A DNA stretch of 64,000 nucleotides from Caenorhabditis elegans (Eukaryota; Nematoda; Chromadorea; Rhabditida; Rhabditidae). Position numbers and translations under genes: made by a program. The stretch lies in contig NC_003282.8 of assembly GCF_000002985.6 (NCBI RefSeq), positions 1-64,000 of the forward strand. The letters are read 5' to 3'. Below, piece by piece: positions 1-64,000 of the stretch (positions within the stretch are counted from its first letter, which is position 1; each line of letters starts with the position of its first letter). Under the pieces are notes generated by a model. The model saw only the letters and a program-made list of their open reading frames with translations. It was not told where the DNA came from and did not search any database.

Positions 1-150
1 CCTAAGCCTAAGCCTAAGCCTAAGCCTAAGCCTAAGCCTAAGCCTAAGCCTAAGCCTAAGCCTAAGCCTAAGCCTAAGCCTAAGCCTAAGCCTAAGCCTA
101 AGCCTAAGCCTAAGCCTAAGCCTAAGCCTAAGCCTAAGCCTAAGCCTAAG
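1..150. repeat. Telomere: 25 tandem CCTAAG (TTAGGC) repeats
   Basis: The sequence opens with 25 perfect copies of CCTAAG, the C-rich strand of the nematode telomere repeat TTAGGC. Orientation is correct for a left chromosome end, since the G-rich strand runs 3' outward. The array meets the left arm of the inverted duplication with a two-base overlap (AG at 149-150 fits both). The true array is probably longer; assemblies usually clip telomeres. Confidence 0.97.
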
Positions 151-160
151 AAGAGACCAA

Positions 161-252
161 ACCGAAAAATCAATTTTTTAAACGAAAAATCAATGTTTTA
201 AACGAAAAATCTATTTTTTAAACGAAAAATCAATTTTTTAAACGAAAAATCC
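161..252. repeat. About 20-bp AT-rich tandem array next to the telomere
   Basis: Four to five degenerate copies of a 20-base unit (aacgaaaaatcaatttttta) lie a few bases inside the telomere junction. The same array is present in the right arm, so it existed before the telomere was added and is ordinary intron sequence of the scaffold gene. Bases 253-643 hold only AT-rich intron sequence. Confidence 0.85.
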
Positions 253-3100
253 ATAAAAAATTGTTATAAAAATTCTGGAAAAAAAACTAAAAACTTAATT
301 TTTGCTTTGAACATTCATCTTTCGCGAAAAAAATTTCAGCAAATAAAACCGAAAAATACAATTTTGCAAATAAAAAATCTAAATCAACAGTAAAAAACAA
401 AAAAGTCAAATTTCAATAGAAAAAAAAATCAAAAATCAATTTTTACTCCAAAAATTCAACTTTTGCCAAAAACTAACCCAGAAAAATCAATTCACAAAAA
501 AAAACAAATAAAACTGCAACGATGTTTGTGAAAAAAATTTTCTTGATATTTTTAACGAATTTTTGTTTAAAAAAAATGCATTTTTGGCCATAAAATTTTT
601 TTTTTGATTTTTTCAAACGAATTTCCCCTCAATTTTCTTGCAGATCGACGTGGATATTGACGACCTAGATGACGATTTTCTCTCCACAAACGGAATGGAA
701 CGACACGGTTCAGAATTACAAGGAGAAGTGGTTTTCACTACGACGAGTACTGCGAATAACAATGTGAAACGAGCCGTCGAATATTTCGAAGATGATAATC
801 AAGATGATGCACTAACATCCACTTCATCCGGCAACAGTACACAGAAGGAATCGTCTCCGTTCACAGATTTTGATGATGTTCCGCCGCCACCAGTGGCTCC
901 AGAAACTCCGGCTCCAGCCCAAAACCGCCGAGAATCTGCGTCCCCCGAACGTCAATTCCTTGATGAGAGTCACCTCGGCGGAATTGGATCTCCGTTATCA
1001 CAGAGTACAAGGCTCGATGAGACGTTTATTGAGGAATACTCTATTGAGTTGGACACCTCTGGGAAGTATGTGTTGGGAAAAAAAATCCGAAAATTGATTG
1101 AAAAATTCGAAAAAAAATCCAAAAAACCTTTTTTTAATGAGATTTTTTCTGTGCAAAAATTTAAATTTAGAGCTGAAGAATGTGCACTTCTAGAAAAACT
1201 TATTTTAAAAAATTCACATCCTTTTATCAAATTTATTAGCATATTTATACAAATTGATGGATAAAAATTCCAAAAAAGTTCCAGAAACAACATTTCCTCC
1301 GCAGCTTCACCTGGTCCCAAGTCTCCATTTGACGATGATTTTACTGATACAGCTGCCCCGGTAGCCCCGCCACCAGCACCTACAAAAGCTGCCGAGGAAT
1401 ATCGCCGGCAACCACATCAGAATCCGTTTGATGAGGAAGAGGAAGAAGAATCACAGTTTGGAGGGGGAACTCTGTCCGGTAGAGACCCATTTGATGAAGA
1501 TGTACGTTTTTCGTAAAGTTCGGAATTTTTAGGGTATAAATTGAAAAACAAATGGAGAAAATATGAATACCTAGATTTTTTTTTTCAAAAAATCCCAACC
1601 CTAATATCCACAATTTTTTTTCAGTCTGGAAACTCTAACGAAAACCAGCTCCGCGAGAAGAAGCTCCACAAAAAAGAGCAACTAGCTCACCGGCTCTCCT
1701 CCTCTTCCGAAGAAATTGTGGAAGCCTCAATTCACGAGGATGAGCCAATTGTGATGGCTCAAATTCCAGAGGAGAAGCCCAAACCGAAGGCTATCCCGGC
1801 TTTTGATAACGCCTATGACGCCGACTTTGACAATTCCCCACCACTTCATCATTACTCGGCGGTTCATTTGGAAACTGGGCTCTCACCGCTTGAGGAGGCT
1901 CAGAGAGCTCTCCGAGCCAACCGAGCAAGGCATAAGCCGTCGAATGTATCGTTGGCAGAGGAGGCGAAGCTTGCTGCCAGACAGAGATACTCGAATGCAT
2001 CGGATATTAGAAGAGAAGAGGAGGAAGAAGTGGTGGAAGAAGATCCAGCAGTGGTAGTTCCAGTTCTACGGAAGGATCTGGAAGTTGAGGAGGCTCCGAA
2101 ATCGGTACGACCGCCTAGATATCGGAAGTCAAGGGAAATTGAGGAACCGGTGGTTGTTGATCGGTTTGTTGAGGAAGAAGTTGATGAGAAGGAGGATATT
2201 GATGCGATTTTTGAGAAATATCGAAAGGTTCGTAAAGATATTTTCGAGAAAAACGGCGTTGAAAATTTGAAAAATTTGAACTTTTTTCGAGTTAAAAAAT
2301 TTAAACATATAGAAAAGATATGAATCTGACAAAATTTAGAGAAAATAAAATGTTATTCACCAAATCGCCAATTTTTCTGCATTTTTTTGTCCGTTTTACT
2401 TTGGTAATTCTGGTAATACAAAACTAGTTTTTTTTCAAAAAAGAATTGCAGGAAAAATATTTTAAATGTTTTTTGAGCACTTGAGCGCATGAGATAGAAA
2501 AACGTTATTATTATGCATTCCCTCATATAAAAGTTTGTTCAATTTTTTTAATTAAACCCCGCTCTTTGAGAAAACTCTGGACTCTACATGGAGACTACCT
2601 TAATACAAATTAACTCATAAATATCGGTGATTTTCAACTAGTTATTCATATGATGCAATTACTGATTTAATAACTTATAATTATGTGTCAATTTCAGACG
2701 TCTGTATCCGCCGATCCAAAATCTCACACGCCGATTTTGATGGCCGACGAGTACAAAGAACCACAGAAGCAAGGTGAGTTTAGTTCGAAAAAAAATCATA
2801 ACACACACCAGTAGGTTTAAAAACATTGTTAGAAAATTTGAAAAAAAAACCAAAAACCGTCGTAAAACTACACTTTTTCTATTGAAAATAGAACAAACAA
2901 ATCAAATATCCTACATGTAAAATTTAAATCGAGTGGAATTAAATTCTTCAAACAAAAAGAAATCTGCATTTAATATCGATTTCTCATTCAATTGTTATGA
3001 ATCATAAAACATGATTTTTTACGACCTCCTCTGAATTATCTACATTGTTCTCTTTTTCATACTTTCCATATTCTAGTATCGATAGGACTAACACAATTTT

Positions 3101-3354
3101 AATAGTGAGTTCGTTTTTCAAACAATTGGGATTAATTTTCAACTGAACTAGACTGTTTCTGAACGCTCAAAACCTTCAAAATCAATGCTTCTTCAAAACG
3201 AAAAAATTGCACACTATAAACCTCTCACTTGAAGTGGCAGCGCTCGTTTTATATTGAGAAAATATATATTCAAAAAAATGCTGCTGCTTCTTCAGCTTCT
3301 CGCCGGGCGCCGCCGCCAATAGTGAGTTCGTTTTTCAAACAATTGGGATTAATT
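3101..3354. repeat. 180-bp duplicated block flanked by 37-bp direct repeats, left
   Basis: Bases 3138-3317 repeat 4022-4201 at the same 180-base length. The copy is flanked by two 37-base direct repeats (3101-3137 and 3318-3354, beginning aatagtgagttcg). The pattern is a copied insert with duplication of its landing site, inside an intron of the scaffold gene. The rest of the 2.1-kb intron holds only AT-rich sequence, the TTGCCGG repeat and a GC-richer stretch at about 4200-4560. Confidence 0.9.
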
Positions 3355-3479
3355 ACAAAAAAACTTAACTGCGCAATTTTTAATTGGGAAACTTTCAAAT
3401 TTTAACCATAACTATCAATACAGCGGTATACGAAATTTTTCTTCAAAATCGCACCGATACTGCATTTTTCCGGAAAAGG

Positions 3480-3950
3480 ACAAAGTCGGCTAATTGCCGT
3501 TTTTTATAATTTTTGCTCATTAAGCTTATTCCATTAAAAATACAATTCTTGTTTAAAATTGCTGAACGGCGAATTTTGTCTACCCGTGGTGGAAATTGCC
3601 GGTTTGTTGATTTGCCGGAAAATTTCATTTTCGGCGTGCCGATTTGCCGTTTGCCGGATATCAATTTGCCTGAAACGTTTAGAGGAATACAACGGAAACA
3701 TTTGAAACTGTGCCTTTTTGAAATTTTTTCCCTTTTTTTTACAATATTTTCATAGAATTAGCTTACTTTTCAAAATAGATGTAGGAAAATTCATATGCGT
3801 ACAATTTTGCCAATTAAAATTTGAATTCTGAAATTTACAAAAAAATGTGCAAAACTACTATTCGCCGAAAATTTTTGGCAAGTTGCCGATTTGCCCGAAA
3901 TTTTTATTTTCGGCAAATTGGCGCTTTGCAGTTTGCCGGAAAAAATTACA
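3480..3950. repeat. TTGCCGG/CCGGCAA-type dispersed repeat, left copy 1
   Basis: An imperfect array of words such as gccgatttgccggaaa and ccggtttgcc, broken in the middle by a conserved stretch containing ggaaacatttgaaactgtgc. The same organisation recurs at 11594-12050 and 55366-55745, which marks it as one dispersed family. It lies in an intron and is not coding. Confidence 0.8.
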
Positions 3951-4021
3951 TACACCTGTTTTCAGCCTAACTTAAAATATGATTTACTTTGAAAAATAGG
4001 GAATTAAATTTAAATAAAATT

Positions 4022-4201
4022 TTCAACTGAACTAGACTGTTTCTGAACGCTCAAAACCTTCAAAATCAATGCTTCTTCAAAACGAAAAAATTGCACACTA
4101 TAAACCTCTCACTTGAAGTGGCAGCGCTCGTTTTATATTGAGAAAATATATATTCAAAAAAATGCTGCTGCTTCTTCAGCTTCTCGCCGGGCGCCGCCGC
4201 C
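4022..4201. repeat. Source copy of the 180-bp block, left
   Basis: Second copy of the block at 3138-3317, without the 37-base flanks. It ends in a GC-rich stretch (gccgggcgccgccgcc) and leads into a less AT-rich, pyrimidine-rich region (about 4300-4560). That region could be an internal promoter for the FERM-PDZ half, though this is only a suggestion from composition. Confidence 0.85.
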
Positions 4202-5249
4202 ACATTTACCGGCCAACCCGTTCTCTGAGGTTGTCTTGTAAGGGCGTTTTCATGTATATTCAGATTATTATGCATGAATTTCATTAATAACGGTATCCAC
4301 CCACGTATATTTCTCTTCTTCTCTCTTTCTGTTGCGACGGGGGATGTCGATTGATTACGCCACGGGCGCTAGCCTATTCCGAATGCATTGAGAAATTTGA
4401 GACCAGATTCTGGAGTTTTTGGAAGACGAATCGTCGGCAGCGGAGCTCGATTTTAATTTAATTTCGAGAGCACCCGCGTGCTCTCGCCTCGACACCCTCA
4501 AACTTCTTCTTCTTCTTCTTTTCGTCGTCTTTCACTTTTTTCCTTTTTCCTGTCCTAACCACGGCGTCTTCCTCCAATTTTCAGTTACCACGACGTCATT
4601 AGCTATTTTTAGTCCGAGTGTGGAGCTTGAGAATTTGAGCAATTCTGATGTGACATTCCTGTCGTTTTTAGCGCTAATTTTCCTAAAACCTTCAAAAATT
4701 TAGAAATTCTCTATCGTCTTTCAAGAGCCTAAGTTTTTTTTTTCGAAATGAGTTTTTTAAAATTGATCGAAATGTTTTTAAATACTGAATATTTGGGATT
4801 CTAGATTTTTACTACAATATTTCCTTTTCAATTTTTAATTGGACAAAATTTCAAAATGTTAAAAAAATTCTCCGAATTGAATGCTATTTTTCTAAAAAAT
4901 TTTTTTAGTGCCTGCACCAGTTGTCGTTGCTCAGGAGTCGCCGATCTTAAAACGAAGAAACTCTCTAGTACCATCAAGGATCAGTGGAAGGCAGTCGACG
5001 CGGCGAAGTGTCACCAGTGTTCGGAGTATGAGAGGAAAACGGAAGGTGAGTAAAAAATCCCCATTAATCACCGAATTCTCGTAAAAATTGAGAAAAAAAC
5101 CAATTTTTTGATGAAAAAGTCAGCTAATAAGTTCCCATTTTTCAGACCCGTGCGATTCCCGAGTTCTTCGACCTAACCCGACATCAGAACATTCGGCTCC
5201 GTGCTCCAGCTACGAAAAAGGTAAAATCTCGAGTAATTTCTTTCTTGTT

Positions 5250-5440
5250 GGCATGAACAGGTCTGCTTGCCTGCTTGCCTGTGTCTATTCACTAGCCTAT
5301 GCGCCTTCCTGCTTGCCTACGTAAACGCCTACGTGCCTGCCTACTTTTCTATGTGATTGCCTGCTACCTACGAGCCTGTCGATGCCTAGGGCCTGACTAC
5401 TTGCCTACATGCCTGCCTACAGAGCTTCAACCTATTAGCC
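5250..5440. repeat. Degenerate tgcctgcc/tacc repeat in intron, left
   Basis: A run of about 190 bases made of variants of gcctgcctac and tgcctacg. It is non-coding and lies between two FERM-region exons. Its mirror is at 42439-42629. Confidence 0.75.
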
Positions 5441-7479
5441 TTTAAATCAACATTATTCCAGAAACGCATAAGCCTACACCGCGTCGAGGACACCGAAGCC
5501 GTCGTCGAGCTCCTGAACGGCCAAAAAGTTGAAGTGGCATGCCGAAGTGACGTCATCTCGCGTGACGTGTTCTCTCTTATCGTCCAGAACATGAATATCA
5601 ATGAGCACGTGTTCTTCGGGCTCTCGTTCCTTCGTGATGGCGAGCACTACTTTATAGAGGATCATCAACGGCTCGAAAAGTTTGCACCGTCCGGATGGAA
5701 AAGTGTGGCACGCGTGGGCGTTAAGGTGCCATACGTGTTGCACTTACGATTCAAATTTTATCCGCAGATTTTGGATTTCATCAAGTACGGGAAAGAGTTA
5801 TTGTAAAGAAAATGAAGAAAAATTAGCAAAAAATAGAGGAAAAATCAATATTTTTTTGAATTTTCCAGCGATAAAATTGAAATTAGCGCAAAATTTTTTA
5901 AAAATTCGAAAATATTTTTTAATTATCTGGAAAATTTCGGCACCAAAATTTCAATTTTTCTTTTTTTTTAAGGGTTTAAAAATGTGGAAAATTCAAGATT
6001 TTATTTTTTCTAAAAAAATATTTGTGAGCATTTTTTTGGTGAAACTTGGGAAAAAAATTTGATATCAAAATTTAAGTGTTCCACTTTTTTAAAAACTCAT
6101 TTCGAATTTGTTGAACATACATAAAGTTTGAATTATTTCACTAAAATCACTTGAAACAAAAATGTTTTTTCGAGATTTTGGATTAAAAAATTCCGAATAA
6201 AAATCAACTTTAATTTAACGAAATTAATTTTCTATACCTAATTCTCTAATTTTTGCAGAACAGACGTAACGATGAACGAGTTGTATCTACAATGTAGACG
6301 AGACGTACTCGAAGAGAGAATCCAACCCAAAAGAGACGCAGCATTCGAACTCGCCGCGCTCGCCCTCCAAGCCGAATTTGGAAATCGACCGCCACCGGTG
6401 ATCACCGATTATTTCGATATTCAACACTACCTGCCCAAGAAGTATAGCTCATTTGAAGATCAGTCACGGCTGAAGAACATTCTCGCCGAGCTGCACGGGC
6501 ATTACGCGGGCACCCGGATTTCTGAGGCCAAGCACAAATACATTCAAATCTGTCAGCGACACCCAGATTTTGGAGCGCATGTGCATCGTGTGTTCCGAAC
6601 GAAGCCAACATCAGCTCACGGAGCATCTCCGTTCGATCCTGATACTGGGTCATCGCTTTGGATTGGAATTATGCCACGTGGAATATCGATTTATGAGCAG
6701 CAGGTAGACAGAAATTGATTAGATATAGAAAACAGAAAGAATAAGAAATTTGATATTGGAATTTTGTAGAACTTTTTGAAAAGTTGTTGAGCAATATACG
6801 CAAAATTTTAAAAAATTGAAAACTTAATTTTTATTTAATTTTCACATTCTTCTGAACTTTGAACCAGATCCAGATTTTTCGGGGTTTCTTTAATTCGTTA
6901 ATTCAAATGTGAACAGGCAGGCTTGTAGGCAGGCTAGTAGGCACGAAAACATGCCTGCCTACCTTGGTATCGGTTAGACCCCCAACTTTACAGAATCATC
7001 ACATCCCAAATAAGTATATGAGTATTGCGAGACAGGTAAAAACTCATCCCTTTTGTTGCCGAGATGAACAGGAAATGAACCTTATGTTTGTGAATGTTAA
7101 TATGAGAAAAATTGCCGTATCCTCTTTATTTGAAGTGCATGTAAATTTAAAAGAAGATACTTTTCGCTTTTTCGAGTGACCTTTTTTCAGAGAAAATATG
7201 TGTTTTTCTTGAATTTTTACCTAAATTACTTGCTTTTTTAAGTCTTAATTTACCTAATCCCAACTTCAAATAAAAACAAAATTTGAAAAAAAAAATTGAA
7301 AAATCTTCCAGGGAGGAGCCCGTGAGGTGATTGCCGAGCATGTTTGGCCGCAGACGCAGACCCTGCAATTCGATAAGAAGCGATTTGTGATTGTTGCCGT
7401 TGGAGCTCACGATGAGCAAATTGAGAGCACATTTTATACGGATCATCACTCGAAGTGAGCATTTTTCGACACCCACAGT

Positions 7480-7690
7480 AATTCTATAGTATCCCTACAT
7501 TAATCTTACAGTACCTATACAGTACTACCAAAGTACTTCTACAGTACTCCTGTATTAATCCTACAGTAATCCTAGAGTGCCCCTACAGTACCCCAATAGT
7601 ATTTCTACTGTACTCATTTACTCCTACACCTAGAGTACCCTAATGTATCCTTAAATTACCTCTACAGTAATCCTACAGTACCCTACATCG
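7480..7690. repeat. Degenerate acagtacc repeat in intron, left
   Basis: About 210 bases of variants of ctacagtacc/ctacagtaat fill most of the intron between exons 7312-7454 and 7705-7856 of the scaffold gene. Confidence 0.8.
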
Positions 7691-8764
7691 TATATATATT
7701 CCAGATCCTCCTATTTCGTGCGATTCGCCGCCTCCCAACATCGTTGGATGATGAAGATGCGTCAGTGGAAGAGCACGCTCCGGCACGAGAATACGATTCA
7801 GGCGATGCCAGACGTGATTGTTGAAGGGCAGACTATCCCGCCGGCGCCTATACGGCGTAAGTTTTTATTTTAGACAATTTAAGCTTTTGAACGTGTTTTG
7901 GATTTATACAATTGTTACTCCTGTTGTAATAATATCGTGTTCGTATACAGAAGGTCTCGAAGAATCACCTCCATCAACTCCACTGCTCGCCTCTGCCGAT
8001 CAGATCTTTGCGAAAATGTCAGTGAGCCAGGAAAAACCGGCGGCCAACCGACCCGCCGAACTGCCACCACCGGCACCGTCGTCGAAATTCGCGGCTCAAT
8101 ATGATACGGTTGATGAAGGAATTGTTTGTGGTTGGTTTTTTTTTGTTGTAAAATTTGAGTACATATTGTGGGGTAATAGTGGTAATTTTGAAAGTTCGTA
8201 AAAAGTTTTCTTGAAATTCAAAAAAAGTTCTAGTTTGTTTTAATTAATAAAATACGTACACTAATTCAAAATATATGTTTTATCGATTTTAAAACCTCAA
8301 AAAAATTGTAAAAAAATTGAAAATTAACTGAAAATCCCTACCCATTTCCAGATTCCCAAGCTGAAAACTTTGAGCGCGTCGACTCGACTGACAACGGGAA
8401 CGTGACGCCACGTGGCATGCAATTTGACATTTTGCTCGTGAAAGACCCCGCCAACGGTCTGGGTCTTACCCTAGTCGACGGGAATCTCAACGGAGTTCCA
8501 GGAGTGTATGTGAAGCTTGTCGCCGACAATGGAGCCGGAATGAAAGCGGTAAGAATTCGAAATTTCAGTCAATATCCCTTTTCCTCGGGGTGTACACTAG
8601 AGTTGTGTAAATCTACACATAACGTTTTTTCGATTATCTCTGAAAAATCGTAAAAAAAATTTCGACGACACAAAAGTTTTGAAAAAGTGAGCAAAATGTG
8701 TTGTCGAATTGCGTTTTAGTCGTAAATTGGTGTTTCCTAATAGTAAGCGAAAAAAAATCTAATG

Positions 8765-11070
8765 TCAAGGTTTATCTAATCGATAAAAAATATAATCCAT
8801 TAACCGCATCTCATACGGCGAAACGTGATGAAAACTAATCATTTTATCACTAAAATTCTCGTCCTCCTTCATCGCCGGATAATAGGCCAGTCGGCGGTTA
8901 AATGTATCCTTATAGATGGTTAGCTGCTCTAATGGATGAAAATGTTGAATTCGTTCGGAACCCATTTCGTCACGAATATCCTCCGGATAGATTTCCATGT
9001 GGGCCAGGCATTTTGCTAGCTGAAATTTTGGGATTTTTACTTACAACTGGTTTAGAATAATTTAGAAATTACAAAATCGAGGTTTTCTTTTGCTGGAAAA
9101 GTCGAACACTGGTATATTTAATTATGTTTCGAATTTTTCGGAAATAATCAAAAAGTTTTGGTTGTGCGGTCGACCTGTCGAATTTGCAAAAAATATTTGA
9201 GTACCATTTTTTGGTTTTTCGTCAAAAAATCTAATTTTAAAATTAAACAATTTTTAAAAAAATGCTCAAAGTAGGAAAGTTAAACATTTTCAATTTTAAG
9301 TGAATTCCCATTAAAACACACCTCCTGATCTTCCTCTGCTCGATGATGATCCGGACACCTGTCCGGATCCAGCATCACCTCGTTGAAAGCCTCCATTGTA
9401 GGCCTTGATAAGATATATGATGACCCGTCGTTGAAACCACGTGGCTGGAAATTAATTCTATCAGTTAGTCAAAATTTACTGACAATCACTCAGACGCTCA
9501 ATATTGCGATTTTGCTTCAAAACTACTGTACCCGGTCTTGACATTTTTTTTGGGAAACATGAAAAAAATGAGCATGATTTTTTTTCTATTTTCGATAGAC
9601 CTGAATATATTTCCGAAAAATTCAACCCATCCATCGCTCACTTACTGTGAAAAAGTTCCACTGCAGCCCGAGATAGTGATGTTTTGTGGGCGAATAGTTG
9701 TCGAGAAGCGTTCGCATGTTATGCATGAGTGCGTACGTGTCGTCGTCGGCTCGATAATACCAGTCATACTTTTTGGTGATCTTATCACGTACGTATCTGG
9801 AAATTTCCATTAATGCAGATATTTTTTAAATAAGTCCCTATTGCTCAGTTTTGGTTTTATAAACGGTAAAGGTGGGAGTAGTGACAAAAGAAGTACGAAA
9901 ACCATTAAAGGAGGTCGTAGAGGAGATTCACATTTAGATATCGCTTAATTGTTTGGATAGGGCTAAGTGCAGAACACAAACTTCATGTTTCTTGAAGTTG
10001 TAGTAAAGGTATGGAATTTCTAGACTCAGTTAGACTAAAAATTACCCAAAAATACCGAAATTAATTGTAGCTTTTAGGGAAATTCAACCCTCTTTATAGA
10101 ATTTTTCTCAGAAGTATCACTTTAAAAAACATGAAAACTCACTTAAAAACCCTCCTAATCTTCTCCCACGAGTGATCTCTTGAGTTCAATAACGGATAAT
10201 AAATATGTGGGATCGAATCGTTCATTTTCGAATCCGTAAAGAACAAGAAGTCATCGCAGTGTTGAACCCACGTTTCGAGTATTGTTTTTGCCTGAAATTG
10301 TATTTAATGAAACAAAAATCACGAATTCTTCTATACTTTTAAAGCAATTCGTACCAAAAATTGCTAATATTCTGGAAATTGACAACACAATTAGCTCATT
10401 TTTTGTAGTGCCATTTACGTGTATAACGTGTGTATAATTGTGCAAAAGTGTATAAATACGAGAAATAAAAATGAGCAAAAAGAGTTGTCAATTTAATTTT
10501 TGATCTATGCAATAAAAGACTTTAAACGAAATGAAAATTAAATTGACACACATTTTTGCTCAATTTAATAATAAGCAACGAGTGTTGTCAATTTAAGAAG
10601 TATCTTTAAATTCAAAAATTTACATAATTTTTTAGTTTCTAGTGCCCTACGTTATTTCTCCTTCCGATAGAAATAACACTAAATCGACAAAACATTTTGC
10701 TCAGAAGAAAAAGAGCAAATCGTGTTGTCGATTAACTTTTTTCAAAAATCTGATTGTTTTGTTGTTTTAATGGTTTCACGGATTTCGATCAACAATAGAG
10801 AAACAACACAAAAACCGGTAATCATTATGGAAGTTCGTTGTGTCAAATTTGCACGATTAGTGAAAACGCTGATCTTCGATGCTTAAAGACTTCATCGGAA
10901 CAAAATAACAAAGCGTCGAGAACGAACATCTAGAACATCTCCAAAAAAAATCAATAACCTACCCGTGTTTCGTGACTCGGTGTTGCAGTGTGAATAAGGC
11001 ATAATATAGTTTGTGGGGCACCTAATATTAATGAGATCTGTGATAGAAAGACGAGGAGGAGACTGATCAT
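8765..11070 (-). CDS. C1GALT1-like beta-1,3-galactosyltransferase (GT31), left copy
   Basis: Mirror copy of the gene at 36809-39114, with no difference seen in its exons. Five exons run leftward from the ATG at 11070 to the stop at 8765. It lies wholly inside the intron 8549-11267 of the truncated scaffold gene, on the opposite strand. All parts needed for expression appear present, including about 200 bases of upstream intron sequence, so this is a second potentially functional copy rather than a remnant. Confidence 0.85.
10370..10740. repeat. Cluster of GAGCAAA..GTTGTCAATTT motifs, left
   Basis: At least six imperfect copies of a 25-base word (gagcaaaaa + n + gtgttgtcaattt, or its reverse complement) occur in the first intron of the nested glycosyltransferase. 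A further copy at about 8690 lies just past its stop. Orientation alternates. No function known. Confidence 0.6.
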
Positions 11071-11593
11071 TTTTTGGAAAAAATAGATTTAGTTAATTAA
11101 TTAATTAATTTAAAAATAAGTATAAAAGTCGTCGTCTCTTCTGCCTCTTTTCGATTTTAAAAGAAAGAGAGAAGGGGCAGATTCTTCCCCTCCTCTCAGT
11201 GTCCTTCATTGAAGGGAGCGCATCGATCGTTATCTCTCTCCAGCAACATACGCCGAACATTTTGCAGGGAGTTTGCGTCGGCGACCGGATTGTCCAGGTG
11301 GGAACGGAATCCATGGAAGGACACGACCGGCTGCATGCGGTCGAGCTTGTCAGGCGGTGTGGACAACGGGTTCCGATGGTCATTGCGCGACTCGACGGGC
11401 TGATTCGACATCAGAAGGATGGTGAGTACAAAAGAGAAAGAAACATTGGAAAGTGAAACGAACAAAAAAAGTGTATTAGAAATATTATCTGATTTGGAGG
11501 TGGAACTGTTTCTAGTCATGGGGAACATTATAGGATTCTATAGGAATCCATTTCATCATAGAATTATAGGACGAATGATATTTTGAAAAGGTA

Positions 11594-12050
11594 AATCGAC
11601 AAATTGCCGGTTTGCAGATTTGCCGGAAAAGTTCAATTCCGGCAATTTGCCGGTTTGCCGATTTACAGGAAGTTTGCAATTCCGGCAATTTGCCGGTTTG
11701 CCGATTTACAGGAAGTTTTCAATTCCGGCAACCTGCCGGTTTTCCGATTTGCCGAAAATTTTCATTTTCGGCGAATTGCAGGCTTGCCGATTTGCCGGAA
11801 ATGTTTCGAGGAATTTTTTTAATAAGACGGAAACACTTAAAACTGTGCCTTTTTTGAAAATTTTTGCCGTTTTCTTTAGATATTCTCATTGGATTTGCAT
11901 GCTTTTCAGAATAGATGTAGGAACATTCATAGGATGCAAAAATTTTGTCATTTGAAAATGAAATTCTGAAATTTCCAAAAAACTGTGCAAAACCACAATT
12001 TGCCGAAGATTTTCGGCAATTGCCGTTTTTCCGGAAAATTCACAGTACAC
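11594..12050. repeat. TTGCCGG-type dispersed repeat, left copy 2
   Basis: Several alternating gccggtttgccgatttgc words, then the same middle segment (ggaaacacttaaaactgtgc) and a closing tttgccgaagattttcggc. It lies in the intron between scaffold exons 11268-11421 and 12469-12797. Open frames across it come only from the repeat structure. Confidence 0.8.
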
Positions 12051-12253
12051 ACTTTCGAAAAAAACTATGAATTGATTAGTCAAAACCTTACAACTTGTGA
12101 CTCAGAATTTTGAAAGTCTACCGAAAAAATAACGTTCTTCAACAATTACGATTCTTCAATTCTAATAGGTTTTTTTTCCGAAACTTTGAGTTTTGCTACC
12201 TCTAAAATATGTGATTACAAATTATGGAAACGTATTAACAAATTACAACAGTA

Positions 12254-12424
12254 CACTTGGTGTCAGAGTGTCTTATTTCGGCTACAAAAAATGCGGGTAA
12301 AGAAACGCAGAGTTCTCAATTAATTTCGCATGGTTAAGAACGTGATGACGTCGCATTTTTTGAGAAAAAAATTCCCGCATTTTTTGTAGATCAAACCGAA
12401 ATGGGACATCCTGACACCATGTGA
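12254..12424. mobile_element. TIR element (CACGTGGTGTCA family), left-arm copy
   Basis: A 170-base fold-back element with ends acacttggtgtcag / ctgacaccatgtg and inner inverted words ctacaaaaaatgcggg / cccgcattttttgtag. It has no coding capacity, so it is a non-autonomous, MITE-like element. Five copies lie in the window. Confidence 0.75.
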
Positions 12425-12954
12425 CAGTACTCAAATTTTTGCATCACAAAATCAAATTTTCCCTTCAGTATCCGCAGAAATGCTAGCCTCTGCCGGCCGT
12501 AAAAAGTCATTCACCTCATCATCCGGCGATCTTCTCAATGCTCCAAACCGCACTAATGGACAATCCCGAACACCACCTGCTCCACGAAAAGCCGCCAATC
12601 GTCGACAACGGGCGGTCAGTGATTTCGGAGCAATCGGAGATGCTCTGCCGACTCTTGACGGCGATAATCTCATCAATATCAAGGCGATCTCGGGGCTTCA
12701 TTTGGATGAATCTGATGAGGAAAAGGGTGAATATCGGCTGCCGACGACGTCGATGTACGCTTTTGATAGGGATGATGATTTGCAGGCGTCTATTAAGGTA
12801 TGTATGATGATTTTTAAGGAAAAAAAAGATTAAAAAAACAGTTTAGAAAACTTAACTTTGTATTTGTGGCATCTAAACAGGGCCACGGGAGCTTTTCTAC
12901 CAACCGAAAACCCTACCAACCAGAATTTGGAACCCGGTGTGGGCAGCAAACAAT

Positions 12955-13060
12955 GTTTACCGGCAAGTCGGCAAATTGCCGGATTTTAAATTATCCGGCA
13001 AATCGGCAAACCAGAAATTTGCCATTTGCTAAATTTGCCGACAAAAAATTTGCCGCCCAC
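12955..13060. repeat. TTGCCGG-type dispersed repeat, short left copy
   Basis: A short fragment of the same word family, in the next intron of the scaffold gene. Position 12986 (T) differs from its mirror (A in the same sense). Confidence 0.7.
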
Positions 13061-14084
13061 CCCTGCTTGGGACTACTTAGTAAAGAAATTAAATTATATC
13101 TAAATGAGAATCTTTTAAACGACTTCGTTTAATGGCTTTTGAAGTTTTGAAGTCGGATAAAAGTATATATTTTTGAATTTCCAGGAATCCAAAAAACCGG
13201 CACCTGAGCCAAAATCTGGTGAACTCCGAAAATACCGTTACGCGCGCCGCTCGAACCTGGAGATTGCTGAAGAGATTGAAGAAGAAGCTGTCGAGTCATC
13301 CGATGATGATGGACAGATTGACGAAGGAAAGCGGGTTATTGATGTGAGGATTTTTTTGCGGAGATTTTTGGTTTTTCCAGCCGGAAAATCGAATAACAGA
13401 ATTTTTTGAAAAAATTTTGAAAATTCAAATTCAATTTTCGGCAAAAAATAAATTTATGATGAACAAGTTGAGATTAAAATATAACTTTTCCTCTGATGAA
13501 ATTTTTTTATTTTATCAAAAAATCGGAAATATCAACATTTTTGGACTTTTTTCATTCCAATAAATAACTTTTTTTTGAAAAAAACCGCCGCAAAACAAAG
13601 TTTTTAAAAAAATTCGAAAATCTATATTTTTATATATTATCAAAAAAAAAATCCCATTTTGCCAGTTGGAACTCCCAAAAAAACAACAAAATCGCTTTTT
13701 CAGGTGGAACTCGATAGAAACGAAAATGGCTCACTTGGAGTTCAAATCGCATCCCTGAGTGGCCGAGTATGCATCAAACAGCTTACATCGGAGCCAGCAA
13801 TCTCTCATCCTGATATCCGTGTGGGTGATGTGTTGCTCTATGTGAATGGAATCGCAGTCGAAGGAAAAGTACATCAGGAGGTGGTGGCGATGCTCCGTGG
13901 TGGTGGAGATCGAGTGGTTCTTGGAGTTCAAAGGCCCCCTCCGGCATACTCGGATCAGCATCATGCGAGTTCGACATCTGCTTCGGCTCCGCTGATATCG
14001 GTTATGCTTCTGAAGAAGCCGATGGCAACACTAGGTAATTAACTGGAGCCTGGATTTTGGCATCAGGGCTGTGCGGCTACCGAG

Positions 14085-14350
14085 TTGCCAAAAGTTGGGG
14101 TTCGGCAACTTCGGCAATTGCCGGTTGCCGAAAATTTTGGAGTTCGGCAACTTAGGCAACTGCCGATATCAATGTCAAACATTTTGTAACCCATAAAAAA
14201 ACATTCAGAGAGGCTTAAAAATGCTAATATTTCGCCGTACACGAGAAAACGACCATTATTTTTTGCCAAAACGCTCAAAAATATAATTTTAACATAAACA
14301 ACTTTAAAACTTGGCTGCCGGTTGCCGAAAATCCCGGTTGCCGCACAGCC
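14085..14350. repeat. TTGCCG-variant fold-back repeat, left
   Basis: Words such as ggcaacttcggcaattgccggttgccg at both ends of an AT-rich centre form an inverted pair closed by agggctgtgcgg / gcacagccctg. It behaves as a fold-back element in the last intron of the scaffold gene. Confidence 0.7.
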
Positions 14351-14354
14351 CTGT

Positions 14355-14500
14355 TTGGCATGCCTGCCTGCCTACTTGCCTACAAGGTCGTCTAGCCTAT
14401 CTGAGATTGCCTACGCTCACCTTCATGTTGGCCGAGCCTAAACTCTTACCTACGCCTACTTTGTACCTACTGAGCAATCTAGCCTATCTTGTTTACAAGG
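14355..14500. repeat. Degenerate tgcctgcc/tacc repeat, left, last intron
   Basis: Same word family as 5250-5440. Further short runs occur at 6915-6965 and 23395-23500, and in the mirrored positions 40914-40964 and 24381-24486. Confidence 0.7.
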
Positions 14501-14926
14501 TTGCCTGGTTATTTTCCTGCGAAATTTTCTGTTCAAAAAACTGAAAACTGAAAAAAAAAAATTAAAAAAAAATTATTTGTCTTGTGTTAAAAAAAATAGG
14601 AGAAATTTTTTAATTTAGGAAAAAATGCTCGAAAACGAAAAATAAGCCAAGAAATGTTCGGAGCTTGCAAATATCTTACTTGTCCAAAAAATTTCTAAAT
14701 TTCAGGCCTCTCCCTTGCCAAACGTACAATGAGTGACGGAATCTTCATTCGAAACATTGCTCAAGACTCGGCGGCCTCCTCTGAAGGTACTCTCCGAGTT
14801 GGTGATCGTCTTGTGTCCCTTGACGGAGAACCTGTGGACGGATTCACACCAGCGACTATTTTGGAAAAGCTGAAGCTGGTACAGGGTCCCGTACAGATTA
14901 CAGTAACCCGAGAGCAGACGGCATAA

Positions 14927-15498
14927 ATTTCCCGTTTTTGTGGAATTTTCAAATTTGTATTTTATTTCTAGCTATGATTATACTAACGTTATATTCAATT
15001 TAATAATATTACTAAGTTTTTTTTCAAAAAAAAACCCCATCCTCCCAACTCTTCGTGTCAATACCGTTGCCTTATTCTCTTCAAATTTCTAATTTGTAAC
15101 AATTTTCACACACACACTTATACAAAAATTACGGAAAACTCTCTTGAAACAACGCTCAATTTCTCCTTTTTTTGAATTTTTTATCCAAATTTTAAATTTC
15201 TATTCCTTTTCAACTATTGATGACATTTCTCCCCTTTTTCACACTCATCGGTGCTCTTTTCTTTTTTGGTTTCCCTTTTTTTCTTGTTGATATATACAAT
15301 ATTACTGTGATAGAAGCACTGAAAATTCTCTTTCATAAAAAAATTATGTAATGCGTTGTTGTTTGCGACAGACTTTTATTTATATATGACATTATAATAA
15401 AATTTTGATTAATATACTTTTGTTTAACTCTGAAAATATGATTTATGAAAGTCACAAAAAATAAAATTAGCAGAATTATAACAATCTCTCAAAAAACA
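14927..15498. other. Convergent 3' intergenic region (scaffold / TRPM-like), left
   Basis: The truncated scaffold gene (plus) and TRPM-like gene (minus) stop 572 bp apart. AT-rich DNA here contains AATAAA-type signals on both strands (for example aataaa near 15397 for plus transcripts and tttatt near 15376 for minus transcripts). The 3' UTRs may therefore overlap. No gene is seen. Confidence 0.55.
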
Positions 15499-18400
15499 TT
15501 AAAAATCAATTGGGACTTCTTCCGTGACATCTTTATCGATTTCTCCATCACTTTCATCTTCTTTATTTTCCTCGTGAATAGTTTGTCGTGACGGACCATT
15601 TAAGCTAGGTTGTTCACAAATCGGCCTCGCCGACATATCATTCATCATGTACTTAGTTGCAAAGTTATTCAGAGTTGTGAAAAAATCAAAGTCAACAACT
15701 TTACCATCGTAGCTCGTAAGCAAATCTTTGATTTCATTCAAGAAATTAGCCGATTTTTCTATTTGAGATCCCTCAACCTTTTGTTCAACACGAGACTGAA
15801 GTCTTGACCTTGTCTCGGTGGCTCTATCCCCCATGATTTCTTGTTGCAAAGTTGACATGGCTGACTTCAAATCAGCTTTTCGATTTTGTTGAAAATCATG
15901 TCTATCAATTTTCAAAAAGTCCCGAATTTCATCCTCGGCACCATGAAGATTAGTGGTCTCTCTAACAGTTCCCCAAGGATATCCTTCAACAATTTTTATA
16001 ATCTTCCAAACACATGTGAATCTTTTTGTGAGCCACCGATGATCGCAACAGATATCCGTAACAGTTGTAATCATGAACATTGCGCATAAGAACACAAAAA
16101 ACATAAGGCGGAACAGTATGTAAATGAGCGATAACGGAGGCGGCAAGAAAAGCTTTGAATCGATTCTGAAACAAGTATAGGTTGAGTGTCATATTCGAAA
16201 GTGGCCTCCACTCCTCCAAATATTAGGTTATGGATTTATCTGTGCTGTTTCACAAGAAATGCCCAAGCTTCTTTTTTTTAAATAAAATTCTTTTAGTATG
16301 CAAACATTTCTGCCTCCAGAGCCGTTTGACTGAATTTTATAATATTTGACAGCTTACTAGAAATATTTCACCCCACGGGGGAGCAAAAAACTGCACAAAG
16401 TTTGGAGCAAAACTGAGCTCAGGGCGGCTTTCCCCAGTTTGAAAAAAATTTTTGTTGCTCTTTTTATCCCCAAAAAACCATGTTTTAATTGAATTAAAAT
16501 TCGGGTTTTGCTCGGTTTTGTTCCAAATTTATGTGCAAGATACTACTCAGAGAGGTGGATTTTTTGAAAGAAAGTTTGAGTTCATAAGTGCAAAAGGCAA
16601 ACAGTTGTGATAAAACAAAAGGCCAAAAAATGCCATTTTGCCTAAAAAAAATTTTTTTCCGAAAAAGTAGTTTTTCGTCTTTATCTCAAGTTCTACCTCA
16701 TCTTTTTTCATACTTTTTTTGTTTACCCCACGTAAAAAAGTACGCTGAACACGATTTTCAACTCAGAAATGAGAAAAGTTCTATGAGTCGGCCGAGCAAG
16801 ACGAATAAGTGCCACATTTTGCACACTTTCCCATTTTCGCGAATCTACTTTTTCAATCATAACTCGGTCAGTTTTCAAGTTTTCTTAGTTTTCTAAAATT
16901 TTACGTGTAGGTCTCATCAAAACGCATCGAGACATATAAAATTTGTAAAACGTTCAGTGGGAAAATTTTTCAAGAAAAAAATAATTCAAAAATTTAGTAT
17001 TGGGGGGAGTGGTTTCCTGCGTCTCCTGAACATTTTTTCCACTAAAGTTTCGCGGAATGTATTTTTGATTCATAGTTTTTGATTTTATCTAATGGAAGAT
17101 GAAGTTTCGTGTCATTAACCATGCTCTGCCAAGAGATATTATTTTTTTAATTTTCAGGCCAAAACTTGTTTATTTTCAACAAATCAACCAGTTTACAAGA
17201 TATAGCCCTCAACTGTACGTCTCCTTTTCGGGAATTCAATAATGAGTACAATCCTGTAATAAAATTTTCAAAAATTCGTTTTCCCGCTGACTAATCAGTG
17301 ATAAACGGTTTTCAAACATATTTTCTCAAATTGATATTATTGAAGAAAGCGGAATCGAAAGACGACTCCTGTCCAGAAATTTTCCTTCCCTGCATCTCAC
17401 TGCCGGGTCTCTCCCGCATGGCCGAGTGGTTAGTGCGTATGGCTGTGAATGTTTTGCTCGTTGGCTCGATTCCCCCAACTGACAAATTTTTTTTTGGGTA
17501 ATCGGGATTCGAATAGAAATGCTTTTTTAAGCAAAATATGAGTGGGTCTCCTCTCCTCCCATTGGCTCACTGTAATTGTCACGAACCCTCTGACAGGTTC
17601 GAGGCGAAGCCTCCGACTGGGGGACTCGCCCTACACCCCCTGCAACTGGCGGGCCCGCAGGGCCCGCTAGTCAAAGAATGTGTCAAAGTGCCAAATGAGG
17701 GGAGTGATACAAAAATAATTTTTAAATGTCTCACTTCATCAGCTGTCCATATTTCAAGTAACCATTGTAATAACTACTGTTTTCGGATTCCTTTTCATAT
17801 TCTTTGCTAAAATTTTAATACATCACTAAAAAACCTTAAGGTTGAACTAACGTCAATTGTGCAGTTAGCAAGTTGACTAGCAAAATTCCAGACACAAAAA
17901 TATAGCCAAACACCAGAAATGGCATAGCCGAGCTGCGAATTAGGCAGCTCGCCTCTGCGTAGTCCATATCGAAAAATTTCCATATGGTTCGAGAGTAGCT
18001 ACTGCAGTTTGGCAAACTTCCAATCCGGTCGTCTTCCTGTACTTCTCCAAATATTTCGAATTTTCCTTGTGATGCAAGAATATACAAGAAAGAGCTCTCT
18101 GATGAAAAAATTGACCCTGAAATAAAAAAAATAGTAATTTGGTACTTTGCAAGGAAGACCTACTTGATATACTGACATGAATAACCGCCAGCACAAACCA
18201 AAACGTGCAGAATATTACGACAAACATTAAAACTGTCTTTATCTGAAACATTAAAAGATTGGAGTAATAAAGAACAATGTGACGGATATATTCAGTCATG
18301 ATTTGATTACCGACTGAGCTGCTATTACCGACTGAGCTACTTTCGTACATGTTTAATGTAAACCATAGCTGTGCGGCGAGTCAATTGAAAACTCTAACAA

Positions 18401-20899
18401 AAAAAGTATACTTCTGTTCGTAAATGCATTTTTCGTTTTAGCCAAAATACTGCAAATTCGCCGACTCTCAATTTTCTAAATTTTGGTTAACGGCAAACTC
18501 GGCCAATCGAAAAAAATTTAGGGTAGTAAAATCTCACCATCTTCTTCAAAATATGAATGAAGAAACCGAGAGACTTCATGAATTCAAAAAATCGAAGCGT
18601 TGAAACAGTTGCAATTGTGAACAAAACACAATAGAGAATTTCGAGAATGATTGGAACAATTGGCCAACCTTTATAGGAAACATCTTTTGAACTCTTCACC
18701 AAGAAAACTGGGAAGACGAATTCTTGGGCAACTTCGAGTACCAAAGTAGTGATTACCAAAGCAACACGTGAAAATGCAAGTTTGTAGTCTTTCATAAATA
18801 GTTTCCAACCAGCTAATCGGCCACCTTTTGGCATGGACATCTGAATCAATACACTTTTACACGGGGTTTAGAGTGTTTCATTTTTCCATTCAAGCTTGAC
18901 CTTCGAGTAAAATGCCAAGTTTTTTTCATAAGCAATCACTGTAGATTCTTTTGGAAAATAAGGTATCCACACCTCCAGAGCTCAAATTTAGAAAAAACAT
19001 TGATTGATAATAAGTTTAAACTACTAACTAAAAAGAATTGTCAAATTGAGATTCGTCGATCATTTTTCTTTGTTCAACACATATTGAGCTTGTCAAGCAA
19101 ACAAATTATACGAAATTTATCGCGCTAATGTGCAGTTCCGTCGTTTTCCGTAAATCAAAATTCTCAACACTATCACCTATTTTGAGTGTTTTTTTTCACT
19201 TGCCGAATAATCGATCGCCTTGATGGTTGTCATTGAAACCTGCGCGAATAATACTGCGAGGACATAGAAAAAAGAAAAATATTGCATGAAATTGTAGTTA
19301 TCTCTTTTCTCGTAACTGCTGTAAAAAGGAACGAAGCACAGCATATAGGCAAACAGAAAAATGAATAAGACTCGGAAGATCTGGAAATAACATTATTATT
19401 ATTTATACTGTGCTGCACTAAGTTTGGACTTATTTCTTAGCTTCCTATCAATGATTTGTTACAAGAAATTTTAGAATTTGTCCGACACAATTCTTAGATT
19501 TTTGAAAATACTGTTCAAACATTATAAAAATATATTTAAGTTGCACTTACTAAGTGAAAAAGATACTTTCCCGTGGCTGCGCACCCGTTTCGGCTTTTCA
19601 GAAGGTTGGTGCACGATCCTTGTGACAAAAGCTTCTGGAATTCTATCAAAAGTTTTGGGCTACAGACTATTTAGGACTGATAGTTTGGTGCGATATTGTA
19701 GACACGCAGGCGCCCGAAGCCAATTTGTCTACCAATGCAGCCCGATGACAAGACTATCGACCAATGCGCCACGAGCCTGTTTTTTAAATGTAACTGAGAA
19801 AACTTGATAAACTTGATAACCATATTCAAGAAAACCCGGGGAACTAATTACTTTAAAAAAATCTTGTTCGGATAAGTTTTGTAGAGAAATAATGTAATTA
19901 TATCTGCTCACCATTGCTTTTGCTTTATATGCAATTGCCATGATCTCCTGACTTTTCTGAAATTTTTGAGCCAAATAATCTTGATACTGCATGAATTTTC
20001 TTTCTGCCAAAAATGAAAAAGTTGAGGCATAATCAGCTTTCAATGCTTCCATCGCTTGACGCGGTCCCTTGACTCCATTCAAGTTGAGATGATTGATAAC
20101 TTTACACGCGAGTTCTTCAAGTTGTCTTTAAAATCAGAAATGGCCGTACACTTGCAAACGAGAAAACCTACTCCTTGAGTTGAGCGTAATCATTGCGCTT
20201 TAAAACTTGCCCGAAATCCTTAGCGTCTAATAATCGTTTCATAGAATGCGCCACGAAGCACATTACCATTATAGTGTGAAGAGGGTGTGGACATCCCTCC
20301 AGCAAATTTTCTTGTTCTTCCCACCTGTAATTATTCTGCAATCATTTCAAAACAACTTTATTGCGATGGGTATTTGGTTTATTTTTTTTGCAATTTCGTA
20401 TGCAGAAAAAATTGACGACACCAACACTTTGAATTTAGTACGTACTCTTGCTTTTTGCATTGCAAATTTTTCTTAATTTGAATGTTGAGTGCATCCTTTC
20501 TACAATATACCGAGGCCAAAATCAAACTGAACGATTTGTAATCTTCCAGGAACAATGTTTCTGAATAAAGTAAAATGGTGAAACTAACTTTGTTAATTTA
20601 TCTTACCAATTTCAATATTCAGACCTAGCAGCAACATTTTTCGAATTTCATAAAATATCTGTTGATTCTCAGTTATACCAAGTGCAGTGAAAATTTTATA
20701 CTGAAGATAAAAATGAATTGTTTTAACAGAAAAAAATGAAGATTATTACCTCGTCTTCATAGATTTTAACAATTCTAGTTATGAGTTCACCAGTGGCAAT
20801 ATCTCGAAGAAAGTATTTGTGTTTTCCATTCTGAACAACTGCACCTGGAGACACACTTAGCAATGAATTTGTTGAGAGACTGCAAGAAGAGGACGCCAT
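15499..20899 (-). CDS. Short TRPM-like cation channel, left copy
   Basis: Mirror copy of the gene at 26982-32380, reading leftward from the ATG at 20899 to the TAA at 15499. No exon differences were seen. The last intron carries the T9/T7 length difference, and another intron carries the A/G difference at 19031. It converges on the truncated scaffold gene (stop at 14926), with 572 bp between the stops. Its promoter region (20900-21492) is duplicated too, so this copy could be expressed. Confidence 0.78.
17411..17495 (+). ncRNA. Degenerate tRNA-like sequence with Pol III-type T-run, left
   Basis: In the last intron of the TRPM-like gene, antisense to it, a box-A-like TGGCCGAGTGGTTAGTGCG is followed about 40 bases later by a box-B-like GGCTCGATTCC. 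A run of nine T (17487-17495) then resembles a polymerase III terminator. The arms around the anticodon do not pair well, so a functional tRNA (Ser/Leu-like D-arm) is unlikely. It may be a tRNA pseudogene or a tRNA-derived short element. Confidence 0.4.
17580..17675. repeat. GC-rich block in TRPM-like last intron, left
   Basis: About 95 bases are strongly GC-rich in an otherwise AT-rich intron. They contain short palindromes (gaggcgaagcctc; gcgggcccgcagggcccgc). No reading frame of interest was found. It may be part of the same inserted element as the tRNA-like sequence about 90 bases upstream. Confidence 0.6.
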
Positions 20900-21492
20900 T
20901 ACTGGCACAGTTTGTGGCAATACGTAGTACTATTTCTTTTTTGTTTATCAATATTGAAAGGGGGAAATAGATGTTGATAAGACCATCACTTGTGCATCAT
21001 AATTCTTGAACTTTATGGAATTATATTGTTTTTTTTTTTGAATTTCTTTCAAGACACCGTAATTCCTCTTGTTGTCTTGCAATTATCTTTACTCTGTAAA
21101 AAATGTGTTAAATTCTTTTTTTTCAGGAGTATACATAAACGGTAAAAAAAATCAATTTAAAAAAATCAAATTGGTCTTAAAAATCAATAATTTTATAACC
21201 TAACCGAATAATTACAATACTTGTGTCCTAAAGTGGTTTATCTTTCAATAGAATCCCTTCAGATTGAAATTATAATTGATGAAGGCTCTGAAATTACGTT
21301 AGATGCGAGAACGTGTACGATCTTTATTCTGGTCAATTATTTTCGCTTTATCATTTCCTCAATTTTTGCAAATAGCAATGTTCCTCATCTCTATTTCTCT
21401 AGGTTTTTCTTCCAGTTCCCAAAATAAAAAATGATAAGAATTCCACTAGTTCTTTTTCAAATTTTGCGTATACTCACTCTTAGATTTTGAAC
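20900..21492. promoter_or_regulatory. Shared head-to-head promoter region, left
   Basis: About 590 bp lies between the start of the TRPM-like gene (minus, 20899) and the start of the hypothetical gene (plus, 21493). The two genes diverge, so this must hold both upstream regions. It is AT-rich; no specific promoter element could be identified by eye. Confidence 0.45.
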
Positions 21493-21888
21493 ATGGTGCA
21501 TCGACTTGATATTTCTAGTGAAATGATCGCGTTTTTCAAAAATTGTGCGAAAAATGTAAGTATTTGTATTAATTTGAATACTTCAGGATTAAGGTCTTGT
21601 TTCAGGGAAATTATACGCCGTTCCTGTCAAATTACAGGGGTTTAATTAGAGATATTGGACAGCAATTGGAAAAAGTTTCACTTCCAAATGTAAGTATATA
21701 GTAATGCTTATTCAGTATAATAAAATAAATTACAGAATTCACTGGAAAAATTAATGGTTAAACACTTTGCAAATTGTTTTGTCGCACTTCATACAATGAA
21801 TTCACTAGACGAATTGGCAGCAAGTGCGCCGAAATTTGTGGCTGACTTTAAGCAGGCTATTGGGAATAAAGTGGGAATAAATATTTAA
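21493..21888 (+). CDS. Hypothetical 99-residue protein, left copy
   Basis: Three exons in phase 0 (21493-21555, 21606-21689, 21736-21888) with good GTAAGT donors and TTTCAG/TTACAG acceptors give 99 residues ending at TAA. The product is soluble-looking and helical, starting MVHRLDISSEMIAFF and including VALHTMNSLDELAASAPKF. No domain was recognised. It may be the 5' part of the coiled-coil gene just downstream, but no in-frame splice joining the two could be found. The ATG lies in a 13-base motif (CATGGTGCATCGA) that recurs nearby. Confidence 0.55.
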
Positions 21889-22022
21889 CTTTTCAGTAAA
21901 TTATGGAATTTTTCCAAAAGTTTCTAGAATTTTTCGGCATGTGCTCCAAACTCCAAATCATTTGAATGTTGTAAACTCATGAAAATTTTTCCACAAATTG
22001 AGTATTAAAATTTTAATTTTAG

Positions 22023-23198
22023 GACTGGAACACTTTTTACTGGATATACAGAACCGAATTTGATTAAATATTTTCGGAAGCCAGAAAGCAAAATGTCGTT
22101 GATTCCCTTCCCGACTTCCCGGAGGATCAGTTGAATCACTTGGAAGCAAAATTGAGAAAATAGGTCAGAGACAGGAAAAATTGGAACAGTCGGTGTTTAG
22201 AATTGAGGTACCTAATTAAATTTTGATTTTAAAAAGATCGACTTGAGCAGCCTAGATAGGAATCAGCTGCCCAAATTAAGTTACTTGGTAAAAATTTTAA
22301 TTAATTTTTAATCATGGTGCATCGATTGGTAAGTCTTCTTTGGTGTCTCATATCTTGGTGAGAATTTTCGATAAGAGCAATTTTGACTGAAAATGAGTTC
22401 AAATCAACCAAAGTTCAGTTACGCAGTGTAAAACTGGATTTTGACCATGGTGCATCTATTGAAAGTTTGTATATTGTCTCACCAAAAAATCGTTTCAAAA
22501 ACATTATGAAAACAGTTTTCAGAAAACTTTGAAAGAATTGCATGACAATTTCAAATCAAGCGACACTAAACAACAGGGATTAAATAGAAAATTGACAAAT
22601 AAAATGGTAAAAGCTTTAAAATTTTGATTGTTATCAATTATTTGATACTTTTTAGGAAAGAAATCGATCAGAAATGAAACAGTTCAAAATGGAAATGATG
22701 TCTTCATTTAATGGCTTAAAACAAAATATGGACACTAAAATGGAGGAAATGATGCAGCTGATGAGGGCACTGATACAGTATATTAGTTTTTAAAAGTTTT
22801 GTGCCAAACGAAATTTTGTCGAAAGTTGACAACTTTTTTGTCTAGAATTGGCAATTTTTTAAAAATTTAAATTTACATGAAGCTTTATTGCAGGGACCTT
22901 ACGAGTCAAAAACTAGCTCAAAATCCAGAAAGTTCCAAGTGTAGTTTTCCAAACTATGGCCTGGAAATTCAGGTAGGAAATTTTTTTTCAAAGTCTGAAA
23001 TTCAGACTTTGAAAAAACTCTGAATCCAATTGAATCCAATTTCAGAAAAAGTTTGAAGACATGATTCAAAACATGAAATCTCAGACTGGAAGTGTTTTTG
23101 AATTGAAATTGAAAGAAATCGAGCAACTTGAAGCCGAGGCCGAAAACACAATTCCAAAAATACCCAAGAAAGCAGCTGGCTCATCTTCAGAGCATTAA
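22023..23198 (+). CDS. Coiled-coil hypothetical protein, left copy
   Basis: Clear exon segments share one consistent phase: a segment ending at 22207 (SLGSKIEKIGQRQEKLEQ), 22237-22287, 22523-22606, 22656 to about 22768, 22894-22972, and 23046-23198 ending at TAA. The product is rich in Glu, Lys, Gln and Met (for example MKQFKMEMMSSFNGLKQ and LKLKEIEQLEAEAENTIP), typical of a coiled coil. The 5' end is unresolved. An open stretch from about 22023 reads in another frame from the exon ending at 22207, so either an intron was missed or the gene is damaged. A further open exon (23248-23371, EIEDPEFEEMQKEFERKLNE) could be an alternative 3' end. No family recognised. Confidence 0.5.
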
Positions 23199-23633
23199 AA
23201 GTAAGGATCATATTTAAATTTTTGAAAAAGTTGTGATAAATTTTCAGAAATATAGAGACAACAGAAGAAATTGAAGATCCAGAATTTGAAGAAATGCAAA
23301 AAGAATTTGAAAGAAAGCTGAACGAGCAAAATAAAAACAAAAGACGACAAAATGAAGGAATTCAAAGCTAAAAAAGAACAAAACAAGGTATGGTTGTCTG
23401 CCTGCCTGCCCTGTGCCTACATCCCTACTGTCATTTCTCAATTTATAAAACGCCAAAAATAGCAAAGGCAGGTATAATATTGCGCCTGCCTACCGCCTAT
23501 TCTTCGAAATTTTGTGTTAACCCTTGTTGACAGTTCTATCTTGGGTTGGCACGCTAATTGGCACAAGACAGAAGTAGATAGCTTGGCAGATTTTTAATCA
23601 CATTTTTTTTTAGAAAGAATACGTAGATGGAAA

Positions 23634-23669
23634 GAAGAGGGAAGAAGTTTTGAAGAGGGAAGAAGTTTT
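23634..23669 (+). repeat. 18-bp tandem direct repeat at the fold-back junction
   Basis: The 18-mer gaagagggaagaagtttt occurs twice back to back (23634-23651 and 23652-23669), spanning the inner edge of the left arm. The mirrored position in the right arm has one copy followed by different sequence. The second copy was therefore gained at, or provided homology for, the fold-back junction. Confidence 0.9.
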
Positions 23670-24226
23670 TTTTTTGTTTTGAATCATCTGAATAAAGCAA
23701 GATATAAACTGTCAAAGTTGAGAGGTTTCCGGGTCGATGCACTATGAAAAAAACTTGGTATGTGCTTATTTTATAATAACTTTTGTTCATTATCCATTTG
23801 TATTCATCAAACACACTAAGATAAGGCTGTAGCCTTGAGCCGGTCCCGGTCGATGCACCATGCAAATTTCGGATTCGAACATGCCTGCTCAATTTCAAAA
23901 TATGAAATTTTCAAGTGGTAATGTACGTATCAAAAATTTTTCTATTATATATTATTTATAGTAATTTGTTTGCGACCCTATCGTATTTTAATGAAGGATG
24001 TAAAGTAACAGACTACAACCTATGAAAAGACGCACTCTTTTGGGCCATTTTGCAAACTTTCAGTAGAAAATTTTCAACTTTCTAAAGCACAACTTTGAGT
24101 CGATAACAAACAAAAAAGATATCCCTCATTTATTTTTCCACACTTTTGTGATATGCATTCGGAATAAAGTTCAGACACGGAAGTTGAAAAAAATATTTTC
24201 TTCACTTATCAGGCAGGAATGCTCTT
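23655..24226. other. Unique spacer (loop) between the inverted arms
   Basis: These 572 bases have no mirror partner. They hold two copies of a short motif (TCGATGCACTATG near 23733 and TCGATGCACCATG near 23851) that recurs in inverse orientation in the arms. There is also a possible plus-strand first exon at about 23880-23921, starting MPAQFQNMKF and followed by GTACGT. No complete gene is recognisable. If the palindrome arose by fold-back of a broken end, this loop is sequence that lay distal to the right arm before the event. Confidence 0.85.
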
Positions 24227-24682
24227 TTCAAAACTTCTTCCCTCTTCTTTCCATCTACGTATTCTTTCTAAAAAAAAATGTGATTAAAAATCTGCCAAGC
24301 TATCTACTTCTGTCTTGTGCCAATTAGCGTGCCAACCCAAGATAGAACTGTCAACAAGGGTTAACACAAAATTTCGAAGAATAGGCGGTAGGCAGGCGCA
24401 ATATTATACCTGCCTTTGCTATTTTTGGCGTTTTATAAATTGAGAAATGACAGTAGGGATGTAGGCACAGGGCAGGCAGGCAGACAACCATACCTTGTTT
24501 TGTTCTTTTTTAGCTTTGAATTCCTTCATTTTGTCGTCTTTTGTTTTTATTTTGCTCGTTCAGCTTTCTTTCAAATTCTTTTTGCATTTCTTCAAATTCT
24601 GGATCTTCAATTTCTTCTGTTGTCTCTATATTTCTGAAAATTTATCACAACTTTTTCAAAAATTTAAATATGATCCTTACTT

Positions 24683-25858
24683 TTAATGCTCTGAAGATGA
24701 GCCAGCTGCTTTCTTGGGTATTTTTGGAATTGTGTTTTCGGCCTCGGCTTCAAGTTGCTCGATTTCTTTCAATTTCAATTCAAAAACACTTCCAGTCTGA
24801 GATTTCATGTTTTGAATCATGTCTTCAAACTTTTTCTGAAATTGGATTCAATTGGATTCAGAGTTTTTTCAAAGTCTGAATTTCAGACTTTGAAAAAAAA
24901 TTTCCTACCTGAATTTCCAGGCCATAGTTTGGAAAACTACACTTGGAACTTTCTGGATTTTGAGCTAGTTTTTGACTCGTAAGGTCCCTGCAATAAAGCT
25001 TCATGTAAATTTAAATTTTTAAAAAATTGCCAATTCTAGACAAAAAAGTTGTCAACTTTCGACAAAATTTCGTTTGGCACAAAACTTTTAAAAACTAATA
25101 TACTGTATCAGTGCCCTCATCAGCTGCATCATTTCCTCCATTTTAGTGTCCATATTTTGTTTTAAGCCATTAAATGAAGACATCATTTCCATTTTGAACT
25201 GTTTCATTTCTGATCGATTTCTTTCCTAAAAAGTATCAAATAATTGATAACAATCAAAATTTTAAAGCTTTTACCATTTTATTTGTCAATTTTCTATTTA
25301 ATCCCTGTTGTTTAGTGTCGCTTGATTTGAAATTGTCATGCAATTCTTTCAAAGTTTTCTGAAAACTGTTTTCATAATGTTTTTGAAACGATTTTTTGGT
25401 GAGACAATATACAAACTTTCAATAGATGCACCATGGTCAAAATCCAGTTTTACACTGCGTAACTGAACTTTGGTTGATTTGAACTCATTTTCAGTCAAAA
25501 TTGCTCTTATCGAAAATTCTCACCAAGATATGAGACACCAAAGAAGACTTACCAATCGATGCACCATGATTAAAAATTAATTAAAATTTTTACCAAGTAA
25601 CTTAATTTGGGCAGCTGATTCCTATCTAGGCTGCTCAAGTCGATCTTTTTAAAATCAAAATTTAATTAGGTACCTCAATTCTAAACACCGACTGTTCCAA
25701 TTTTTCCTGTCTCTGACCTATTTTCTCAATTTTGCTTCCAAGTGATTCAACTGATCCTCCGGGAAGTCGGGAAGGGAATCAACGACATTTTGCTTTCTGG
25801 CTTCCGAAAATATTTAATCAAATTCGGTTCTGTATATCCAGTAAAAAGTGTTCCAGTC
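24683..25858 (-). CDS. Coiled-coil hypothetical protein, right copy
   Basis: Mirror of 22023-23198. The stop lies at 24683, and the possible alternative last exon is at 24510-24633. The features and the 5' uncertainty are the same as in the left copy. This is the gene nearest the fold-back loop; its 3' side ends about 450 bp from the spacer. Confidence 0.5.
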
Positions 25859-25992
25859 CTAAAATTAAAATTTTAATACTCAATTTGTGGAAAAATTTTC
25901 ATGAGTTTACAACATTCAAATGATTTGGAGTTTGGAGCACATGCCGAAAAATTCTAGAAACTTTTGGAAAAATTCCATAATTTACTGAAAAG

Positions 25993-26388
25993 TTAAATAT
26001 TTATTCCCACTTTATTCCCAATAGCCTGCTTAAAGTCAGCCACAAATTTCGGCGCACTTGCTGCCAATTCGTCTAGTGAATTCATTGTATGAAGTGCGAC
26101 AAAACAATTTGCAAAGTGTTTAACCATTAATTTTTCCAGTGAATTCTGTAATTTATTTTATTATACTGAATAAGCATTACTATATACTTACATTTGGAAG
26201 TGAAACTTTTTCCAATTGCTGTCCAATATCTCTAATTAAACCCCTGTAATTTGACAGGAACGGCGTATAATTTCCCTGAAACAAGACCTTAATCCTGAAG
26301 TATTCAAATTAATACAAATACTTACATTTTTCGCACAATTTTTGAAAAACGCGATCATTTCACTAGAAATATCAAGTCGATGCACCAT
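25993..26388 (-). CDS. Hypothetical 99-residue protein, right copy
   Basis: Mirror of 21493-21888, with exons 26326-26388, 26192-26275 and 25993-26145 on the minus strand. It is the presumed ancestral copy and is transcribed away from the TRPM-like gene. The protein sequence appears identical in the two arms. Confidence 0.55.
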
Positions 26389-26981
26389 GTTCAAAATCTA
26401 AGAGTGAGTATACGCAAAATTTGAAAAAGAACTAGTGGAATTCTTATCATTTTTTATTTTGGGAACTGGAAGAAAAACCTAGAGAAATAGAGATGAGGAA
26501 CATTGCTATTTGCAAAAATTGAGGAAATGATAAAGCGAAAATAATTGACCAGAATAAAGATCGTACACGTTCTCGCATCTAACGTAATTTCAGAGCCTTC
26601 ATCAATTATAATTTCAATCTGAAGGGATTCTATTGAAAGATAAACCACTTTAGGACACAAGTATTGTAATTATTCGGTTAGGTTATAAAATTATTGATTT
26701 TTAAGACCAATTTGATTTTTTTAAATTGATTTTTTTTACCGTTTATGTATACTCCTGAAAAAAAAGAATTTAACACATTTTTTACAGAGTAAAGATAATT
26801 GCAAGACAACAAGAGGAATTACGGTGTCTTGAAAGAAATTCAAAAAAAAAAACAATATAATTCCATAAAGTTCAAGAATTATGATGCACAAGTGATGGTC
26901 TTATCAACATCTATTTCCCCCTTTCAATATTGATAAACAAAAAAGAAATAGTACTACGTATTGCCACAAACTGTGCCAGTA
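26389..26981. promoter_or_regulatory. Shared head-to-head promoter region, right
   Basis: Mirror of 20900-21492, between the hypothetical gene (minus, start 26388) and the TRPM-like gene (plus, start 26982). No base differences from the left copy were noticed. Confidence 0.45.
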
Positions 26982-29900
26982 ATGGCGTCCTCTTCTTGCA
27001 GTCTCTCAACAAATTCATTGCTAAGTGTGTCTCCAGGTGCAGTTGTTCAGAATGGAAAACACAAATACTTTCTTCGAGATATTGCCACTGGTGAACTCAT
27101 AACTAGAATTGTTAAAATCTATGAAGACGAGGTAATAATCTTCATTTTTTTCTGTTAAAACAATTCATTTTTATCTTCAGTATAAAATTTTCACTGCACT
27201 TGGTATAACTGAGAATCAACAGATATTTTATGAAATTCGAAAAATGTTGCTGCTAGGTCTGAATATTGAAATTGGTAAGATAAATTAACAAAGTTAGTTT
27301 CACCATTTTACTTTATTCAGAAACATTGTTCCTGGAAGATTACAAATCGTTCAGTTTGATTTTGGCCTCGGTATATTGTAGAAAGGATGCACTCAACATT
27401 CAAATTAAGAAAAATTTGCAATGCAAAAAGCAAGAGTACGTACTAAATTCAAAGTGTTGGTGTCGTCAATTTTTTCTGCATACGAAATTGCAAAAAAAAT
27501 AAACCAAATACCCATCGCAATAAAGTTGTTTTGAAATGATTGCAGAATAATTACAGGTGGGAAGAACAAGAAAATTTGCTGGAGGGATGTCCACACCCTC
27601 TTCACACTATAATGGTAATGTGCTTCGTGGCGCATTCTATGAAACGATTATTAGACGCTAAGGATTTCGGGCAAGTTTTAAAGCGCAATGATTACGCTCA
27701 ACTCAAGGAGTAGGTTTTCTCGTTTGCAAGTGTACGGCCATTTCTGATTTTAAAGACAACTTGAAGAACTCGCGTGTAAAGTTATCAATCATCTCAACTT
27801 GAATGGAGTCAAGGGACCGCGTCAAGCGATGGAAGCATTGAAAGCTGATTATGCCTCAACTTTTTCATTTTTGGCAGAAAGAAAATTCATGCAGTATCAA
27901 GATTATTTGGCTCAAAAATTTCAGAAAAGTCAGGAGATCATGGCAATTGCATATAAAGCAAAAGCAATGGTGAGCAGATATAATTACATTATTTCTCTAC
28001 AAAACTTATCCGAACAAGATTTTTTTAAAGTAATTAGTTCCCCGGGTTTTCTTGAATATGGTTATCAAGTTTATCAAGTTTTCTCAGTTACATTTAAAAA
28101 ACAGGCTCGTGGCGCATTGGTCGATAGTCTTGTCATCGGGCTGCATTGGTAGACAAATTGGCTTCGGGCGCCTGCGTGTCTACAATATCGCACCAAACTA
28201 TCAGTCCTAAATAGTCTGTAGCCCAAAACTTTTGATAGAATTCCAGAAGCTTTTGTCACAAGGATCGTGCACCAACCTTCTGAAAAGCCGAAACGGGTGC
28301 GCAGCCACGGGAAAGTATCTTTTTCACTTAGTAAGTGCAACTTAAATATATTTTTATAATGTTTGAACAGTATTTTCAAAAATCTAAGAATTGTGTCGGA
28401 CAAATTCTAAAATTTCTTGTAACAAATCATTGATAGGAAGCTAAGAAATAAGTCCAAACTTAGTGCAGCACAGTATAAATAATAATAATGTTATTTCCAG
28501 ATCTTCCGAGTCTTATTCATTTTTCTGTTTGCCTATATGCTGTGCTTCGTTCCTTTTTACAGCAGTTACGAGAAAAGAGATAACTACAATTTCATGCAAT
28601 ATTTTTCTTTTTTCTATGTCCTCGCAGTATTATTCGCGCAGGTTTCAATGACAACCATCAAGGCGATCGATTATTCGGCAAGTGAAAAAAAACACTCAAA
28701 ATAGGTGATAGTGTTGAGAATTTTGATTTACGGAAAACGACGGAACTGCACATTAGCGCGATAAATTTCGTATAATTTGTTTGCTTGACAAGCTCAATAT
28801 GTGTTGAACAAAGAAAAATGATCGACGAATCTCAATTTGACAATTCTTTCTAGTTAGTAGTTTAAACTTATTATCAATCAATGTTTTTTCTAAATTTGAG
28901 CTCTGGAGGTGTGGATACCTTATTTTCCAAAAGAATCTACAGTGATTGCTTATGAAAAAAACTTGGCATTTTACTCGAAGGTCAAGCTTGAATGGAAAAA
29001 TGAAACACTCTAAACCCCGTGTAAAAGTGTATTGATTCAGATGTCCATGCCAAAAGGTGGCCGATTAGCTGGTTGGAAACTATTTATGAAAGACTACAAA
29101 CTTGCATTTTCACGTGTTGCTTTGGTAATCACTACTTTGGTACTCGAAGTTGCCCAAGAATTCGTCTTCCCAGTTTTCTTGGTGAAGAGTTCAAAAGATG
29201 TTTCCTATAAAGGTTGGCCAATTGTTCCAATCATTCTCGAAATTCTCTATTGTGTTTTGTTCACAATTGCAACTGTTTCAACGCTTCGATTTTTTGAATT
29301 CATGAAGTCTCTCGGTTTCTTCATTCATATTTTGAAGAAGATGGTGAGATTTTACTACCCTAAATTTTTTTCGATTGGCCGAGTTTGCCGTTAACCAAAA
29401 TTTAGAAAATTGAGAGTCGGCGAATTTGCAGTATTTTGGCTAAAACGAAAAATGCATTTACGAACAGAAGTATACTTTTTTTGTTAGAGTTTTCAATTGA
29501 CTCGCCGCACAGCTATGGTTTACATTAAACATGTACGAAAGTAGCTCAGTCGGTAATAGCAGCTCAGTCGGTAATCAAATCATGACTGAATATATCCGTC
29601 ACATTGTTCTTTATTACTCCAATCTTTTAATGTTTCAGATAAAGACAGTTTTAATGTTTGTCGTAATATTCTGCACGTTTTGGTTTGTGCTGGCGGTTAT
29701 TCATGTCAGTATATCAAGTAGGTCTTCCTTGCAAAGTACCAAATTACTATTTTTTTTATTTCAGGGTCAATTTTTTCATCAGAGAGCTCTTTCTTGTATA
29801 TTCTTGCATCACAAGGAAAATTCGAAATATTTGGAGAAGTACAGGAAGACGACCGGATTGGAAGTTTGCCAAACTGCAGTAGCTACTCTCGAACCATATG

Positions 29901-32380
29901 GAAATTTTTCGATATGGACTACGCAGAGGCGAGCTGCCTAATTCGCAGCTCGGCTATGCCATTTCTGGTGTTTGGCTATATTTTTGTGTCTGGAATTTTG
30001 CTAGTCAACTTGCTAACTGCACAATTGACGTTAGTTCAACCTTAAGGTTTTTTAGTGATGTATTAAAATTTTAGCAAAGAATATGAAAAGGAATCCGAAA
30101 ACAGTAGTTATTACAATGGTTACTTGAAATATGGACAGCTGATGAAGTGAGACATTTAAAAATTATTTTTGTATCACTCCCCTCATTTGGCACTTTGACA
30201 CATTCTTTGACTAGCGGGCCCTGCGGGCCCGCCAGTTGCAGGGGGTGTAGGGCGAGTCCCCCAGTCGGAGGCTTCGCCTCGAACCTGTCAGAGGGTTCGT
30301 GACAATTACAGTGAGCCAATGGGAGGAGAGGAGACCCACTCATATTTTGCTTAAAAAAGCATTTCTATTCGAATCCCGATTACCCAAAAAAATTTGTCAG
30401 TTGGGGGAATCGAGCCAACGAGCAAAACATTCACAGCCATACGCACTAACCACTCGGCCATGCGGGAGAGACCCGGCAGTGAGATGCAGGGAAGGAAAAT
30501 TTCTGGACAGGAGTCGTCTTTCGATTCCGCTTTCTTCAATAATATCAATTTGAGAAAATATGTTTGAAAACCGTTTATCACTGATTAGTCAGCGGGAAAA
30601 CGAATTTTTGAAAATTTTATTACAGGATTGTACTCATTATTGAATTCCCGAAAAGGAGACGTACAGTTGAGGGCTATATCTTGTAAACTGGTTGATTTGT
30701 TGAAAATAAACAAGTTTTGGCCTGAAAATTAAAAAAATAATATCTCTTGGCAGAGCATGGTTAATGACACGAAACTTCATCTTCCATTAGATAAAATCAA
30801 AAACTATGAATCAAAAATACATTCCGCGAAACTTTAGTGGAAAAAATGTTCAGGAGACGCAGGAAACCACTCCCCCCAATACTAAATTTTTGAATTATTT
30901 TTTTCTTGAAAAATTTTCCCACTGAACGTTTTACAAATTTTATATGTCTCGATGCGTTTTGATGAGACCTACACGTAAAATTTTAGAAAACTAAGAAAAC
31001 TTGAAAACTGACCGAGTTATGATTGAAAAAGTAGATTCGCGAAAATGGGAAAGTGTGCAAAATGTGGCACTTATTCGTCTTGCTCGGCCGACTCATAGAA
31101 CTTTTCTCATTTCTGAGTTGAAAATCGTGTTCAGCGTACTTTTTTACGTGGGGTAAACAAAAAAAGTATGAAAAAAGATGAGGTAGAACTTGAGATAAAG
31201 ACGAAAAACTACTTTTTCGGAAAAAAATTTTTTTTAGGCAAAATGGCATTTTTTGGCCTTTTGTTTTATCACAACTGTTTGCCTTTTGCACTTATGAACT
31301 CAAACTTTCTTTCAAAAAATCCACCTCTCTGAGTAGTATCTTGCACATAAATTTGGAACAAAACCGAGCAAAACCCGAATTTTAATTCAATTAAAACATG
31401 GTTTTTTGGGGATAAAAAGAGCAACAAAAATTTTTTTCAAACTGGGGAAAGCCGCCCTGAGCTCAGTTTTGCTCCAAACTTTGTGCAGTTTTTTGCTCCC
31501 CCGTGGGGTGAAATATTTCTAGTAAGCTGTCAAATATTATAAAATTCAGTCAAACGGCTCTGGAGGCAGAAATGTTTGCATACTAAAAGAATTTTATTTA
31601 AAAAAAAGAAGCTTGGGCATTTCTTGTGAAACAGCACAGATAAATCCATAACCTAATATTTGGAGGAGTGGAGGCCACTTTCGAATATGACACTCAACCT
31701 ATACTTGTTTCAGAATCGATTCAAAGCTTTTCTTGCCGCCTCCGTTATCGCTCATTTACATACTGTTCCGCCTTATGTTTTTTGTGTTCTTATGCGCAAT
31801 GTTCATGATTACAACTGTTACGGATATCTGTTGCGATCATCGGTGGCTCACAAAAAGATTCACATGTGTTTGGAAGATTATAAAAATTGTTGAAGGATAT
31901 CCTTGGGGAACTGTTAGAGAGACCACTAATCTTCATGGTGCCGAGGATGAAATTCGGGACTTTTTGAAAATTGATAGACATGATTTTCAACAAAATCGAA
32001 AAGCTGATTTGAAGTCAGCCATGTCAACTTTGCAACAAGAAATCATGGGGGATAGAGCCACCGAGACAAGGTCAAGACTTCAGTCTCGTGTTGAACAAAA
32101 GGTTGAGGGATCTCAAATAGAAAAATCGGCTAATTTCTTGAATGAAATCAAAGATTTGCTTACGAGCTACGATGGTAAAGTTGTTGACTTTGATTTTTTC
32201 ACAACTCTGAATAACTTTGCAACTAAGTACATGATGAATGATATGTCGGCGAGGCCGATTTGTGAACAACCTAGCTTAAATGGTCCGTCACGACAAACTA
32301 TTCACGAGGAAAATAAAGAAGATGAAAGTGATGGAGAAATCGATAAAGATGTCACGGAAGAAGTCCCAATTGATTTTTAA
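26982..32380 (+). CDS. Short TRPM-like cation channel (right copy)
   Basis: Thirteen exons join in frame to 813 codons: 26982-27131, 27181-27274, 27321-27435, 27557-27709, 27756-27969, 28105-28148, 28222-28330, 28501-28677, 29041-29343, 29639-29717, 29765-30029, 30075-30146, 31714-32380. Residues about 294-350 hold TM1-TM2, 370-440 TM3-TM4 with the linker STLRFFEFMKSLGFF, and 455-478 TM5. A pore loop follows with FEIFGEVQED, then TM6 with ILLVNLLTAQLTKEYE and a following LPPPLSLIYILFRL, the order seen in melastatin (TRPM) channels. TRPMs are tetrameric calcium/magnesium-permeable channels. The N-terminus is only about 290 residues, so the large N-terminal SLOG/melastatin region of usual family members (well over 1000 residues) is mostly absent. 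The intron after 28677 uses a GC donor (GCAAGT). The ATG at 26982 is the first in the frame. Exons 28105-28148 and 28222-28330 are the least certain. Assignment to TRPM rests on TM6 and pore motifs recalled from the family. Confidence 0.78.
30206..30301. repeat. GC-rich block in TRPM-like last intron, right
   Basis: Mirror of 17580-17675, located in intron 30147-31713 of the TRPM-like gene. The rest of that 1.57-kb intron is AT-rich and shows no gene. Confidence 0.6.
30386..30468 (-). ncRNA. Degenerate tRNA-like sequence, right
   Basis: Mirror of the left tRNA-like sequence. The terminator-like run is seven bases (30386-30392) instead of nine, the only length difference found between the two arms. 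Confidence 0.4.
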
Positions 32381-32952
32381 TGTTTTTTGAGAGATTGTTA
32401 TAATTCTGCTAATTTTATTTTTTGTGACTTTCATAAATCATATTTTCAGAGTTAAACAAAAGTATATTAATCAAAATTTTATTATAATGTCATATATAAA
32501 TAAAAGTCTGTCGCAAACAACAACGCATTACATAATTTTTTTATGAAAGAGAATTTTCAGTGCTTCTATCACAGTAATATTGTATATATCAACAAGAAAA
32601 AAAGGGAAACCAAAAAAGAAAAGAGCACCGATGAGTGTGAAAAAGGGGAGAAATGTCATCAATAGTTGAAAAGGAATAGAAATTTAAAATTTGGATAAAA
32701 AATTCAAAAAAAGGAGAAATTGAGCGTTGTTTCAAGAGAGTTTTCCGTAATTTTTGTATAAGTGTGTGTGTGAAAATTGTTACAAATTAGAAATTTGAAG
32801 AGAATAAGGCAACGGTATTGACACGAAGAGTTGGGAGGATGGGGTTTTTTTTTGAAAAAAAACTTAGTAATATTATTAAATTGAATATAACGTTAGTATA
32901 ATCATAGCTAGAAATAAAATACAAATTTGAAAATTCCACAAAAACGGGAAAT
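32381..32952. other. Convergent 3' intergenic region (TRPM-like / scaffold), right
   Basis: Mirror of 14927-15498. It separates the TRPM-like stop (plus) from the scaffold stop (minus). AATAAA-like signals occur on both strands and no gene is seen. Here both flanking genes are complete. Confidence 0.55.
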
Positions 32953-35900
32953 TTATGCCGTCTGCTCTCGGGTTACTGTAATCTGTACGGGACCCTGTAC
33001 CAGCTTCAGCTTTTCCAAAATAGTCGCTGGTGTGAATCCGTCCACAGGTTCTCCGTCAAGGGACACAAGACGATCACCAACTCGGAGAGTACCTTCAGAG
33101 GAGGCCGCCGAGTCTTGAGCAATGTTTCGAATGAAGATTCCGTCACTCATTGTACGTTTGGCAAGGGAGAGGCCTGAAATTTAGAAATTTTTTGGACAAG
33201 TAAGATATTTGCAAGCTCCGAACATTTCTTGGCTTATTTTTCGTTTTCGAGCATTTTTTCCTAAATTAAAAAATTTCTCCTATTTTTTTTAACACAAGAC
33301 AAATAATTTTTTTTTAATTTTTTTTTTTCAGTTTTCAGTTTTTTGAACAGAAAATTTCGCAGGAAAATAACCAGGCAACCTTGTAAACAAGATAGGCTAG
33401 ATTGCTCAGTAGGTACAAAGTAGGCGTAGGTAAGAGTTTAGGCTCGGCCAACATGAAGGTGAGCGTAGGCAATCTCAGATAGGCTAGACGACCTTGTAGG
33501 CAAGTAGGCAGGCAGGCATGCCAAACAGGGCTGTGCGGCAACCGGGATTTTCGGCAACCGGCAGCCAAGTTTTAAAGTTGTTTATGTTAAAATTATATTT
33601 TTGAGCGTTTTGGCAAAAAATAATGGTCGTTTTCTCGTGTACGGCGAAATATTAGCATTTTTAAGCCTCTCTGAATGTTTTTTTATGGGTTACAAAATGT
33701 TTGACATTGATATCGGCAGTTGCCTAAGTTGCCGAACTCCAAAATTTTCGGCAACCGGCAATTGCCGAAGTTGCCGAACCCCAACTTTTGGCAACTCGGT
33801 AGCCGCACAGCCCTGATGCCAAAATCCAGGCTCCAGTTAATTACCTAGTGTTGCCATCGGCTTCTTCAGAAGCATAACCGATATCAGCGGAGCCGAAGCA
33901 GATGTCGAACTCGCATGATGCTGATCCGAGTATGCCGGAGGGGGCCTTTGAACTCCAAGAACCACTCGATCTCCACCACCACGGAGCATCGCCACCACCT
34001 CCTGATGTACTTTTCCTTCGACTGCGATTCCATTCACATAGAGCAACACATCACCCACACGGATATCAGGATGAGAGATTGCTGGCTCCGATGTAAGCTG
34101 TTTGATGCATACTCGGCCACTCAGGGATGCGATTTGAACTCCAAGTGAGCCATTTTCGTTTCTATCGAGTTCCACCTGAAAAAGCGATTTTGTTGTTTTT
34201 TTGGGAGTTCCAACTGGCAAAATGGGATTTTTTTTTTGATAATATATAAAAATATAGATTTTCGAATTTTTTTAAAAACTTTGTTTTGCGGCGGTTTTTT
34301 TCAAAAAAAAGTTATTTATTGGAATGAAAAAAGTCCAAAAATGTTGATATTTCCGATTTTTTGATAAAATAAAAAAATTTCATCAGAGGAAAAGTTATAT
34401 TTTAATCTCAACTTGTTCATCATAAATTTATTTTTTGCCGAAAATTGAATTTGAATTTTCAAAATTTTTTCAAAAAATTCTGTTATTCGATTTTCCGGCT
34501 GGAAAAACCAAAAATCTCCGCAAAAAAATCCTCACATCAATAACCCGCTTTCCTTCGTCAATCTGTCCATCATCATCGGATGACTCGACAGCTTCTTCTT
34601 CAATCTCTTCAGCAATCTCCAGGTTCGAGCGGCGCGCGTAACGGTATTTTCGGAGTTCACCAGATTTTGGCTCAGGTGCCGGTTTTTTGGATTCCTGGAA
34701 ATTCAAAAATATATACTTTTATCCGACTTCAAAACTTCAAAAGCCATTAAACGAAGTCGTTTAAAAGATTCTCATTTAGATATAATTTAATTTCTTTACT
34801 AAGTAGTCCCAAGCAGGGGTGGGCGGCAAATTTTTTGTCGGCAAATTTAGCAAATGGCAAATTTCTGGTTTGCCGATTTGCCGGATAATTTATAATCCGG
34901 CAATTTGCCGACTTGCCGGTAAACATTGTTTGCTGCCCACACCGGGTTCCAAATTCTGGTTGGTAGGGTTTTCGGTTGGTAGAAAAGCTCCCGTGGCCCT
35001 GTTTAGATGCCACAAATACAAAGTTAAGTTTTCTAAACTGTTTTTTTAATCTTTTTTTTCCTTAAAAATCATCATACATACCTTAATAGACGCCTGCAAA
35101 TCATCATCCCTATCAAAAGCGTACATCGACGTCGTCGGCAGCCGATATTCACCCTTTTCCTCATCAGATTCATCCAAATGAAGCCCCGAGATCGCCTTGA
35201 TATTGATGAGATTATCGCCGTCAAGAGTCGGCAGAGCATCTCCGATTGCTCCGAAATCACTGACCGCCCGTTGTCGACGATTGGCGGCTTTTCGTGGAGC
35301 AGGTGGTGTTCGGGATTGTCCATTAGTGCGGTTTGGAGCATTGAGAAGATCGCCGGATGATGAGGTGAATGACTTTTTACGGCCGGCAGAGGCTAGCATT
35401 TCTGCGGATACTGAAGGGAAAATTTGATTTTGTGATGCAAAAATTTGAGTACTGTCACATGGTGTCAGGATGTCCCATTTCGGTTTGATCTACAAAAAAT
35501 GCGGGAATTTTTTTCTCAAAAAATGCGACGTCATCACGTTCTTAACCATGCGAAATTAATTGAGAACTCTGCGTTTCTTTACCCGCATTTTTTGTAGCCG
35601 AAATAAGACACTCTGACACCAAGTGTACTGTTGTAATTTGTTAATACGTTTCCATAATTTGTAATCACATATTTTAGAGGTAGCAAAACTCAAAGTTTCG
35701 GAAAAAAAACCTATTAGAATTGAAGAATCGTAATTGTTGAAGAACGTTATTTTTTCGGTAGACTTTCAAAATTCTGAGTCACAAGTTGTAAGGTTTTGAC
35801 TAATCAATTCATAGTTTTTTTCGAAAGTGTGTACTGTGAATTTTCCGGAAAAACGGCAATTGCCGAAAATCTTCGGCAAATTGTGGTTTTGCACAGTTTT

Positions 35901-38900
35901 TTGGAAATTTCAGAATTTCATTTTCAAATGACAAAATTTTTGCATCCTATGAATGTTCCTACATCTATTCTGAAAAGCATGCAAATCCAATGAGAATATC
36001 TAAAGAAAACGGCAAAAATTTTCAAAAAAGGCACAGTTTTAAGTGTTTCCGTCTTATTAAAAAAATTCCTCGAAACATTTCCGGCAAATCGGCAAGCCTG
36101 CAATTCGCCGAAAATGAAAATTTTCGGCAAATCGGAAAACCGGCAGGTTGCCGGAATTGAAAACTTCCTGTAAATCGGCAAACCGGCAAATTGCCGGAAT
36201 TGCAAACTTCCTGTAAATCGGCAAACCGGCAAATTGCCGGAATTGAACTTTTCCGGCAAATCTGCAAACCGGCAATTTGTCGATTTACCTTTTCAAAATA
36301 TCATTCGTCCTATAATTCTATGATGAAATGGATTCCTATAGAATCCTATAATGTTCCCCATGACTAGAAACAGTTCCACCTCCAAATCAGATAATATTTC
36401 TAATACACTTTTTTTGTTCGTTTCACTTTCCAATGTTTCTTTCTCTTTTGTACTCACCATCCTTCTGATGTCGAATCAGCCCGTCGAGTCGCGCAATGAC
36501 CATCGGAACCCGTTGTCCACACCGCCTGACAAGCTCGACCGCATGCAGCCGGTCGTGTCCTTCCATGGATTCCGTTCCCACCTGGACAATCCGGTCGCCG
36601 ACGCAAACTCCCTGCAAAATGTTCGGCGTATGTTGCTGGAGAGAGATAACGATCGATGCGCTCCCTTCAATGAAGGACACTGAGAGGAGGGGAAGAATCT
36701 GCCCCTTCTCTCTTTCTTTTAAAATCGAAAAGAGGCAGAAGAGACGACGACTTTTATACTTATTTTTAAATTAATTAATTAATTAACTAAATCTATTTTT
36801 TCCAAAAAATGATCAGTCTCCTCCTCGTCTTTCTATCACAGATCTCATTAATATTAGGTGCCCCACAAACTATATTATGCCTTATTCACACTGCAACACC
36901 GAGTCACGAAACACGGGTAGGTTATTGATTTTTTTTGGAGATGTTCTAGATGTTCGTTCTCGACGCTTTGTTATTTTGTTCCGATGAAGTCTTTAAGCAT
37001 CGAAGATCAGCGTTTTCACTAATCGTGCAAATTTGACACAACGAACTTCCATAATGATTACCGGTTTTTGTGTTGTTTCTCTATTGTTGATCGAAATCCG
37101 TGAAACCATTAAAACAACAAAACAATCAGATTTTTGAAAAAAGTTAATCGACAACACGATTTGCTCTTTTTCTTCTGAGCAAAATGTTTTGTCGATTTAG
37201 TGTTATTTCTATCGGAAGGAGAAATAACGTAGGGCACTAGAAACTAAAAAATTATGTAAATTTTTGAATTTAAAGATACTTCTTAAATTGACAACACTCG
37301 TTGCTTATTATTAAATTGAGCAAAAATGTGTGTCAATTTAATTTTCATTTCGTTTAAAGTCTTTTATTGCATAGATCAAAAATTAAATTGACAACTCTTT
37401 TTGCTCATTTTTATTTCTCGTATTTATACACTTTTGCACAATTATACACACGTTATACACGTAAATGGCACTACAAAAAATGAGCTAATTGTGTTGTCAA
37501 TTTCCAGAATATTAGCAATTTTTGGTACGAATTGCTTTAAAAGTATAGAAGAATTCGTGATTTTTGTTTCATTAAATACAATTTCAGGCAAAAACAATAC
37601 TCGAAACGTGGGTTCAACACTGCGATGACTTCTTGTTCTTTACGGATTCGAAAATGAACGATTCGATCCCACATATTTATTATCCGTTATTGAACTCAAG
37701 AGATCACTCGTGGGAGAAGATTAGGAGGGTTTTTAAGTGAGTTTTCATGTTTTTTAAAGTGATACTTCTGAGAAAAATTCTATAAAGAGGGTTGAATTTC
37801 CCTAAAAGCTACAATTAATTTCGGTATTTTTGGGTAATTTTTAGTCTAACTGAGTCTAGAAATTCCATACCTTTACTACAACTTCAAGAAACATGAAGTT
37901 TGTGTTCTGCACTTAGCCCTATCCAAACAATTAAGCGATATCTAAATGTGAATCTCCTCTACGACCTCCTTTAATGGTTTTCGTACTTCTTTTGTCACTA
38001 CTCCCACCTTTACCGTTTATAAAACCAAAACTGAGCAATAGGGACTTATTTAAAAAATATCTGCATTAATGGAAATTTCCAGATACGTACGTGATAAGAT
38101 CACCAAAAAGTATGACTGGTATTATCGAGCCGACGACGACACGTACGCACTCATGCATAACATGCGAACGCTTCTCGACAACTATTCGCCCACAAAACAT
38201 CACTATCTCGGGCTGCAGTGGAACTTTTTCACAGTAAGTGAGCGATGGATGGGTTGAATTTTTCGGAAATATATTCAGGTCTATCGAAAATAGAAAAAAA
38301 ATCATGCTCATTTTTTTCATGTTTCCCAAAAAAAATGTCAAGACCGGGTACAGTAGTTTTGAAGCAAAATCGCAATATTGAGCGTCTGAGTGATTGTCAG
38401 TAAATTTTGACTAACTGATAGAATTAATTTCCAGCCACGTGGTTTCAACGACGGGTCATCATATATCTTATCAAGGCCTACAATGGAGGCTTTCAACGAG
38501 GTGATGCTGGATCCGGACAGGTGTCCGGATCATCATCGAGCAGAGGAAGATCAGGAGGTGTGTTTTAATGGGAATTCACTTAAAATTGAAAATGTTTAAC
38601 TTTCCTACTTTGAGCATTTTTTTAAAAATTGTTTAATTTTAAAATTAGATTTTTTGACGAAAAACCAAAAAATGGTACTCAAATATTTTTTGCAAATTCG
38701 ACAGGTCGACCGCACAACCAAAACTTTTTGATTATTTCCGAAAAATTCGAAACATAATTAAATATACCAGTGTTCGACTTTTCCAGCAAAAGAAAACCTC
38801 GATTTTGTAATTTCTAAATTATTCTAAACCAGTTGTAAGTAAAAATCCCAAAATTTCAGCTAGCAAAATGCCTGGCCCACATGGAAATCTATCCGGAGGA

Positions 38901-41900
38901 TATTCGTGACGAAATGGGTTCCGAACGAATTCAACATTTTCATCCATTAGAGCAGCTAACCATCTATAAGGATACATTTAACCGCCGACTGGCCTATTAT
39001 CCGGCGATGAAGGAGGACGAGAATTTTAGTGATAAAATGATTAGTTTTCATCACGTTTCGCCGTATGAGATGCGGTTAATGGATTATATTTTTTATCGAT
39101 TAGATAAACCTTGACATTAGATTTTTTTTCGCTTCCTATTAGGAAACACCAATTTACGACTAAAACGCAATTCGACAACACATTTTGCTCACTTTTTCAA
39201 AACTTTTGTGTCGTCGAAATTTTTTTTACGATTTTTCAGAGATAATCGAAAAAACGTTATGTGTAGATTTACACAACTCTAGTGTACACCCCGAGGAAAA
39301 GGGATATTGACTGAAATTTCGAATTCTTACCGCTTTCATTCCGGCTCCATTGTCGGCGACAAGCTTCACATACACTCCTGGAACTCCGTTGAGATTCCCG
39401 TCGACTAGGGTAAGACCCAGACCGTTGGCGGGGTCTTTCACGAGCAAAATGTCAAATTGCATGCCACGTGGCGTCACGTTCCCGTTGTCAGTCGAGTCGA
39501 CGCGCTCAAAGTTTTCAGCTTGGGAATCTGGAAATGGGTAGGGATTTTCAGTTAATTTTCAATTTTTTTACAATTTTTTTGAGGTTTTAAAATCGATAAA
39601 ACATATATTTTGAATTAGTGTACGTATTTTATTAATTAAAACAAACTAGAACTTTTTTTGAATTTCAAGAAAACTTTTTACGAACTTTCAAAATTACCAC
39701 TATTACCCCACAATATGTACTCAAATTTTACAACAAAAAAAAACCAACCACAAACAATTCCTTCATCAACCGTATCATATTGAGCCGCGAATTTCGACGA
39801 CGGTGCCGGTGGTGGCAGTTCGGCGGGTCGGTTGGCCGCCGGTTTTTCCTGGCTCACTGACATTTTCGCAAAGATCTGATCGGCAGAGGCGAGCAGTGGA
39901 GTTGATGGAGGTGATTCTTCGAGACCTTCTGTATACGAACACGATATTATTACAACAGGAGTAACAATTGTATAAATCCAAAACACGTTCAAAAGCTTAA
40001 ATTGTCTAAAATAAAAACTTACGCCGTATAGGCGCCGGCGGGATAGTCTGCCCTTCAACAATCACGTCTGGCATCGCCTGAATCGTATTCTCGTGCCGGA
40101 GCGTGCTCTTCCACTGACGCATCTTCATCATCCAACGATGTTGGGAGGCGGCGAATCGCACGAAATAGGAGGATCTGGAATATATATACGATGTAGGGTA
40201 CTGTAGGATTACTGTAGAGGTAATTTAAGGATACATTAGGGTACTCTAGGTGTAGGAGTAAATGAGTACAGTAGAAATACTATTGGGGTACTGTAGGGGC
40301 ACTCTAGGATTACTGTAGGATTAATACAGGAGTACTGTAGAAGTACTTTGGTAGTACTGTATAGGTACTGTAAGATTAATGTAGGGATACTATAGAATTA
40401 CTGTGGGTGTCGAAAAATGCTCACTTCGAGTGATGATCCGTATAAAATGTGCTCTCAATTTGCTCATCGTGAGCTCCAACGGCAACAATCACAAATCGCT
40501 TCTTATCGAATTGCAGGGTCTGCGTCTGCGGCCAAACATGCTCGGCAATCACCTCACGGGCTCCTCCCTGGAAGATTTTTCAATTTTTTTTTTCAAATTT
40601 TGTTTTTATTTGAAGTTGGGATTAGGTAAATTAAGACTTAAAAAAGCAAGTAATTTAGGTAAAAATTCAAGAAAAACACATATTTTCTCTGAAAAAAGGT
40701 CACTCGAAAAAGCGAAAAGTATCTTCTTTTAAATTTACATGCACTTCAAATAAAGAGGATACGGCAATTTTTCTCATATTAACATTCACAAACATAAGGT
40801 TCATTTCCTGTTCATCTCGGCAACAAAAGGGATGAGTTTTTACCTGTCTCGCAATACTCATATACTTATTTGGGATGTGATGATTCTGTAAAGTTGGGGG
40901 TCTAACCGATACCAAGGTAGGCAGGCATGTTTTCGTGCCTACTAGCCTGCCTACAAGCCTGCCTGTTCACATTTGAATTAACGAATTAAAGAAACCCCGA
41001 AAAATCTGGATCTGGTTCAAAGTTCAGAAGAATGTGAAAATTAAATAAAAATTAAGTTTTCAATTTTTTAAAATTTTGCGTATATTGCTCAACAACTTTT
41101 CAAAAAGTTCTACAAAATTCCAATATCAAATTTCTTATTCTTTCTGTTTTCTATATCTAATCAATTTCTGTCTACCTGCTGCTCATAAATCGATATTCCA
41201 CGTGGCATAATTCCAATCCAAAGCGATGACCCAGTATCAGGATCGAACGGAGATGCTCCGTGAGCTGATGTTGGCTTCGTTCGGAACACACGATGCACAT
41301 GCGCTCCAAAATCTGGGTGTCGCTGACAGATTTGAATGTATTTGTGCTTGGCCTCAGAAATCCGGGTGCCCGCGTAATGCCCGTGCAGCTCGGCGAGAAT
41401 GTTCTTCAGCCGTGACTGATCTTCAAATGAGCTATACTTCTTGGGCAGGTAGTGTTGAATATCGAAATAATCGGTGATCACCGGTGGCGGTCGATTTCCA
41501 AATTCGGCTTGGAGGGCGAGCGCGGCGAGTTCGAATGCTGCGTCTCTTTTGGGTTGGATTCTCTCTTCGAGTACGTCTCGTCTACATTGTAGATACAACT
41601 CGTTCATCGTTACGTCTGTTCTGCAAAAATTAGAGAATTAGGTATAGAAAATTAATTTCGTTAAATTAAAGTTGATTTTTATTCGGAATTTTTTAATCCA
41701 AAATCTCGAAAAAACATTTTTGTTTCAAGTGATTTTAGTGAAATAATTCAAACTTTATGTATGTTCAACAAATTCGAAATGAGTTTTTAAAAAAGTGGAA
41801 CACTTAAATTTTGATATCAAATTTTTTTCCCAAGTTTCACCAAAAAAATGCTCACAAATATTTTTTTAGAAAAAATAAAATCTTGAATTTTCCACATTTT

Positions 41901-44900
41901 TAAACCCTTAAAAAAAAAGAAAAATTGAAATTTTGGTGCCGAAATTTTCCAGATAATTAAAAAATATTTTCGAATTTTTAAAAAATTTTGCGCTAATTTC
42001 AATTTTATCGCTGGAAAATTCAAAAAAATATTGATTTTTCCTCTATTTTTTGCTAATTTTTCTTCATTTTCTTTACAATAACTCTTTCCCGTACTTGATG
42101 AAATCCAAAATCTGCGGATAAAATTTGAATCGTAAGTGCAACACGTATGGCACCTTAACGCCCACGCGTGCCACACTTTTCCATCCGGACGGTGCAAACT
42201 TTTCGAGCCGTTGATGATCCTCTATAAAGTAGTGCTCGCCATCACGAAGGAACGAGAGCCCGAAGAACACGTGCTCATTGATATTCATGTTCTGGACGAT
42301 AAGAGAGAACACGTCACGCGAGATGACGTCACTTCGGCATGCCACTTCAACTTTTTGGCCGTTCAGGAGCTCGACGACGACTTCGGTGTCCTCGACGCGG
42401 TGTAGGCTTATGCGTTTCTGGAATAATGTTGATTTAAAGGCTAATAGGTTGAAGCTCTGTAGGCAGGCATGTAGGCAAGTAGTCAGGCCCTAGGCATCGA
42501 CAGGCTCGTAGGTAGCAGGCAATCACATAGAAAAGTAGGCAGGCACGTAGGCGTTTACGTAGGCAAGCAGGAAGGCGCATAGGCTAGTGAATAGACACAG
42601 GCAAGCAGGCAAGCAGACCTGTTCATGCCAACAAGAAAGAAATTACTCGAGATTTTACCTTTTTCGTAGCTGGAGCACGGAGCCGAATGTTCTGATGTCG
42701 GGTTAGGTCGAAGAACTCGGGAATCGCACGGGTCTGAAAAATGGGAACTTATTAGCTGACTTTTTCATCAAAAAATTGGTTTTTTTCTCAATTTTTACGA
42801 GAATTCGGTGATTAATGGGGATTTTTTACTCACCTTCCGTTTTCCTCTCATACTCCGAACACTGGTGACACTTCGCCGCGTCGACTGCCTTCCACTGATC
42901 CTTGATGGTACTAGAGAGTTTCTTCGTTTTAAGATCGGCGACTCCTGAGCAACGACAACTGGTGCAGGCACTAAAAAAATTTTTTAGAAAAATAGCATTC
43001 AATTCGGAGAATTTTTTTAACATTTTGAAATTTTGTCCAATTAAAAATTGAAAAGGAAATATTGTAGTAAAAATCTAGAATCCCAAATATTCAGTATTTA
43101 AAAACATTTCGATCAATTTTAAAAAACTCATTTCGAAAAAAAAAACTTAGGCTCTTGAAAGACGATAGAGAATTTCTAAATTTTTGAAGGTGTTAGGAAA
43201 ATTAGCGCTAAAAACGACAGGAATGTCACATCAGAATTGCTCAAATTCTCAAGCTCCACACTCGGACTAAAAATAGCTAATGACGTCGTGGTAACTGAAA
43301 ATTGGAGGAAGACGCCGTGGTTAGGACAGGAAAAAGGAAAAAAGTGAAAGACGACGAAAAGAAGAAGAAGAAGAAGTTTGAGGGTGTCGAGGCGAGAGCA
43401 CGCGGGTGCTCTCGAAATTAAATTAAAATCGAGCTCCGCTGCCGACGATTCGTCTTCCAAAAACTCCAGAATCTGGTCTCAAATTTCTCAATGCATTCGG
43501 AATAGGCTAGCGCCCGTGGCGTAATCAATCGACATCCCCCGTCGCAACAGAAAGAGAGAAGAAGAGAAATATACGTGGGTGGATACCGTTATTAATGAAA
43601 TTCATGCATAATAATCTGAATATACATGAAAACGCCCTTACAAGACAACCTCAGAGAACGGGTTGGCCGGTAAATGTGGCGGCGGCGCCCGGCGAGAAGC
43701 TGAAGAAGCAGCAGCATTTTTTTGAATATATATTTTCTCAATATAAAACGAGCGCTGCCACTTCAAGTGAGAGGTTTATAGTGTGCAATTTTTTCGTTTT
43801 GAAGAAGCATTGATTTTGAAGGTTTTGAGCGTTCAGAAACAGTCTAGTTCAGTTGAAAATTTTATTTAAATTTAATTCCCTATTTTTCAAAGTAAATCAT
43901 ATTTTAAGTTAGGCTGAAAACAGGTGTATGTAATTTTTTCCGGCAAACTGCAAAGCGCCAATTTGCCGAAAATAAAAATTTCGGGCAAATCGGCAACTTG
44001 CCAAAAATTTTCGGCGAATAGTAGTTTTGCACATTTTTTTGTAAATTTCAGAATTCAAATTTTAATTGGCAAAATTGTACGCATATGAATTTTCCTACAT
44101 CTATTTTGAAAAGTAAGCTAATTCTATGAAAATATTGTAAAAAAAAGGGAAAAAATTTCAAAAAGGCACAGTTTCAAATGTTTCCGTTGTATTCCTCTAA
44201 ACGTTTCAGGCAAATTGATATCCGGCAAACGGCAAATCGGCACGCCGAAAATGAAATTTTCCGGCAAATCAACAAACCGGCAATTTCCACCACGGGTAGA
44301 CAAAATTCGCCGTTCAGCAATTTTAAACAAGAATTGTATTTTTAATGGAATAAGCTTAATGAGCAAAAATTATAAAAAACGGCAATTAGCCGACTTTGTC
44401 CTTTTCCGGAAAAATGCAGTATCGGTGCGATTTTGAAGAAAAATTTCGTATACCGCTGTATTGATAGTTATGGTTAAAATTTGAAAGTTTCCCAATTAAA
44501 AATTGCGCAGTTAAGTTTTTTTGTAATTAATCCCAATTGTTTGAAAAACGAACTCACTATTGGCGGCGGCGCCCGGCGAGAAGCTGAAGAAGCAGCAGCA
44601 TTTTTTTGAATATATATTTTCTCAATATAAAACGAGCGCTGCCACTTCAAGTGAGAGGTTTATAGTGTGCAATTTTTTCGTTTTGAAGAAGCATTGATTT
44701 TGAAGGTTTTGAGCGTTCAGAAACAGTCTAGTTCAGTTGAAAATTAATCCCAATTGTTTGAAAAACGAACTCACTATTAAAATTGTGTTAGTCCTATCGA
44801 TACTAGAATATGGAAAGTATGAAAAAGAGAACAATGTAGATAATTCAGAGGAGGTCGTAAAAAATCATGTTTTATGATTCATAACAATTGAATGAGAAAT

Positions 44901-47900
44901 CGATATTAAATGCAGATTTCTTTTTGTTTGAAGAATTTAATTCCACTCGATTTAAATTTTACATGTAGGATATTTGATTTGTTTGTTCTATTTTCAATAG
45001 AAAAAGTGTAGTTTTACGACGGTTTTTGGTTTTTTTTTCAAATTTTCTAACAATGTTTTTAAACCTACTGGTGTGTGTTATGATTTTTTTTCGAACTAAA
45101 CTCACCTTGCTTCTGTGGTTCTTTGTACTCGTCGGCCATCAAAATCGGCGTGTGAGATTTTGGATCGGCGGATACAGACGTCTGAAATTGACACATAATT
45201 ATAAGTTATTAAATCAGTAATTGCATCATATGAATAACTAGTTGAAAATCACCGATATTTATGAGTTAATTTGTATTAAGGTAGTCTCCATGTAGAGTCC
45301 AGAGTTTTCTCAAAGAGCGGGGTTTAATTAAAAAAATTGAACAAACTTTTATATGAGGGAATGCATAATAATAACGTTTTTCTATCTCATGCGCTCAAGT
45401 GCTCAAAAAACATTTAAAATATTTTTCCTGCAATTCTTTTTTGAAAAAAAACTAGTTTTGTATTACCAGAATTACCAAAGTAAAACGGACAAAAAAATGC
45501 AGAAAAATTGGCGATTTGGTGAATAACATTTTATTTTCTCAAAATTTTGTCAGATTCATATCTTTTCTATATGTTTAAATTTTTTAACTCGAAAAAAGTT
45601 CAAATTTTTCAAATTTTCAACGCCGTTTTTCTCGAAAATATCTTTACGAACCTTTCGATATTTCTCAAAAATCGCATCAATATCCTCCTTCTCATCAACT
45701 TCTTCCTCAACAAACCGATCAACAACCACCGGTTCCTCAATTTCCCTTGACTTCCGATATCTAGGCGGTCGTACCGATTTCGGAGCCTCCTCAACTTCCA
45801 GATCCTTCCGTAGAACTGGAACTACCACTGCTGGATCTTCTTCCACCACTTCTTCCTCCTCTTCTCTTCTAATATCCGATGCATTCGAGTATCTCTGTCT
45901 GGCAGCAAGCTTCGCCTCCTCTGCCAACGATACATTCGACGGCTTATGCCTTGCTCGGTTGGCTCGGAGAGCTCTCTGAGCCTCCTCAAGCGGTGAGAGC
46001 CCAGTTTCCAAATGAACCGCCGAGTAATGATGAAGTGGTGGGGAATTGTCAAAGTCGGCGTCATAGGCGTTATCAAAAGCCGGGATAGCCTTCGGTTTGG
46101 GCTTCTCCTCTGGAATTTGAGCCATCACAATTGGCTCATCCTCGTGAATTGAGGCTTCCACAATTTCTTCGGAAGAGGAGGAGAGCCGGTGAGCTAGTTG
46201 CTCTTTTTTGTGGAGCTTCTTCTCGCGGAGCTGGTTTTCGTTAGAGTTTCCAGACTGAAAAAAAATTGTGGATATTAGGGTTGGGATTTTTTGAAAAAAA
46301 AAATCTAGGTATTCATATTTTCTCCATTTGTTTTTCAATTTATACCCTAAAAATTCCGAACTTTACGAAAAACGTACATCTTCATCAAATGGGTCTCTAC
46401 CGGACAGAGTTCCCCCTCCAAACTGTGATTCTTCTTCCTCTTCCTCATCAAACGGATTCTGATGTGGTTGCCGGCGATATTCCTCGGCAGCTTTTGTAGG
46501 TGCTGGTGGCGGGGCTACCGGGGCAGCTGTATCAGTAAAATCATCGTCAAATGGAGACTTGGGACCAGGTGAAGCTGCGGAGGAAATGTTGTTTCTGGAA
46601 CTTTTTTGGAATTTTTATCCATCAATTTGTATAAATATGCTAATAAATTTGATAAAAGGATGTGAATTTTTTAAAATAAGTTTTTCTAGAAGTGCACATT
46701 CTTCAGCTCGAAATTTAAATTTTTGCACAGAAAAAATCTCATTAAAAAAAGGTTTTTTGGATTTTTTTTCGAATTTTTCAATCAATTTTCGGATTTTTTT
46801 TCCCAACACATACTTCCCAGAGGTGTCCAACTCAATAGAGTATTCCTCAATAAACGTCTCATCGAGCCTTGTACTCTGTGATAACGGAGATCCAATTCCG
46901 CCGAGGTGACTCTCATCAAGGAATTGACGTTCGGGGGACGCAGATTCTCGGCGGTTTTGGGCTGGAGCCGGAGTTTCTGGAGCCACTGGTGGCGGCGGAA
47001 CATCATCAAAATCTGTGAACGGAGACGATTCCTTCTGTGTACTGTTGCCGGATGAAGTGGATGTTAGTGCATCATCTTGATTATCATCTTCGAAATATTC
47101 GACGGCTCGTTTCACATTGTTATTCGCAGTACTCGTCGTAGTGAAAACCACTTCTCCTTGTAATTCTGAACCGTGTCGTTCCATTCCGTTTGTGGAGAGA
47201 AAATCGTCATCTAGGTCGTCAATATCCACGTCGATCTGCAAGAAAATTGAGGGGAAATTCGTTTGAAAAAATCAAAAAAAAAATTTTATGGCCAAAAATG
47301 CATTTTTTTTAAACAAAAATTCGTTAAAAATATCAAGAAAATTTTTTTCACAAACATCGTTGCAGTTTTATTTGTTTTTTTTTGTGAATTGATTTTTCTG
47401 GGTTAGTTTTTGGCAAAAGTTGAATTTTTGGAGTAAAAATTGATTTTTGATTTTTTTTTCTATTGAAATTTGACTTTTTTGTTTTTTACTGTTGATTTAG
47501 ATTTTTTATTTGCAAAATTGTATTTTTCGGTTTTATTTGCTGAAATTTTTTTCGCGAAAGATGAATGTTCAAAGCAAAAATTAAGTTTTTAGTTTTTTTT
47601 CCAGAATTTTTATAACAATTTTTTATGGATTTTTCGTTTAAAAAATTGATTTTTCGTTTAAAAAATAGATTTTTCGTTTAAAACATTGATTTTTCGTTTA
47701 AAAAATTGATTTTTCGGTTTGGTCTCTTCTGCAAGAGTATTTATTTTCGGAAAATTTTTAAAAATTTTTTTTAAATAAAAAAACAGTTACCTGATTCGTG
47801 TCCTCATCACCCATTAATTCTTCATAAATGCACATAAGCATCGAAGCTGGATCTCTGCCACGTAGTTGGTTCCTGAAATGACTTTTTTTTTTGAAAAAAT

Positions 47901-48844
47901 AGTTCTGAAATTTCTTGGGTTAATTGGTCACGTTTGAAATTTTATTCAACTCTTTTTCTTCAAAACATTGGATTTACAAAAGTGTTTTTTTCTGAAAATT
48001 TTATTAAGTACAATCAAGTTATTTGTGAAACGAACAAAAGTCTGAATTTTTGGGTTTCAGAACTAGAAATTTTGGTATAATTGATACAGTATAATATTTT
48101 ATTGAACACTTCAATTTTAGTAGGAAAAAGATTTTTAGAGATATTTTATCCTCTTTTTTGTTCAGAAAACTATAAAATAAAGGGTTATAAAAATCCGATT
48201 TTTAGGATATTTTGTCGAAAAATAAATTGAAGCTCTTTTTTCTTCAATATTTAATTTTTAAAAACTGCTCCACACCTGGCCATTTGTCCCATTCTATGAG
48301 CCGTCGGCCTTGTGCCGGTCATCGCTACAGTCAAAATATTGACCAATGAGAAGAGATCGACATCAGCGGCTTCTTCGGCTCCAGCAGCTCGGAGCACAGC
48401 TCCGAGGCAGTACACGGCAGCCGCTTGGGCATCTTCTTCGCCTTTTGCCCATTCAGGAGGGACAAAGGAACGATCTACACGGGATGTGGCGACTGTTTTG
48501 ATCTGAAAATTTTTTAATTTTAGTTGAAAAATCGTGATTTTTAGTTTAAAGTACTCACCACAAGCTCTCCTTTACTATTCAGAAAAACGTTTTCCGTATC
48601 GAAAACGGTTCCTTTTGGACATGGTGGTAGACGATCGGCAGCCGATACGGCAACTGATAAGAGCTCCGGTGCATTGAGCCCGTAACCGCGGACCTGAAAA
48701 TTAGAAAAATGAATTTTTGGATTGAAATTTGCAATAAAATGCATATTTTTCCAACTTTTTGCGGCTTTTCCAATCTAAAAATGCAAAAAAAGCTACCTCA
48801 ATGACTTCTGCAATACTGATTTGAACTTCTTGAGCAGCGGGCAT
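32953..48844 (-). CDS. KIND-FERM-triple-PDZ scaffold protein (PTPN13/FRMPD2-like, no phosphatase)
   Basis: Twenty-one exons join in frame to 1551 codons: 48797-48844, 48559-48693, 48276-48502, 47791-47872, 46814-47235, 46378-46594, 45652-46254, 45106-45181, 42834-42970, 42659-42733, 42095-42417, 41176-41620, 40425-40567, 40023-40174, 39749-39928, 39331-39527, 36458-36611, 35082-35410, 34536-34694, 33845-34175, 32953-33173. Residues about 5-160 form a KIND domain (opening ISIAEVIEVRGYGL). Residues 165-650 are acidic and proline-rich, probably disordered. A basic linker precedes a FERM domain at about 675-1030. PDZ domains lie near 1105-1195 (GLGLTLV), 1369-1455 (SLGVQIA) and 1462-1548 (LGLSLAK). 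No tyrosine phosphatase domain follows, so the layout fits FRMPD2-type scaffolds. Such proteins organise membrane-cortex complexes; that role is inferred from the family. The start is the ATG just before the KIND domain. The frame is open further upstream in the same exon to 48873, so a more 5' exon is possible. Confidence 0.88.
33379..33524. repeat. Degenerate tgcctgcc/tacc repeat, right, last intron
   Basis: Mirror of 14355-14500. Confidence 0.7.
33529..33794. repeat. TTGCCG-variant fold-back repeat, right
   Basis: Mirror of 14085-14350, in the last intron of the intact scaffold gene. Confidence 0.7.
34819..34924. repeat. TTGCCGG-type dispersed repeat, short right copy
   Basis: Mirror of 12955-13060, carrying the alternate base at 34893. 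Confidence 0.7.
35455..35625. mobile_element. TIR element (CACGTGGTGTCA family), right-arm copy
   Basis: Mirror of 12254-12424, in an intron of the intact scaffold gene. Confidence 0.75.
35829..36285. repeat. TTGCCGG-type dispersed repeat, right copy 2
   Basis: Mirror of 11594-12050, in an intron of the intact scaffold gene. Confidence 0.8.
36809..39114 (+). CDS. C1GALT1-like beta-1,3-galactosyltransferase (GT31), nested gene
   Basis: Five exons join in frame: 36809-36916, 37588-37736, 38083-38233, 38435-38557, 38860-39114, giving about 261 residues. The N-terminus (MISLLLVFLSQISLILG) is a hydrophobic signal or signal-anchor, as expected for a Golgi type II or secreted enzyme. The T-synthase family pattern follows: ILCLIHT near residue 22, an ETRAKTILETW segment, the metal-binding DDD motif in YYRADDDTYAL, then ERIQHFHPLEQ and ISFHHVSPYEM near the C-terminus. 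Family members transfer galactose from UDP-Gal to GalNAc-Ser/Thr to build core 1 O-glycans; this substrate is inferred. The protein is shorter than the roughly 360 residues of vertebrate C1GALT1, mainly through a short stem. The gene sits antisense inside the intron that splits PDZ1 of the scaffold gene. Which GT31 subgroup it belongs to is uncertain. Confidence 0.88.
37139..37509. repeat. Cluster of GAGCAAA..GTTGTCAATTT motifs, right
   Basis: Mirror of 10370-10740, in intron 36917-37587 of the right glycosyltransferase. The extra copy after the stop is near 39180. Confidence 0.6.
40189..40399. repeat. Degenerate acagtacc repeat in intron, right
   Basis: Mirror of 7480-7690. Confidence 0.8.
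42439..42629. repeat. Degenerate tgcctgcc/tacc repeat, right
   Basis: Mirror of 5250-5440. Confidence 0.75.
43678..43857. repeat. Source copy of the 180-bp block, right
   Basis: Mirror of 4022-4201, in the intron between exons 45106-45181 and 42834-42970 of the intact scaffold gene. Confidence 0.85.
43929..44399. repeat. TTGCCGG-type dispersed repeat, right copy 1
   Basis: Mirror of 3480-3950. Confidence 0.8.
44525..44778. repeat. 180-bp duplicated block with 37-bp flanks, right
   Basis: Mirror of 3101-3354 (insert 44562-44741). Its presence in both arms shows that this insertion preceded the inverted duplication. Confidence 0.9.
47627..47718. repeat. About 20-bp AT-rich tandem array (right-arm copy)
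   Basis: Mirror of the array beside the telomere. Here it lies inside the intron between the exons at 47791-47872 and 46814-47235 of the scaffold gene, and the arm homology ends about ten bases beyond it. Confidence 0.85.
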
Positions 48845-49258
48845 TTTCACTTTTCTCAGTGCTTTTAGCACATCTGAAACACCAAAACTAAAGTCAAAAA
48901 CGAGTTGAGCGCCAAAAAAAAGAGGAAAAAAGAATTTTGCGATTAAAACCGATAGGTAAATAAGTGGTTTGTGTAGGGTGGGGAGGTGCGCAATAAAGAC
49001 GAACGAACGAAAATTCGAATAGATTTGACGGTAAGATATGCGGGGGCGGAATGGGAAATGGTTTTTTTCTTGATGATGGTCGGTGAAAATTTATGTGAAA
49101 ATCTAAATTTAGTAAGTATTGGAATATCGACAGTATTAATAATAACTAGTTCAAAATAGCTTTCACGTATAGGAACTTTGAACTCGGTTATTTTGGCACT
49201 ATAGGAGTAGTTTTAAAAAACTTTTCCCACTGGCCCTACTCCACTTTTAATTTATAGG

Positions 49259-49588
49259 GTTTGCACATTCCTTACAAGGGAAGCTAAAAATGGTAATACT
49301 TCGCAGATTGATATGACGTAGTGGTTTTTTATAAAATAGTATAACTGGGCTTCTCCTCAAAAAAAATTTAGCTGCCGCGGATCCGTTTCAGTAAAGTTAT
49401 GACGTTTTAAAATTTCAATACTAAATTATATAAAAATTCACTGAAATTCCGAAACGTCATAACCTTGCTGAAACGGCTTCACGGTGGTTAAATTTTTTTG
49501 AAGAGAAGTGAAGCAAAAACCACTATGTCGTATCAAACTGCGGAGTACTATTTTTTAACTTTCCTTGTAAGGAATGTGTAAATCTTAT
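49259..49588. mobile_element. 330-bp fold-back element
   Basis: The ends ggtttgcacattccttacaa and ttgtaaggaatgtgtaaatc are inverted. Pairing continues inward through gacgtagtggttttt / aaaaaccactatgtc and gatccgtttcag / ctgaaacggc. There is no open frame, so it is MITE-like. It lies in the 5' flank of the scaffold gene. Confidence 0.75.
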
Positions 49589-50178
49589 GAACTAAACGTA
49601 ATCTTTAAAAAATTGTTTCAACGTTCCGATAAGGTAAAGGTAAATTTTAAAGATACTTTGAACTAATTAAAAACTTTAAAATAAACTTTAAAAATATCTT
49701 TCTGCACAATTGATTTGTTTTTCGATATCAAAGCATTTGCCGAATTCCGAATCTCAATATTTCAACAGTACGAAAATATTTTTGGCAATCGTCGAATTTT
49801 CGAAAAGAATGTTCTATAACAAGCTAACCAAAGATTAACAAGCTTCATAGAAAATCAGCAAAGTTTGAAAAGCTAGAAAATTGCCGAAACTGTATCAGTA
49901 GTGTTTTCAAACAACATTTGAAACACACGTACATACACACATACTTCGGTTGTGATGATAGAAATAAGGGAGAGGCAAGAGGAGGCGATAACAATCGATT
50001 ATCATTGATATGTACATCTATTTATCTGTTGGCATGTACTTTTAGAGAATCGGGACTTTTAGGAATAGTTGTTTAGAAATTGGAGCGAAATTGCAAAAAA
50101 AAACTGAGAAAAATCGTTCCAACTGAGGAGTCAGCGCGGTGATTCACCGTGTAAGGTGGGGTGAAAATGTACATGTGT

Positions 50179-50191
50179 GGGGGGGGGGGGG
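50179..50191 (+). repeat. G13 homopolymer
   Basis: A run of 13 G, a potential G-quadruplex and polymerase-slippage site, in the flank of the scaffold gene. Confidence 0.9.
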
Positions 50192-51349
50192 ACTGAAATC
50201 ATAAAAAACTGCAAAAAAAATTGGATGGGAATGTGAAATAGAAACGACTGTTTGGGAGAAATTTGCAGTCACAGTACTGTCTTCAAGTGAAAAATTGCTA
50301 GATTTACCGAATAGGGTAAAATAACTAGATTAGTACAGGTTAGGCTAATTTGTATGAAATGGAGATTTAGAAACATTTTCGTTTTTTTTTTAATTTTAAC
50401 AGTAATCAATAGAAAATATAGATTTAAAATTGATTTTCCGTTTTTTTTTGGAAAAAAAACTGAATTTTCGTAGTTTTATGCAAAAAAATGTAGGAATTTA
50501 TTCAAATTTTTAGCATTTTTCGATTTTTGTAGTCTGGAATATGAAATTTCATACGAAATTAGCTGAACTCGGTCAGATTTTCGAAAAAAAAATTATAAAA
50601 ACATTTTTGTTCAAAAAAAAAGGTTTTAAATTAAAAATTAATAATTCTAGCTAAAATTTCGTTGAAAATTTAAAGGAACTTACCAATTAGAAACTTTGAA
50701 AAATTGTTTTTTTTTGTTGAAAATTAGTTTTAACAAAAATTTATTAACATTGTTGTTTTTTTTATTTACGCGATAGAATATTTGGAAAGGTTTTTTAACT
50801 TCAAATTTACATTTTTTTGGAAAAAATTTTTGGCGCGAAATTCAAGTTTCCATAATTTTGAAACATTTTTTATACAAAAAAATCAAGTTTTTTGAAAAAG
50901 TTTTGGTGCGAAATATAAAATTCAATGAGGATTTCAAACAAATATTGTCAAATTGAGTATTTACTACAAAACATTGTTTTTTACTCAGATTTAAAAAAAT
51001 TAAAATTGTTCAATCAAATCCAACGTTCGTTTCTTTATTATTAAAAGCTTCAACAAAAAAAAACCTAAAAAATTTCTAAAAACCTATAACATTTGTCAAA
51101 TTTCATACTTAATTCGAAACATACTGACTCACTAAGGAGAAAGACCGCCTAAAGAGCAAACAAGAGACAAGAGAGATAAGGAAATTCCCCGAATTATCAT
51201 AATAAGCGGCACACACACGTGGAAGAGTTCACCATGGTGAATTGAAATCCGTTTCGAACGCGCGAGCGGAAAATGCGAATATAAAAATATAAAGCAAACC
51301 AGCGGAGACGGAGAGGTATAAGGAGTGTATGAATGTCCATAGAAAGGAA

Positions 51350-51480
51350 TAGGTGACTCTCTCTCTCTCTCACACCTGTCCTCTGTCTCTCTCACTCTTT
51401 AACCCTAACTATCTGTCGTCTCTTCGCGCATTGCTCTCTCCCTCACTCTTTACCTGTCTGCGTGTCTCGTTCTCTGCGTA
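51350..51480 (+). repeat. CT-rich simple sequence
   Basis: A pyrimidine-rich stretch (ctctctctctctc and variants) of about 130 bases. It is purine-rich on the scaffold gene's strand, and a structural or promoter role is possible. Confidence 0.8.
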
Positions 51481-51825
51481 CTGTATGGCCCCTAGACACA
51501 CCGATTTCTCTGACTTTTTCTTTGTGACCGCCTTGGGGGGAAAAGGTGACTGTCTTGATCCTTTTCCTGCGCGCGTCGGGAGAGAGACTTTCAACAGCAC
51601 GCACAAATTTTTCGCTCTTTTTTTTTTGAAAAGAGGACATGTATGGAAACAACAAAGCTCTCGAGATGATGATGGTTTTCGGAAATCTTGTATTTGGAGA
51701 ATTTTTGTGCAAATTTCGTGAAAAAGTTGGAAACTTTGGATTTGAAAACTTTCGGGAAAAAACTAGATAAATTCTGAAAAACTAGGTGTCAGTGAAAAAC
51801 TAGGTGACAAATTCTGAAAAACTAG

Positions 51826-52004
51826 GTGTCTCGATCTACGTACATCTACAAAAAATGCGGGAGAAGAAACGCAGAGTTCTCAACTGATTTTGCATGGCCA
51901 TGCATTCATGGTTGAGAGCGTGTTGACGCCACATTTTTTTGGGCAAAAATTCCCCGCACTTTTTGTAGATCAAAACGTAATGGGGCAGCCTGACACCACG
52001 TGGG
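51826..52004. mobile_element. TIR element (CACGTGGTGTCA family)
   Basis: Independent copy with ctacaaaaaatgcggg near the left end and a right end of cctgacaccacgtg. Its left terminus is degraded. Confidence 0.75.
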
Positions 52005-52375
52005 ACTCTGGAAAAAATCCTCGAAATTCCACAAAGGAAACTAGTTTCTTTGGACTTAAACGACTTAAATGGAAAATTTAAACAAAAAAAAAAACGAGAA
52101 TTTTTTTCTAGCTTTCTCTACACAAATTTATTTAAAAACTTGCATTACAAATCGGAAAAAAAAACTCAAAAAAGGGTAAAATGCCGATTTTTTATTTTTT
52201 TCCATGGTTGTTAGCGGTTTTCAATATTTTGTGATATTTTTTGGCCTAAAAATTTGATTTCCCCACGAAAAAATTCAAACAAAAGCGAATTTCGACCGAA
52301 AAAGCAAGGGGAACCTAAAGAAAATTTTAAAAATGAGCCCGTCAATAAATAGTCGGCTTTTACAATTTTTATGAT

Positions 52376-52512
52376 TTTTTTATGAATTATTATTTTTATG
52401 ATTTTTTTATGAATTATTATTTTTATGATTTTTTTATGAATTATTATTTTTATGATTTTTTTATGAATTATTATTTTTATGATTTTTTTATGAATTATTA
52501 TTTTTCTGATTT
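52376..52512. repeat. 27-bp tandem repeat, about five copies
   Basis: The unit runs atgaattattatttttatga followed by seven T and repeats almost perfectly four to five times. It is AT-only apart from G in atg, and is non-coding. Confidence 0.9.
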
Positions 52513-53016
52513 TTATGAATTTTTATGATATTTTCTAGCGTTTTTAAAATGATTGTTGATATTTTTTCTAATTAAAAAATTAACTTTCCATCATAAAAGC
52601 TACAGATAATATCGAATTTGGGCCGAAACACAAAAAAAATTAAGAAAGAACAAAAAAAAGAAGAGTGAATTGCTTGTCAAATCTAGAACGTATTCTGCGT
52701 TGTCGGAGAATTTCAAAAAAATAGTTAAAAAAATATATTTTTATATAAAACATTTTTAAATTTAAATATTAAAATCGACAAAGTTGTAGGAATTCCGCTG
52801 AGTATCACAGATATTTGTATTTTTAGCTGAAAAAGGGTATATTTAAAAATTAAATCTTGCCAAAATTGTTTGATTTCTGAACCTTTTTACATTTTTTCTG
52901 GAAAAAGTCTAAAAATAGTTGAAAAATCAAAAACACGGTCATCAATCGTCGTTTAAAAAAGTTCTTCTCAATTTTTTCGCCCTTGCTTTCCCACTAAATC
53001 GTCTTCACCTGGTGAT

Positions 53017-53032
53017 GGGGGGGGGGGGGGGG
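53017..53032 (+). repeat. G16 homopolymer
   Basis: A run of 16 G. Such tracts are substrates for FANCJ/dog-1-dependent maintenance in C. elegans and are prone to deletion in its absence (established for poly-G tracts in that species). Confidence 0.9.
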
Positions 53033-53400
53033 CGATCTTTCGCGAATTGACCTACTTTGTATGGGGGGATAAATCGTGGGAGGAGGGAAGGTATTTATTC
53101 GGAACCGCTCGGCAATTAATCAAACAGTTTGGGAATCGACAAATGTGTCACCAGAAAAGTTATTGTTATTATTGGTATTATTATTGTTATTATGAGGGTG
53201 ATTTGCGTAAGCAAGCGAGAGGGAGAGAGACTCAGACATAAAAAGATAAACATTTTTAGCGTGAATCTAAACATTTGACTGGTTGAAAATGGTGGGAAAT
53301 GGAGAAAAAGGAAAAAAGCACCCGATTTCAATATAGAACTTCGTACTGAATTATAGCGATTTGGCAGATAAATTGTTTAATCTTGTATGAAAAGTGATTA

Positions 53401-53631
53401 CTATCGTCGTCCGAACCAGAAAAAGTAGAAGAATAAGGCGAAGAGGATTAGAAATGGGATGGTGCACAGAAGGCCCGCGTAGATGCTGAAAATTTTGAGT
53501 GAAAAAAGCCGCAAAAGCTTGAAAATTACAGTTTTTACTCACCTATAGGTATAGGAATTCTGTCGATGAATTTCGAAGTGATAGTCGGTTTGTAGAGCCT
53601 CCCGCTCCACGTCCTTTTGTCGACGTGGCAT
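53401..53631 (-). CDS. 57-residue single-span membrane protein
   Basis: Two exons, 53543-53631 and 53401-53485, join in phase 2 with donor GTGAGT and acceptor TTTTCAG. The product begins MPRRQKDVEREALQ, a charged hydrophilic half of about 30 residues. One strongly hydrophobic segment then spans residues 32-52 (AGLLCTIPFLILF), followed by FWFGRR and the stop. The pattern suggests a small integral membrane protein with basic residues just after the span. No family was recognised. The clean splice sites and the sharp hydrophilic/hydrophobic change at the exon boundary support it as real despite its size. An upstream exon is possible, because only about 60 bases of less AT-rich DNA precede the ATG. 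Confidence 0.6.
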
Positions 53632-54029
53632 GCCTTAAAGCAGTAGTTCAGATATTCTCCATTTGCACTATGACTGGATAGAACGCAAACGGAAATTAAA
53701 GAGAAAAAATGTATTAGAAGCTATAAGGAGTAGAAATAAGAAACGAGAAGAGTGAGGGAAGTGAGCAACAGTTTCCGGTTAAAGAGAGCGGTATCAACAG
53801 ATTAGAAAATAATTTTGAAGACGATAACATTTTTTTTTTCATATCTTCTCACTGAACTTAAAATTCAAGATTTTAGGGAAAAAAATTGTATAAATCTAAC
53901 ATTAATTGCTGATTAATTGTGGTGTAACGCATTAAATAGTTATTTGTTATAAGTATTGCATGCAAGACTACTAGAAGCTACTGAGACTACTGACAAGGAA
54001 AGGATTTCATTTTACCGCCAGGCTTTAAA

Positions 54030-54550
54030 ACGAGACATGTGTCATTTGAAAGTGTTCCATAATGATAGGTCACTGCAAAATTCTAAGCGGCAAAGCTCTA
54101 CTCTCAACCCCTCAAATTCCGTTCTGTAATTTTTTCGGCCTGTGGAATTGCTCCAAATGCTTTTTTTGCAAACTTTAAATTTTTTCAGAACATTTAAAAG
54201 TAGGTGAACATTCTGAAAAATTTTTGAAAATTTTTAATTTTTTTTAATCTGAAAATTATTGGACCGAGTGGAGTGAATAAAATTTCAGACTTTTCTTCAA
54301 AAAATTAAAATTTTCCAAAAATTTCCCAGAATGTGCGCCTACGAACAATGCCTTCTAACAATTCTGAAAAACATTAAAGCTTTCAAAAAAACATTTGGAG
54401 CAATTCTACAGGGCTCCAAAGTAGTGAAACAATACACTGGAATAATTTCAGATCAAAAGTTTCGGGGTGAGAATAGAGCTATGCCAATTAACATTTTGCA
54501 GTGACATATTCTTATGGAACAATTTCAAATGACTTGTGAGTTTTGAGCAT
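54030..54550. mobile_element. Imperfect 520-bp fold-back element
   Basis: The left part (catttgaaagtgttccata, cactgcaaaattct, caaagctctactctcaacc) pairs inverted with the right part (gagaatagagctatg, cattttgcagtgac, tatggaacaatttcaaatg). Inner words ggaattgctccaaatg / catttggagcaattc also pair. No coding frame. The remaining DNA from 53632 to 55365 shows nothing recognisable. Confidence 0.65.
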
Positions 54551-55365
54551 TAATTTTAAGTTTTAAAATACCAGGTTTCACTAGACATTGTCATTGCTAA
54601 TCAGCATGCAAAAAAATATATCACTAGTTGAAAAGTGCTAATTTTGAAAAAAAAACGTGTTTGGGTGCAATACTAATAGAGATTATGCGGTGTTAAAATG
54701 TTGGTTTACTACAATTAAAAGATGCACTTATTTTCCTGAATTACCTGAATCAATATATCAAAAATATGCAGCATACTAATGGAAAATATACGATGAAAAA
54801 TTTTTCTGTTAAAAATGTTTCGTTGTTACTAATAGTAAATCCATAAATACATAACTATTTTTACATGATATCAACAACAAGTCAAATCTCTAAAACCGCC
54901 CAAAAAAGAGATTTCGCACCTACTCCCAAAAAAGTTAATTATGGAAAGTGCTCGCCGTAAAATATATGGAAGAAATTGTGGCTCAGAAGATGCGTAATCT
55001 CACGTCTCAAGCACTATTAAGGAATGATGAAGCATAGTTGAAACATATCAGCTTCGGAAATGGGGTTTTTGATCAGTTAGGTGACGGGGTATCTCCTGCG
55101 GGAAAAGTCTATAACTTTGGTTTATCATTATTATTATTGTATAAAAGGTCATATTAGTAAGATATTGATAGGGAATTACGGAAATAAATATTGTGTGAGA
55201 AAAAGCCAAATTATGGGCGGTGCTTGGACAAAAGATTTGTGAAATTTTGAGTTAGTCTTAAAAGTTTTTATGTACTGTGCAGTAGGCAGGAAAAAAACAA
55301 AAATGACGGGAAATTAAAAAAAATTCCATGAAAATAATTACGGTCATGTTCGAGGTATATACGGT

Positions 55366-55745
55366 GGGCGGCAATTGCTGTGGCAATTGCCGATTTGCCA
55401 AAAATGTTCGATTCCGGAAAATTGCCGGTTTGCCGATTTGCCGGATATCAGTTTTGCCAGAAATGCTAAGAGGAATTTCTTATAAGACGGACACACTTGA
55501 GCAGTGCCTTTTTGAAATTTTTTCCCGTTTTCTTCAGGTATTTTCATAGAATTTGCTTACTTTTCAAAATACATGTAGAAAATTCTGAAATTTCCAAAAA
55601 AATGTGCAAAACTACAATTTGCCGAAAATTTTCGGCCATTGCCGTTTTTCCGGAAAGTTCGGCAAATCGGCATTTTACCGGTTTGTCGATTTGCCAGAAA
55701 TTCAGGCAATTTTGCCGATTTGCCGGAAAAATCGTTTGCCGCCTA
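55366..55745. repeat. TTGCCGG-type dispersed repeat, unduplicated copy
   Basis: Same organisation as the arm copies: gccgatttgcc words, a middle with acacttgagcagtgcc, then gccgaaaattttcggcc. It lies in intergenic DNA outside the palindrome. Confidence 0.8.
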
Positions 55746-55799
55746 CACCTGGTACATTGTATAGCCAACATTTGTAATTTGAGAAAATTGATATGCGGC

Positions 55800-55945
55800 A
55801 ATGCTAGGGTTACGGTCGCTAATGTTTCAATTTACTGTACTATGGGTATGGTAGAGGTACGGTAGGAGACCGATTGGATTACGGTGGGTTTCGTAGGAGT
55901 ACCGTATGGCTACGGTAGGAGTACGGTAGGAGTATGCTATAGGTT
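55800..55945. repeat. Degenerate tacggtagga repeat
   Basis: Tandem variants of tacggtaggagta directly follow the TTGCCGG-type repeat. They are non-coding and resemble the acagtacc repeat class on the other strand. Confidence 0.65.
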
Positions 55946-56570
55946 CGTTGCAAAAAGCTGCTGAATTCAGATTTTGCAGTCGGAAAATTATCAAGAAATG
56001 TTAAAAGTCTGAGTTAACAGCTAAATTGTTGCAAATAATCTTATAAATTAACCAAAAACTGTCTGAAACCTCGATTTTCAAGCAAAAAACTTCATTAAAA
56101 ATCCCTCTGAAATCCCAGGAACTAATCCGAATTTTTTTGTTTTTTGATGAATAAAAAACTAAATAAGTAAGTTAGGTTGGAGACTTTTTTTGAAAGAAAA
56201 ACCTTTTCTCAGCGCATTTTCAAAGTCAAAAAGTGCTCAAAAATCGTATGGGGGATTAAATGAAAAAAAAGAAAGATGCTGAAATCCAAATCATAAGACA
56301 CATGGAGATTAGGCGCATTTTGACTTGTTTTTTCATCATTTTGACTTGAAATATATTCTAGCAGCAGTTCTTAAAGCGAAAAGGTGTTACACTAGAAAAA
56401 AAAGAACAAGATTTCTCTATTTTCCATCTCTATAGAAACATGAGAGGACGGGTGCACTGGTGTAAATCCTGAGGAGGTATATTCATAAATTATTGAATGG
56501 GGGACACTTTTTTTTCTTGAATTTTTATGTTCGAATGGAGTTTGTTTTGATGAAAACACAAGATTTTCCT

Positions 56571-56640
56571 TGCTAGGCAGGCGTTGCAGGCAGGTAGGTA
56601 GGTAGGTAGGCGGGTAAGCATTAAAAGTAGGCAAGACGCC
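56571..56640. repeat. gcaggtaggtaggcgg repeat
   Basis: A short run of aggcaggcg/aggtaggtagg words of the same class as the tgcctgcc repeats in the arms. Intergenic. From 55946 to 57493 nothing else is recognisable. Confidence 0.65.
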
Positions 56641-57493
56641 ATTTTTGTGCCTGCTGTTTTTTTTTTTCGATAAAATAAAAATTTCGTTGGAACAAAAACT
56701 GAGAAATGAAGTGTAAAGTCAGAAGAGTTTTCAATTTTTTCGTGGGAAAACGTAGAAGGATGGATATGTACACAGGCACGGTAGATCACAGGAAAAAAAT
56801 TTTTAAAAAATATTTGACGGAAAAAATTTTAAAGCCAAAAAATGGGCGGGACTGGGTTCTTTAAAAATCGAATTGAATTTTTAAACTTCGAAAGTCTGAA
56901 TTTTTTTTGACAATTTTTTACAAAAAATGTAGTAGGCTAACTAAGCCAGAAAAATCTTAAAATTGGCTCCACCCATTTCTTGGCTTCAGTGAAAACAACC
57001 AATATTAAATACCGGTATCCTCGGCAACTCAAACTCCAAATTTTCTGAAAAAAAATAGCTGAGCCAAAAATCCGCTCGGATTTTCCCACTGAGCCTTCAC
57101 ACTCCTCCTTGTCGCGCAAAAGCGTGGAAAAATGTGGAGAACTGGAAAAGTAAAACAAATCAAAAACGGGCATCTGGTGTCGAAAAATGAATAAGTGAGT
57201 AGTAAGTGGGAGGGGAGCCGGAGAGCACAGGTGTGTGCTCGACGGAGCCCAGAAACGAAACTGAATTAATAATTTGAGACAGAGAGTTTGGGAAAAGTGA
57301 GAAACCAGATATTTGGATCAGTAAGTGGATCAGGAAGTTTTTGGAAGGTGGGTGTGTCTTCAGCTTGCCTCCCCAAATTTCTTCAAATCGGCCAGTAAAT
57401 AGGATTTCGTGGTGAGCCTAATACAGTACCCCTATTAAAAAAAATCTATTTTTCTATAGTTCTATTTATTGATATCTTCAAGATGAACAGTCA

Positions 57494-57669
57494 CACGTGG
57501 TGTCAAAATGCCCTGTATTGGTTTGATCTTTGAGAAATGTGGGAGAAGAGACACAGACTTTTCAACTGATTTTGCATGATTGGCAATGTGCTGACGTCAC
57601 ATTTTTCTGGGGGAAAAATCCCGCATTTTTTGTAGATCAAGCCGCGATGAGCCATCCTGACACCACGTG
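57494..57669. mobile_element. TIR element (CACGTGGTGTCA family), best ends
   Basis: This copy has the clearest termini, cacgtggtgtca on the left and tgacaccacgtg on the right, a 12-base perfect inverted repeat. The inner palindromic words are partly diverged. Confidence 0.8.
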
Positions 57670-58481
57670 CAGTGATACAACCTTTCTAATTGTAAGTGAA
57701 ATGATAGGGTGCTAAACTAAAGGGAGCAATACTAATAATATAAAAATTAAAATGAACATCTTGTAAGTTCCATAAATCAATTTCTCCACTAAAAAATCTC
57801 TGAAAAAGTTGAAAAATACACTACATTTCTCCCGTAATTGTAGAGGAAAAGAAATACACCTCCCCGGCAATTTTAAAATCAAGAAATCGCTGAAATATTC
57901 AAGGATGGCTAAGCAATTACACAGACAGACATATATTCTTCTTGTTGCAATACGGGAATGTGGAACAAGCACAAAAAGTATTACAGAACGGAAATGGGAA
58001 TTAGATGGGCATTTGAAACCGGATGTGCCAAGTAGTTGTGTACAGAAGTCAGTTGGTTGGCCCGTATGGAGCATGGGAAAATCTGGAAAAAATGCGTTTT
58101 GTCATATGCTGATAGTTTTTTCAGAAACATTATAGTACCATTTGTTTGCAAATTTGAAAAAAAAAACACTCATACCGTATTTTTCTACTACTACAATTAT
58201 TGTAATACTATTTTTCATTGATCTTTGCAAGCTTACTATCAGCACTAATGAAGAGTGCAAGTCTAATATGGCGGTAATAACAATAGAAGAAATACAGTTT
58301 TGGTTACCCTACACAAAAACAATTTAGTCTTTAAAAAATACCTTCTGTATTATCCTGAAGCATTCGGCGGCTCCAAATGATCCAAAGACGTCCATCAAAG
58401 TGGTCAGCTACAACTTATATTTCAACTGCAAATCTTAAGGGTTTTTCGACATCCTGCATTATTTTTCGACATGTTTTTTTA

Positions 58482-58631
58482 TGGGGTTATTCAAGTAGTG
58501 TCGGAAAATTAAAAAGTGTAGAAAAATTACGTCACAACCTTATTCAAGTAGATAAAAACATGTATTTAAATACATTTGTGACGTCACAAATGTATTTAAA
58601 TACATTTTGCTACATTACTTGAATAACCCCA
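58482..58631. mobile_element. 150-bp MITE with 16-bp TIRs and a perfect 46-bp palindrome
   Basis: Sixteen-base inverted ends (58482-58497 tggggttattcaagta; 58616-58631) are flanked on each side by TTA, a likely target-site duplication. Inside, 58560-58605 is a perfect 46-base palindrome centred on tgacgtca. No coding capacity. The flanks (58411-58470 and 58870-58940) carry two diverged copies of another repeat word (cttaagggttt..gcatcctgca), so the element appears to have landed in repeat DNA. Confidence 0.85.
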
Positions 58632-59276
58632 TTACCGATGAAAATCTATTTCACAACTTTTAAAAATTAAGTTATGTTTTTTCTTTCTGTTGAGATCGGG
58701 ATAGAAATACAAGTCCAATGATATGGGAACATTTAATAGTGCGTTCAGGAAAAAGCTTTTTTTTTCTCTAATATCTACATTCTCTAATAGTTTTACATCT
58801 CGGTAGGTGTCCAAAAATTAGTATTACATGACTTACTGATAGATGGTATACGATGATTCTTCCAGGTGAGGTCCAACTGATCTTTCAACTACACATCTTA
58901 AGGGTTTCTCGGCATCCTGCAGCAGTCATCATTTTTCGTAATCTTTTTTTTTGACAGAGCCAAATTCTCAAAACAGAAGGAGAGCTATAGAAGTTGTATG
59001 CACTGTATGAGTGATTCCATCACAACCTAGCTCATATGGTCGAAGTGATTAACTATTTTTTACAAGCAAGTTTCACATTTCTGAATTGTTTCTTCATACC
59101 GGATACTGATAGTTTTATAAACAAACGAACTTAAATCTATCAATCAATCAAAAATGTATGAACCTATACCTTTTGAACGCTTAATATATTATCAAATTTA
59201 GAAAAAAAACTAACACATCAAATTTGACTGCGCGACAACAACATTTCCTGCGCTGGAATATCCATTTTTCGCGTCT

Positions 59277-59464
59277 CACGTGGTGTTAGGCTGTCCCATC
59301 ACGGTTTGATCTACAAAAAATGCGGCAATTTTTCGCCCAAAAAAATGTGACGTCAGCACGTTCTTAGCCATACAAAATCAGTTGAGAACTCTGCGTCTCA
59401 ACTCCCGCATTTTTTGGAGATCTACGTATATTCATCCAAAATGAGACACTTTTAAACCACGTGG
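59277..59464. mobile_element. TIR element (CACGTGGTGTCA family)
   Basis: Copy beginning cacgtggtgttagg and ending aaaccacgtgg, with the inner ctacaaaaaatgcgg and cccgcattttttgg words. Confidence 0.75.
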
Positions 59465-61536
59465 TGTCTTCTCCGGATTCCAGCCGTTTTTATGACATGT
59501 GGTCTTGAGAGGGAAAATTTAATAAATTTTGATGTGTCAGTTAACTTTTTTCAACTTAATACTATAACTAAATCACCATAAATACCTCTTGTCCAGAGCA
59601 GTTTCGCTTTTTCCGCGCTTGAGTGTTTTCTTAACATTACGATTAAAAACTGAGTAAATACAAATTTATTGAAAGACAGCCGATAAACAAAACCAAAAAA
59701 AACTATGGCACTTGCACAAAAACAACAGTCTGTGTACTGTGTAGACATTGTATCTTCCCATATCCCCACAAACAGCTGCCCCATTCACCCTGTCTCCTCC
59801 TCCAGGTGTCACTCATCTTCCGCCACAAGACCGCTCGGGCGGTCATTTTTATTTTTACACCCTTTTTTTGTAAAAAATTTTGCACAAACGTTTTTGTTGA
59901 ATTTTCAACTTTTTAATTTTTTACTGTTACATATGTTTATTAACGGTATTTTACTGGATTACTCTCTACATCTTCTATCGCTGATAACTATTGAACCATT
60001 AACTCTATAAAAAAGTTGTCAACTGACAAAATATTTAAAACTTTATGACCAACAATTTTTTTGTTTGAAAAAAATTTCCATCTGCAAAACTGACAATGTT
60101 ATGTGCCTTTAAAGTGAGAAAACTTATTTTTTTCAAAATTTTTGGGGATTTTCAAATTTCCCTCATTTTTCATAGCGTCGTCCTGATAGAAGAATTTTGG
60201 TCGAATGTATACTTTTTGTAATTAAATTAAAAAATGTTCAGAACGGGGGACAAAATCAGGCAGAAGCCTTCCAAAAACCATGTTCCGCCCAATCAGGGAG
60301 GGGACCGGCCGGGGGAAATTAGATTTTCCACGAATTTGGATTTAAATTTAGAACTTTCTTCCTTTTTTTTTCTCTCTGACCGGTTGCTCAGGAATTTGTA
60401 TGATTTCTAGTTGCTTGGTGCCCCCTATTATTCGTTTTTTTTTCGAATCGCAATTTGTTGTGTTCTCTCCGTTTTCTAATAAAACCAGGAGAAGAAGAGC
60501 CCCTGTTTCCATGAGCTCCCACTTCCTTCTCGAGAAAAAGCCTCTTGAAAAACCAATATTGACAGCTTGACCAGTTGATGAAGAAAGAAACTGAAAAATA
60601 AAATTGAATCCAGTTTTTACACAATGCCATTTCACTGTCTTCATTTCCGTCCCGATAGGTTTCGTGTAGGCACCATTTTTGAGACTTTACCGCAGCAGCG
60701 TGGCGCACACAGTTGATTTTCGGTTCGCGTATCATTCGTATACGTGTTCAATTCGCGTATAAATCATGTATCGCGAAACGAATATTTGAGTCACAAAAAA
60801 AATTCGTTGAAAATACGCGTAAACAAAAAAATGCGACCATTTTCGCGATACGCGAGTTTTTCTCGAATTAATCGGGAATAACCAAAGAGATAAATTCAAA
60901 TCAATAAATTATTTTTTGTCTATTTTTTGTCCCTTTTTAAATGATTTTTCCGTTTTCCAAGTAATTTTTTTCTATTTTTATTCGATAATATTGTCAATAA
61001 TGTATTCCTTCGCAAATTTATGCAGAAATAGTCGACATAATTAATGTTTTTTCGGCAAATTTTCCCGTTTCAATGGTTTCCAAGACAAAGGAACACATTT
61101 TCCGAGGATTCCTGCTAAATTAGTTAAGAAAATTAGAAAAATAGTTTCTAAATTATACAGTTCAAGAATATACATATATTATATCTTAAGCTTCAATGTA
61201 AGCTTCAATGTAGTAGTGACATTCTCACTAATTTTTGAAATTTAGGTTATTGTTACTTTTTTTGAAAGAAAAGAAAGTCAATTTATAGGTATTTCGTATT
61301 CTCAATAGAACTTCATTGAACATGCAAAACAACTTTTTAATGGAAATAAAAATACCATTTTGAAGATATGTTCAATAATTACTCGACTAAATTCAAATAT
61401 TCTGATTGAAATTCAGAATTTCTTGCACTTCACTACAAAAAATAGACTAAAATTCCGAATAAGAGAAGTTAAATTTCTATTATAATATACTTTAAGCTAG
61501 TATAAGAATTAAGATTATTTTCCCATTTTTCCAAAG
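59465..61536. other. Intergenic AT-rich region without a recognised gene
   Basis: Open frames occur on the minus strand (59551-59885 and 60348-60735), but they lack recognisable domains or a convincing splice context. A patch at about 60720-60860 has repeated palindromic cgcgta/cgcgatacgcg words. This may include promoter DNA for the partial gene at 61537. Confidence 0.4.
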
Positions 61537-61766
61537 TACGGTACCGTAGGGCGTCTCGGACACGATCCAGATTCTTCGATTCCACAACGGCTCAAAACAG
61601 GTAAATCGTTTTTAATAATAATCACTGTTTCCAAGGTTTTCTGCGTTGTAGTAATGAGATCGCAAGGAGCATATGGTGTCAAAGTTTTTCAACGATGTTC
61701 TACTGGAGTCCTTCCAACGCAACATCTTCCTGGATTTCCCCGCCAACATGGAGAACTCAGGTCCAG
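61537..61766 (+). CDS. Two-exon fragment of an unrecognised gene
   Basis: Exon 61537-61600 (GTVGRLGHDPDSSIPQRLKT, phase 1 at its GTAAAT donor) joins 61659-61766 in the frame RKEHMVSKFFNDVLLESFQR, continuing NIFLDFPANMENSGP to a GTATGT donor. The amphipathic, low-stop sequence looks coding. The acceptor before 61659 (taatgag) is weak, and the other two frames of exon 2 are also open, so the frame is inferred from composition. No initiation or stop codon was placed, and the gene would continue on both sides or out of view. No family recognised. Confidence 0.45.
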
Positions 61767-61929
61767 GTATGTTCAGAGAAAATTCATAGAATGCACATCG
61801 TTCTCAAAAAATTTATTGAGCAAAAAAACAAAAAGTTTGCAATTAAATATCTTGAAAAAAAGTTAGAATAAAAAAATCCAAATTACAAGTTTTAAAATTT
61901 TTTCGAAATTTTTTTAACTTTTCAAAATT

Positions 61930-63670
61930 CGATTAGATGTTATAAAAAATGTAAAATTGGTTGATTTTTTTTAAAGTTTAGATGTTCTCAACACGATTTC
62001 AGACAAAAACCTGAGGTTTAGAAGAACTCATATATTCAAAAAACGCATTCACTTTGGATGCTTATATCTCCTCGAAAAAAAATTTTTATGGCTATGTGAT
62101 CAACTACAAAGTTGTTTATCTTAATCTAAAGTACAACTTTGTAGTTGATCGTTTTTTATCAAAAAATTTGTTGGTTGAGATAAAGTTGTGTAAAGTTCGA
62201 CACCTTCATGCTTGTATTTTCTACTTCTTTTTATCTTCATATCTCGACCACAAATTTTTTTGAGGAAAAACAATCAACTACAAAATTGTACTTTAGATTA
62301 AGATAAGCAACTTTGTAGTTGAACACTTTGTCATAAAAATTTTTTCCGCGAAGATAAAAGCATCCAAAGTGAAAGCGTTTTTTGAACTTAGGAGTTCTAC
62401 TATACCTCAGGTTTTCGTTTGATCTCGTGTTCAGAACATCGAGACTGAAAAAACAATCAATTTCACAGTTGTCTATAACGTCTGATCAAATTATGAAAAG
62501 TTTTCAAAAAAAAAATTCGAAAAAATTTTAGAAAATTTTCATAAGGGGGGACCCTTTGGAATTTTTTTTCAAAAAAATCCAAAAAATCATTTTTTCTAAA
62601 GTTGTCAATTATTTATCAGATATTGTAGAAATATGTTCACTTGTTCGTTTCCATAAGTTTTCTTACCAAATGTGGTGCTTTCGAAAACTAAGAAACTGTA
62701 AAAACCTCTATTCATCCAACTGATCTACCTACTATGCAAGTTTTTCGAAGTCATGCCCCAGATCGGGCAAGCAAGATATCAAAAATTGTCAACTACAAAC
62801 TTGTTTAAGTTGTTATGGAACATGTTTCATGTTTAATAGTTGTTTGCTTTCTGTGCAGAGTGCCGAGATATCATCAGTCAAAATCAGTGATATTTGACTC
62901 AATTAGGTGCTCCTATCTGTTCACCACATTTGGTAAGAAAACTTATGGAAACGAACAAGTGAACATATTTCTACAATATCTGATAAATAATTGACAACTT
63001 TAGAAAAATAATTTTTTGGATTTTTTTGAAAAAAAATCCAAAGGGCCCCCCCTTATGAAAATTTTCTAAAATTTTTTCGAATTTTTTTTTTGAAAACTTT
63101 TCATAATTTGATCAGACGTTATAGACAACTGTGAAATTGATTGTTTTTTTCAGTCTCGATGTTCTGAACACGAATTCAAACGAAAACCTGAGATATAGTA
63201 GAACTCCTAAGTTCAAAAAATGCTTTCACTTTGGATGCTTTTATCTCCGTGGAAAAAATTTTTATGACAAAGTGTTCAACTACAAAGTTGCTTATCTTAA
63301 TTTAAAGTACAATTTTGTAGTTAAACGTTTTTCATGAAAAAAATTGGTGATCGAGATAAAGTTGTGTTAATTGCGGCAGCTTCATGCTTTTATTCTCTAC
63401 TTCTTTTTCTGTTCCTATCTCGACCACCATTTTTTTTTGTAAAAAATGATCAACTATAAAGATGTACTTTAGATTAAGATAAACAACTTTGTAGTTGATC
63501 GCTTTGTGATAAAAAAATTTTTCACAGAGATATACGCATCCAAAGTGAATGCGTACATTGAACTTTGCGGTTCGACTATACCTCAGGGTTTTGCCTGAAA
63601 TTGTGTTCAGAACATTCAAACTAAGAAAAACGATCAACTTTACATTTTTCTAATACATCTGACCAAGTTT
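61930..63670. mobile_element. 1.7-kb fold-back element
   Basis: Symmetric about base 62800: 61930-62677 pairs inverted with 62923-63670. The inner 400 bases of each arm are nearly identical, for example accaaatgtggtg at 62665-62677 and its complement at 62923-62935. Each arm holds two inverted copies of a 200-base subunit (gcattcactttggatgc, aactacaaagttg), so the structure is nested. Short open frames follow the repeat symmetry and are not genes. Related sequence may continue to the right edge of the window. Confidence 0.8.
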
Positions 63671-64000
63671 TGAGTAGTTAGAACAAATTTTGAAAAAAAG
63701 TCCAAAGGGTTAAATTTTTCAATTTTTTTTTAGAAATTTTTAGAAATTTTTTTGAAAACTTATCGAAAAATGTTTATATTTTGCACAAATGTGCCAAATT
63801 TTTTGTTTCTTCATTTTGGATAACCAGGACACAATTTCAGATAACAAATTGAGGTACAGAAACAGTATGTTCCAAAAAGGAGCATATTTCGGAATCCTAT
63901 ATCTCCGCGGAGAAAAATTTTATGCTTTAGCGAAGAACTTACAAATTGTTTGGCTTGAAGTGAAGAACAACTTTTTAGTAAGATTTTTTTTCACAAAAAA

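Follow-up and report, generated by a model that had tools for sequence, protein, structure and literature searches.

Here we describe the left end of chromosome IV of Caenorhabditis elegans (IV-left), taking as our window the first 64,000 nucleotides of contig NC_003282.8. The tip opens with a perfect telomere array, which reads TTAGGC on the opposite strand, and continues into two long arms that mirror each other across a spacer of 572 bases (Table 1). A preliminary description had proposed two mirrored arms of 23.5 kb, and self-BLAST agrees, aligning one arm to the reverse complement of the other at 99.962% over 23,506 columns, with seven substitutions and a single 2-base indel in a run of T accounting for all eight places at which they differ. 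The spacer is present once, and a search of 23500-24400 against the genome found no further match to it elsewhere. Chance or dispersed repeats were rejected as the source of the arms, because a 2.5-kb query from the left arm was found in full only twice in 100.3 Mb, its one other match being 67 bases long at 78%. At the outer edge of the left arm, exactly where homology is lost, the telomere repeats begin, as had also been described, and array and arm share two bases, AG. The right arm, at its own outer edge, runs on into intact unique DNA.

Table 1. Features of the palindromic tip of IV-left, and inverted copies found at other chromosome ends of the same genome
Feature	Location	Strand	Length	Basis or remark
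Telomere array (CCTAAG)n	1..150	+		perfect period-6 tract
Left (terminal) palindrome arm, presumed derived copy	149..23654	-		reverse complement of 24227-47730, 99.962%
5'-truncated FRM-5-like copy, residues 164-1551 of 1551	641..14923	+		tblastn exon map
Arm difference, predicted Val to Ala in truncated copy	5499..5499	+		arm alignment and exon map
C1GALT1-like gene, left copy	8765..10288	-		comparison of arms
Ion-transport-like gene or pseudogene, left copy	15502..20127 (approximate limits)	-		mirror coordinates
18-mer GAAGAGGGAAGAAGTTTT, left-arm copy	23634..23651	+		genome-wide word search
18-mer, second tandem copy, spanning arm/spacer joint	23652..23669	+		genome-wide word search
Spacer, single copy	23655..24226	.	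572 bases	self-BLAST and genome search
Right (internal) palindrome arm, continuous with chromosome	24227..47730	+		self-BLAST
18-mer, inverted copy at right-arm start	24230..24247	-		genome-wide word search
Ion-transport-like gene or pseudogene, right copy	27754..32377 (approximate limits)	+		distant Caenorhabditis relatives
Full-length FRM-5-like FERM/PDZ gene (C. elegans P0001, 1551 residues)	32956..48844	-		tblastn exon map
C1GALT1-like galactosyltransferase pieces, right copy, within FRM-5-like intron	37591..39114	+		PDB, Pfam
Inverted copy at telomere edge	X-left		5.2 kb	
Inverted copy at telomere edge	V-right		0.94 kb	
Inverted copy at telomere edge	III-right		0.14 kb	
Inverted copy at telomere edge	I-left		0.19 kb	fits published TALT2

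Within the arms, two genes have good support as protein-coding, one FRM-5-like and the other C1GALT1-like. The exons of the full-length FRM-5-like gene, which would encode a scaffold protein, carry Pfam FERM_N, FERM_M and PDZ domains. When P0001 was mapped by tblastn, residues 164-1551 fell in both arms, and residues 1-167 had a supported mapping only at 47782-48844, beyond the arm; the right arm does continue into the rest of a gene, as had been noticed, and the left-arm copy is truncated at its 5' end, where 163 of the 1551 residues are missing. The intron separating the exons for residues 1-167 from those for residues 164-1551 holds the telomere joint, and a joint at an exon boundary (a CAG stands just outside 47730) was rejected on this exon map. 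A PDB search with the FERM_N piece gave no significant match, and one with the first exons gave a single insignificant match (E 0.5); the sole basis for a kinase-like reading of these exons is a source's name. We take the two copies to be frm-5.1 and frm-5.2. Both frm-5.1 and genes of the Y38C1AB series appear in excerpts of the literature.

Right-copy C1GALT1-like pieces match PDB 7q4i (E 2.6e-26) and Pfam Fringe, and the stretch 8754-10479 in the left arm is identical to the right copy. A third, ion-transport-like stretch has only distant relatives (the best, from C. remanei, at 33%) and no near-identical C. elegans protein within the lengths that the search admits, so that it may be a pseudogene; Pfam and PDB searches with its pieces returned nothing significant. 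The duplication of at least three genes, as first proposed, thus stands for the FRM-5-like and C1GALT1-like genes, while the third may be no functional gene.

The reference genome was assembled from clones, and palindromes are prone to mis-assembly, so one might suspect that a rearranged clone or a false join produced one of the arms. We consider this very improbable, since the arms differ at eight places, one of them coding, and at that site all 32 aligned homologues (33 were found), among which is the C. elegans protein, have Val where the truncated copy has Ala. A natural telomere also sits exactly at the arm edge, and an excerpt of one published paper gives the galactosyltransferase genes Y38C1AB.1 and Y38C1AB.5 separate entries. 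From the homologues, the Ala of the truncated copy is the derived state. Seven substitutions were observed between the arms versus 0.5 expected in 4,000 generations, which, with an assumed mutation rate, dates the duplication very roughly to 22,000-114,000 generations ago. Because of this divergence the duplication appears to be natural and to predate laboratory culture, so that of the earlier phrase "natural, recently formed" the first word holds and the second must be read on that scale. Programmed DNA elimination was left aside, there being no sign of it at IV-left. Judged from its sequence, the tip is probably a natural, telomere-capped terminal inverted duplication of the chromosome's own last 23.5 kb.

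The centre of the palindrome carries a further signature. The 18-mer GAAGAGGGAAGAAGTTTT occurs at three places genome-wide, every one of them at the palindrome centre: the left joint has a tandem pair, and the right joint a single copy in inverted orientation. Its chance occurrence was gauged with matched random pairs drawn from the same window, 15 bases being scored: a shared word at least that long turned up in 11 of 20,000 inverted pairs set 572 bases apart, and in 120 of 20,000 adjacent pairs. The additional 18-mer, whose inverted source lies nearby, could equally well be a templated insert or a pre-existing inverted repeat.

Our favoured reading, which we hold to be likely, is a break followed by fold-back copying and telomere healing, with the order of events and the enzymes inferred from the product. 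An ancestral chromosome would have lost its end through a break near present base 23655, and the exposed 3' strand would have folded back over about 570 bases to pair with inverted sequence near 24230. Either the 18-base inverted repeat was already there to pair, or perhaps a few matching bases sufficed, extension copied the 18-mer, and slippage left the present tandem copy. Synthesis from the paired end would then have lengthened the chromosome by a copy of 23.5 kb or more of its own sequence, until copying halted, or the doubled arm broke, within the FRM-5-like intron, and telomerase would have capped the new end by way of a 2-base match. The same sequence of break, fold-back and healing had been suggested at the outset, and the geometry, the 2-base overlap, the 18-mer, the derived Ala and recurrence at other ends all support it. 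Against it stands the loop of about 570 bases, far above the median of 36 for large loops in yeast, at least in the excerpted data. Telomere-loss palindromes in yeast do have inverted repeats between their arms, and their loops reach thousands of bases (PMC7467729 and PMC4981268, in excerpt).

The same product, single-copy spacer included, would come from a breakage-fusion-bridge cycle, in which a broken end is replicated, the sister chromatids are joined, the bridge breaks and telomerase caps the result. Trimming would have taken about 570 bases more from one sister than from the other, polymerase theta would have joined them with a templated insert, and the joined chromosome would have broken at a distance of 23.5 kb from that joint. 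With its inverted source close by, the second tandem 18-mer resembles such an insert, and templated inserts were reported in 24% of the Tc1-excision deletions among C. elegans polymerase-theta joints in the data excerpted from PMC4490562. We nevertheless regard sister fusion as unlikely when the other chromosome ends are considered. At X-left, five of the six differences fall within the innermost 170 bases, and at V-right seven of 14 within the innermost 118, as though the copying had been primed at the inner edge by an imperfect inverted repeat already present there, an arrangement that suits strand fold-back better; their spacers of 9.8 kb and 1.4 kb, respectively, would demand very unequal trimming of the sisters.

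Counting IV-left, at five of the 12 ends the sequence next to the telomere recurs in inverted form within that end, with telomere overlaps of 2, 3, 2, 4 and 4 bases; a direct copy was found at one of the 12 (V-left). The survey began as a control scan, with counting only after the first matches and at unequal depth between ends, and a 223-base, 100% inverted repeat at II-right was left out, as 70 bases separate it from the telomere. Against the 11% II-right background the excess of inverted ends is weaker (P 0.008). III-right fits the pattern less well, without a clear seed and with its two differences unclustered. We infer that X-left, V-right and III-right arose in the same way as IV-left. 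I-left fits the published TALT2 duplication, and an internal segment might likewise have been copied beside the telomere at IV-left via telomere-like repeats, as in telomerase-free survivors. We give this hardly any weight, because no TTAGGCTTAGG occurs within 151-64000 of the window and IV-left thus appears to be without TALT-type flanking repeats.

Terminal inverted duplication with telomere healing is a known kind of rearrangement, to which IV-left probably adds a case. Human inverted duplications with terminal deletion share its inverted arms, single-copy spacer, presumed lost end and new telomere, but those cases are mostly new and harmful, whereas IV-left persisted in a lineage. Budding-yeast fold-back inversions and telomere-loss palindromes, as excerpted from PMC7467729 and PMC4981268, likewise have arms in inverted orientation flanking a short inverted repeat, a lost distal end, as is presumed for IV-left, and secondary healing, possibly by a new telomere; they come from mutants under selection, while IV-left is natural and apparently stable, with its loop of some 570 bases. 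TALT2 at I-left of C. elegans N2 (PMC4595603, in part) also duplicates an internal segment of the same end beside the telomere, with telomere-like repeats and 0.2 kb in our I-left comparison, whereas the arms of IV-left measure 23.5 kb and repeats of this sort are absent from it. Lowden et al. 2011, as summarised in part of the review PMC9071541, found terminal duplications at fusions in C. elegans telomerase mutants, where DNA synthesis copies subtelomeric DNA onto an uncapped end, as proposed here; those duplications seal end-to-end fusions, while the IV-left copy ends in a telomere.

IV-left gives the complete sequence of a probable fold-back end, in the reference genome of a holocentric animal that has been studied in depth. 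It suggests that this type of rearrangement, familiar chiefly from tumours and mutants, can also be healed and retained in a natural lineage and leave duplicated genes there. That the pattern recurs at other tips suggests that folding back occasionally rebuilds the ends of worm chromosomes, and opens the question of how subtelomeres form and turn over to long-read assemblies of wild strains. A further reading, which we hold to be less likely than not, is that fold-back and re-capping is a main route of renewal for C. elegans ends, with at least a third of those in this one wild-type genome (IV-left, X-left, V-right, III-right, and I-left as TALT2) being telomere-capped inverted duplications of different ages, mostly seeded by inverted repeats. 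If this were true, the ends of holocentric chromosomes would be replaced in successive rounds of breakage, fold-back and healing, and subtelomeric genes would arise as duplicate or truncated copies.

The inverted palindrome claimed for the left end of chromosome IV (IV-left) was confirmed by self-BLAST of the window, in which the two arms are 99.962% identical over 23,506 columns around a single spacer of 572 bases, and differ by seven substitutions and one 2-base indel in a T-run. The telomere does begin where the homology of the left arm ends: the array is perfect up to base 150, and the bases AG are common to the telomere and the arm edge. A search with 23500-24400 against the 100,286,401-base genome (seven contigs) returned no further copy of the spacer, and a 2.5-kb piece of the arm has two full genomic copies plus one 67-base match at 78%. 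Each arm also carries an identical 185-base direct repeat in copies about 0.9 kb apart (3134-3318 and 4018-4202, mirrored in the right arm at 44561-44745 and 43677-43861). Outside the palindrome, 61898-63698 contains an inverted repeat of about 0.8 kb whose match is imperfect (86%).

Lying partly in the right arm and continuing past its right-hand edge is the FRM-5-like gene, a FERM/PDZ scaffold gene whose C. elegans product has 1551 residues with FERM and PDZ domains, and whose relatives include one named FRM-5 and another named Frm-5.1 by their sources. Residues 164-1551 have a place in both arms, and 47782-48844 is the only supported location of residues 1-167; the left copy is thus 5'-truncated, as the preliminary description had it, and retains 1388 of the 1551 codons. 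Inside an intron of this gene is a C1GALT1-like gene (match to PDB 7q4i, E 2.6e-26), in whose copies none of the eight differences between the arms falls. The pair is consistent with Y38C1AB.1 and Y38C1AB.5, both given as core 1 synthase and targeted by one RNAi clone in PMC4850687. Duplication of at least three genes had been proposed; it holds for these two, and the third stretch, with only distant ion-transport relatives (top identity 33%), may be a pseudogene.

Across the mapped FRM-5-like exons and the C1GALT1-like stretch, one of the eight differences is found, at base 5499 in an FRM-5-like exon, where the truncated copy encodes Ala, whereas Val is found in all 32 aligned homologues, the C. 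elegans protein included (33 were found, and one did not align). Judged by this comparison, the terminal arm is the derived one at this site, which agrees with its truncation. With 2.7e-9 mutations per site and generation, the seven substitutions across 23,504 bases give an age of about 55,000 generations (22,000-114,000), an estimate that falls if some of them are sequencing errors and rises if gene conversion has acted between the arms. Laboratory culture of 4,000 generations predicts 0.5 differences, and the probability of seven or more in that time is 1e-6. The earlier reading of a break, fold-back copying and healing by a new telomere is supported and is now refined as to age, although sequence alone does not separate it from the fusion of sister chromatids.

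At the centre of the palindrome, the 18-mer GAAGAGGGAAGAAGTTTT occupies three exact places, its only ones in the genome: two tandem copies across the joint of left arm and spacer, and one inverted copy at the beginning of the right arm. Scored in 30-base windows, the word shared at the joint is 15 bases long; among random pairs drawn from 24300-63900, a shared word of at least 15 bases (some longer) was present in 11 of 20,000 inverted pairs equally far apart and in 120 of 20,000 adjacent pairs. The fold-back may have been seeded by an 18-base inverted repeat; alternatively, the polymerase that made the joint may have copied 18 bases, slipped, and then continued. Repair signatures of both kinds are known from the literature.

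As a control for IV-left, other chromosome ends were compared with themselves. The X-left query found an inverted near-identical copy 17 kb further inward, the V-right query an inverted copy of 820 bases at 98%, and the III-right query an inverted 139-base copy adjoining the telomere, along with a 2-kb direct repeat (98%) that lies some 5 kb further inward and stops short of the telomere. Whole-genome queries with IV-right, III-left, V-left and X-right, in which 40 candidates each were scored and the telomere-nearest bases left out, had among the matches listed no inverted copy near the query's own end that was both long and near-identical. We then scanned every telomere edge (n = 12) for a copy of at least 100 bases and at least 95% identity beginning at the telomere, and found an inverted copy at five ends and a direct copy at one (V-left). 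II-right, outside this tally, has a perfect 223-base inverted repeat (263-485 and 1814-2036 from the telomere) lying 70 bases off the telomere.

Inverted copies at telomere edges (V-right and III-right positions counted from the telomere)
End	Arms	Copy	Spacer	Telomere side or other feature
IV-left	149-23654 and 24227-47730	23.5 kb, 99.962%	572 bases	AG shared with telomere
X-left	259-5419 and 15224-20384	5,161 bases, 99.88%	9,804 bases	4-base telomere overlap
V-right	182-1119 and 2537-3475	938 bases, 98.5%	1,417 bases	4-base telomere overlap
III-right	208-346 and 594-732	139 bases, 98.6%	247 bases	
I-left	431-624 and 57663-57855	194 bases, 96.4%		telomere-like repeats on inner side

Such inverted repeats hold 1.8%, 0% and 2.0% of interior bases at three ends (60 kb each; mean 1.3%), and at this background the probability of five or more of 12 ends is 2e-7, in a test framed after the first matches had been seen. 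The probability is 2e-4 at an assumed background of 5% and 0.008 at 11%, the latter taken from 2.8 kb of II-right. The ends were scanned to differing depths, with 64 kb covered at IV-left, 60 kb each at I-left, I-right and II-left, 22 kb at X-left, 7 kb at V-right, and 3 kb at each of the other six ends, II-right among them.

At the five inverted-copy edges, the overlap with the telomere is 2 bases in two cases, 3 in one and 4 in two, and an overlap of two or more has a chance of 6% per edge. At X-left, the innermost 170 bases hold five of the six differences (P = 2e-7), and at V-right the innermost 118 bases hold seven of 14 (P = 8e-4), a pattern that would follow from priming of the copy by an older, imperfect inverted repeat; III-right has no such inner-edge clustering of differences. 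The I-left copy fits TALT2, a duplication published for that end (PMC4595603), by place and make-up rather than by compared coordinates, so that the scan recovered a known case unprompted. TALT2 contains telomere-like repeats, whereas IV-left is without them.

Two papers report a different IV-left end in strain CB4856, where an 11.6-kb IV-left fragment flanks chromosome I at both ends (PMC8961926) and, close to a chromosome IV telomere, there is a 38-kb inverted translocation (PMC12239620). A review assigns tandem repeats to both chromosome IV subtelomeres (PMC9071541, after Wicky et al. 1996). Within the accessible text of the open-licence literature, we found no description of the IV-left palindrome or of the multi-end pattern, and an earlier notice may exist. 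The event at IV-left is of a known kind, and its interest is that it is here a natural chromosome end, apparently one of several such ends in the same genome.
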